A stretch of 41,632 nt of DNA from NCBI RefSeq assembly GCF_001647275.1, contig NZ_LRMM01000042.1, forward strand, positions 1-41,632. The letters are read 5' to 3'. A program made the position numbers and the translations under genes. Of the stretch, positions 1-41,632 are shown in pieces. The stretch is from Rufibacter ruber (GTDB lineage: Bacteria; Bacteroidota; Bacteroidia; Cytophagales; Hymenobacteraceae). Position 1 is the first letter of the stretch. Each line of letters starts with the position of its first letter. Below the pieces are notes generated by a model that worked only from the letters and a program-made list of their open reading frames with translations, had not been told where the DNA came from and did not search any database.

Positions 1-38
1 TTTTTGGGAACCTGTTTGGGAAAACAGCAAAAACAGAA
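1..38. repeat. Dispersed palindrome, copy 1 (cut by window edge)
   Basis: This is one of about 14 related imperfect palindromes in the window. The left arm reads TTTTTGGG...CTGTTT and the right arm AAAACAG.CAAAAACAG. It begins at base 1, so the left end is probably missing. It lies just beyond the outermost Y RNA. Confidence 0.6.
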
Positions 39-55
39 GGGGTAAAGAATAACCA

Positions 56-201
56 AGGAAACGGGCGACAAGCGGCAAAGGCCTTTCTCTGGTGTGCATC
101 TCATACACCAAGCCCCGTCCTTTGGAAGGAGGGGCCGCAGGTCTTGCACCTGCCCCACCAGCGTGGAACCGAAGTATCCCTTGCCTACGGCACCGTTTCC
201 T
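56..201 (-). ncRNA. Y RNA 1 (Ro-associated, tRNA-like insert)
   Basis: On the minus strand the ends pair as AGGAAACGG with CCGTTTCCT. Just inside are the blocks shared by all five units: GGTGCCGTAG on the 5' side and GTCGCCC on the 3' side, the expected Ro-binding stem. The insert holds a T-arm-like hairpin (137-153, 5-bp stem, 7-base loop), a capped acceptor-like hairpin (110-135) and a D-arm-like hairpin (91-109). The order is T arm, acceptor, D arm, so it is a permuted tRNA mimic as known for bacterial YrlA RNAs. The T loop is degenerate (TGCAAGA), making this the least tRNA-like of the units with a full insert. Strand follows from the T-arm and D-arm sense in units 2 and 5 and matches rsr. 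Exact ends are inferred from the stem. Confidence 0.75.
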
Positions 202-256
202 GGCTATTTTTCTTAAAACTCATCCAAACCAGGTGCTTCCTGTAAAACAGGGAACA

Positions 257-390
257 AGCGGGCGACAAACGGAGGGAGACTTTTGCGTTGCTCTACCTCT
301 GAGCTACACCTCCCGCTTGGGGAGATGGAGGGAATCGAACCCCCGGCACACGGCGGGACAGGCGAAGTAACTCCCCCCTACGGCACCGCT
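257..390 (-). ncRNA. Y RNA 2 (permuted tRNA mimic)
   Basis: The outer stem pairs AGCGG (257-261) with CCGCT (386-390). The GGTGCCGTAG and GTCGCCC blocks of the putative Ro-binding stem are intact. On the minus strand a T arm with TTCGATT loop (328-345) is followed by CATCTCCC, a short linker, and GGGAGGTG, which pair as an acceptor stem (308-328). Next comes a canonical D arm, GCTCAGAGGTAGAGC (290-304). This is a tRNA opened at the anticodon side and closed at the acceptor end. The anticodon arm is replaced by the Ro stem, so it cannot act as an ordinary tRNA. It is the clearest tRNA mimic in the cluster. Confidence 0.85.
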
Positions 391-430
391 CGTTTTTGCC
401 CTGGTTTACAGAAAACAGCCTGAAAACAGA
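391..430. repeat. Dispersed palindrome, copy 2
   Basis: Arms GTTTTTGCCCTG and CAG.CTGAAAAC flank a short centre. It lies between Y RNA 2 and Y RNA 3, so it may separate or help process these transcripts. Confidence 0.65.
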
Positions 431-435
431 AAAAC

Positions 436-507
436 AGGAAAGGGCGACAGGCAACGGGAGGCGGTCAAGTGGAAGTAGAAGTAACTCCCGTCTACGGCAC
501 CTTTCCT
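436..507 (-). ncRNA. Y RNA 3 (short form, no tRNA-like insert)
   Basis: The 72-base unit keeps the outer stem AGGAAAGG/CCTTTCCT, the GGTGCCGTAGA block, the GGGAGTTACTTC block and the GTCGCCC block. It lacks any T-arm, acceptor or D-arm sequence. An inner stem ACGGGAG/CTCCCGT closes a loop of about 25 bases. It therefore looks like a bare Ro-binding hairpin, resembling the compact Y RNAs of animals more than the tRNA-like bacterial ones. It could be a functional short Y RNA or a deletion product; retention of all the conserved blocks favours function. Confidence 0.7.
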
Positions 508-597
508 TTTCTCTGGATGGACATTGGAGGTTCATTTAGCAGGCCCCGCCTCCAGAACTCCTGTTCTGAAACAGGGGCATCAGGCAAGGCTGAAATG

Positions 598-710
598 AGG
601 GAAAGGGCGACAGGCGGTGCGTGTATTTCCGCTGTTGCCAGCGGGCAGGATTCGAACCTGCGAGTCCTAAGACCAACCACGAAGTAGCACGCATTTACGG
701 CACCTTTCCT
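598..710 (-). ncRNA. Y RNA 4 (T arm and capped stem, D arm missing)
   Basis: The conserved GGTGCCGTA and GTCGCCC blocks lie inside an AGGGAAAGG/CCTTTCCT stem, followed by an inner stem TGCGTG/CACGCA. The insert has a textbook T arm (645-661: GCAGG stem, TTCGAAT loop). It also has a 6-bp stem capped by a GCAA tetraloop (629-644, CCGCTG/CAGCGG), which takes the acceptor position. No D arm is visible. It is intermediate between the full mimics (units 2 and 5) and the bare hairpin (unit 3). Confidence 0.75.
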
Positions 711-798
711 TTCCTCTGGATTTCAAGCAAGATGTCAAATTCTCTGCCTGCACTAATAGAAATTGTTTTTTCAAAGCACAGGAGAGGAGAGAAGAAGC

Positions 799-944
799 AG
801 GAAAGGGCGACTGGCAGCGGGAGTAGGTGCATGGCTCTACCACTGAGCTATACCTCTTTTCAGGGAGGTGGGGGGATTCGAACCACCGGCCTATGCGTTG
901 CGAGTTGGAAGTCGAAGTAACTCCTGCTTAACGGCACCTTTCCT
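799..944 (-). ncRNA. Y RNA 5 (permuted tRNA mimic, nearest rsr)
   Basis: The outer stem is AGGAAAGG/CCTTTCCT, with GGTGCCGT and GTCGCCC inside it. On the minus strand the order is a T arm with TTCGAAT loop (871-887), acceptor-like strands CACCTCC and GAGGTA joined by a short A-rich linker, then the D arm GCTCAGTGGTAGAGC (834-848). The T stem has one mismatch in the middle. This unit is first downstream of rsr on the same strand, so it may be transcribed with rsr or from its own promoter in 945-1374; no convincing promoter was found. Confidence 0.82.
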
Positions 945-955
945 TTCTCTTCAAA

Positions 956-978
956 CCTTCCGCCCGTTTGGCGGAAGG
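956..978. other. Perfect 9-bp hairpin upstream of Y RNA 5
   Basis: CCTTCCGCC and GGCGGAAGG pair perfectly around a 5-base loop. It sits 12 bases before the 5' end of Y RNA 5 in transcript sense. No T run follows on the minus strand, so it is more likely a processing or structural element than an intrinsic terminator. Confidence 0.5.
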
Positions 979-1021
979 GCACTTTATTGATGTTCTTTTA
1001 TAAGGATTTACTTTGGGCACC

Positions 1022-1284
1022 CCAGCAGATACTCCTCTTTGAAGCAGGCCGTTTCATTCTCACTTTTCTCTGGTTCAAGTTTCTAACTTGGATCTATTTT
1101 GAGCTGAAGTTTTCAACTTCAGTGAGGGGAATGCCTCAAGATACACATGGCTGATTCTCCCAGATTGCTGAAATCTATGGCGCGGAAGTTACTTCCGTGA
1201 CGTACCAAGAGCGGGTTCAGGCATGCGCGGTTCTCCTGTGTAAACATCCCCCTTCGCCCCCTTCATAAGGGGAGTATCTGCTGG
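1022..1284. repeat. 263-bp element with terminal inverted repeats (MITE-like)
   Basis: The ends are perfect 14-bp inverted repeats, CCAGCAGATACTCC (1022-1035) and its complement (1271-1284), extending to about 18 bp with one mismatch. Nothing inside is coding. It contains a perfect small palindrome, CGGAAGTTACTTCCG, at 1182-1196. No target-site duplication is obvious. It separates rsr from its Y RNAs, filling most of the 430-bp gap between them. Confidence 0.5.
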
Positions 1285-1316
1285 TAACACCACCCGTGGG
1301 CTTTGCCGATAATCTT

Positions 1317-1360
1317 TCTGTTTCCGGCCTGTTTTCCAGAAAACAGGCGAAAACAGAAAA
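1317..1360. repeat. Dispersed palindrome, copy 3
   Basis: Arms CTGTTTCCGGCCTGTTTT and AAAACAGGC.AAAACAG. It starts 15 bp beyond the rsr stop codon, a position seen for several copies, which suggests a 3'-end role for the transcript. Confidence 0.7.
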
Positions 1361-1374
1361 ATGGCTTCACTTAG

Positions 1375-2910
1375 TTACCCTTGCAGCTCAATGGCTTCTA
1401 CCATGGCCAGGGCATCGCCGCCGTTTTCCAGGGCCTCCAGTACCTCGAAGACTTTGTCTGACCAGCCGGCAATAAGGAACACGTCTTCCTGCAGCAGGCT
1501 GAGGGGGGCGGTGCCGTAGCCCGCCAGGTCAAAGAGGTAAAGGCGCGCGCGGGGGTGAAAGGCTTTGTATTGGGTCCACTCCTGCGCCAGGCTGTAGCCG
1601 TCATAGTTGCTGTTCCAGAGTTGGCAGTCAGTGAAGAGCATAATTTTGTCTGCCCGCACATAGCCCGCCCGGAGGTTATGCAGCACCAGATGGCCGTTGG
1701 TGCTGTAGCCCACTTCGCCCTCGCGCCGGTAGAACTCCTGCACGTTGGCCAGCACGCCCCTGCGGGGCAGGTTGATGACCTTAAACGTATCCCCAAACAT
1801 GCCCGCCACCACGCGCTCACAGGTGTGCTGCAGCAGCATGCCCAGCAACAGCCCTATGTCATAGAGCTGGATCTTGCTATTGGCCGACACACTCTTTTGC
1901 ATGGAACCCGACACGTCACAGGCCACCACCACTTTCTGCTCCTTGGAGAAGCCCCGCAGGTTGCGCACGCTGTGCTGCACGGCGGTCTCCAGGGCGTCTA
2001 GCACGCGGGGCACGTCTGGCGAGAACAGGGGCTGCACCTCGCGGTACGCCGAGAGGAAGCGGAACGGCAGCTGCCTGGCCTTCTGCACCGCCTGCGGGTT
2101 GGCCAGCGTCTGGCACACCTGCTTTATGTGCGCTTTGGACACGTTGGCCTCCAGAATGTTGCGCAAGTTGCGCAGCAGGGCCATGTAGCCCAGCTGGCCG
2201 CTGTCTATGAGTTCTTCCCACTTGTTCCGGAACGCCAGATTGCGCTCGCCGCCGTTCCGGAAGTGCTGCTGCCCCAGCGCAGACAACTCGGTTTCCCAGG
2301 TGTAGGGGGTGGGCAGGGTGTTGGTGGCAATCTGGTCGAAGACACTTTGCTGCTGCGCGTCTTTGGCCTTGGGGTGCGCCAGGAACAGGGCGTCCCGCAG
2401 TTTGACCTCGGCGGCGCGGTTGTACTTGGCGAACTGGTAGGCGTCAAAGCGGTTGAAGGCCAGCGCCACGCCCCGCTGCAGCTGCTTGGAGAGCCGGTGC
2501 AGTTTCTTGGTGCCCTGGCGCCCGTTCCGGAACTGGTAGTAGGCCAGCAGCTCGGTGATCTCGTCGGCGCGTTGCAGGGTCTGGGCCACGGCGCGGCTCA
2601 CCAGGCTGTCGCCGCGGTGGGTGAGGGCCAGTTCTACCAGCAGCACCAGGGGCACGCTGCGCAGGTGCATCTGGGTGCGGGTGTACACCGCCAGTTGGGC
2701 CACAAAGGCAGGCTCGTTCTGGGCCACCAGCGTCTGCAACTTCTCCAGCCGCGCGTTGGCGGACTGGTAGAAGCCGTCTTGCAGGGAGGCCGTGACGGCC
2801 GCCGCGTACAGCTCGGCCTTCGGTCCCAGTTTCCAGGCCAGCGCCCCCTCGTGGTTGAGGGTGGGGGCCTCGGTGGCGGTCGCTTTCGGTCTGAAGAAGT
2901 TGAATCGCAT
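1375..2910 (-). CDS. rsr: Ro60/Rsr-type TROVE domain protein with VWA domain
   Basis: This is the bacterial orthologue of the Ro autoantigen. It is a ring-shaped HEAT-repeat RNA-binding protein that binds Y RNAs and misfolded or processed RNAs, and in known bacteria works with nucleases in RNA turnover. The 511-residue product has an N-terminal TROVE region (about 16-320) and a C-terminal von Willebrand A domain whose metal site DVSGS is at about 332-336. The size is normal for the family. The ATG at 2910 (MRFNFFRP) is preferred over a TTG at 2937. With it, the shared operator lies about 40 bp upstream, matching the rtcB spacing. Downstream on the same strand are five Y RNAs. A fragment of rtcB at 5353-5496 suggests rtcB once lay directly upstream, as in known rsr-yrl-rtc clusters. 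Confidence 0.93.
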   Translation of the reverse strand: MRFNFFRPKATATEAPTLNHEGALAWKLGPKAELYAAAVTASLQDGFYQSANARLEKLQTLVAQNEPAFVAQLAVYTRTQMHLRSVPLVLLVELALTHRGDSLVSRAVAQTLQRADEITELLAYYQFRNGRQGTKKLHRLSKQLQRGVALAFNRFDAYQFAKYNRAAEVKLRDALFLAHPKAKDAQQQSVFDQIATNTLPTPYTWETELSALGQQHFRNGGERNLAFRNKWEELIDSGQLGYMALLRNLRNILEANVSKAHIKQVCQTLANPQAVQKARQLPFRFLSAYREVQPLFSPDVPRVLDALETAVQHSVRNLRGFSKEQKVVVACDVSGSMQKSVSANSKIQLYDIGLLLGMLLQHTCERVVAGMFGDTFKVINLPRRGVLANVQEFYRREGEVGYSTNGHLVLHNLRAGYVRADKIMLFTDCQLWNSNYDGYSLAQEWTQYKAFHPRARLYLFDLAGYGTAPLSLLQEDVFLIAGWSDKVFEVLEALENGGDALAMVEAIELQG

Positions 2911-2950
2911 CGTGGTAGTGGTTAGTGAACGATGCAAAGGTGAGGGGCTC

Positions 2951-2983
2951 CTGCGCAGTCTTTTTGCGCAGGTGGGGAAAGAT
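2951..2983 (-). promoter_or_regulatory. Shared operator/promoter region of rsr
   Basis: Two TGCGCA half-sites (2952-2957 and 2965-2970) have starts 13 bp apart with a CTTTTT run between them. The same arrangement occurs before rtcB and the WYL regulator gene. In transcript sense, TTTGC begins exactly 13 bases after the second half-site, as at rtcB. It may be part of a degenerate -7 element (CACCTTTG against TAnnTTTG). No TTG is seen at the expected -33 distance, which would suit an activator-dependent promoter. Binding by the WYL protein is inferred. Confidence 0.75.
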
Positions 2984-3084
2984 TAAATTTTTTTTAAGTC
3001 TATTGGATAATAAAAAATGTGGATAAAATAATACTTGAAATGGGTTGTTGAAAAAACTAAATCCATATTTTTAAAGAAAAAACT

Positions 3085-5295
3085 ATGTATATATCTAAAT
3101 TCTACGCTCATAACTATAGAAGCCTGAAGAATGTTGAAGTAAGCTTCAAAAATGGAGTCAATGTTATTGTAGGAAAGAATAATTCTGGAAAGTCAAACAT
3201 CGTCAAAGGTCTTGATATATTATTAGGTGATAGATTTCCTAACTACATAACCTTCACTGATAATGATTTTTATACTGAAGAACATGTACGTGAATGTTAT
3301 GACTCAGATGGTAAAATAGTATTGAATGGGAATGATGTCGTTTTTGAACCTTATGAAAGTATAGAACAAAGTTTCTATTTGGAAGCCACTCTAGAGGGGA
3401 GAGATTTTGACGAAAATAAAATTAGAACTATAAAGAAAAAAACTGCTCTTTCTAAAATAAAGAGTTTTAATTCCTTATTTAAAGATGATAATGGAAATGT
3501 AAAAATAGACTATGAGTTTTTTCAAAACTTAGACGAGATAGATAACTCTAATAATATAGAAGAAATCATTCAGTATGGTAGAAATACCAAAACAAAATGG
3601 TGTAGTGCAGAAGAACTATTGCAGTTTCTTAAAAATTCTACAATCATTAAACTTTTCTTTACCAAAAATAAAGATGAGGACCAATCTGGTTATGGTATGT
3701 TAATGTGTGATTTGAATGGCGATTACTGGATTACACATTTTATTTCAAAAAAATTACGAGATTCACTGTTAACAACAGCTTTGATTGGAACCTTTAGAAG
3801 TCCAAAAGATGAATTAAGGAATGTTCATTATAGCTGGTTTGGAAAGTTAATAAAAGGCTTATGGGATCAAGGGAAAGACAAAGTTGATGACTCTGTTGGC
3901 GAACGAATTGAGTTGTTGATCCAGAAGAAAACAGTAGATATAAAAAAATTAGTTGATGGAGTATTTGATGATAATACACTAGACTTAAGAGAAATTCTCA
4001 TGAGAGCAATCTCTCACAAGAAGGTTAGTTTTAAATTATTAGATGATTCATCATTCGATTTATATAAAAATATAAGACTATTCGTGAATGATGGTATTGA
4101 TCGGCCTTTGACTGAAAAGGGATCAGGAATACAAAGTGCAATTATAATATCTCTGTTTTCTGAATTTTGTAAACAATTCCATAATAATAGTTCTTTGTTG
4201 ATTGCAGAGGAGCCTGAGTTGTTTCTGCACCCTCAAGCTAGAAGAGTGATTGCTGCAGAATTAAGTAAGTTTTTGAATACTGGAGAAGCTCAAAAGCGGC
4301 AGCTTATCATAAATACTCATTCAACTGAATTTTTGAAAAATATTTCCCCAGACTGTATAATCCGAATTTATAAACCAGAGGATAGTAATTATAGCCTAGT
4401 GTATCAGTTATGTGAGGATGTAAGTGGTGCTATTGGTAATGATTTAGTACGGCTATTATGGTCTAACAATTGTGAAATTTTTTTCGCAGATAAGGTAGTT
4501 CTTGTTGAAGGTGGTGAGCTTTACTTATTAAGTCCAATAGTGGATAAGCTTACTGGAGATAACCAGCTTTTAGATTATAATAATGTTTCTGTTATTAGAG
4601 TTAATGGAAAAGGAAACTTTATTACATATATTAAGATGCTTAATGAATTTAAAATTAAGTGGCTTGTATTAGGTGATTTAGATTGTTATAAGGATGAGGT
4701 AGGAAAAATCGTAAGACATTTGCAAATACAAGATATAGATGGTGATGTAGCTCTTGTTCAAAACGCTATTAAGAATATAGAAACAGATTATAGTAAAATT
4801 CAAGAAAGGAATAAGAAGATAGTAAAAAATACTGATGCTCAGCAGTTAAAAAGAGTATTCGAGCTTTTTGTGCATGGAGAAATAGAAAGAGATAACGAAG
4901 ACTTAATTCAAATAATACAGGAGATGCAGGATAAGTATAAGTTGAAAGATTATTATTCTGCTATTCAGGAGTCTGGATTATCTGAAAATTTTTCTAAAGT
5001 CCAGAAAGCATTGAAAAAGTGTAATGTATTTGTTTGGTCTAAAGGCGAGCTTGAAAATTATTATACAGATGCATCACGTGCTGTAAAAGGAAGTAAGGAT
5101 ATTGTTGCCCTGGAAATATCATATGCTTTAAAAGAAACAGATAATTCTGTTGATGATTTCTTCAATGAAGTTGATGAGTTAAAGGAGTTAGTTGTATCAA
5201 TATTTTCTGATATAAAATTAAACAATGATGAGATCGCCAAGGTCATTTCTACATATGGCGTTGTAGAAGAGGAAACTCAGCCTAGTGAAGAGTAG
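3085..5295 (+). CDS. OLD-family ATP-dependent nuclease (AAA ATPase plus Toprim)
   Basis: OLD proteins join an SMC/RecF-like ATPase to a Toprim nuclease domain and often serve in phage defence. The 736-residue product shows Walker A at about 30-37 (GKNNSGKS), a signature-like GSGIQSA near 346-352, Walker B LLIAEEPE near 371-378, and a switch His in NTHS near 411. The Toprim part has VLVEGGE (Glu about 475) and DLDC (Asp about 531 and 533). No UvrD-like partner follows, so it resembles the stand-alone class 1 type rather than the Gabija pair. The gene is visibly AT-rich compared with its neighbours and on the opposite strand from rsr, consistent with horizontal gain between rsr and the rtcB remnant. 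The target is unknown. Confidence 0.88.
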   Translation: MYISKFYAHNYRSLKNVEVSFKNGVNVIVGKNNSGKSNIVKGLDILLGDRFPNYITFTDNDFYTEEHVRECYDSDGKIVLNGNDVVFEPYESIEQSFYLEATLEGRDFDENKIRTIKKKTALSKIKSFNSLFKDDNGNVKIDYEFFQNLDEIDNSNNIEEIIQYGRNTKTKWCSAEELLQFLKNSTIIKLFFTKNKDEDQSGYGMLMCDLNGDYWITHFISKKLRDSLLTTALIGTFRSPKDELRNVHYSWFGKLIKGLWDQGKDKVDDSVGERIELLIQKKTVDIKKLVDGVFDDNTLDLREILMRAISHKKVSFKLLDDSSFDLYKNIRLFVNDGIDRPLTEKGSGIQSAIIISLFSEFCKQFHNNSSLLIAEEPELFLHPQARRVIAAELSKFLNTGEAQKRQLIINTHSTEFLKNISPDCIIRIYKPEDSNYSLVYQLCEDVSGAIGNDLVRLLWSNNCEIFFADKVVLVEGGELYLLSPIVDKLTGDNQLLDYNNVSVIRVNGKGNFITYIKMLNEFKIKWLVLGDLDCYKDEVGKIVRHLQIQDIDGDVALVQNAIKNIETDYSKIQERNKKIVKNTDAQQLKRVFELFVHGEIERDNEDLIQIIQEMQDKYKLKDYYSAIQESGLSENFSKVQKALKKCNVFVWSKGELENYYTDASRAVKGSKDIVALEISYALKETDNSVDDFFNEVDELKELVVSIFSDIKLNNDEIAKVISTYGVVEEETQPSEE

Positions 5296-5352
5296 ATCAT
5301 AACAGTGAGTTCCTACTGTTATTGAAATAGATTCTAAAACTGTGGGAACCTC

Positions 5353-5496
5353 TTATTCCCCCTCCAAATACTGCTCATCCCCACACATACCCACAATCTT
5401 CTGCGTGAAAGTCCCCACCACGTTCACCAGTTCCTGCTGGGCGGCCATAACCTGGTGGATGTCTTTGTAGGCCAAGGGCGCTTCGTCCAGGCCAGA
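5353..5496 (-). pseudogene. Orphan 3' end of rtcB (last 47 codons and stop)
   Basis: The minus strand encodes SGLDEAPLAYKDIHQV through DEQYLEGE and a stop, matching the end of the full RtcB at 22540-22683. By hand alignment 131 of 144 bases agree (about 91%). Most of the 13 differences are synonymous: only four codons change residue (G/R, Q/P, N/D, L/M). This pattern suggests the copies diverged while both were functional genes. Similarity stops abruptly at about 5496, where the sequence becomes unrelated. No start or catalytic part is present. Together with the full gene it forms a direct repeat bracketing the 17-kb carbohydrate segment. Confidence 0.9.
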
Positions 5497-5907
5497 GTTG
5501 ATCACTTATGCCAACCAGTGGCTGCTGCACGCTCAGCTCCTCTTTCTGTTTTTGGTCTGTTTTTCTGAAAACAGCCCAAAAACGGAAAGCCTAATTCCTT
5601 CTGCAGAGATCGCAACTGTGTTCAAAGGAAATAAAATTGCAATAGGTGTACATATAGGGGACTACTTGCTACTAACTTACCCATGCCGGCTAATCAGACA
5701 GATTGACCTTCCAATCAAACAGATCTCCTTCCTTCTTTTGCTCTTCTTATAGGTGCTCTTCACGTGAAGGAGGAACAAGCTATTAGAGGTTTGATTTTCA
5801 TTTTGTCACCATACTGGCTAAATGTGCGCAGCTGAATGACGAAATATTAAAAATATTCTTAAAAATTTAGGAAATATATTTTTTTACTCTACCTTTAGAT
5901 CGTTGAA
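5497..5907. other. Non-coding gap between rtcB remnant and gntR
   Basis: An 84-codon reading frame spans 5498-5752, but it runs through a dispersed palindrome, has no recognisable domain and no ribosome site, so it is not called as a gene. The second half is AT-rich and leads into the gntR promoter. Nothing like an integrase or transposase is present. Confidence 0.55.
5544..5587. repeat. Dispersed palindrome, copy 4
   Basis: Arms TTCTGTTTTTGG.CTGTTTT and AAAACAG.CCAAAAACGGAA. It lies in the gap between the rtcB remnant and the GntR gene. Confidence 0.7.
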
Positions 5908-5933
5908 TATGTATGAACATATAGACATATGTC
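5908..5933. promoter_or_regulatory. Putative GntR operator 1 (autoregulatory)
   Basis: The site begins TATGTATGAACATAT and continues with a further ACATAT half-site. A closely related site, beginning TATGTCTGAACATAT, lies upstream of susC at 6838-6863. It overlaps the ATG at 5929, which favours translation from 5944. Binding of the adjacent GntR protein is inferred from the shared sequence and position. Confidence 0.65.
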
Positions 5934-5943
5934 TTTTGAAGGT

Positions 5944-6677
5944 ATGAAGGTTTTTAACATAGATCATGGCAGTGCCATTCCTCTTCACCTACAGGTTGAG
6001 GATCTCTTGCGCGAACTTATTAAGAATCCTGAGTACCAGGAAGGCAAACTGTTACCCAATGAAGTAGCCCTGGCCAAACAGTTGGGTATTTCCCGTAACA
6101 CCGTGCGGCAGGCCACCAACAAACTGGTGTTTGAGCGCCTGCTGGTGCGCAAGAAAGGCGTAGGCACCACGGTGGCCAAAGACAACATCACCACCAAACT
6201 TGACAAGTGGTCCAGCTTCACCCATGAGATGGGGGAGAAGGGCGTCACGTTCCGCAACTATGAGATTGAGGTGGCCCAGGTAGAGGCAGATGAGGAAATA
6301 AGGCGGCTGTTTAACATTACCCGCAAGTCTAAAGTGGTTAAACTGGAAAGGCTGAGGGGCCTTGACACAGGCCCCGTGGTGTATTTCATCTCCTACTTTC
6401 ACCCCCGCGTAGGATTAACCGGCAAAGAAGACTTCACCCAGCCGCTGTATGACATGCTGGAGCGCACTTACCATACTGTGGCCTCAGTGTCTAAAGAAGG
6501 CATCAGCGCCATCTTGGCAGACAAAGAACTCTCAAAGAAATTAGAGATAGCCGTTGGCGATCCTGTCCTTTTCAGGAAAAGGGTAGTCTGTGACCCAGGC
6601 GCCGGCCTATTGAGTATAACCTTGGCTTTTACCGGGCAGATAAATTTACCTATACCATTGAGATAGAAAGAGGATAG
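5944..6677 (+). CDS. GntR/HutC-family regulator with UTRA domain (one-base frameshift)
   Basis: This is a ligand-responsive repressor or activator of the adjacent sugar locus. It has an N-terminal winged helix (SAIPLHLQVEDLLREL, then NEVALAKQLGISRNTVRQA) and a C-terminal UTRA effector domain that in the family binds a sugar phosphate or similar metabolite. ATG 5944 (MKVFNIDHG) is preferred; ATG 5929 lies inside the operator. As given, the frame goes off at about 6603 and would end at 6666 with a non-family tail. One extra C in GCC.GG gives DPGARPIEYNLGFYRAD, the usual UTRA ending, with a stop at 6677 and 244 residues. The missing base is probably a sequencing error. Effector unknown. Confidence 0.85.
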
Positions 6678-6837
6678 GCGTTTCCTGCCGGGCAGGAAGA
6701 TCTATGTACAGAACGTGTTGCTTTAATAAAACGTGCCTCCTTCATGCCTGGCTAGGATGGCGCGTGCAGGAGAGCGGGCACCTGAACACCTTCTTTTAGA
6801 CTGTTCCTGTTGGGATTAAGGCTTTTTAGGCTTCTTA

Positions 6838-6863
6838 TATGTCTGAACATATGAACATATAGA
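6838..6863. promoter_or_regulatory. Putative GntR operator 2, upstream of susC
   Basis: It matches the gntR operator over the first 15 bases with one difference (TATGTCTGAACATAT) and is followed by a second GAACATAT copy. It is 41 bp upstream of the susC start, a suitable place to control the whole 6904-22380 gene run. Confidence 0.65.
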
Positions 6864-6903
6864 TTATAGTTCCTTTTGTTTAACCACTGTTGCATACGTA
6901 CAT

Positions 6904-9900
6904 ATGATTTTCCATCAAAAAAGGTCTCTTGTTTTTGCGCTTTTCCTGGGCAGCTTGTGCTGTGGGTACAGTGGGCAAGCAAGAGCCGCCAGCCGATTAA
7001 GGGCTTTCCAAGCCCCGGCAACACGCACCGTCACAGGGAAAGTAACCTCTAAAGACGGGAACGAAGCGTTGGTAGGGGTGAGCGTTTCTGTAAAGGGTAC
7101 TACCACGGGTACCGTTACCAATGCGGCGGGTGAATACTCCATTGCGGTACCCGGAGATGATGCCGTGCTGGTGTTTTCTTACATTGGCTTTGTCACCCGC
7201 GAGATTCAGGTGAAAAACCAGTCCACCCTGCCGGTGGTCTTAAGTACCAATGCGCAGGAACTCTCACAAGTGGTGGTGATTGGCTACGGCACCACCACCA
7301 AAAGCGATTTAACTGGCTCTGTGGCCTCTGTTAAGTCAGAAGAAATTTTGGCTACGCCTACTACGTCTTTTGAACAGGCGTTACAAGGCCGGGCGGCCGG
7401 GGTGCAGGTCACCCAGACCTCAGGCAAGCCCGCGCCGAAGCCTCTATCCGGATCAGGGGAACCAGTTCCATCAACGCGGGCAACGAGCCCCTGTACGTGA
7501 TTGACGGCATGCTGGTGAGCAGTGACGGCAATGATATGGCCTTGGGGGTGAACCTGGGGCCGCGTATCAGTGCCCTGTCTACCATCAACCCCAATGACAT
7601 TGAATCTATTGAGGTGCTGAAAGATGCATCGGCCACGGCCATTTACGGTTCAAGGGGGACCAACGGGGTGGTGCTCATCACTACCAAGCGCGGCAAATCA
7701 GGTGTTGGTACCGTCACGTTTGATACCTACTATGGGGTGCAGCAGGTGGCTAATAAGTTAGATGTTCTGAACGCAGCTGAGTTCGCAGATTTGGTGAACG
7801 AAGCCAAAATCAACGCCGGCCAAACACCTATCTATAACAATCCCACCAGCCTAGGGGAAGGGACTGATTGGCAGGACGAGATATTCAGAACGGCTCCCAT
7901 GGCAAATTACCAGCTTTCCTTCGCCGGGGGCGATGACAAAACCAAATATGCCATTACGGGCGGCTACTTCACCCAGGACGGCATCATCAGAAACTCAGAC
8001 TTTAAGCGCTACTCTTTCAGAGCCAACCTGGACCGGGATCTGAGTGCTAAGCTCACGGTGGGTAACAGCCTGAGCTATGCCCGTATCACGTCTTCTGGGG
8101 TATTAACCACCACGGAGACCATTGTGCCGGGGGTGACTTCCTCTGCGTTGCAGTTCAACCCAATCCTGCCGGTGTACAACGCCAATGAGCCGGGCGGTTA
8201 CACGTTTGAGAACCGTGGCGGGAATTACTTAGGAAAGACCCTGGGCAATCCGGTGGCCGATGTAAATGAATTCACCTCCTATGGGGTGACTTCCAGAATC
8301 CTGGGGAACGTGTACGCCCGCTACAAAATTCTGGAGAATCTGGAGTTCAGGGCCAGCTTTGGGATTGATGGGTTCTCCTCTAAAGAGAATGCCTTTGGTC
8401 CTAACTTCCTGAAAAGAACCCAAGCCAGTAAGGGAGAGGCGTCAATAGGCACCGTGACCGGTCTTACATGGCTAAATGAGAACACGCTTACTTACAAACC
8501 AGTCATCCATGAGAACCATAAAGTAGATTTCTTATTAGGGTACACACTGCAGGAGTTTAACAACGAGAGCCTGCTGGTGATGGCGTTTGATTTTCCGGAT
8601 TCCCGCACCGGCTACCATGATATTTCTGCTGGCCTGCTGCCGCAGAAACCAGCCAACGCGGAGTCTAAGTGGAGCATGGTCTCCTACCTGGGTAGAGCCA
8701 ATTACACCCTGTTTGACCGCTTCCTGTTCACCCTAACGGGTAGGGTGGACGGATCCTCCAAATTTGCCGCTGGTAAGCAGTATGGCTTCTTCCCGTCTGG
8801 AGCGGTAGCCTGGCGTATCTCAGATGAAGCGTTTATGCAGCCGTTTACCTTTCTTAATGATTTGAAGCTGAGAACCAGCTACGGCATCATTGGGAACCAA
8901 GCCATTCCTCCGTATCAATCTCTGTCTTTGGTGGGAGCCTACGGACAAGGAGTGTTTAACGGAACAGAGGTATATACCGGGAGAGAGCCGCTCACCTACG
9001 CCAATAAAAATCTGAAGTGGGAGACCACCGCTCAGTTTGACATTGGAGTAGATGCTGCCTTCTTGAATAACCGCATCACGGTAACCGCAGATTACTACAA
9101 GAAGAAGACGTCTGATCTGCTGCTGTCTACCCCCATCCCGTACACCAGCGGCTTTAACTCTACTGTGCTTAACGTGGGAAATATCCAGAACCAGGGGGTG
9201 GAGCTGGACATCCGCACCATTAACACCAAAGGCCGCTTTGACTGGAGAACTTCGGTCAACTTTACGTTGAACCGCAACAAAGTCACCAACCTGAACAGCG
9301 AAGTAGACATTCTCATGGGTGGGGGCACGCTGCTGCGGGTGGGTGAGCCGGTAGGTACCTTCTACGGGTACATCTTTGACGGCATCTTCCAAACCGATGA
9401 AGAGGCGCGTACCAGTCCTGTGCTGAAAGGGCAAGAAGCTTCATCTTCTAACCCGGCGTCCCGCGCCCGCGCCGGTGACCGGAAGTACCGTGACATCAAT
9501 GATGACAAAGTGATTGATGAGAAGGACAGAACCATTCTGGGCAGTGCCCAACCTGATTTCACCTGGGGCATCAACAACAGCTTCTCCTTTAAGGGCATTG
9601 AACTGAGCTTTTTCTTCCAGGGATCGCAGGGGAACAAGATGGCTAACCTCAATCTGTTTGACCTGCAGAATTTCAACGGCCAAACCAACGTGCTGGCAGA
9701 GGCCGCCCTTAACCGCTGGACGCCCTCCAACCCAAGCAATGAGTACCCAAGAGCCTTGGCGTCAGGCAGCCTGGACAACGGTGTCTTTTCTTCAAATATA
9801 GTGGAAGACGCTTCTTACATCCGCCTGAAAAGCGTGACGCTGGGGTACCAGGTGCCCACCACCCTTACTCAGAAAGTGAAAGTGAAGAACCTCAGAATCT

Positions 9901-10055
9901 ACGCCAGCGCCACTAACCTCTGGACCATCACCAACTATTCAGGCTACGACCCAGAGGCTAACACCTTTGGACAGAGCACCGCCGTGTTTGGGGTAGACAG
10001 AGGCGGGTACCCGCAGGCGAAGACCTATCTGGTAGGGCTGAACATTGGGTTTTAA
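6904..10055 (+). CDS. SusC-family TonB-dependent outer-membrane transporter (one-base frameshift)
   Basis: It imports oligosaccharides across the outer membrane with its SusD partner, driven by TonB. It has an N-terminal signal, a carboxypeptidase-D-like domain (TVTGKVTSKDGNEALVGVSV), the region QVVVIGYGT, a plug domain with LYVIDGM and the SusC signature SIEVLKDASATAIYGSRG, and a long barrel ending in YLVGLNIGF. As given it is split in two frames overlapping at 7497-7500. Adding one G at about 7431 in CCCGCGCC restores GKPGAEASIRIRGTSSINAG and a continuous protein of about 1050 residues, normal for the family. The loss looks like a base-calling error. The gene is first in the locus, behind a GntR-type site, with susD 18 bp downstream. 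Confidence 0.92.
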
Positions 10056-10073
10056 TCTTTGAATGCTATAACC

Positions 10074-11555
10074 ATGAAGACATATTTCATCTCACTCAAA
10101 AAATGGGCAGCAGTGCTTTTGGCGGTACTGGTGTTGCCCTCCTGCCAGGATTTTCTGGAGGAGGACCCCAAGAATTTTGTGGCCATCACCAACTACTATA
10201 AAACCCCTGATGATGCCATTGCCGCGGTCAATGCCATTTACGCCTACCTCAACTCAACCAGCACCGGTTCTACCGCAGGAGTGTACCACAGTTCCTTCTG
10301 GGTAGCGGCTGGTCTGGCCTCAGATGAGCTGTTGAATGCCCATCCGTTTGCGCCTGACCTGGACCAGCTGGCTACTTTTACGCATGGTCCACAAAACGCA
10401 GCATTATTGGAAATCTGGGCCATGCATTACAAAGCCATCACTATCGCTAACATCGCCATAGAACGCATTCCGGGTATTGCCATGGAGGAAAACCTGAAGA
10501 ACCGGTTGCTCAATGAAGCCCGCTTCCTGCGCGGTCTGCTTTATTTCAATATGGTGCGCATGTTCGGGAGCATTCCGTTGCTGACCAAAGAAGTAGAGCC
10601 CTTAACCCCTGCGGTGGCTACCCCTGACCAGATTTACGCCCAAATCATTACTGACTTAACTGCCGCCGAAGCGCTCCCATTAAATTATGTGGCGGGCAAT
10701 GGGAAAGGCAGAGCCACCAGAGGTGCCGCAAAAGCCCTGCTGGCCAAGGTGTACCTCACCCGCAAAGACTGGGATAATGCCGCCAAAAAAGCAAAAGAGG
10801 TCATTGACTTAAACCAGTATGAACTGTGGGAAGACTTTGCTGATGTTTTTAAGCTGTCTAGCCGCAACGGGAAGGAAGCCATTTTCTCGGTTGGTTTTGG
10901 GGACCAAGGCGGAGCTATAAGTTTCTGGGAGGTGGGACAGTTCAATGTAAGGTTACTCCCTTCAGAACTAAGTGCTGAAGGTGTGGAAAATGCCCAAGGC
11001 TGGCAAATCCCTACCCTGTACCTGTACAATTCATATGACTTTAACGACCGGAGAAGGGAGGTCACTTTCTTAACCCAGTATGTGAATAGAAGCGGCGCGG
11101 TCACCCAGATAAGACCCTACATCCAGAAGTACTGGGACCGAGCGGCTGAGCCCAAAGGTAATGGGTCTGCCAACGACTTCCCGGTACTGCGCTACGCAGA
11201 TGTGCTCCTGATGTACGCTGAAGCTAAGAATGAACTTAATGACCAGGCCACTGCGCATGAGTACATCAATAAAGTGCGCAAGAGAGCGCGCTTTGACGGA
11301 ACGGAGTACCGCACCACAGTGCCAGACTATGTTAATCTAACCAAAGAGCAGATGCGCGCTGCAATCATAAAAGAGCGCGCTATGGAATTTGTGGCTGAAG
11401 GGCACCGGTGGTTTGATCTGGCCCGCACGGGTACTCTGGAAACGTTGGTGCCATTGGCTAAGCCGGGTGTGGTGCCTACGGCCAAGCACTATCTGTTCCC
11501 TATACCGCAACGGGAGCGTGATCTCAACCCTAACCTTCCGCAGAACAATTACTAA
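10074..11555 (+). CDS. SusD/RagB-family surface glycan-binding lipoprotein
   Basis: This is the lid partner of the SusC transporter, holding oligosaccharide at the cell surface. The ATG at 10074 gives a signal peptide and lipobox LPSC with Cys at residue 24; an in-frame TTG at 10059 is unlikely. Family features are the early NYYKTPDDAIAAVNAIYAYL stretch, TPR-like helices with NEARFLRGLLYFNMVRMFG, the late RYADVLLMYAEAKNEL and AINKVRKRA-type segment, and the ending HRWFDLARTGTLE, LFPIPQRERDLNPNLPQNNY. The length of 493 residues is normal. It follows susC directly and the ROK kinase starts 17 bp later. Confidence 0.95.
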   Translation: MKTYFISLKKWAAVLLAVLVLPSCQDFLEEDPKNFVAITNYYKTPDDAIAAVNAIYAYLNSTSTGSTAGVYHSSFWVAAGLASDELLNAHPFAPDLDQLATFTHGPQNAALLEIWAMHYKAITIANIAIERIPGIAMEENLKNRLLNEARFLRGLLYFNMVRMFGSIPLLTKEVEPLTPAVATPDQIYAQIITDLTAAEALPLNYVAGNGKGRATRGAAKALLAKVYLTRKDWDNAAKKAKEVIDLNQYELWEDFADVFKLSSRNGKEAIFSVGFGDQGGAISFWEVGQFNVRLLPSELSAEGVENAQGWQIPTLYLYNSYDFNDRRREVTFLTQYVNRSGAVTQIRPYIQKYWDRAAEPKGNGSANDFPVLRYADVLLMYAEAKNELNDQATAHEYINKVRKRARFDGTEYRTTVPDYVNLTKEQMRAAIIKERAMEFVAEGHRWFDLARTGTLETLVPLAKPGVVPTAKHYLFPIPQRERDLNPNLPQNNY

Positions 11556-11572
11556 TAAACTACTTGCTGAGT

Positions 11573-12523
11573 ATGATGAAGGAACCAATAGCCATTGCCA
11601 TGGATCTAGGGGGCACTAAGATCAAATTAGGCCTGGTGCAGGGGGGAAAGGTATTGGCCATGACGCAGATGGATGCTTATTCTGACCAGGGGTTGAGAGG
11701 ACGGCTGCCATATATCCGGCTGACCATTGACTCTCTGCTGGAAGAAAACAAGCTCGCGGCCCCGCAGTTGGGCGGAGTGGGGGTTTCCATTCCGGGTATT
11801 GTAGACAGCGTGCAGAAACGAGTCCTTTCTATTGATAAAAAGTTCGGCGACGCTCCGGAAATTGATTTCACAGCCTGGGCCAGGGAGGCATGGGGCTTGC
11901 CCATCATCCTGGAAAATGATGCCCGGGCGGCTTTGGTTGGGGAATGGCAATATGGCAATGGCAAGGGAGTGAACAATGTGGTATTAATGACCTTAGGAAC
12001 CGGGGTAGGTACCTCGGCCGTGATAGAGGGAAAACTGCTTCGGGGCAAACATTTTCAGGCAGGTATCTTGGGGGGGCACTTCACCATCAACGTTGCCGGG
12101 AGGCTTTGCAATTGCGGTAATGTGGGCTGTGTGGAGGTAGAAGCCGCCAGTTGGAGCATTGAAGACAAAGTGAAAGCGCACCCAAATTATACCAAAAGCC
12201 TGCTACGGGTAGAGCCTAAAATTGATTTTGCCGCACTCTTCCGGTGGGCAGAAGAGAAAGATGCCCTGGCGCAACAGCTACGCGACGAGAGCCTAGATGT
12301 CTGGGCTGCCTGCGCCATTAACCTTATTCACGCTTATGACCCCGAAGTACTGCTGGTGGGAGGGGGCATCATGGCCAGTGGCGCCTACATCATTCCCTAC
12401 CTACAGGAAAAGATAAACCAACTGGCTTGGACCCCTTGGGGGAAAGTGGAAGTAAAACCAGCCTCTTCTTTCAACAGTGCCGCCCTCTTAGGAGCCGGTT
12501 ATTTAGTGTTACACCAAAATTGA
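11573..12523 (+). CDS. ROK-family sugar kinase
   Basis: It probably phosphorylates a hexose or related sugar in the cytoplasm. The phosphate-binding DLGGTKIKLG is at the N terminus, the catalytic-base motif ENDARAALVGEW in the middle, followed by LGTGVGTSAVIEG. The ROK zinc motif CNCGNVGCVE is complete. The C-terminal VLLVGGGIMASG motif is also present. About 316 residues is typical. ATG 11573 or 11576 is more likely than the upstream TTG. It sits between susD and a phosphomannose isomerase-type gene, so its product may feed fructose or mannose 6-phosphate metabolism. DNA binding is unlikely because there is no helix-turn-helix extension. The exact sugar cannot be read from sequence. Confidence 0.9.
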   Translation: MMKEPIAIAMDLGGTKIKLGLVQGGKVLAMTQMDAYSDQGLRGRLPYIRLTIDSLLEENKLAAPQLGGVGVSIPGIVDSVQKRVLSIDKKFGDAPEIDFTAWAREAWGLPIILENDARAALVGEWQYGNGKGVNNVVLMTLGTGVGTSAVIEGKLLRGKHFQAGILGGHFTINVAGRLCNCGNVGCVEVEAASWSIEDKVKAHPNYTKSLLRVEPKIDFAALFRWAEEKDALAQQLRDESLDVWAACAINLIHAYDPEVLLVGGGIMASGAYIIPYLQEKINQLAWTPWGKVEVKPASSFNSAALLGAGYLVLHQN

Positions 12524-12529
12524 TCAGTT

Positions 12530-14308
12530 TTGAAAAAATCAAATTACGATAAGTTCCCAGAGATTAAAGTCAGCGGACATAGCTGTGTAGTAAGTTGGGA
12601 GGCCATTGCCCAAACGCTTCAGCCACAATTAGCAGACAAAGCGGTGATAGCAGTGGATTGTTACCACGGTGTTGACACCGTCAATGTCTTAACCAGTCTG
12701 GAGGAGAAACTTCAGCCATCTGCTGTGTTTGACGCCTCCGCCGCCTTCAAATCTGAGGGGCAAATCAATGAGCTGGTAAAAGAATATGTCACTGATGATC
12801 CGGTGTTCGGGTACATTGCGCCACTCCACCTTACTGATTTCTTTGATGCGCAGAAGCTGGCGGCAATGAGGGAAGAGATTGAGAAGGTGCCAAATGGGTT
12901 GGTGTTGGTGGTAGGGGTTGGAGCCGGTTTGGTGTACCCCAATCCAGATGTGCTGGTGTACGCAGATATGCCCCGCTGGGAAATCCAATTACGGTTCAGA
13001 AGGGACAAAGTAGGGAGCCTGGGAGTCTTTAATGAAACAGAAAGCTTCTCCTATCTCTACAAACGCGCCTTCTTTGTTGATTGGCGGGTGTGTGACAGGC
13101 ACAAGAAAACCTTGATGGATTCTTGGGACTTCCTCTTAGATACCACCAATCCCGATACGCCCAAGCTCATTACCGGGACAGCCTTCAAAGAGGCGTTATT
13201 ACAGACAATTAGCCAGCCTTTTAGAGTGGTGCCATTTTTTGATCCGGGCCCTTGGGGAGGGCAATGGCTGAAAGAGGTGATAGATTTAGACCGCTCTGAG
13301 CAAAATTTCGCTTGGGGGTTTGACTGCGTGCCTGAAGAGAATAGCCTCTTATACCGGTTTGGGGAGAATGTAGTAGAAGTGCCCTCTTTGGATTTGGTGT
13401 TTGCGCATCCTAGAGAGTTGTTGGGGGCTGAGGTCTTTGAAACGTTTGGAGACGAATTCCCTATCCGGTTTGATTTTCTGGATACCATGGAAGGCGGCAA
13501 CCTGAGCCTACAGGTACACCCCCTCACCGAATACATCCAGGAGAAGTTCGGCATGCCTTACACTCAGGATGAAAGCTACTACATGCTGGAGGCCAAGGAA
13601 GACGCCTTTGTCTATTTGGGCATGAAAGACAACGTGGTGCCTGAGAAGATGCTACATGAACTGGAGGCGGCCCAAACCCATGGTCATTATTTTGAGGCGG
13701 AGAACCATGTGGAGAAATGGCCGATCAAGAAGCATGACCACGTGCTGATTCCGGCGGGAACGGTGCATTGTTCCGGGGCTAACAGTGTGGTGCTGGAGAT
13801 TAGCGCCACTCCCTACATTTTCACCTTCAAGCTCTGGGATTGGGGACGCATGGGACTAGACGGCAAGCCAAGACCCATCTCCCTAGAGCACGGCAAGAAT
13901 GTGATCCAGTGGGACAGAACAACCCAATGGACGCAGCAGAACATCATCAACAAAGTAGAATTGGTGGCTGAGGAAGATGGCTGGCGCGAGGAAAGAACCG
14001 GTTTGCATGAAGGCTCTTTTATTGAAACGCGCCGGCATTGGTTCTCAAAGGCTGTTCCCCACCATACCAATGGGGTGGTGAATGTGCTCAATCTTATTGA
14101 AGGTGCTGAGGCTATTGTAGAGAGTCCTTCCAATGCCTTTGCTCCCTTTGTGATCCACTACGCTGAGACGTTCATTGTGCCAGCCGCCGTGGGAGCCTAT
14201 ACCATTCGGCCTTACGGGGCCGGTGAGGGCAAAGAATGTGCTACGCTCAAAGCCTACGTGAGAACCCCACTCCACTTTAACGCAAAGTATTCCATCACTA
14301 AAAATTAG
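12530..14308 (+). CDS. Class I mannose-6-phosphate isomerase with N-terminal extension
   Basis: It interconverts mannose 6-phosphate and fructose 6-phosphate and is zinc-dependent. The C-terminal two thirds form the cupin-type isomerase: QVHP at about 328-331, a DESYYMLEA segment near 347-355, and IPAGTVHCSG with His near 413. Residues 1 to about 230 are an extra domain (VIAVDCYHGVDT, DMPRWEIQLRFRRD) of unclear role; it has no intact Walker A motif. The start is TTG at 12530, six bases after the kinase stop; no ATG fits until residue 113, and MKKSNYDKFP looks like a real N terminus. The 592-residue length matches an extended bacterial form. It works with the ROK kinase and the sugar permease. 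Confidence 0.85.
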   Translation: MKKSNYDKFPEIKVSGHSCVVSWEAIAQTLQPQLADKAVIAVDCYHGVDTVNVLTSLEEKLQPSAVFDASAAFKSEGQINELVKEYVTDDPVFGYIAPLHLTDFFDAQKLAAMREEIEKVPNGLVLVVGVGAGLVYPNPDVLVYADMPRWEIQLRFRRDKVGSLGVFNETESFSYLYKRAFFVDWRVCDRHKKTLMDSWDFLLDTTNPDTPKLITGTAFKEALLQTISQPFRVVPFFDPGPWGGQWLKEVIDLDRSEQNFAWGFDCVPEENSLLYRFGENVVEVPSLDLVFAHPRELLGAEVFETFGDEFPIRFDFLDTMEGGNLSLQVHPLTEYIQEKFGMPYTQDESYYMLEAKEDAFVYLGMKDNVVPEKMLHELEAAQTHGHYFEAENHVEKWPIKKHDHVLIPAGTVHCSGANSVVLEISATPYIFTFKLWDWGRMGLDGKPRPISLEHGKNVIQWDRTTQWTQQNIINKVELVAEEDGWREERTGLHEGSFIETRRHWFSKAVPHHTNGVVNVLNLIEGAEAIVESPSNAFAPFVIHYAETFIVPAAVGAYTIRPYGAGEGKECATLKAYVRTPLHFNAKYSITKN

Positions 14309-14315
14309 TCTCTTT

Positions 14316-15710
14316 ATGGAAAAGACCGGAAGTACCTGGTTTGTGTACAGAATCACCATGGTGGCGGCCGTAGGTGGACTCCTCTTCGGGTATGACACCG
14401 CCGTGATCTCGGGAGCCATTGGCTTCCTACAGACCAACTACAATTTGTCTTCTGCCATGATGGGTTGGATTGCCTCCTGTGCCATTCTGGGATGTATGCT
14501 GGGGGCAATGTTTGCCGGTGGGCTCAGTGACAAAGTGGGCAGGAAGAAGGTGTTGATGCTTTCAGCGGTTCTTTTTGCCGTTTCTTCTGTGGGTACGGCC
14601 ATGCCACCTAGCCTGACCTGGTTTGTGGTGTTTAGATTAATTGGAGGACTAGGCATTGGCATTGCGTCTATCCTAGCTCCTATGTACATCACAGAAATTG
14701 CCCCCGCCGCTATTAGAGGGCGGTTGGTCTCTATCAACCAGTTGGGCATTGTCACCGGTATTCTCCTCATCTACTTTGTGAACGCCGGTATAGCAGGTCT
14801 GTATGATGAAGCTTGGAATATCACCACGGGCTGGCGCTGGATGTTCGGCTCGGGCATTATTCCTTCGGTCATTTTTATGGCGCTGCTCTTTTTTGTGCCC
14901 GAAAGCCCGCGTTGGCTGGCGAAGAAAGGGCAAGTGGAGGAGCCGCTGGCTATCCTTACCAGAATCAACGGCCCACAGAAGGCGCAGGTGGAGTTGAACC
15001 AAATCAGGGAAACCCTTTCAGAAGAGACCGGCACCTTGGGCGAGCTGCTGAAGCCGGGACTGCGAAAGGCCTTTTTCATTGGGGTGGTGCTTGCCATCCT
15101 TTCCCAGATCACAGGGATAAACGCCATCATGTATTATGCGCCAGAGATTTTCAAGTCAACCGGAGACGGCTCTGACTCTGCCTTGTTGCAGACAATTCTG
15201 GTAGGTACAGTGAACCTGCTCTTCACCATTGTGGCTATTAAATATGTAGACAATTGGGGAAGAAAGGGACTGCTGCTGGTTGGTTCTGCGGGCATGGCCG
15301 TTTGCCTCCTCATTATTGGTGGTGCCTTCTATCTGGAGATGGTGAAGGGGTACGTGGTGCTGGTCTTCATCTTAGCCTACATCGCCTTTTTTGCCGTGTC
15401 TTTAGGGCCGCTGGCCTTTGTGATTATCGCCGAGATTTTCCCTAACCGTACCCGAGGCAGAGCCATGTCTATCTGCTTAAGTGCCCTCTGGATAGCTGTA
15501 TTTGTGGTTTCCCAGTTCTTTCCCATCCTGCTGGAAGCCATAGGAAGCGCCTATACCTTCTGGATTTTCATGGTCATGTCTGTCATCACCTTTGTCTTTG
15601 TTTGGCGCCTGGTGCCGGAAACAAAAGGCAAAACGCTGGAGGAGATAGAAAGGTCATGGACCCACGTGCAGCCTGATTCCCTAGAACCACAATCCATGCT
15701 AGTCAAATAG
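14316..15710 (+). CDS. MFS sugar:H+ symporter (sugar porter family)
   Basis: An inner-membrane importer for a monosaccharide. The 464-residue protein has about 12 hydrophobic segments and the sugar-porter marks: GGLLFGYDTAVISGA in helix 1, DKVGRKK after helix 2, PESPRWLAKKG in the central loop, QITGINAIMYYAP in helix 7, DNWGRKGLLL, and PETKGKTLEEIE at the C terminus. It resembles XylE/GLUT-like permeases. It starts 7 bp after the isomerase gene. The substrate is likely the sugar released by the periplasmic enzymes encoded downstream. Confidence 0.94.
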   Translation: MEKTGSTWFVYRITMVAAVGGLLFGYDTAVISGAIGFLQTNYNLSSAMMGWIASCAILGCMLGAMFAGGLSDKVGRKKVLMLSAVLFAVSSVGTAMPPSLTWFVVFRLIGGLGIGIASILAPMYITEIAPAAIRGRLVSINQLGIVTGILLIYFVNAGIAGLYDEAWNITTGWRWMFGSGIIPSVIFMALLFFVPESPRWLAKKGQVEEPLAILTRINGPQKAQVELNQIRETLSEETGTLGELLKPGLRKAFFIGVVLAILSQITGINAIMYYAPEIFKSTGDGSDSALLQTILVGTVNLLFTIVAIKYVDNWGRKGLLLVGSAGMAVCLLIIGGAFYLEMVKGYVVLVFILAYIAFFAVSLGPLAFVIIAEIFPNRTRGRAMSICLSALWIAVFVVSQFFPILLEAIGSAYTFWIFMVMSVITFVFVWRLVPETKGKTLEEIERSWTHVQPDSLEPQSMLVK

Positions 15711-15811
15711 GTTAAGAACACATTTCAGTACTGCTGTTCCTTCTTACAAAATCATCTTTACAGACCAAATTTTCACTCCAAACTGACTAACAAACTCGAA
15801 AGCTAATTCCC

Positions 15812-16627
15812 ATGAAAAAGACAAAATCCTACCTCTTTACCTGTCTAGCCTTGGTGGCTATGACCTTCTGGACAGCCTGCTCAGACGATGAAAGTACCCC
15901 AGACGGACCAGCAGTGTCCTTGTCAAAAGAAGATGTATCTGGCAAAACGGGGCAGAACATTGAAGTGAAAGTGAATGTTGCCGCACCAGGAGGACTGAAG
16001 TCGCTTACTGTGACCAAACAGGTCAACCTGCAGAATGACAATACCTTTGGCACCAACGGTGTGCAAACCATTCAGCTGCCTGCCACTGCGCAGAACAACT
16101 ACGAGCATACCTTTACCTATACCCATGCTCCCAATGAGGTTGATAAACTGGTAGGTTTCACGTTCAAAGCCACAGACGCCAACGGGAAAACCACAGAGAA
16201 AGTACTTACGGTGAATACCGTAGCCTCTGGCGAGCAGATCATTTATTCTTACCGCTGGAACCTGAAAGGCAAAATGCACACCACGCCTAACCCAGATGTG
16301 AATGACCTGAAGGATTGCGAGACAGATGATTCCTTTGTGTATAACCAAAACGGCACCATGGCGGTGAACTACGGCACCAAAGCCTGTACGTTTGACGGGT
16401 TCAACGTGTATTCTGGCTGGACTTTAAGCGCCGATGAGAAAACCTTTACCCAAACGTATTCAAGTTTGTTTGATCCTTCTAAGGTGACCGTAGAAACTTA
16501 TAAGGTGAAGTCGCTGACCAAAGACCGGATGGTGTTGGAAATCACCATGGATCTGTCAGAATTCGGGCCTCCTTACACCGCAAATGAGACGTTTGAGTAC
16601 ACCTTTGATGCCAGCCCTAAACAATAA
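15812..16627 (+). CDS. Lipoprotein with Ig-like N-terminal part, possible glycan-binding protein
   Basis: The signal peptide ends in a lipobox-like WTAC with Cys at residue 23. Residues 30-140 look like a bacterial Ig or SusE-type beta-sandwich (GKTGQNIEVKVNVAAPGGLKSLTV). The rest, to residue 271, is a second beta-rich part (YRWNLKGKM, DDSFVYNQNGTMAVNYG) similar in style to lipocalin-like domains of polysaccharide loci. No catalytic motif is recognised. Its place in the locus suggests surface binding, like SusE/F proteins. The 101-bp gap before it may hold a promoter, but none was clear. Confidence 0.7.
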   Translation: MKKTKSYLFTCLALVAMTFWTACSDDESTPDGPAVSLSKEDVSGKTGQNIEVKVNVAAPGGLKSLTVTKQVNLQNDNTFGTNGVQTIQLPATAQNNYEHTFTYTHAPNEVDKLVGFTFKATDANGKTTEKVLTVNTVASGEQIIYSYRWNLKGKMHTTPNPDVNDLKDCETDDSFVYNQNGTMAVNYGTKACTFDGFNVYSGWTLSADEKTFTQTYSSLFDPSKVTVETYKVKSLTKDRMVLEITMDLSEFGPPYTANETFEYTFDASPKQ

Positions 16628-16646
16628 GATGTAAGCTCTCTTAGCT

Positions 16647-16692
16647 TTCCTGTTTTTGGGCTATTTTTCTAAAAATAGCCCAAAAACAGGAA
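16647..16692. repeat. Dispersed palindrome, copy 5
   Basis: This is the most perfect copy: TTCCTGTTTTTGGGCTATTT is mirrored to CAGGAA. It lies 19 bp after the lipoprotein stop, within the carbohydrate locus. Confidence 0.8.
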
Positions 16693-16813
16693 GTCAAGAT
16701 TTCCTCAAAAGTGGCTTTGGTGATTCTTGCCAAATGAACCACTTAAAATCTGCATCGACTTGCTTTCATTAATAATGAGATAATCCTTCTCCTTTTCTCC
16801 TAAATCCTTTTCA

Positions 16814-18046
16814 ATGAATTTTCATAACCAGATTATAAAAGGAGCGGCGTTGCTGTTGCTGCTCTCTACAGCTTCATGTTCCTCTGAGAAAATTGATTCA
16901 GGAGAGGAGACACAACAGAAGCCCGTGAACACAGATATCAACTCCTTAAAGTTCAAAGTGGAGGAGGCCCCAGAATGGACGGCCCTTTTCAAAAGGAACT
17001 CTGGGTGGTTTGGGGCCGACGGCATCTTTGCCATTCCTAAAAACGGAGTAGATACAGCAGGAGCCGGGAAAAGCACCGAAACCATGCTGGTTTTCAGCGA
17101 TACCATGATAGGGGATATTAAAGACGGCAAGTTGAGCCCCGGTTATAAAATGATTCACAACTCGGTAGCCATCATCAAAGGGAGCACTCCTTCGCCGGAG
17201 AACATTACCTTTTACTGGGACAAAAACGCAGCGGGGCAGCACAAATCCGTTTTTGAGCCAAAAACACCTGCCACCAAAGACGGTGATTATTATTGGTTAG
17301 GAGACGGCTTTGTCAACACCGCCAAGAACAATGATACCTACATTTTCGGGTACCGCGTGCGGGACACCGGGGCGCAGGTGTTTGGGTTTCAGGAAGTGGG
17401 CAATGCCTTGATTATCATTCCAGCGGGCAGCAAGCCGCCATTCAAAGACCAGCGCCAAATGGATACGCCCTTCTACCTGGCAGGCAGTAATCCTGAGGAG
17501 TACGGGTCATTGGGTGCAGGCATTTTTGTGAACACCAAAGAGGCTGGGGCGCCTAAACCTGATGGGTATGTGTACGTGTACGGGGTGCGGGGCAAAGCAA
17601 AAAACGTGATCCTGGCCAGAGTGCTTCCCGCTGATATTGAGAATTTTGGCAAATGGCGTTACTGGGACGGGGCAGGCTGGAGCGAAGACATCAACAAACT
17701 CGCTAACATCACAGACCGAGCCTCTAATGAGTTAAGCGTGACGCCGCTGCCAGACGGGCGGTACGCCATGGTTTTCCAGACCGATGGTATTGGCAGGACC
17801 GTAGGCCTGCGACTGGGGCTTAGCCCGCAGGGACCTTTCGGCCCTATCATTAACCTCTGGGACTGTACCGAAGACATAAAAATGGACAAGGATTTCATTG
17901 TCTATAACGCCAAAGTACACTCCAACCTTTCTGAGCCTGGTGAGCTGTTGATCAGCTACAACGTGAACTCCTTTGACTTCTTCAAAGACATTCTGGTACA
18001 TCCTAATCTCTACCGCCCACGGTTTATTAAAGTAAAACTGCAATAG
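16814..18046 (+). CDS. DUF4185 lipoprotein A (putative glycoside hydrolase)
   Basis: The lipobox STASC marks it as a lipoprotein. The domain is the DUF4185 beta-propeller, with LVFSDTMIGDI, YYWLGDGF, PDGYVYVYGVRG and GELLISYNVNSFDFF. From family knowledge recalled here, some DUF4185 proteins act as endo-D-arabinanases (GH183); whether that holds here is unknown. Acidic residues in FSDT and WLGDGF are candidate active-site residues. It is the most divergent of three copies in this locus (others at 18187 and 21142). Length 410 residues. A dispersed palindrome lies on each side. Confidence 0.82.
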   Translation: MNFHNQIIKGAALLLLLSTASCSSEKIDSGEETQQKPVNTDINSLKFKVEEAPEWTALFKRNSGWFGADGIFAIPKNGVDTAGAGKSTETMLVFSDTMIGDIKDGKLSPGYKMIHNSVAIIKGSTPSPENITFYWDKNAAGQHKSVFEPKTPATKDGDYYWLGDGFVNTAKNNDTYIFGYRVRDTGAQVFGFQEVGNALIIIPAGSKPPFKDQRQMDTPFYLAGSNPEEYGSLGAGIFVNTKEAGAPKPDGYVYVYGVRGKAKNVILARVLPADIENFGKWRYWDGAGWSEDINKLANITDRASNELSVTPLPDGRYAMVFQTDGIGRTVGLRLGLSPQGPFGPIINLWDCTEDIKMDKDFIVYNAKVHSNLSEPGELLISYNVNSFDFFKDILVHPNLYRPRFIKVKLQ

Positions 18047-18076
18047 GTTTAGAGATTCTATTCTTTACTTCTTGGT

Positions 18077-18117
18077 TTCCGTTTTCCTGTTTTCTTGAAA
18101 ACAGCCCGAAAACGGAA
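18077..18117. repeat. Dispersed palindrome, copy 6
   Basis: Arms TTCCGTTTTC.CTGTTTTC and GAAAACAG.C.GAAAACGGAA, 30 bp after the DUF4185 A stop codon. Confidence 0.75.
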
Positions 18118-18186
18118 ATAGACCCTTAAGCACTAGAGGTTGAATCTGTCTCATTAAAATCATTTGAAACCAAGGTCACTTCTTCC

Positions 18187-19422
18187 ATGATGCAAAGTCA
18201 TTTTCCCCGCTGCTTAAAAAGGAGGCCTTCTCGGTACTTGCCCTTTGGGCTTTTGTGTTTGCTGGGGGCTGGTTGTCAGAAGGATAAGCTGGTGGCGCAA
18301 AATGAGAAAACATCTCAAGCCCCTACTTCTCAACTGGAGGTTGTGGCAGATCAGAAATGGGATAAAATGCTGGTGCGCACATCGGGGTGGCTAGGCGGGG
18401 ACGGACTTTACAGCATGCCCTTGGACGGAGTCAGAAGAACGGGCGGCACCGGAAAGGCAGAGACCTTTCTGTGGTTCAGTGACACCATTGTGGGCGAAAT
18501 AGAGGAAGATTCCCTGCAGCCGGGTTGGGAAATGATCCATAACTCGGTGGGGTACCTGCGGGGCAATTCGCCTGATCCCAGTAAAATAGATTTCCACTGG
18601 GGCAAAGACGAAATAGGGAAACCTGCCGCCATGTTCCATCCCAACACAGCCCAAGCACAACCGGGAGATTACTATTGGCTGGGTGACGGTTTCTTCAACC
18701 ACCGCAGAGACAGCACGCTCTACCTCTTCGCATACCGCATCAAAAAGATGCCAGGGGGGGTGTATCCGTTTGAAGATGTGGGGGTTTCTTTAATCGCGTT
18801 GCCCAAAGGCAGCCGTCCGCCCTTCAAGAACCACCGTCAGCTAGACACTCCTTTGTTCCAGAAAGACAGCCAAGGCAAAGGGAAAGTAGTGTTCGGGGTG
18901 GCCGTTTTGGCGAATACCATTGGTGCGGGGGCTCCCAAACCAGATGGCTACGTGTATGTGTACGGCGTGCGTGGAATTGGGAAGGAACTTCTGGTGGCCA
19001 GAGTCAAGGACGAAGCTTTTGAGGACTTCAGCCAGTGGCGCTACTGGGACGGAAACAGTTGGAATATAGACATTCATCAAGCAGCCGCGCTGACCAACAG
19101 GGTCTCCAATGAGATGAGCGTGACCTTTCTGGAAGATGGGCGGGTATTGGCCACTTACCAGTTAGACACGGATGCCCCTACCGTCATGGTTCAGGCAGGA
19201 CAAACGCCTGTGGGACCGTTCCAACCGGCAAAAAAAATTTTTGAGACCCCAGAGATTTATAATGATCTGGACTTCTACACCTATAATGCCAAGGCCCATC
19301 CGCATCTCTCCAAACCAGGCGAGCTGTTGATCAGCTACAACGTGAACTCCTTTGACTTCTTCAAGGATATTCTGGTACATCCCAACCATTACCGCTCCCG
19401 GTTTATCAAAGTGAAATTGTAA
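18187..19422 (+). CDS. DUF4185 lipoprotein B (putative glycoside hydrolase)
   Basis: Second DUF4185 copy, 411 residues, with an LLGAGC lipobox near residue 30 behind a basic N terminus. It shares FLWFSDTIVGEIEEDSLQ, YYWLGDGFFNHRRDST, YRIKKMPGGVYPFEDVGVS and ELLISYNVNSFDFFKDI with copy C at 21142. The two are much closer to each other than to copy A, so a recent duplication is likely. It is followed by a palindrome and the esterase gene. Expected in the periplasm or on the cell surface. Confidence 0.82.
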   Translation: MMQSHFPRCLKRRPSRYLPFGLLCLLGAGCQKDKLVAQNEKTSQAPTSQLEVVADQKWDKMLVRTSGWLGGDGLYSMPLDGVRRTGGTGKAETFLWFSDTIVGEIEEDSLQPGWEMIHNSVGYLRGNSPDPSKIDFHWGKDEIGKPAAMFHPNTAQAQPGDYYWLGDGFFNHRRDSTLYLFAYRIKKMPGGVYPFEDVGVSLIALPKGSRPPFKNHRQLDTPLFQKDSQGKGKVVFGVAVLANTIGAGAPKPDGYVYVYGVRGIGKELLVARVKDEAFEDFSQWRYWDGNSWNIDIHQAAALTNRVSNEMSVTFLEDGRVLATYQLDTDAPTVMVQAGQTPVGPFQPAKKIFETPEIYNDLDFYTYNAKAHPHLSKPGELLISYNVNSFDFFKDILVHPNHYRSRFIKVKL

Positions 19423-19442
19423 GAGCAAAAGCTAAGCACAGG

Positions 19443-19485
19443 TGCGTTTTTGGCCTCTTTTGGTCAAAATAGCCCCAAAACAGAA
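19443..19485. repeat. Dispersed palindrome, copy 7
   Basis: Arms TGCGTTTTTGGCCTCTTTTG and CAAAATAG.CC.AAAACAGAA, 20 bp after the DUF4185 B stop codon; somewhat degenerate. Confidence 0.65.
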
Positions 19486-19517
19486 TTTATCTACTCAACA
19501 AGTGAATGCGTTGCCAC

Positions 19518-21068
19518 ATGAAAAGAAGTTTCTATGCACTGCTGATTTTGTTTTGCCTGTCAGGAGCTACTTTGAGCAACGCAGACAGTTATGAAAAACA
19601 AATTTCCTCTCAGGAAAACGTAGTGGAGGTTGAATTCTCTGTGGCTTCCATTCTGCAGAGCAACATGGTGGTACAGCAGGCGAAACCGTTTACCCTGTGG
19701 GGGACTGCCCCCGCTGGCGACACCGTGTTTCTTGCTGCTGACTGGACAGGCACTCAAGTTCCTGCTGTGGCAGATGCCGCTGGCCAATGGAAAGGGCAGT
19801 TGCCCGTACCCGCCGCCCAACCCAATGACTTCACCCCGCATGCCATCACCGTCTTCTCAAAAGGTAAAAAGATCATTCTGTCAAACGTGCTCATTGGAGA
19901 AGTATGGCTCTGCAGCGGGCAGTCTAACATGGACATGGAAATGAAGCCCCAGCTGCCGTGGCTGAGAGGTGTATTGAACCATGAAGAAGAGATTGCGGCA
20001 GCGAACCACCCGGCCATACGGCTGATCAATATTGAGAACAGTTTCAAAAAGGAGCCCCAGGCAAATGCCAAAGGAACCTGGCTGGTCTGCTCCCCTGAAA
20101 CCGCAGGAGACTTCAGCGGAGTGGCTTATTTCTACGGGCGTGAACTATTGCAAAAACTCAAAGTACCTATCGGTTTGGTGGTGGCCTCGGTAGGAGGTTC
20201 GGCCTGCCAGGCCTGGGCCAGCCGTGAAGCCCTGCAAACAGACCCTGTGGTCAAAGCCAAGTATCTCACACCGTATGACCTGAGCCCGCAAGCGAAAGAA
20301 AACCTGGATTCCATTAAGACTTTGGAGAAACTGTTTGAGGTGCTGGAAAGGCCTACCTTGCTGTATAACGCCATGATCCATCCGCTTAAGAACCTTTCTG
20401 TCAAAGGCTTCCTCTGGTACCAGGGAGAGTCAAATAAAAAAGACGGAAGTGCTTACACCCGCCTGTGCACGGCCATGCTCCAAGGCTGGCGGAAGGATTT
20501 TGCCCAGGGAGACCTACCTTTCTATTTTGTACAGGTCACGCCCTACAACTGGGAAGAGAAAGATTCTACCTTAACCTATTACGCCAAACTCCGCGAAGCC
20601 CAGGAGGCCGTGTTGCAGGTAAAGAACACGGGCATGGCGGTCACCATGGATATTGGGGAGGTCAATGACATTCATCCGCGTAATAAAAAAGACGTGGGGG
20701 TACGCCTGGCAAAAATTGCCTTCGCCAAAACCTATGGGCAACCAGAAATTGTGCATCAAGGGCCGACCTTCCAATCTTTTACGTGGAAGGGAAACACGGT
20801 AAGGATTACCTTCCGGAAGGAGGGCCTGGGCTCTGGTTTAACCACCTCAGACGGATTGGCACCCAAACATTTCTATGTGGCTGGCAAGGATCAGGTTTTT
20901 TACCCTGCCACCGCAGAAATAGTGAGGGACCAGATTTGGCTCACCTCAGAGAAGGTGAAAAAGCCAGTAGCCGTACGGTATGCCTTTACAAACTTTCCCG
21001 TGACGAATCTGGCCAACAAAGAAGGCTTGCCCGCCCAGCCTTTCCGCACAGACTCTTGGGAGAAGTAA
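19518..21068 (+). CDS. Sialate O-acetylesterase-family (SASA) carbohydrate esterase
   Basis: A secreted SGNH-type esterase that removes acetyl groups from sugars. Numbered from the upstream ATG at 19506, the motifs are GQSNM with nucleophile Ser about 140, GESN at 307-310 and NDIHPRN with Asp 388 and His 390. The start at 19518 (MKRSFYALLILF) gives a clean signal peptide; the ATG at 19506 is possible. The 516-residue length fits. It lies between two near-identical DUF4185 genes, so deacetylation probably clears the way for those enzymes. The name sialate is family usage; plant-type acetylated glycans are just as likely. Confidence 0.88.
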   Translation: MKRSFYALLILFCLSGATLSNADSYEKQISSQENVVEVEFSVASILQSNMVVQQAKPFTLWGTAPAGDTVFLAADWTGTQVPAVADAAGQWKGQLPVPAAQPNDFTPHAITVFSKGKKIILSNVLIGEVWLCSGQSNMDMEMKPQLPWLRGVLNHEEEIAAANHPAIRLINIENSFKKEPQANAKGTWLVCSPETAGDFSGVAYFYGRELLQKLKVPIGLVVASVGGSACQAWASREALQTDPVVKAKYLTPYDLSPQAKENLDSIKTLEKLFEVLERPTLLYNAMIHPLKNLSVKGFLWYQGESNKKDGSAYTRLCTAMLQGWRKDFAQGDLPFYFVQVTPYNWEEKDSTLTYYAKLREAQEAVLQVKNTGMAVTMDIGEVNDIHPRNKKDVGVRLAKIAFAKTYGQPEIVHQGPTFQSFTWKGNTVRITFRKEGLGSGLTTSDGLAPKHFYVAGKDQVFYPATAEIVRDQIWLTSEKVKKPVAVRYAFTNFPVTNLANKEGLPAQPFRTDSWEK

Positions 21069-21141
21069 ATCATTTTCTTTTACCGCACCTTTTAAGCAGC
21101 GCATTCTCCAATAGCTTATCACTATCAAACAAAAGATAAAT

Positions 21142-22380
21142 ATGTTCCTCAAACACTGCACTAAAGTATTTGGCTATAGCTTCCTTTCTGTTGCGGCCAC
21201 GTCATTTCTTCTCACAGGCTGTGCTGAAAAACAAAACACTGCCGAAGAGCCAACGGTAAATTCAAGTACAGCAGAATTGGATTCCCAACAAGTCAAGGCT
21301 GTTTCTGTGCCTCAATGGGAGCAGATGCTGCAGCACAATTCTGGTTGGCTAGGTGCCGATGGCATTTACAGTGTAGCCTTGAACGGCGTGGAGAAAGCCG
21401 GCCAAGCTGATAGCGCCAATACCTTTTTCTGGTTCAGTGACACCATTATCGGTGAGGTGAAGGGAGATTCTCTTCAGGCCGATTGGGAGATGATCCATAA
21501 CTCGGTGGGGTACATGCAGGGCGCTACGCCAGATCCTGCAAAGATTAAATTCCACTGGAAAAAGAATGGGCAAGGTCTTTCTGAGTCCATGTTTGAGCCG
21601 CACACTCCTAATTCCCAACCCGATGACTACTATTGGTTAGGCGACGGCTTCTTCAACCACAGCAAAGACAGCACCATCTACCTCTTTGCGTACCGTATCA
21701 AGAAGCTTCCTAGCGGGGTATATCCTTTTGAAGATGTGGGGGTGTCACTCATTGCGTTGCCCAAAGGCAGCCGACCGCCCTTTGAGAAGCACCGCCAAGT
21801 AGACACTCCTTTGTTTCTGAAAGACAGCAAAGGCAAAGGAAAAGTGGTGTTTGGGGTGGCGGTTCTTGCCAATACGGTGGGCGCCAGAGCCCCTAAACCA
21901 GACGGCTACATCTATGTGTACGGCATAAGAGGCGAGAAGAAGGAGCTGCTGGTGGCACGAGTGAAAGATCAGGAGTTTGAAGACTTCAGCCAGTGGCGGT
22001 ACTGGGACGGGGCAAATTGGGGTGAAGATATTCACAGAGCGGCAGCCCTCACCAACCGGGTTTCCAATGAGATGAGCGTCTCCTTTATGGAAGACGGAAG
22101 AGTGTTGGCGGCTTACCAGTTAGACACCAATTCTCCGGTGGTGGCCATACAGGCTGGGCAAACGCCCGCCGGGCCATTTCAACCAGCTAAAAAGATCTAT
22201 GAGACGCCTCAGATCTATGAGGATCTTGATTTCTACACCTACAATGCCAAGGCGCACCCGCACCTTTCTAAACCTGGTGAATTGTTAATAAGTTACAATG
22301 TAAACTCATTTGACTTTATTGCTGATATTCACAAGCACCCTCACCACTTACGGCCTAGGTTTGTCTCTTTGAAATATTGA
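21142..22380 (+). CDS. DUF4185 lipoprotein C (putative glycoside hydrolase)
   Basis: Third DUF4185 copy, 412 residues, lipobox LLTGC near residue 27. It is strongly similar to copy B: FFWFSDTIIGEVKGDSLQ, YYWLGDGFFNHSKDST, FEDVGVSLIALPKGSRPPF and ELLISYNVNSFDF. The C terminus differs (FIADIHKHPHHLRPRF), so B and C have begun to diverge. It is the last gene of the locus, convergent with rtcB 160 bp away. Confidence 0.82.
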   Translation: MFLKHCTKVFGYSFLSVAATSFLLTGCAEKQNTAEEPTVNSSTAELDSQQVKAVSVPQWEQMLQHNSGWLGADGIYSVALNGVEKAGQADSANTFFWFSDTIIGEVKGDSLQADWEMIHNSVGYMQGATPDPAKIKFHWKKNGQGLSESMFEPHTPNSQPDDYYWLGDGFFNHSKDSTIYLFAYRIKKLPSGVYPFEDVGVSLIALPKGSRPPFEKHRQVDTPLFLKDSKGKGKVVFGVAVLANTVGARAPKPDGYIYVYGIRGEKKELLVARVKDQEFEDFSQWRYWDGANWGEDIHRAAALTNRVSNEMSVSFMEDGRVLAAYQLDTNSPVVAIQAGQTPAGPFQPAKKIYETPQIYEDLDFYTYNAKAHPHLSKPGELLISYNVNSFDFIADIHKHPHHLRPRFVSLKY

Positions 22381-22539
22381 TACCATAAAGATTCCTGTAG
22401 AGGATTTCTAAATGTTTCACATCCCTTTTAACAAAGACGGATGTTTGCTTTCTGTACTGTTGTGCCAAACAGGTCAAAAACAGAAGGTAGTATTAAAGCA
22501 TAGGTTTTACATCAAAGTTATACTAGAGGGCTTCTTAAT

Positions 22540-23964
22540 TCACTCCCCCTCCAGATACTGTTCATCCCCACACATGCGCACGATCTTCGGTGTGAAAGTC
22601 CCCACCACGTCTACCAGTTCCTGCTGGGCGGCCATGACCTGGTGGATGTCTTTGTAGGCCATGGGCGCTTCGTCCAGGCCAGAACCGATAAGCTCTACGC
22701 CCGCTTCCTCTAGATGCTGTTTCACCATGGCGGGGGAAAGGGTGTTCTTGGCCAGGGTGCGGGATAGCTGGCGTCCGGCCCCGTGCGAGGCGGAGTTCAC
22801 CGAGGCCGCCGTTCCGCGCCCGCGCACAATGAAGCCGGGGGCCGTCATGGAGCCCGGGATAATCCCCAGCACGCCCAGGCCCGCGGGCGTGGCGCCTTTG
22901 CGGTGCACAATCAGTTCCTGGCCCTGCGCGTCCAGCTCTTTCCAGGCGAAGTTATGGTGGTTCTCTACCAGAGCCAGCGGCTCCAGCGCCAGGGCCTGCG
23001 CCAGCCGCGCATGGATCTGGTGGTGGCACGCACTGGCGTAGTCGCCGGCCAGGTTCATGGCGAGCCAGTATTCCTGTCCCGCCTCAGAGTTCAGGTCCAG
23101 CCACGCCAGATGGCGCGCCTCCGGCGGGAGCGGGCACGCCTGCATGGCCAGCTTGGTGTAATGGCCCGCAATGGCCGCCCCCATGCCGCGCGAACCTGAG
23201 TGCGACAGCACGGCCAGGTATTCGCCCACGGGCAACCCGAACTCATTCTGCGCATCAGAGAGCGCCACCGTCCCGAACTCCACAAAGTGGTTTCCGCCGC
23301 CCGAGGAACCCAACTGCGCAAACGCCCGGTCCTTCAGACCGCGCAGCACGGGAATCTCCGCAAATTCCGTCCGGTCAATAACTGCGTGCTCCAGGGGTTT
23401 CTGGAACGTGGCCCTCCCGAAGCGGGTGTTGTCCAGCAGAATCTTCTTGAGGGTATCGCGCTCCCGTGTGATGAGATCAGCGGGGGCAGGGTAGAGGGTG
23501 AGGCACATGCGGCAGCCAATGTCCACGCCCACACCGTAGGGAATCACCGCGTTGCGTGTGGCCAGCACCCCGCCAATGGGCAGGCCGTAACCTTGGTGGG
23601 CATCGGGCATGAGGGCGCCCGCCACCGCCACGGGCAAGCGCATGGCCGTCTCCATCTGGCGTCTGGCGCCGTTCTGAATACCTGCCCCGTCATACACCGC
23701 AAACGGCAGCGGTGCTGGGTGCAGGGGAATCATGGCGGGTGTCTTAGGGGCCGTCAAGGCCTCGGCCAGCGGGGCCAGGGTGGCGTGCGTCAGGAACTCG
23801 GCGGGTTGCGCCAGGACCTGGGCCAACAGATGGCGTTGTTCATCCTGAGGCGTGGTGGCAAAGTGTTCCGCCAACAGGCGAAGGGCCAAGCCCATGGTTT
23901 TGTCTTGTGGGTAGCCTAGTGCCAGCAGGTCTTTGCCGGTGAGCGTGGAGGGGACGTGTGTCAT
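22540..23964 (-). CDS. rtcB: RtcB-family RNA ligase
   Basis: It joins RNA ends with 2',3'-cyclic phosphate or 3'-phosphate to 5'-OH ends, using GTP and Mn2+, and repairs cleaved tRNAs and rRNAs. The 474-residue protein has DAHQGYGLPIGGV (about 121-133), GVDIGC with metal-ligand Cys about 151, GGNHFVEF (about 223-230), LSHSGSRG with His about 255, NHHNF, and SASHGAGR whose His about 394 corresponds to the guanylylated His. All catalytic residues seem present. No RtcA cyclase or archease gene is in the window. A shared operator lies 46 bp upstream, the same as for rsr and the WYL gene. An orphan copy of its 3' end lies at 5353-5496. Confidence 0.95.
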   Translation of the reverse strand: MTHVPSTLTGKDLLALGYPQDKTMGLALRLLAEHFATTPQDEQRHLLAQVLAQPAEFLTHATLAPLAEALTAPKTPAMIPLHPAPLPFAVYDGAGIQNGARRQMETAMRLPVAVAGALMPDAHQGYGLPIGGVLATRNAVIPYGVGVDIGCRMCLTLYPAPADLITRERDTLKKILLDNTRFGRATFQKPLEHAVIDRTEFAEIPVLRGLKDRAFAQLGSSGGGNHFVEFGTVALSDAQNEFGLPVGEYLAVLSHSGSRGMGAAIAGHYTKLAMQACPLPPEARHLAWLDLNSEAGQEYWLAMNLAGDYASACHHQIHARLAQALALEPLALVENHHNFAWKELDAQGQELIVHRKGATPAGLGVLGIIPGSMTAPGFIVRGRGTAASVNSASHGAGRQLSRTLAKNTLSPAMVKQHLEEAGVELIGSGLDEAPMAYKDIHQVMAAQQELVDVVGTFTPKIVRMCGDEQYLEGE

Positions 23965-24009
23965 GGTTCAACGTGTTGGTTGGTTTACGCTGGCAAAGCA
24001 AAAGACCAT

Positions 24010-24043
24010 GTGCGCAGGCTTTTTGCGCAGGTGCAGGAAAGGT
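24010..24043 (-). promoter_or_regulatory. Shared operator/promoter region of rtcB
   Basis: Half-sites TGCGCA at 24011-24016 and 24024-24029 have starts 13 bp apart, with a CTTTTT run between, nearly identical to the rsr site and including the flanking GGTG and GGAAAG. In transcript sense TTTGC begins 13 bases after the second half-site, exactly as at rsr. No canonical -33 TTG is evident. Confidence 0.78.
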
Positions 24044-24060
24044 TGACATATTTTTGCAGG

Positions 24061-24103
24061 TGCGTTTTTGGCCTGATTTCAGAAAAACAGGCTAAAAACG
24101 GAA
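24061..24103. repeat. Dispersed palindrome, copy 8
   Basis: Arms TGCGTTTTTGGCCTG and CAGGC.AAAAACGGAA. It lies between the rtcB operator and the terminator of the upstream giant gene. Confidence 0.75.
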
Positions 24104-24126
24104 AGTGATTGGTCAGTTGTGCTATA

Positions 24127-24157
24127 AAAAAAGGCCAGAAAATGAATTCTGGCCTTT
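24127..24157 (-). terminator. Intrinsic terminator of the NHL/TIG gene
   Basis: On the minus strand AAAGGCCAGAA pairs with TTCTGGCCTTT around a short loop and runs into seven T residues. It starts 20 bp after the stop at 24177, so it isolates rtcB from the upstream gene. Confidence 0.85.
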
Positions 24158-24176
24158 GCTTTACACGAAGTGTGCC

Positions 24177-27100
24177 TTATAATATTGAAATCCTTTTCAG
24201 CACCTTTCCGCGTTGGGTTTCTATGATAAGCAAGTATAGGCCTGCCTGATGGTGTTGAAGATTCACCTCTATTTGCCCCGTCTGGGTAGTCGCAACTGCG
24301 GTCTGATATACCTGTTTGCCCGTTGAATCAAACACCTTGACAGATTGTACATCAAAATCAGCTTTGATAAAATCTACAATGAATTTTCCTGTGCTGGGAT
24401 TAGGGTATACTTGAATGGATTGGTCAGGGGTTAGTTCTTCAACGGTAAAGCTTTTGGTATCACGTCCGCCAAGGCCGGCCACCATAACATTCCCAGTAGT
24501 GGCTCCCCTAGGGACCCGCACTTTCAGAACGGTTTCAGATGCGCTCAATATCAATGCCTTAATACTTCCAAACATAACAGTGTCTTGCTCGCCAAAGGTA
24601 TTAAAGTGGTCACCTTTGAGCTCTACCACTGTTCCTACGCTACCTTGAGCCGGCAATATCTGTGTTAGTATTGGGGCGGGAATTACTTCAAAGGCCTTTG
24701 ATGCAGTCCCCCCGGGAGTGGTAACCTTTACAGTGCCTGAGGTGGCACCTGCCGGTACCCGCACCAGCAATTGGCTTTCACTGGCCTGGAGCACTTCGGC
24801 TGAAAGACTGTTAAAGTTTACGGTATTTCGCTGAGCCGTTGGCGCAAAATTGGTGCCTTGCAGGGAAAGGTTTCCGCCCACACGCTGTCTATTCAAGTTA
24901 AATCCAGAAATGACAGGGGGGGGCCAAACCTGATAGGTGCCAACGCTGGTAACCTGGCCACCCTTGGTTTGAATGATGAATTTATTTGAACCTGCCCCGG
25001 TGGGTATTTTAATAGTAACCGCGTTTGCTCCTATGCTTAAAATTTCACAGGTGAGCGTACCTAACATCACGCTTTCTACTAGTTCAGAAGTTAAATGATT
25101 TCCCTCTAGCGTTACCTCTGCACCTATGATGCCTTCAGCCGGGGCAAAGCGCGTCAAAATGGGCGGTTGGTACACGGTAAAGTTTGTGGTGCTGGAGCCA
25201 TTCCCGTTTTCTGTGACTACTTTTATTTTTCCGGAGCTGGCTCCGGTGGGAACTTTCACTTTCAGGGTGGTGCCGGTACTTTCTAGTACTTCAGCCTTGA
25301 TCTGGTTAAAAAAGACTTGATTGCCGGCGGCGGTGGGGGCAAATTTTGATCCTGTCAGGAGAACCTCTGCTCCAAATTTCCCCGCCCTAGGCGAAAAAGA
25401 AGAAAGTTCAGGGTGGTGCCACACCATGAAGAGTTCTTGGCTTTCTACCTTTCCGCCCAACGTCTTCACTTCCACCTTCCCTTTTAATGCCGCTTCAGGC
25501 ACTTGTACTTTTAAATAGGTGAGGGTGGCTTCCTGTACAGTGGCAGCTACTCCGTTAAAGGTAACTGTATCTTGTCGTGCTTCCGGTGAAAAATGGTTGC
25601 CAGTGATGGTAACAACTTCGCCAGGAACTGCCTCATTGGGTGTGATGGCAGTTATTGTAGGCTTTTGGTAGACAGTGAATTCTTCAAGGCTTGAAACTGC
25701 GCCGTCTGGAGTAACCACTTTAATCTTACCACTAACTGCAGTGGCCGGGACTATTGCTTTTATTTCAGTTGCGCTCGCCCATAACACCTGAGCGGCTATT
25801 CCATTGAAGGCTACTTTGTTTTCGGCGGCTACCGCCGAAAAGTTTTTCCCTGTGATCGTTACCGGGGTGCCTATGCGGCTTTGGATAGGGGAAAAACTGC
25901 TTATTGCGGGAGAGGCAACAATTTCACTGGCCTTCAGCTGCTGATCGGCTATAACCGGTGGCAAGTCATAGATGCGGTTCTGCGTGGTATTGGTTCTAAC
26001 TGGCTCATTAAAGTCAAAAAAGATATCAGCATAATTCTCAATCAGATGCTTCTCTGGTAGGTCTGCTTTAGGTTTGATGCTGAACTGGATGGCCCCATTG
26101 CTACCTGCCTGGTTGGTACCGCTGTCTGGCAGCATGATGTTATTGAAGGTGAAAGTAAGAATGGGTCTTTCTTTGCCCGAAACGGTGAGCCGGTACGGGT
26201 GAGAGACTGCGCCAATTTTAAACGTGCTCAAATCTAAATCTGATGACAGTGTGTCTACCACCACCACTTTGTAGGCTACATCATTGCCTGTATTCTGGAA
26301 CCGGATGGTGTATTTGAGCGGGGCATTGGTGGGGGTATAGCGTTCTGGAGTAAGGCCAACTGGAACTACCTGTTTGTCATTAGGATCAAAAGAGTCTGTG
26401 ATGGGAAGGCATTCCTCAGCTATTTCCGGTTCTGACTCATCTGGTTGATAAGCCAACATGGCAACATCTGGCAGGCCGGTTACATTGGCTTTCTGCATTT
26501 CAAGATTTGCACTAGCAATAGTTTTGTGAGGGTGCCCCTGGGGCTGATCTGCCTCTACTCTAACCACACGGCTGTCTGTTTGGAACCGAAGCACCAGGCT
26601 GTCGCCAGTGGCAAGTTTATATTTACCGGTCAGTGATAGTGCTAAATTTTGATACACTCTATAAGTAAGGCTATCAGACATGTTCGCCACCCCTTTATTG
26701 CTAATGACAAACCTTGCCTGACCCTCTTGGGTAACTTTGCCAAGTACTCCCATGTAAGAATTATCCCAATGAGGCTTTGGCGAATAGATATTGTTAGGGG
26801 TGATCCAAACTTTAGTACAAACGGTAAGGCCCCGTATGGACGGATCATCACAGGATACCTTGTCCCTAATGAAAATAGTGCCAGATTGATTGGGGTTAAG
26901 ATCACCTACTAAAAAAACATAATTTCCTTTAGCATCTATGTAATGAGGGATAGATGCTGAAATAAAATGTATCTGTGGCGGCAACTGTACTGTTACCTTA
27001 GCTTGGTAGGCTGTTGCAAACCCTTTATTAGCATAGGTAACAGTTGTAAGATTCTCCATACACCTACGGCGGCGGTTAGAGGTGATGTTTACAGTAAGAA

Positions 27101-29153
27101 AAGGTTTACCTACTTCTTGAAATCCAAAATCAGGCCCTCTTTTTGTATTACCTAAGTTTGAAAAATATACTGTCTGAGGTGTGGCGCAAATATTTTGCAT
27201 CTGGCTCATCAGGTCTGGAGGAACCAGTTGTTTGACTGTAAATCTCCCTACACCTACTTCAAGCCTATATTCTCCCTTTTCATTCGTTACCGCATACCTG
27301 GGGCCAGGTTCTGCACTTACTATAATTCCGGCTAAACTATATTCAAGTTCTCCTTTATTGCAATCATTATTTGCGTCAACATAGATCTTACCTGTTATAT
27401 AATTAGGGAGAGAAATATCTTTGTAAGTGAAAATGGCAAGGGTACCGTCTGTTTCACGGGTTACATACGTGTTGCCTGTCTTGTTAGGTGTGATGCTACC
27501 TTTTTCTTCGGAAACCTCTTTCTGCAGCTGGCCAGAGGAGCTAAATATTCTATAAAGCCCCAGTCTTTTATTTATATGCCTAAAAGCAATGTACACTTTT
27601 CCAGCATTATCTACACCAAAATTGATTGGGTGAACGTCTGGTGCCACTTCTCCAGTGTAATATTCAAGCACTTTCTCACCAGAGGGGGTAAATTTCTTTA
27701 TTCTAGAATCTGGCCAGCTCAATGTATAGGCATTTCCTTGGCCATCAAACTCTAATAAGTTAATATTATTTAAGATCTCTGACCAAGGGCCTCTGGTACC
27801 TAGGGGTTCAAGTAAAACTCCTTCTGGGTTTATTTGTTGAATTAGTTTACTCTCTAAATCATGCACTCTGATAATACCTGCGTGGTTCACTGAAATGCCG
27901 CCAGGGTAAAATATTCTATCATTTACATTCGTGCTTAAGTTTATCTTGAAACTCTTGAGAAAACTACCGCTGCTGCTAAACTTTTGAATGCGTAGGGAAT
28001 TTTCTTTGTGTTCAAGATGGTATATATTCCCTGAATTGTCTACCGCAAGGTGATTGGTCGTAGAATAATACTCATCATTAGGGAAAATATTTGCTTTTAT
28101 TTTTAAAAGGAGATTACCAGTAGCATCATATTTGAGTATTTCCATCCTGTTGTTTTCATAGACATATAGATTGCCCTGCTGATCAAATGTTGGTATAAAA
28201 AAACTCTTTTTAAATTGAAAGGTCTGTAGCAAATCTCCGGAAGGGGAAAATTTTTTAAAGTAAGATTTAGACTGGCCAGATGAAGGTGTTGGTCTACCGT
28301 CTAGCAAATAAAGATTGCCGGTTTCGTCTAAGGCCAATTTTAAATGTGGCCCCACTAAAAGATCCTCATTATTACCAGTATGGTGAATGGGTTTAATGAA
28401 CACTCCATTACTGTCAAACTGTAGTATTTTTTTGTTGAAAATTAAGTAAATGCCCCCAAATTTGCCTACTGCCAATGAAAGCCCTCCAGTATTTGCTTGG
28501 CCCCACCCATTTTGGTCAAAAGAGAAAGATCCCAATACATCACCATTTGGTGAAAATTTGTGCACAAGCTTTTCCACATCATCAAGCACATATAGATTTT
28601 GTTGTGCGTCAAAACCTATATCAGCAACAGCGCCTAATGTTCCCCCCGTTGCAATTGAATTCCCAATTTGCTGAATTAAGGTACCACTCTGATTAAATTT
28701 GAGGACGGTATTTTTGGTTTTATCAGCTATAAAGACATTTTTTTGTTCATCAATGATTATTGAACCTATGCTCAATATTCCTCCTGTATTAGTACTTGAT
28801 GAACCAAATGTCTGTTGTGGTTGGCCATCTATGCTAAATTTGGTGACGCAGTTACATGATAAATCAGCTGCATATATATCACCAGCATTGTCAAGTGCAA
28901 TGGATGCATTATTTGTTAGCGGGCTATTTTTACCAATATCAATTCTCTCAAGAACTTTGCCCGTATTATTTAAAACAGTAACACTAAATGGCTCTAAAAT
29001 GTATAGGTTGCCTGCTTTGTCAATGGCTATATCATGCGGGGTGCTTATAGTTGTACTAATGATGCTCTCTTTCTGAAAATCAAAGTCTTGGGAAAAGGTT
29101 AGGTGAAAGTGGAATAGCAGAGCTAAAAGGAGAAGATATCTTTGCATCATCAA
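24177..29153 (-). CDS. Giant secreted NHL/TIG protein with type IX sorting domain
   Basis: The 1658-residue protein has a signal peptide (LLLLALLFHFHLTFSQ), NHL/beta-propeller repeats over about 30-530 (repeated DNAGNIY and DKAGNLY-type strands), and an SdrD/carboxypeptidase-like domain (YITGKIYVDANNDCNKG) near 585-650. A DUF11-like region (YTIRFQNTGNDVAYKVVVVDTL) follows, then six IPT/TIG repeats (for example ITAITPNEAVPGEVVTITG). A type A Por secretion C-terminal domain (VYPNPSTGKFIVDF to KVLKRISIL) ends it. It is likely exported and anchored by the type IX system as an adhesin or matrix protein. No link to RNA repair is visible, although it sits between rtcB and the WYL gene. Three consecutive ATGs occur at the start. 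Confidence 0.88.
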   Translation of the reverse strand: MMMQRYLLLLALLFHFHLTFSQDFDFQKESIISTTISTPHDIAIDKAGNLYILEPFSVTVLNNTGKVLERIDIGKNSPLTNNASIALDNAGDIYAADLSCNCVTKFSIDGQPQQTFGSSSTNTGGILSIGSIIIDEQKNVFIADKTKNTVLKFNQSGTLIQQIGNSIATGGTLGAVADIGFDAQQNLYVLDDVEKLVHKFSPNGDVLGSFSFDQNGWGQANTGGLSLAVGKFGGIYLIFNKKILQFDSNGVFIKPIHHTGNNEDLLVGPHLKLALDETGNLYLLDGRPTPSSGQSKSYFKKFSPSGDLLQTFQFKKSFFIPTFDQQGNLYVYENNRMEILKYDATGNLLLKIKANIFPNDEYYSTTNHLAVDNSGNIYHLEHKENSLRIQKFSSSGSFLKSFKINLSTNVNDRIFYPGGISVNHAGIIRVHDLESKLIQQINPEGVLLEPLGTRGPWSEILNNINLLEFDGQGNAYTLSWPDSRIKKFTPSGEKVLEYYTGEVAPDVHPINFGVDNAGKVYIAFRHINKRLGLYRIFSSSGQLQKEVSEEKGSITPNKTGNTYVTRETDGTLAIFTYKDISLPNYITGKIYVDANNDCNKGELEYSLAGIIVSAEPGPRYAVTNEKGEYRLEVGVGRFTVKQLVPPDLMSQMQNICATPQTVYFSNLGNTKRGPDFGFQEVGKPFLTVNITSNRRRRCMENLTTVTYANKGFATAYQAKVTVQLPPQIHFISASIPHYIDAKGNYVFLVGDLNPNQSGTIFIRDKVSCDDPSIRGLTVCTKVWITPNNIYSPKPHWDNSYMGVLGKVTQEGQARFVISNKGVANMSDSLTYRVYQNLALSLTGKYKLATGDSLVLRFQTDSRVVRVEADQPQGHPHKTIASANLEMQKANVTGLPDVAMLAYQPDESEPEIAEECLPITDSFDPNDKQVVPVGLTPERYTPTNAPLKYTIRFQNTGNDVAYKVVVVDTLSSDLDLSTFKIGAVSHPYRLTVSGKERPILTFTFNNIMLPDSGTNQAGSNGAIQFSIKPKADLPEKHLIENYADIFFDFNEPVRTNTTQNRIYDLPPVIADQQLKASEIVASPAISSFSPIQSRIGTPVTITGKNFSAVAAENKVAFNGIAAQVLWASATEIKAIVPATAVSGKIKVVTPDGAVSSLEEFTVYQKPTITAITPNEAVPGEVVTITGNHFSPEARQDTVTFNGVAATVQEATLTYLKVQVPEAALKGKVEVKTLGGKVESQELFMVWHHPELSSFSPRAGKFGAEVLLTGSKFAPTAAGNQVFFNQIKAEVLESTGTTLKVKVPTGASSGKIKVVTENGNGSSTTNFTVYQPPILTRFAPAEGIIGAEVTLEGNHLTSELVESVMLGTLTCEILSIGANAVTIKIPTGAGSNKFIIQTKGGQVTSVGTYQVWPPPVISGFNLNRQRVGGNLSLQGTNFAPTAQRNTVNFNSLSAEVLQASESQLLVRVPAGATSGTVKVTTPGGTASKAFEVIPAPILTQILPAQGSVGTVVELKGDHFNTFGEQDTVMFGSIKALILSASETVLKVRVPRGATTGNVMVAGLGGRDTKSFTVEELTPDQSIQVYPNPSTGKFIVDFIKADFDVQSVKVFDSTGKQVYQTAVATTQTGQIEVNLQHHQAGLYLLIIETQRGKVLKRISIL

Positions 29154-29476
29154 AGTGTTATATAATTATCAAAATATATAAAGCTAGTATTTAAAGAAAG
29201 AGGTGTCTCCCTAAGTGAAAGAATGCTTTGGCTTTTAAATTTCAGTGAAAAGTCTCCCAAAATAAAAATCCCAAAATCTTATTAACATAGAGTTTATCAC
29301 TTCCTAGTAAAGATATATGATTTTAATCAGGTTACTGTAACTCATTTAGTTAAATATAAGCTCGTATTCTGGGTAAGGTTTGCTTATGATTTATATTGGG
29401 CCTCCAGTGCACGTAGTCTTTGTTGAAATTGCTTTCCCCTTGTTTGACCTTTTAATTATACATAGGAAAGCGGATA
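29154..29476. other. Divergent intergenic region, giant gene and WYL gene
   Basis: AT-rich leader with no coding potential. It must hold the promoter of the minus-strand giant gene, but no clear TTG-N19-TAnnTTTG match was found by eye. The WYL operator lies at its far end. Confidence 0.4.
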
Positions 29477-29519
29477 CTGCGCAGGCTTTTTGCGCCGGAG
29501 AAAGTTTTTTCTAACTTTC
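29477..29519 (+). promoter_or_regulatory. Operator and promoter of the WYL regulator gene
   Basis: Half-sites TGCGCA (29478-29483) and TGCGCC (29491-29496) are spaced as at rsr and rtcB. A Bacteroidetes-type promoter overlaps: TTG at 29490-29492, a 19-bp spacer and TAACTTTC at 29512-29519, ending 16 bp before the ATG. The -33 element lies partly inside the second half-site, so binding there would block RNA polymerase, suggesting autorepression. The motif faces the same plus-strand direction as at rsr and rtcB, so its orientation relative to the gene is reversed. Confidence 0.75.
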
Positions 29520-29535
29520 TTTCAAATATCTTCCC

Positions 29536-31274
29536 ATGCCTGTTAACCGCAACGCCCTCATCCGCTTCAGAACCATTGACAACTGCCTGCGCAACCGCTA
29601 CCGCCGGTGGACCCTGGAGGATTTGATGGAGGCCTGCTCTGAGGCGCTGTATGAATATGAGGGCATAGACAAGGGCGTGAGCCGCCGAACCGTGCAGATG
29701 GATCTGCAGCTCATGCGCAGCGACAAGCTGGGGTACAACGCGCCCATTGTGGTGGTGGACAAAAAGTACTACGCCTATGAAGACCCAGACTACTCCATCA
29801 CCAATATTCCGCTCACCGACCAGGATCTGGGCAAGCTCACCGAGGTGGTGGAGATCCTGCGGCAGTTCAAAGGGTTCAGCCACTTCCATGAACTCAACGG
29901 CATGGTGCAGAAGCTGGAAGACCGCATTATCAGCGCCAAAACCAAACAAGCCCCCATCATTGACCTGGAGAAGAACGAGCACCTGAAAGGCCTGGAGCAC
30001 CTTGATTTTCTTTACCAATCCATCCTGAACAAGAAGGCCATTGCCCTCTCTTACCAGTCCTTCCGGGCGCGGGAGGCCAGTGTGTTTTACTTCCACCCGT
30101 ATTTCCTGAAAGAATACCGCAACCGTTGGTTCCTGATTGGGGTCCGGAAGGAGAACCAGCCGGTGTTGACGCTGGCGCTGGACCGCATCCTGACCGTAGA
30201 GGAGGCCGCTGTGCCCTATGTGGAGAATACCACTCTGAACATTGGCACCTATTTCAAGGACGTGATAGGGGTGACCGTGAGCCCTACGGGGGAGCCGCAG
30301 ACGGTAGAGCTGTATTTCAACGCCGAGACGGCGCCGTATGTGCTCACCAAGCCCCTGCACCACTCGCAGAGGGTGCTGGAGCGCACGGGCAACGGCCTCA
30401 TCATCCAGCTGCAGGTACAGCCCAACTTTGAGCTGGAGCGGGAGATCCTGGGCTTCGGAGACTGTGTGAAGGTGCTGAAACCGGAGCGGCTGCGCCGAAG
30501 GATTCAGGAAAAAATGAGCAACGCCGCCGAGCTGTATGAGAAGGAGCTTCGCTTGATTGAGCTGGAGTCCAGCAAGAAGAAACTGCTGCGCAGCGGCACC
30601 GCCATCCTGGATGGCCTCTACACCCAGAAAGAGGTGGAGCACCTGCTGTCTGTCATCAACCGCGCCACCCAGGACACCGGCCGCTTCAGGAGAACCGGGG
30701 ATCTGTTCGCCATCAGGGGGCTGTTGCAGGAGATCCCCAAGCTGAAAGCGGTGCTCTTCAACCACAACCTCTGCTCTCTGGTGAAAGAGGCCTTCGGGGA
30801 GAACTACTTCCTCACCAAGGCCATCTACTTTGACAAACCTCCCCAGTCTAACTGGTACGTGACCTGGCACCAGGATGTGCCCATCAATGTTCGGGAGAAA
30901 GTGGAAACCAACGGGTTCAAAGGCTGGACCAACAAGGCCGGACTTATCAGTGTGGTTCCGCCAATAGAGTACCTGCAGAAAGCGTTCACGGTGCGCCTTC
31001 ACCTGGATGACACCGATGAGAAGAACGGCGCGCTGCGGGTGATCCCCAAGACCCATTTCAGCATCCTGTCTAACCAAGAGATGGCGCACCTGCGCGAAAC
31101 CAGTGAAAGCAAATGCTGCCGTGTCTTGCGCGGCGGGGTACACCTCATGAAACCGCTCACCTGCATGCCTCCTCCAAGACCGAGGATGACCGGCACCGCC
31201 GGGTGATCCACCTGGAGTTTAACTGCCTGGAGCTGCCCAACGGCCTGGAGTGGCTGGAGCGGGAGAGTTTCTAG
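29536..31274 (+). CDS. HTH-WYL regulator fused to phytanoyl-CoA dioxygenase-like domain (one-base frameshift)
   Basis: The N terminus (about 1-75) is a DeoR-like winged helix (RRTVQMDLQLMRSD). A WYL ligand-sensing domain covers about 150-320, with RNRWFLIGVR at the WYL position. From about 345 the chain continues in frame into a PhyH-type Fe(II)/2-oxoglutarate dioxygenase (LLRSGTAILDGLYTQKEV), with TWHQDVP giving iron ligands His 445 and Asp 447. As given the frame breaks at about 31160 and ends at 31206, losing the distal His. One extra C restores LHASSKTEDDRHRRVIHLEF and a stop at 31272-31274 for 579 residues. WYL regulators are known to sense nucleic-acid or nucleotide signals in repair and defence systems. 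The fusion is unusual; a lost stop between two genes is the alternative. Confidence 0.82.
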
Positions 31275-31537
31275 GTGGTATATTGAGCCTCTCTGAAGTA
31301 GAAAAGCCAACCCACTCCCTAATTTCTGTCATCTGCAATTTTTTCTGTACTCCTTTTTTGCAGCGGTTGGTTTGAGCAAAACAACCTAATTGAAGGAGGA
31401 TCTCTATAATCAGGCCAAAGGAAAGCGAAGCAAATTATTATGCTGCCATTTTCTCCAGTGTGTCACTTGCCAGGGCGCACTGTGAATTTATTTCTGAGCT
31501 GTCCTTTTTTTAGAGAGTCAGATAATACCAATGATAG

Positions 31538-31721
31538 TGAGCCTGTTTAGTGTTTTCTGATCATTGGCGCAAGTGTCTGCTTTTTGTAGCCTTTTGAAGT
31601 TTTTTGCCTCTGTTTCTGGCCTGTTTTCGCAAAAGAAGAGCCAAAACAGCGATACAAGCGGGTGCTGGCGCCAGTACAGAAGCTGTCTAAAGCTCATTTT
31701 TGGAAATGCTAAACAGGCTCA
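31538..31721. repeat. Segment bounded by 13-bp perfect inverted repeats
   Basis: TGAGCCTGTTTAG at the left and its exact complement at the right enclose 158 bp. No target duplication or coding sequence was seen. It may be a small non-autonomous element; chance is not excluded. Confidence 0.35.
31610..31649. repeat. Dispersed palindrome, copy 9 (degenerate)
   Basis: Arms CTGTTTCTGGCCTGTTTTCG and AAAAG.AGAGCCAAAACAG. Confidence 0.55.
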
Positions 31722-31906
31722 GTATAAGACGGTTTTTGGTGAGTTATTTTCTGCTGAAAGAAAGAAGTGCCAGAGCAGGTCTTTAGCAGTAAATGAGTGC
31801 ATCTAAGTAAAGGGTCATGCCGTTAAACGGTGCAGGTCTGGATGTAAAATCTCGGCGGCAGGGTTGGAAAGAATCATACAGGCCAGTATTCATCCCTTAA
31901 AAGAAG

Positions 31907-32812
31907 ATGCACATGAAATGGCAAGGCAGAAGAAACAGTAGCAATATAGAAGACCGGAGAGGACAGGCTGGAGGCGGTTTAGGCGGCGGCAGAGGCATGA
32001 ATCCCATGCTGCTCGTTTCCTTGTTCCGGCTGCTTTTCTCAAAAGCAGGGTTGGTGATTGTAGCAGTGCTGGCGGTGGTTTTCTTTCTAACCGGAACCAA
32101 CCCCATCGCCTTCCTGCAGCAGTTTGTGGGCGGGGAACCGCAGTATGCCCAAACTTCTACAGACCAGCGCAATCCAGAAGAGCAGGCGTTGGCTGAACAG
32201 ACTGGCATTGTACTGGCAGACACTGAAGATGTTTGGAATAAGCTGTTGCAAGGGTACCGAGAGCCTACGCTGGTGCTGTTTTCCGGGCAGATAAACTCCG
32301 CCTGCGGGCTCGCCTCTTCGGCCTCCGGCCCATTTTATTGCCCCGGCGATGAGAAACTATACATAGATTTGAGCTTTTTTGGCGAAATGGAACACCAACT
32401 TGGGGCTGCCGGAGATTTTGCGCAAGCGTACGTGGTAGGCCATGAAGTTGGCCACCATGTGCAGAAGCTGACCGGGACTATGGAGCAGGTAAACGCCATG
32501 CGCGGCCAACTGTCAGAAGTAGAATTCAATAAACTCATGGTAAGAGTAGAGCTCCAGGCCGATTTCTATGCCGGGGTGTGGGCGCATCATACCCAGCGCG
32601 CCACCGGGTTTATGGAGCCGGGTGATCTGGAAGAAGCCTTGAACGCGGCTAGTGCCATTGGTGATGACCGCCTGCAGAAACGGTCAACCGGAAGGGTGGT
32701 GCCAGATTTCTTCACACACGGTACTTCGGCCCAACGGGTTAGGTGGTTCAAAAAAGGTTTTGAGACCGGCGATGTCTCACAGGGTGATACGTTTAATGCA
32801 GCTGTTTTATAA
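31907..32812 (+). CDS. Neutral zinc metallopeptidase of the YpfJ family
   Basis: Membrane-anchored putative metallopeptidase. The N terminus is rich in Gly and Arg (RRGQAGGGLGGGRGMNP), as usual for the family. One transmembrane helix lies at about 46-63. The zinc motif HEVGHH is at about 179-184, with ELQADFYAG downstream as the likely third-ligand region. The 301-residue length is normal. The start could also be ATG 31913 (MKWQGRR). Family members are widespread and their substrates are not known. It stands alone between non-coding gaps. Confidence 0.9.
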   Translation: MHMKWQGRRNSSNIEDRRGQAGGGLGGGRGMNPMLLVSLFRLLFSKAGLVIVAVLAVVFFLTGTNPIAFLQQFVGGEPQYAQTSTDQRNPEEQALAEQTGIVLADTEDVWNKLLQGYREPTLVLFSGQINSACGLASSASGPFYCPGDEKLYIDLSFFGEMEHQLGAAGDFAQAYVVGHEVGHHVQKLTGTMEQVNAMRGQLSEVEFNKLMVRVELQADFYAGVWAHHTQRATGFMEPGDLEEALNAASAIGDDRLQKRSTGRVVPDFFTHGTSAQRVRWFKKGFETGDVSQGDTFNAAVL

Positions 32813-33251
32813 TACAGATGAAGCGAGGATGTTTGATTTTTAGGAGGAAGTAAACAGGGGAGGGGTAAATAATTCAGGGAACTCTGCTGAATCACGCCCC
32901 TGTAAGTCTCGGGGCTATACTAGCTGTAATATTTTTTGCGAGAATGAAAACCGCTCTGTTGCTGCAGTAAGGTTTTTAGTAAACTCTGTAATAAGAGTAT
33001 TGAGCCGTTTATTGAAAGATTAATTCTATTGCTTTTTCCCTATTTTGAAGAGCAACCCGGGTTAGGCAAATATCTGTAATAAGGAACAGGACATGTGTAG
33101 AACTAAACCTTTAGTGATTTTTAAAATTGTAGAATCTTAGTGAAACGTGATCATTCGGTTTCATTTTTGGGAAAGCAATGTAATTGGAGCCTTATGGGAA
33201 TTAGGGCTTAGCAGGGGCTAAATAGTAATTGCAGATAATAACTTTTAAACA
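32813..33251. other. Non-coding gap
   Basis: No supported gene, repeat or terminator was recognised. It carries stop codons in all frames read. It may contain the promoter of the small gene that follows. Confidence 0.4.
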
Positions 33252-33413
33252 ATGAGTACCAGATCAGGAGACCAACAGAAGAAGCAGCGCCAAAAGGAGT
33301 TCCGGGAAAGGAAAGAGCATCAGGAGTTACTGAAAGCAGAGGCAAAGAAAGCAAAACGCAATTCCTCAATAGCGGAGGAGGAAATTGACAGGAAGCCCCA
33401 TGATCAAGATTAA
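33252..33413 (+). CDS. Small highly charged hypothetical protein (53 residues)
   Basis: ATG at 33252 leads to MSTRSGDQQKKQRQKEFRE, then a Lys/Glu/Ala-rich helix (LLKAEAKKAKR) and DQD before the stop. It is hydrophilic with no membrane segment, likely one long helix. No domain is recognised. The coherent composition and uninterrupted frame suggest a real gene, and a terminator follows 120 bp later. Nucleic-acid or ribosome binding is possible from its charge but not shown. Confidence 0.5.
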   Translation: MSTRSGDQQKKQRQKEFRERKEHQELLKAEAKKAKRNSSIAEEEIDRKPHDQD

Positions 33414-33502
33414 TGTAGAAGGCATGGAGAGCTGGCGGTGCTGGTATTGCCTCTGGACTATTTTCTGGCATTACAACCGGTAGGGCATGGACACCTCAGC
33501 AG

Positions 33503-33528
33503 TTGGGCTGCATCTGGAAGATGCCCAA
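33503..33528. other. Hairpin downstream of the small gene
   Basis: TTGGGC.GCATCT pairs with AGATGCCCAA around GGA with one bulge. No T run follows directly. It could be a 3' structure of the small gene transcript. Confidence 0.35.
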
Positions 33529-33535
33529 TCTGCAA

Positions 33536-33573
33536 GAAAAAAGCCCCTCAGATTGAGCTGAGGGGCTTTTTTG
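33536..33573. terminator. Bidirectional intrinsic terminator
   Basis: AAGCCCCTCA (33541-33550) pairs with TGAGGGGCTT (33559-33568), with A and T runs on either side. On the minus strand it starts directly after tRNA-Glu; on the plus strand it can end the small gene transcript. Confidence 0.9.
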
Positions 33574-33645
33574 TAGTCCGTAGGGGAATCGAACCCCTGT
33601 TACCAGAATGAAAATCTGGTGTCCTAACCCCTAGACGAACGGACC
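33574..33645 (-). tRNA. tRNA-Glu (anticodon TTC)
   Basis: On the minus strand the acceptor GGTCCGT pairs with ACGGACT. The D arm is GTCTAGGGGTTAGGAC, the anticodon stem CCAGA/TCTGG encloses loop TTTTCAT with anticodon TTC, and the T arm has loop TTCGATT. CCA is not encoded. A terminator follows immediately. This is a complete ordinary tRNA, unlike the permuted mimics at 56-944. Confidence 0.97.
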
Positions 33646-34271
33646 ATCTTTCGGTTTTGATGGTGCAAATATAGAAGGCTGTTTTTTATTTGCCAAATAG
33701 TGAGTAAAAAAATATTCTGCCTCAGCCTCTGTACAGGTAGCTGTGTCTTTAAAAGCCTTGAAAAGCAATAATTTGCAAACGGATGATTTTTTCAAAAAAA
33801 ATCTGTTTTCAGGCTGTTTTCGTAAAAACAGCCTGAAAACAGAAGGTACAGATGATTGGGGGCGGTCTGCAAAATGTGCTGGAACAGAGTTGGCATGATC
33901 CTGAGTCTGATCCAGCCCCTGAACTCCCTTTATATTAAAGCAGCGCCAAACAGTTGAAGATTTCTTGCTGGTTTTCTTATCTTATGGGTGTTATCCTACA
34001 AGGTTGACCAGACCAGAGGAGTTATTTATTCTGCATAAATGAAAGTAAATTACCATAAGCGAGAGCTGCGGCAATGGTATGTTGGCGCAAGTTCAGAATG
34101 GTTTTTGGCGCTAAAAACGGGCATCAGAAGAACCTGATATGGCGGTTGCCTTGCATCATAGCGCTGCTATGCTGCTCTAAAAGCGCACGCCAGAACCTTT
34201 TGCTCCTCACGTTGGCCTGTACAATCTACATGTACTCATGTCCTTAGCGCAGAAATATAAACCATAAGCAA
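33646..34271. other. Non-coding gap with a dispersed palindrome
   Basis: No supported gene. It holds palindrome copy 10 and AT-rich sequence upstream of the tRNA, where its promoter should lie, and the leader of the reductase gene at 34272. Confidence 0.45.
33802..33844. repeat. Dispersed palindrome, copy 10
   Basis: Nearly perfect: TCTGTTTTCAGGCTGTTTT is mirrored to AGAA, with a CGT centre. Confidence 0.78.
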
Positions 34272-35258
34272 ATGCGGGTAGCCTACCAGGAACTAGAAAA
34301 ACAATTCAGGCGGGTGTTGCTGAAAAACGGATTTCCGGCGGAAAAAGCGGAGCTCTGCGCCCGCATCTTCGCAGAGAATAGCCGGGACGGTGTGTACTCC
34401 CATGGGGTGAACCGCTTCCCGGTGTTTGTGCAGATGGTGCAGGAGGGATGGGTGTTGCCTTCGGCAGAGCCGGAAAAAGTGAGTGCCATGGGAGTACTGG
34501 AGCAGTGGGACGGGCATCTGGCACCTGGAATGTATACGGCCACACTAGCCATGCAACGCGCCATAGACCTGGCCAAAGCCAATGGGATAGGAGCTGTTGC
34601 TGTCAAGCATTCCAACCACTGGATGCGCGGCGGCACCTATGGCTGGCAAGCCGCCGAAGCCGGTTGCATTGGCATTTGCATGACCAACACCATTGCCAAC
34701 ATGCCCCCTTGGGGCGGAACGGAGCCAACGCTGGGCAATAATCCAGTAGTGATAGCGGTGCCCCGAGCCGGTGGTCATGTAGTGCTGGACATGGCCATGA
34801 CCCAGTATTCCTTTGGAAAGCTTCAGGAGTATAGCTTACAAGAAGAGCAGCTTCCTTACAGTGGCGGCTTTAACAACTCTGGAGAGCTTTCCCAAGATCC
34901 AGACGAAATCAGAGCTTCCGGCAGAGCTTTGCCCATTGGCCTTTGGAAAGGGGCCGGCTTGTCTTTGGTCATTGATCTGTTGGTGGCTTCATTGAGCGGT
35001 GGACGCACAGTTGCCCAAATCTCAGAAGCGGCGCAGGAGGCAGGCGTTTCACAGTTTTTCCTGTGCATCAAGGCAGATCAGATGGATCCCGAAATCAGTA
35101 ACCGTGTAATTGCCTTTGCGAAGAGCAGTGCCTTGGCAGAAGAGGGCAAAGACATAAGATACCCCGGCGAAAGGACCTTGGCCACCCGCCACAGAAATGA
35201 GCAGGAAGGAGTTCCCGTCAACGAAGAGATTTGGCAACAGCTAACAAAAAATATGTAG
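34272..35258 (+). CDS. 2,3-diketo-L-gulonate reductase homologue (malate/L-lactate dehydrogenase family)
   Basis: NAD(P)H-dependent reductase of the Ldh_2 family. Its sequence follows E. coli YiaK/DlgD closely from end to end: DGVYSHGVNRFPVFVQ, LEQWDGHLAPG, AVKHSNHWMRGGTYGWQAAEAG, TNTIANMPPWGG, PIGLWKGAGLSLVIDL. His in SNHWMRGG is the likely catalytic His. The 328-residue length matches. The E. coli enzyme works in L-ascorbate/diketogulonate use, but no other genes of that pathway are nearby, so the physiological substrate here is uncertain. The ATG at 34272 is the natural start. Confidence 0.9.
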   Translation: MRVAYQELEKQFRRVLLKNGFPAEKAELCARIFAENSRDGVYSHGVNRFPVFVQMVQEGWVLPSAEPEKVSAMGVLEQWDGHLAPGMYTATLAMQRAIDLAKANGIGAVAVKHSNHWMRGGTYGWQAAEAGCIGICMTNTIANMPPWGGTEPTLGNNPVVIAVPRAGGHVVLDMAMTQYSFGKLQEYSLQEEQLPYSGGFNNSGELSQDPDEIRASGRALPIGLWKGAGLSLVIDLLVASLSGGRTVAQISEAAQEAGVSQFFLCIKADQMDPEISNRVIAFAKSSALAEEGKDIRYPGERTLATRHRNEQEGVPVNEEIWQQLTKNM

Positions 35259-35290
35259 GAGAAGCCAGGTGTGTGTTGTGGCATCCGGTT

Positions 35291-35333
35291 TGCGTTTTTG
35301 GCTTGTTTTCTGAAAAATAGGCCAAAAACAGAT
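35291..35333. repeat. Dispersed palindrome, copy 11
   Basis: Arms TGCGTTTTTGGCTTGTTTTC and GAAAAATAGGCCAAAAACAGA, 32 bp after the reductase stop codon. Confidence 0.75.
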
Positions 35334-35358
35334 ACCTTGCTTTTCCATTGATGCAAGC

Positions 35359-35904
35359 ATGAAAAAAGAGAAGTACAAGATAGTTGTGGCCTCAAACAAC
35401 CCGGTAAAAGTGGCGGCGGCCTTGGGCGGTTTCCAGAAGATGTTACCCCGGCTTTCCTTTGAAACCGAGGCTGTCTCAGTTCCTTCGGGCGTTGCCGACC
35501 AACCCATGACCGATGCGGAGACGTTACTTGGCGCCGTAAACCGCGTACATGCGGCCAAAACCGCCCAGCCTGAGGCAGATTTCTGGATCGGTTTGGAAGG
35601 GGGCGTGGAGATGGATAAGGGGGAACTGTCTGCCTTCGCGTGGATTGTGGTAAGCTCTAAGGATCGATTGGGCAAAGCCCGAACGGGGGCCTTTTACCTT
35701 CCGCGTGCGGTCACCGAATTGGTAGGGCAAGGCCTTGAAATGGGAAAAGCCAATGACCAGATCTTCAGCCAGGTGAACTCCAAACAGAAAGGCGGCGCCA
35801 TTGGGATTTTATCTGACGGGGCGGTAGGCCGGAAGGAATTGTATGAACAGGCCGTGGTGTTGGCGCTGGTGCCGTTCAAGAATGAACAGCTGTATGCCCT
35901 TTAA
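35359..35904 (+). CDS. yjjX: Inosine/xanthosine triphosphatase (YjjX family)
   Basis: House-cleaning NTPase that removes damaged purine nucleotides (ITP, XTP) from the pool. The 181-residue protein starts with KIVVASNNPVKVAA, has VSVPSGVADQPMTDAETLLGAVNRV, then WIGLEGGVE and GGAIGILSDGAVGRKELYEQAVVLALVPF, all family hallmarks. It follows the reductase by 100 bp with a palindrome between, and ends before a terminator shared with the convergent peptidase gene. Confidence 0.9.
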   Translation: MKKEKYKIVVASNNPVKVAAALGGFQKMLPRLSFETEAVSVPSGVADQPMTDAETLLGAVNRVHAAKTAQPEADFWIGLEGGVEMDKGELSAFAWIVVSSKDRLGKARTGAFYLPRAVTELVGQGLEMGKANDQIFSQVNSKQKGGAIGILSDGAVGRKELYEQAVVLALVPFKNEQLYAL

Positions 35905-35980
35905 AGGAAGGTGATTTTTGACTTAACTAGTCCATCCTTAATTCTGTACCTTTTCTCCCTTGCCATTTTATCTAAAACAA

Positions 35981-36009
35981 GAAAGCCCCAACCATGAGTC
36001 GGGGCTTTC
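35981..36009. terminator. Terminator hairpin between convergent genes
   Basis: GAAAGCCCC (35981-35989) pairs with GGGGCTTTC (36001-36009) around an 11-base loop, midway between the yjjX stop and the peptidase stop at 36028. The flanking T/A runs are short. Confidence 0.75.
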
Positions 36010-36027
36010 CTGTACAAGTAGCAAAAA

Positions 36028-39000
36028 CTACTTCACCTCCTTCAACAACTCCTGCACGGCAGCTTCCAGCTGTTGGTCGCGGCCTTTGCTCATCACGTCA
36101 AACTCGTTCATCACTTTCACATCGGGTTCGGTCTGGGCATTTTCCAGATAACGGCCTTGTACGTCTTTCACACCCAAAGACGGAACGCCCCAGCGCAGGC
36201 TGTTGTCTTGCAGGGTTTCCCAACCGCCGAAGGTACAGGTGCCCGGCACCGGCATGCCCACCAGTTTGCCCAGTTTCAAATCCTGGTAACTGAACGCGAA
36301 GCAGTGGCCGTCTGAATAGTTGGCTTCGTTGGCGAGGGCAATACTAGGTTTGGTCCACCTAAAGAACGGTTCCATGCCCACCGAGCGGCTGTCTGTGGTG
36401 TAGCTCAGAAACTGTTTGCCGCTCAGGAACATGGCCAAATCGGCCACCAGGTCACCGCCGCTATTGTTGCGGGTGTCTACCACCATGCCTTTGCGGTTGG
36501 CGTATTTGCCCATCACGTCTTCATACACAGTTCTAAAGGCCGGGTCGTTCATGCCGGGAATGTGCACGTAACCCAACTGGCCGTTGCTCAGGCGGTCTAC
36601 TTCTTCGGCGTTACGCTTCACCCAGCGCTTGTAGAGCAGGGCGTTTTCTTCACCGGCAGAGATGGGCTTTACGGTAATGTCGCGGCGTTTTTTGGTGGCC
36701 GGGTCATAGATAGTGAGAAGCGTGTTTTTGCCAGCCTTGCGGTTCAGGAACTGGGCGTAGTCTTTGTCTGGCGTTAAGGTTTCGCCGTCAATTTTCTCAA
36801 TCACCATTCCGGCCGAAACGTCTAAACCTGCTTTCTTCAATGGACCTTCCGGCAGCACTTCGCCAATTTTGAGGCCATTGCCGGTATACGTTTGGTCATA
36901 GAAAATACCCAATGAAGCGGTCGCATCGGCGTTAGCCGGAACATTAGAGAAGCTGGCCCCGGAGTGCGACACGTTCAGCTCACCCAGCAACTCGCTTAAT
37001 AGTTCAGAGAACTCATAGTTGTTACTGATGTGCGGCAGGTATTTCTCGTAATCCGGCTTGAGACCGGCCCAGTTGGTGCCGTGCAAATTGGTGGTGTAGA
37101 ACGCTTTGCCCGTGCGGCGCCAAACGTGCTCCAGCATGAACGCCCGCTCGGCGGCGATGTTCAGGTTCAAATCCCCGCTGATGCTCACATTCTCCTGTTT
37201 GCTGCTGGCCGGGTCCAGTTTAATGACTTTGCCATCGGCAAGAAAAAAGATATGTTTCTGCTCTTTGTCCCAGTCCATGCTGGCGCGGTTGGCGTTGAGC
37301 GTGACAGCCATTTTGGTTTCCTTGGTGCGCAGGTTGGTGCTCCAGAGGTTGTAGCCTTTCTCAAAGCGGGCCAAGTAATACAACGTGCTTTCGTCTTTAG
37401 ACACCAACGCGTCACCCTGCGTAGACGAGTGCAGCGTGAGGCGGGCTTTGCGGGTTTTCAGGCCTTCCCAGTCAATTTTGAGGGCGTCGGCGTCATCTTT
37501 CTTCTTCTTTTTGTCTTTCTCTTTTTCCTGCTCTTTGGCCAGTTTCTCTTCCTGCTCCTTCACCAGCGCATAATCTTCTTTGCTCAGCTTGAATTTGTCA
37601 AAGGCTTCTTGCGTGAGGAACATGGCGTATATGTCTGACTGTGAGCCGCCGCTGTTGGCTTGGGTGCGCATGCCCTCGCGGGTGCTGTGCCAGAGGAGCA
37701 TGTTGCCCGCCATCATCCATTGCGGCTGGGTGTCCTGGTAACCACTCTCGGTGAGGTTGATTTTCTTGCCTTTGCCGTCGGCGGAAATCAACCCGATTTC
37801 ACCGTTCCAGTAGCCGGGCTCAGAGAAGTCGAAGGCCAGCCATTTGCCGTCTGGGCTCCAGGTGAAATACAGGTCATTGTCGCGCATAGAGAACAGCTCC
37901 TGGTTGGTGAGCACCGTGCGCACCTGTTTGCTGGCCAGGTTGAGGACTTTAACGGTATTGCGGTTCTCCACAAACGCCACTTCTTTGCCGTCCGGCGAAA
38001 ACTGGGGCGAGTAGTTCTCGTGCTCATTGTCAATGAGCGGCGTCTCGTTGAGCAGGGTAGAGGCATAGAAATACGGTTCTTCCTTCCGGACTATCTGGGT
38101 TTGGTAAATCTTCCAGAGGTTGCCGCGCTCACTGGCATACAGCAAGGTTTTGCCGTCGGGCGAGAAACTCACGCTGCGCTCTTGCTCGGGCGTGTCCGTG
38201 ATGCGTTTGGTCACGTTGCCTTCCACCGCCGAGACAAAGACCTCGCCGCGGTAAATGAACGCAATTTCTTTGCCGTTCGGTGACACGGCCAAATCCTGTA
38301 CGCCGCTCCCGGCCACTTGCACCAGCCGCTCATTGTTGGTTTTGGCATCTACGGCCAAGGTTACGGGCACTTTCTTCGGCTCGCCATTACTTGGCATCGT
38401 GTACAGTTCCCCATCAAAGCTGAAGCACAAAGTACCGTTGTTAGACGCGCTCAGGAACCGCACAGGGTGCTTCGTAAACTTGGTCACCTGGGTAGATTTG
38501 CCCTGGCCGCTGGCCGAAATTTTGTGCACGTTGAAGGTGCCGCTCTCTTCACTCAAATAGAAGATAGTCTGCTCATTCTCTGCGAACACGGGGTTACGGT
38601 CTTCGCCGTTGAACGTAGTGAGTTTGGTGTGTTTGCCAGTCTTGGTTTCATAGCGCCACAAGTCACGTGTCACCGCCGAGGCATGGTGCTTGCGCCATTG
38701 GTTTTCGCCGCCTTTGCGGTCATGGTAAATCAAGGTCTGGCCGTCTTTGCTCACCTGCACGTCCTCGGCGGGTGTAGTCAGAACCTGCTGCACCCGTCCG
38801 CCGTTCACCGGCACCTGGTACAGCTCGGGTAAATAGAACGCCGGGTACTGGCGGTTGCTGGCCATGTCCAGGCGCGTAGACCCAAAGTACACCGTCTTGC
38901 CGTCTGCGCTGAAATCATAGGGATATTCATTGACCGAGTGGAACGTCATGCGCGTGGCCTCTCCGCCCGTGGCGGGAATCCTGAACAAATCAAAGTTGCC

Positions 39001-39260
39001 GTACCGGTCAGACGCGAAGACAATAGATTTCCCGTCTGGGCTCCAGACCGGCATAAAATCATGCGCCTCATGTGCCGTCAAAGGTATAGCCGCGCCTCCG
39101 GTGGAAGGCACCCGGTACAAATCACCTTTGTACGTGAACACAATGGTCTGCCCGTCGGGCGAAATAGACGGGTACCGCAGCCAGGTAGGCGTATTCTGGG
39201 CGCTGCCCGATAATAAAGTACCTGTCACCAAGGCACTGATAGTAAGAGTTTTTTGAACAT
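36028..39260 (-). CDS. Tricorn-like S41 peptidase with PD40 propeller and PDZ domain (one-base frameshift)
   Basis: A large exported serine peptidase of the tricorn type. The N-terminal half carries PD40/WD40-like propeller repeats (PSISPDGQTIVF, SPDGKSIVFASD, SFSPDGKTLLYASE). A charged Lys/Glu segment follows near 560-600, then a PDZ domain (GLKIGEVLPEGPLKKAGLDVSAGMVIEKI split over that region), and the S41 core with VVDTRNNSGGDLVADLAMF. As given, the ATG at 39260 is out of frame after MFKKLLLS. One extra C at about 39234 (plus strand) gives MFKKLLLSVALVTGTLLSGSAQ, a proper signal peptide, and 1077 residues. Without it only a TTG start at 39231 is available. Probably periplasmic, degrading peptides. 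Confidence 0.9.
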
Positions 39261-39324
39261 GGGTTGTGGGTGTATGCTAACTCAATTCTGGCGCAAGTGA
39301 TTGCCTGTGTCAAATACATTCGGT

Positions 39325-39365
39325 TTCCGTTTTCGGCCTGTTTTCCGGAAAGTAGGCCAAAAACG
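39325..39365. repeat. Dispersed palindrome, copy 12
   Basis: Arms TTCCGTTTTCGGCCTGTTTT and AAAGTAGGCCAAAAACG. It lies upstream of the peptidase gene. Confidence 0.7.
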
Positions 39366-39572
39366 CTGGCCCAAACAGATGGTTGCGCCAGGAAATTTCT
39401 TCTCTCCCGCAAGTTTAGCGTAGTGTAACTTGTGGGTATTTATTCTGCCAGTTTTCAACTGGATTAACTATAATTCTCCCTTTTGAACTTTCGGGAAATG
39501 AGCCGCTGCTTTCCTTCGCACGAGCAAATTAAAGAAGGAGTTCCTGTAAAAATGAAGTTGAACTTCATTTTC

Positions 39573-39663
39573 CTGTCATTCTGGAAGAATCTTGGTGGCG
39601 AACGGTAACCGCATTGACTACCAGTCTGACTAGTTTGCCCACAAGGTCCTTTCAGGATGACAG
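39573..39663. repeat. Small inverted-repeat element
   Basis: CTGTCATTCTGGAAGAATCT at the left is the imperfect complement of the right end, which reads AAGGTCCTTTCAGGATGACAG. The 91-bp unit has no coding capacity. This motif style is recalled from dispersed repeats of related Bacteroidota genomes; one copy is seen here. Confidence 0.5.
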
Positions 39664-39685
39664 AAGTGGGTAATGATTTTGCTTG

Positions 39686-39727
39686 TGCGTTTTTGGGCTG
39701 TTTTCCTGAAAACAGCCCAAAAACGCA
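39686..39727. repeat. Dispersed palindrome, copy 13
   Basis: Near-perfect: TGCGTTTTTGGGCTGTTTTC is mirrored to AACGCA. It ends 5 bp from the amidase stop codon, so it must form in the 3' end of that transcript. Confidence 0.82.
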
Positions 39728-39732
39728 AAGTC

Positions 39733-41376
39733 TCACGAAGGAATAGTCGTTCTCAAAAACTGCGGTGCTTTCCGGTGTTTGGTGGCTTGTTCAAAGGCGT
39801 AGGCTACTTTCAGGATTTCCCCTTCGGCGTACGCCTTGCCAATAAAAGACAACCCGATGGGCAGCCCCTGCACCTGACCCATGGGCACCGTGATGTGCGG
39901 GTACCCCGAAATAGCCGCCGGGGTAGACATGCCGTAGCCCGTGAAAGAGTCACCGTTCACCAGGTCAATGCACCAGGACGGGCCGTAGGTGGGACCCGTA
40001 ATGGCATCCAGTTTGTGCTCGGCCATGAGGTTGTTGATGGCTTCACGGGAGCCGGTGACTTGCTTTTCCAGTGCCTCGGTGTATTCTTTGGTGGTCAGAT
40101 CGCCCAGCTTGTCAGACATCTCCAAAATTTCCTGCTTGAAATAGGGCATGGAGGTGGCCTCGTTCTGCTTGTTGAATTCAATTACATCAGAAAGGGTTTT
40201 CACTTTGGCGTTGGCGGTTCTGAGGTAGTTGTTCACGCCGTCTTTGAATTCGTACTGCAGAATTTTGAAGCTGTTGCCAGAGACTTCCCTGATCTTCTTC
40301 ATCATCTCCACCTCCACAATAGTGGCGCCTTTGCTTTTAAGCACGTCCAGCGCCTGCTGCAGCATAGCGTCAATGGCTACCTGCCCTTTCAGGAAAGATT
40401 TCTCCACGCCAATGCGCTTGCCCTGCAAGCCGTTGGCGTCTAAGAACTGGGTGTAGTCATTTGCGGCTTTCCCGGCGCTTTCTCTGGTCACGGCGTCTAA
40501 AGGGTCAACGCCTGCCAACACGCCTAAAAGAAGGGCAGCGTCTGTAACGGTTCTGGCAATGGGACCCGCCGTGTCTTGCGTGTGCGAAATGGGAATAATG
40601 CCGCTGCGGCTCACCAAACCCACCGTCGGTTTCAGGCCCACCACGCCGCTCACCGCCGACGGGCACACCACCGAGCCATTGGTTTCGGTGCCCACCGCCA
40701 CCACGCACAGGTTGGCGGCCACGGCTACCCCAGAGCCGGAACTTGAGCCGCAAGGGGTGCGGTCCAGCACGTACGGGTTGCGGGTCTGTCCGCCGCGGGC
40801 GCTCCAGCCGCTGGTTGATTTGGTAGATCTGAAGTTGGCCCACTCGCTCAGGTTGGTTTTGCCAATGATGACGGCGCCAGCTTCGCGGAGTTTGGTCACG
40901 ATAAAGGCATCTTTGGCGGCTTTGTTTTCGGCCAGGGCCAAGGCGCCAGCCGAGGTGGACATTTTATCAGCGGTGTCAATGTTGTCTTTCACCATGACCG
41001 GAATGCCGTGCAGCGGACCGCGTACGTTGCCTGCCTTGCGTTCCTGATCCATGGCCTCGGCAATCTGCAGGGCATCTGGGTTTACCTCAATCACCGAATT
41101 CAATTTAGGCCCACTTTTATCAATGGAGTTGATGCGGTCCAGGTAGAGCTGGGTAATGGCTTTGGAAGTCAGTTCGCCGCTCTGCATTTTCTGCTGCAGC
41201 TCCTGAATGGTGGCCTCATTGAGCTTGAAATTATCTTTAAAAGGTCCGTCTGTTAAGAGGGGCGCAGGCTGCTCAGAGGCAGCCGTATTGGCGCCGCTGG
41301 CGCAGGCGCCCAGCCCGAAGGCGGAAAGCGTGAGGCCGGCAAAAGAGCCCGCTTTGATAAAGAGTCGTCTGTTCAT
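39733..41376 (-). CDS. Amidase signature family enzyme, Tat-type lipoprotein
   Basis: Hydrolyses amide bonds outside the cytoplasm. The N terminus NRRLFIK is Tat-like and is followed by a lipobox LGAC with Cys near 25. The Ser-Ser-Lys triad is readable: Lys about 130 in PVMVKDNID, cis-Ser about 211 in CGSSSGSG and nucleophile Ser about 235 in TETNGSVVCP, with family-like spacing. The 547-residue length fits exported amidases such as peptide amidase. The substrate cannot be fixed; a GatA role is unlikely because of the export signal and missing GatB/C neighbours. Confidence 0.92.
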   Translation of the reverse strand: MNRRLFIKAGSFAGLTLSAFGLGACASGANTAASEQPAPLLTDGPFKDNFKLNEATIQELQQKMQSGELTSKAITQLYLDRINSIDKSGPKLNSVIEVNPDALQIAEAMDQERKAGNVRGPLHGIPVMVKDNIDTADKMSTSAGALALAENKAAKDAFIVTKLREAGAVIIGKTNLSEWANFRSTKSTSGWSARGGQTRNPYVLDRTPCGSSSGSGVAVAANLCVVAVGTETNGSVVCPSAVSGVVGLKPTVGLVSRSGIIPISHTQDTAGPIARTVTDAALLLGVLAGVDPLDAVTRESAGKAANDYTQFLDANGLQGKRIGVEKSFLKGQVAIDAMLQQALDVLKSKGATIVEVEMMKKIREVSGNSFKILQYEFKDGVNNYLRTANAKVKTLSDVIEFNKQNEATSMPYFKQEILEMSDKLGDLTTKEYTEALEKQVTGSREAINNLMAEHKLDAITGPTYGPSWCIDLVNGDSFTGYGMSTPAAISGYPHITVPMGQVQGLPIGLSFIGKAYAEGEILKVAYAFEQATKHRKAPQFLRTTIPS

Positions 41377-41510
41377 TGGTGTGGTGTGGATTTGGTAGAA
41401 AGATAGGAGACGCCGCCAACTTTTAAAAGGGCATTCTATTTGAATTTCGGCTGAAGAAGCTCGCGCAGAGACGCAGGTTGGTTTCTGAGCAAAGATAGTT
41501 AGCTAGAGTT

Positions 41511-41533
41511 TGCGTTTTCGGCCTGTTTTCCTG
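41511..41533. repeat. Dispersed palindrome, copy 14 (left arm only)
   Basis: TGCGTTTTCGGCCTGTTTTC matches the left arm of the family, but the right arm is absent; unrelated sequence follows. It is upstream of the amidase gene. Confidence 0.55.
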
Positions 41534-41632
41534 CAATACTTCGGACATTTTAAGGTAGAAGGATAAAAAAGGGCAGAAGCACTGTTAGCGGTGTGTGAAA
41601 ACTACTACGGCTTCCGCCCCCGGCCCCGAGGG

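Follow-up and report, generated by a model that had tools for sequence, protein, structure and literature searches.

Predicted regulatory sites of the rsr and rtcB locus

The question raised by this locus of Rufibacter ruber is whether three dispersed genes, rsr, rtcB and a WYL-WCX-PhyH gene, which share 21-bp sites upstream of their start codons, belong to one RNA-repair regulon, and which protein controls it. The window, that is, the whole stretch of 41,632 nucleotides that was analysed, contains the following features.

55..955, minus strand: five Y-RNA-like units past rsr (about 955-795, 720-598, 512-430, 398-240 and 215-55), with shared ends GGTGCCGT...GTCGCC and repeated folds
1375..2910, minus strand: rsr, a Ro60 homologue; Pfam TROVE domain, vWA_Ro60 weak and under cut-off
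2935..2942, minus strand: rsr -7-like box, CACCTTTG, 8 bp past the rsr operator
2951..2971, minus strand: predicted rsr operator, CTGCGCAAAAAGACTGCGCAG on the rsr strand, A-run polarity
22540..23964, minus strand: rtcB, RNA ligase; Pfam PF01139, E 9.9e-81
23994..24001, minus strand: rtcB -7-like box, TTGCTTTG, 8 bp past the rtcB operator
24010..24030, minus strand: predicted rtcB operator, CTGCGCAAAAAGCCTGCGCAC on the rtcB strand
29477..29497, plus strand: predicted regulator-gene operator, CTGCGCAGGCTTTTTGCGCCG, opposite polarity (T-run)
29512..29519, plus strand: possible -7 box of the regulator gene, TAACTTTC, 19 bp past the TTTG in the operator
29536..31206, plus strand: gene for a WYL-WCX regulator with a fused PhyH-type 2-oxoglutarate dioxygenase (Pfam)

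The initial annotation described, at three genes, half-sites whose starts are separated by 13 bp, with a CTTTTT run in between, and this arrangement is present at 2951-2971, 24010-24030 and 29477-29497, one half-site being altered (TGCGCCG) at the WYL gene. The distance to the start codons, given there as 38 to 46 bp, is corrected to 40 bp for rsr (the ATG of which lies at 2910, the listed open reading frame beginning further upstream), 45 bp for rtcB and 38 bp for the WYL-WCX-PhyH gene. The shared-site observation is confirmed and is stronger than first stated. The Y-RNA-like units were identified by their shared ends, a Y-RNA 5'-end pattern with guessed spacing having matched one unit; YrlA matches at 284-352 and 827-895 scored 34.6 and 27 bits, below the gathering score of 69. 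The same 9-base 5' motif of these units repeats after rsr in relatives.

Polarity and spacing across relatives

Site polarity and the fixed -7-like element after the site had been missed in the initial annotation. The -7 consensus is TAnnTTTG, as given in the accessible part of PMC9723704. Polarity and spacing were counted in 85 loci (the window, L054, L057, L058, L059, L061, L063, L072 and L074-L150), skipping sites flanked by fewer than 30 bases; in the survey of loci from relatives, L060, L062, L066, L071 and L073, which duplicate other loci, were removed, and L070 was left out. Among the 117 sites, which were picked regardless of TTTG, 106 carry TTTG at offset 12, and on the opposite side no offset carries it in more than 7. 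A conserved site overlapping the -33 region thus stands at a fixed distance from the -7 box of its targets in 106/117, the remaining 11, among them that of rtcB in G018, having no TTTG at the usual place. The polarity is that of the A-run at all rsr (23/23) and rtcB (27/27) genes, and the opposite T polarity is seen at all 58 WYL genes having a recognised operator. At L058, a single divergent site serves both rsr and the WYL gene, with polarities as predicted.

No operator within one mismatch was found for 18 rtcB-like matches and 25 WYL genes, counts in which paralogues, contig ends and variants are lumped. Two of six WYL paralogues inspected have variant half-sites, TGTGCA (L022) and TGTTCA (L018), with the spacing to a -7-like box unchanged; upstream of the other four (L019, L020, L021 and L023) there is no such site, nor is there one upstream of the orthologues L016 and L017, and L015 has a weak one only.

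Rarity of the composite promoter and the genes behind it

The short half-site pattern alone is weak proof, because chance matches are expected and the control also matches unrelated places. With one mismatch allowed, TGCGCA-N7-TGCG has 8 matches in the window against 2.77 +/- 2.00 expected, and 2 of 100 shuffles reach 8, which makes it only moderately unusual there. In the 5.50-Mb draft genome, TGCGCA-N7-TGCGC is found at the three sites and at one other place (reversed control 0); by our own arithmetic, chance alone should produce a few matches of this 11-base kind. The short pattern is present in 25 of 39 relatives' genomes, and both it and its control are also found at unrelated places. The genome scan for the half-site motif that the initial annotation called for recovers all three sites, then, but the extra place, C2:62007, has an unrelated spacer and falls outside the composite promoter even at three mismatches. 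L055 and L056 of G015 were taken as chance, since they lie inside reading frames or at their ends and show no TTTG where expected.

Strong evidence comes from the composite promoter, defined on the rsr/rtcB strand as CTRCGCAAAAAnnYTGCGCAN followed at a fixed offset by the -7-like TTTG. Its only perfect matches in the R. ruber genome are at rsr and rtcB, both encoded in the window and sharing this element, from which we infer common control of the two genes. Allowing up to three mismatches adds the far side of the WYL site (two mismatches) and two chance-like places (three), with one match for the reversed control. The other RtcB-family matches of this genome, on contigs C78 and C135, have no such site, and with these included the claim that no other gene has it holds throughout the draft assembly. 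Among 395 genomes of the class, own included, 22 contain 28 exact matches, and the reversed control gives 0. That the shared sites arose by chance or belong to a repeat element devoid of regulatory role would agree with the short pattern not being rare by itself, but it is contradicted by these comparative data and by the conservation of the site across Bacteroidota before the same gene families, and we assign it a negligible probability.

When each site is assigned the longest reading frame that opens with an ATG within 700 bp, the 26 exact sites outside the own genome lead to 10 RtcB, 2 Rsr, 5 band-7, 1 RlaP, 1 T4-type ligase, 1 Hen1 and 1 tRNA-like gene, so that 21 of the 26 precede members of RNA-repair families (20) or a tRNA-like gene (one). 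Seven named genes begin 570-690 bp from their composite sites. The other five sites precede two uncharacterised genes, nothing nameable in two cases and a MoxR ATPase. A 461-aa gene behind the second site of G028 follows a full composite but has no over-cut-off Pfam and no NCBIfam match; Pfam gave no match for the genes behind L169 (241 aa) and L176 (306 aa), and the genes of L162 and L175 could be given no name. No match for RlaP was found in the R. ruber genome. The components behind the sites are of the kinds collected in the RNA-repair survey of Burroughs and Aravind (2016), which reportedly covers RtcB and ATP-grasp ligases, RlaP, Hen1, Rot/TROVE proteins with Y RNAs, and band-7 proteins with a tRNA-like RNA; we know of no operator or regulon map in that survey.

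Co-occurrence of the site and the probable WYL regulator

A WYL orthologue is encoded in 21 of the 22 site-bearing genomes, as against 47 of 395 overall; G399 has a composite site yet no WYL match at threshold. Among RtcB-bearing genomes, sites occur in 19/42 with WYL versus 1/45 without (Fisher 9e-7, uncorrected for phylogeny). Where sites lie distant from the WYL gene, the genome encodes the orthologue in nine of ten cases, own included (Fisher 2e-8, uncorrected for kinship). In G015, where a search at E 1e-60 gave no WYL orthologue, both rsr and rtcB seem disrupted over the stretches retrieved.

Because distant operators occur in genomes with a WYL orthologue and precede RNA-repair targets, membership of the WYL protein in the regulon, first proposed from sequence and position, no longer depends on position alone. 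One RNA-repair regulon under this protein, as the initial annotation proposed, is also the best-supported reading, given the RNA-repair targets of composite sites elsewhere (20/26). The suggestion that the WYL protein takes the place of RtcR fits as well, because RtcR (PF06956) has no match in the own genome or in the 47 WYL-bearing class genomes; in the class sample it has any match in 5/395 and one over cut-off in 3.

A different regulator might bind the site, with the WYL protein merely one of its targets. The site does stand at the WYL gene as it would at any target, binding of the WYL protein to it is a prediction, and 26 of the 47 WYL genomes have no exact composite match, the pattern being strict (the operator of G034, for example, deviates from it). 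We nevertheless regard this reading as very improbable, since the WYL-gene polarity (58/58) is opposite to that of the targets (50/50), distant sites track the presence of the WYL gene, two WYL paralogue genes combine variant half-sites with the same geometry, and this geometry is like that of DriD.

With the WYL protein as the regulator, the arrangement can be compared with the Salmonella rsr-yrlBA-rtcBA operon, in which Rsr, Y RNAs and RtcB are under one damage-responsive switch, according to the accessible text of PMC7790460. Here too, Rsr, Y-RNA-like genes and RtcB are apparently under one switch. The Salmonella regulator, however, is the sigma54/CARF-AAA+ protein RtcR, which has no match here, and its targets form a single operon, whereas here they are dispersed, each with its own site.

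Regulator architecture and proposed promoter control

Pfam places WYL and WCX in the regulator over cut-off, and no Pfam HTH family matched it. From the helices of a predicted structure and from Foldseek alignments to DriD and PafBC, about 340-350 columns long, we infer that an HTH is present and that the order is HTH-WYL-WCX; structure prediction and fold search were made on an orthologue of the window regulator. The Foldseek list is led by DriD (8tp8, E 2.5e-14), with PafBC (9fnd) at rank 7, although superposition of whole chains on either is poor (target TM about 0.4-0.5, rmsd 14-21). Neither protein is among the 50 VIA-align matches listed, which are filled by the dioxygenase domain and so are uninformative.

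DriD is an ssDNA-triggered WYL activator of Caulobacter crescentus. In the accessible text of a preprint (PMC12340889), its sites overlap the -35 at a constant distance to the -10, and it activates the operon divergent from driD and not driD itself. The regulator described here, for which DriD is the best Foldseek match, resembles it in its HTH-WYL-WCX order, in a pseudo-palindrome of about 20 bp over the -35 at a fixed distance to the -10, and in a regulator gene divergent from the activated operon via a shared site (same source); the likeness of the sites is one of geometry. It differs in that its targets are RNA-repair and not DNA-damage genes, in the C-terminal dioxygenase of many orthologues, and in belonging to another phylum with a -7/-33 promoter type. 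Mycobacterial PafBC reads a motif near -26 and inserts itself between the promoter and sigma domain 4 (sigma adaptation), as described in the accessible part of PMC11804915. Profile and fold matches place our protein in the same HTH-WYL-WCX architecture; unlike PafBC, which is heterodimeric, places a single HTH on the -26 motif and responds to DNA damage, it is associated with RNA repair and with a pseudo-palindrome of two half-sites, which suggests a homodimer.

It is highly probable that the window contains the central part of an RNA-repair regulon in which a DriD-like WYL activator binds the 21-bp site and is switched by RNA damage. This core would comprise rsr with its Y-RNA-like genes, rtcB, and the HTH-WYL-WCX regulator gene with its PhyH-type dioxygenase domain. 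A regulator dimer would bind the pseudo-palindrome, which at rsr and rtcB would occupy the -33 position, from about -41 to -21, at a constant 8 bp before the -7 box. These two promoters have no good -33 element and no recognisable -33 TTTG; the bound regulator would keep RNA polymerase on them in the manner of DriD and PafBC, and binding of a nucleic-acid signal of RNA damage to the WYL domain would turn the repair genes on. Before the regulator gene the site has the reverse orientation, and a TTTG inside it (29489-29492) is usable as the -33 element; since the T-run would supply this TTTG, the bound regulator should not activate its own gene; it may act there as a repressor and at the same time activate the divergent gene. 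The -33 and -7 elements of the regulator gene were picked visually from the window and from six relatives, and its -7 box is weaker than those of rsr and rtcB. The divergent TTTG beside the WYL operator is TATG in R. ruber, which together with the missing RlaP match counts, like the state of G015, as a natural loss in favour of this reading. The shared operator of the initial annotation stands as a shared site, but is better described as a predicted activator-type site, replacing the -33 at rsr and rtcB and reversed at the regulator gene.

The same regulon could instead be run by repression, the WYL protein blocking the promoter until a damage signal releases it. WYL repressors of defence systems exist, and at each of the three genes operator and promoter overlap, a fair -33/-7 pair being covered at the regulator gene. 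Yet a repressor site needs no rigid phasing, and one -7 spacing, on a single side, is kept in 106/117; the lack of a recognisable -33 TTTG at rsr and rtcB suits activation, and both of the nearest folds, DriD and PafBC, belong to activators. We consider repression unlikely.

Possible signal and accessory components

The shared switch has the look of an alarm system for RNA damage that has yet to be mapped. The literature on bacterial RNA repair, in its accessible part, proceeds mainly via the RtcR switch; across the Bacteroidota, control of RNA repair appears to lie with another class of regulator, and its promoter code is precise enough for targets to be listed from sequence. The WYL domain has an Sm-like fold and has been proposed to bind RNA (accessible part of PMC6789036), and the system allows a direct test of whether WYL domains can sense RNA damage. 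It also points to further parts of the response, namely the uncharacterised regulon genes, the Y-RNA-like arrays and the arrays of strongly diverged tRNA-like genes that the regulon loci also contain.

The tRNA-like arrays are unlikely to be ordinary spare tRNAs as regards members having a counterpart, judged in two genomes by ARAGORN and identity alone (in G433 on each of the 23 matches not located on contig C130, in G434 on 20 regions holding part of its 38 matches). Four array anticodons in G433 and one in G434 have no other copy in the retrieved regions, so for these five the ordinary-tRNA reading may still apply. Tentatively, and with somewhat less than even confidence, we propose that the WYL domain itself senses broken RNA such as tRNA fragments, which would make it the first WYL activator for RNA and not DNA damage, that, alongside the repair enzymes, the diverged tRNA-like arrays offer anticodon nucleases decoys or reference substrates, and that the fused dioxygenase adds signal-checking or RNA-end-cleaning.

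In alignment with relatives, the reading frame of the window regulator gene is broken near its 3' end, and the equivalents of H543 and R554 in its dioxygenase are out of frame. Among the 34 proteins of set A2 that exceed 480 residues, the PhyH HxD...H triad and the distal Arg are kept (H444 34/34, D446 32/34, H543 29/34 and R554 33/34).

Three predicted operators in the window

The initial annotation had placed a shared operator before rsr, rtcB and a WYL gene, at 2951-2972, 24010-24031 and 29477-29498, and all three sites were confirmed on the sequence.

Predicted operators, read on the coding strand, with Pfam domains of the product
rsr (TROVE): CTGCGCAAAAAGACTGCGCAG, 40 bp to ATG
rtcB (RtcB): CTGCGCAAAAAGCCTGCGCAC, 45 bp to ATG
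WYL gene (WYL, WCX and PhyH within a single chain): CTGCGCAGGCTTTTTGCGCCG, 38 bp to ATG

With one mismatch allowed, the half-site pattern has 8 matches in the window against 2.77 expected, a count reached in 2 of 100 shuffles; without mismatch it occurs at four places in the draft genome (5.50 Mb, 166 contigs), three of them the window sites, and the reversed control gives none. By itself the half-site pattern is weak evidence, and it is the relatives that make the evidence strong. Full-length WYL-PhyH genes were found in 6 of 38 relatives, all six with a site upstream of the WYL gene and at rtcB, rsr or both (up to 2 mismatches); in the genome G028 a single site is common to rsr and WYL. In a scan of named species, the best 80 of 440 relatives, taken as loci, were all labelled Bacteroidota save a few with odd metagenome labels.

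A polar composite promoter

Operator-like sites were picked in 85 loci blind to their flanks (n = 117). On the side of the A-run, TTTG begins at offset 12 in 106 of the 117 sites, no other offset exceeding 4, and the top TTTG offset on the T-run side counts 7. In Flavobacterium psychrophilum the main sigma factor has TAnnTTTG as its -7 box, spanning -12 to -5 (PMC9723704); in that register the operator would cover about -41 to -21, the expected position of the -33 element. The A-run side faces rsr in 23/23 cases and rtcB in all 27 with an operator (18 further rtcB-like matches have none), and the T-run side faces WYL in 58/58, 25 WYL genes having no operator within one mismatch. Locus L058 has one divergent site serving both polarities, rsr on the A-run side and WYL on the T-run side. 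On the T-run side the TTTG is supplied by the operator itself, followed by a TAnnTTTC-like box 19 bp downstream in the window and four relatives' loci (L058, L059, L061 and L062) and 21 bp downstream in L063, as judged by eye.

Genes behind composite sites

The composite pattern TRCGCAAANANNYTGCGNA-N13-TTTG, searched without mismatch, gave 28 matches in 22 of 395 class genomes (own genome included), two being the window rsr and rtcB sites; the reversed pattern gave 0. For the 26 outside the window, the gene behind the site was taken as the longest ATG frame beginning within 700 bp. This was RtcB in ten (one at 685 bp), band-7 in five (about 570-650 bp away; two by Pfam, three by likeness of first residues), Rsr in two, and one each of RlaP, a T4-type RNA ligase, Hen1 (684 bp away), a tRNA-like gene and a MoxR ATPase (685 bp away); two led to uncharacterised genes and two to nothing nameable. 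In the first locus set, the A-run side of 105 sites with TTTG leads to rtcB (30), rsr (22), an RlaP-type nucleotidyltransferase (11, forming divergent pairs with WYL-PhyH in Rufibacter, Pontibacter and relatives), RNA ligase (2), single ORFs (10, some being false frames over RNA genes) or no nearby ORF (30, a few at contig ends).

Genes without a Pfam match over the cut-off also lie behind full composite sites, in L057 (3167-4552, minus strand), L141 (about 11119) and L120, where a Cys-type tRNA-like gene lies between site and gene; these are candidate new RNA-repair genes.

The WYL protein as putative regulator

At E up to 1e-80, 47 of the 395 genomes encode a WYL orthologue. Of the 22 genomes that have a composite site, 21 encode it; the sole exception, G399, has a weak RtcB match too. 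Because many sites adjoin the WYL gene, which would make co-occurrence trivial, sites more than 0.8 kb from it or on another contig were counted separately: the WYL gene is present in 9 of the 10 genomes with such sites (Fisher 2.1e-8, not corrected for kinship), 8/9 minus the own genome and 7/8 also minus G298 (0.86 kb). RtcB occurs in 87/395 genomes, 42 of 47 with WYL versus 45 of 348 without, and among these RtcB genomes composite sites occur in 19/42 with WYL versus 1/45 without (not corrected for kinship). Counting against WYL as the regulator, an exact composite match is missing from 26 of the 47 genomes with WYL.

Two paralogous WYL genes have variant palindromes, TGTGCA-N7-TGCACA in L022 (1378, 1466) and TGTTCA-N7-TGAACA in L018, with unchanged spacing to a -7-like box, suggesting that a switch of half-site may accompany a change of regulator within a constant geometry. 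No variant site was found at the other four of six paralogues (L019, L020, L021 and L023), and no site at the closer WYL genes L016 and L017. The WYL protein as regulator is in keeping with two natural losses. In genome G015 no WYL orthologue was found at E 1e-60; in the stretches fetched from it (L053, L054) rsr and rtcB seem to be in pieces and rearranged, their operators still recognisable. The own genome has no RlaP match, and where its WYL operator would face RlaP, TATG stands in place of TTTG.

Candidate RNA members of the regulon

Five repeated units follow the window rsr on its 3' side, with shared ends GGTGCCGT...GTCGCC and folding with closing stems; two of them resemble YrlA, with scores short of the gathering threshold, and their 9-base 5' motif is repeated behind rsr in L059, L061, L074, L076, L077, L080 and L081.

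Several A-run sites lacking a nearby ORF run into tRNA-like genes: Tyr-type at 84-99 bp (L093, L101, L103, L105, L116 and L118), Phe-type (L166), Cys-type (L120), or arrays beginning 297-846 bp from the site (L133, with ten genes, L136, L102 and L119). In L083 and L098 the array is located downstream of WYL-PhyH, with no operator of its own in view.

tRNA-like arrays in relatives' loci
L133: 1749-3126
L136: 8256-9449
L083: 8202-10259
L098: 13373-15493
L102: 6214-7380
L119: 8545-9096

ARAGORN reported a total of 96 tRNA-like genes in 1.386 Mb, spread over 32 of 81 loci; for comparison, six genomes totalling about 26 Mb give 223 Infernal tRNA matches (another program, arrays included). Nine of the 15 array genes of L133 and L136 have a same-anticodon tRNA elsewhere in the fetched stretches, at 51 to 72% identity, and 15 ordinary tRNAs are 91-100% identical between the two genomes. 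The Leu-type gene of the arrays is 74 bases long versus 83, the long variable arm being absent, and the arrays of L083, L098, L088 and L091 have common members with, by eye, an altered T loop. Judged from these sequences, many array genes look like maintained tRNA mimics, not spare tRNAs. Six of the 15 (both Lys, His, Asp and Pro of L133; Gly of L136) have no counterpart in the fetched stretches; some could be the genome's only copy, or the assembly could be incomplete. The diverged arrays beside regulon genes span many anticodons; among the 81 loci ARAGORN assigned none of the genes to the Ala, Val, Thr or Trp types, and a few genes had no clear anticodon. Burroughs and Aravind reportedly described tRNA-like RNA together with band-7 genes in 2016.

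Proposed mechanism

The proposed system combines known repair parts with a known activator class, newly paired, and its promoter code spans the phylum. Within the literature covered by our search, neither this operator nor control of an RNA-repair regulon by a WYL protein is described, nor is a fusion of WYL with PhyH. The HTH-WYL-WCX protein is probably a DriD/PafBC-like activator of the RNA-repair regulon. A joint proposal, which we offer tentatively and think somewhat doubtful, is that the WYL domain would sense broken RNA, the tRNA-like arrays would serve as decoys or reference substrates, and the dioxygenase would check the signal or clean ends. Both readings are rated slightly lower for the four paralogues lacking a variant site and the six array genes lacking a counterpart.

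Other features of the window

31120-31206 (+): PhyH domain of the WYL gene out of frame near its end relative to six relatives, through either misassembly or a genuine break
3085-5295 (+): OLD-type ATPase-nuclease gene 113 bp from the rsr operator, facing its T-run side
6904-10055 (+): TonB-receptor-like gene in two overlapping frames by eye (6904-7500 and 7497-10055), perhaps broken or misassembled
33573-33645 (-): tRNA-Glu (UUC) gene

The OLD-type gene is possibly a defence gene adjoining rsr; a gene of this type also lies on the T-run side of a similar operator in L078 of Pontibacter flavimaris (near 119, at 155 bp).
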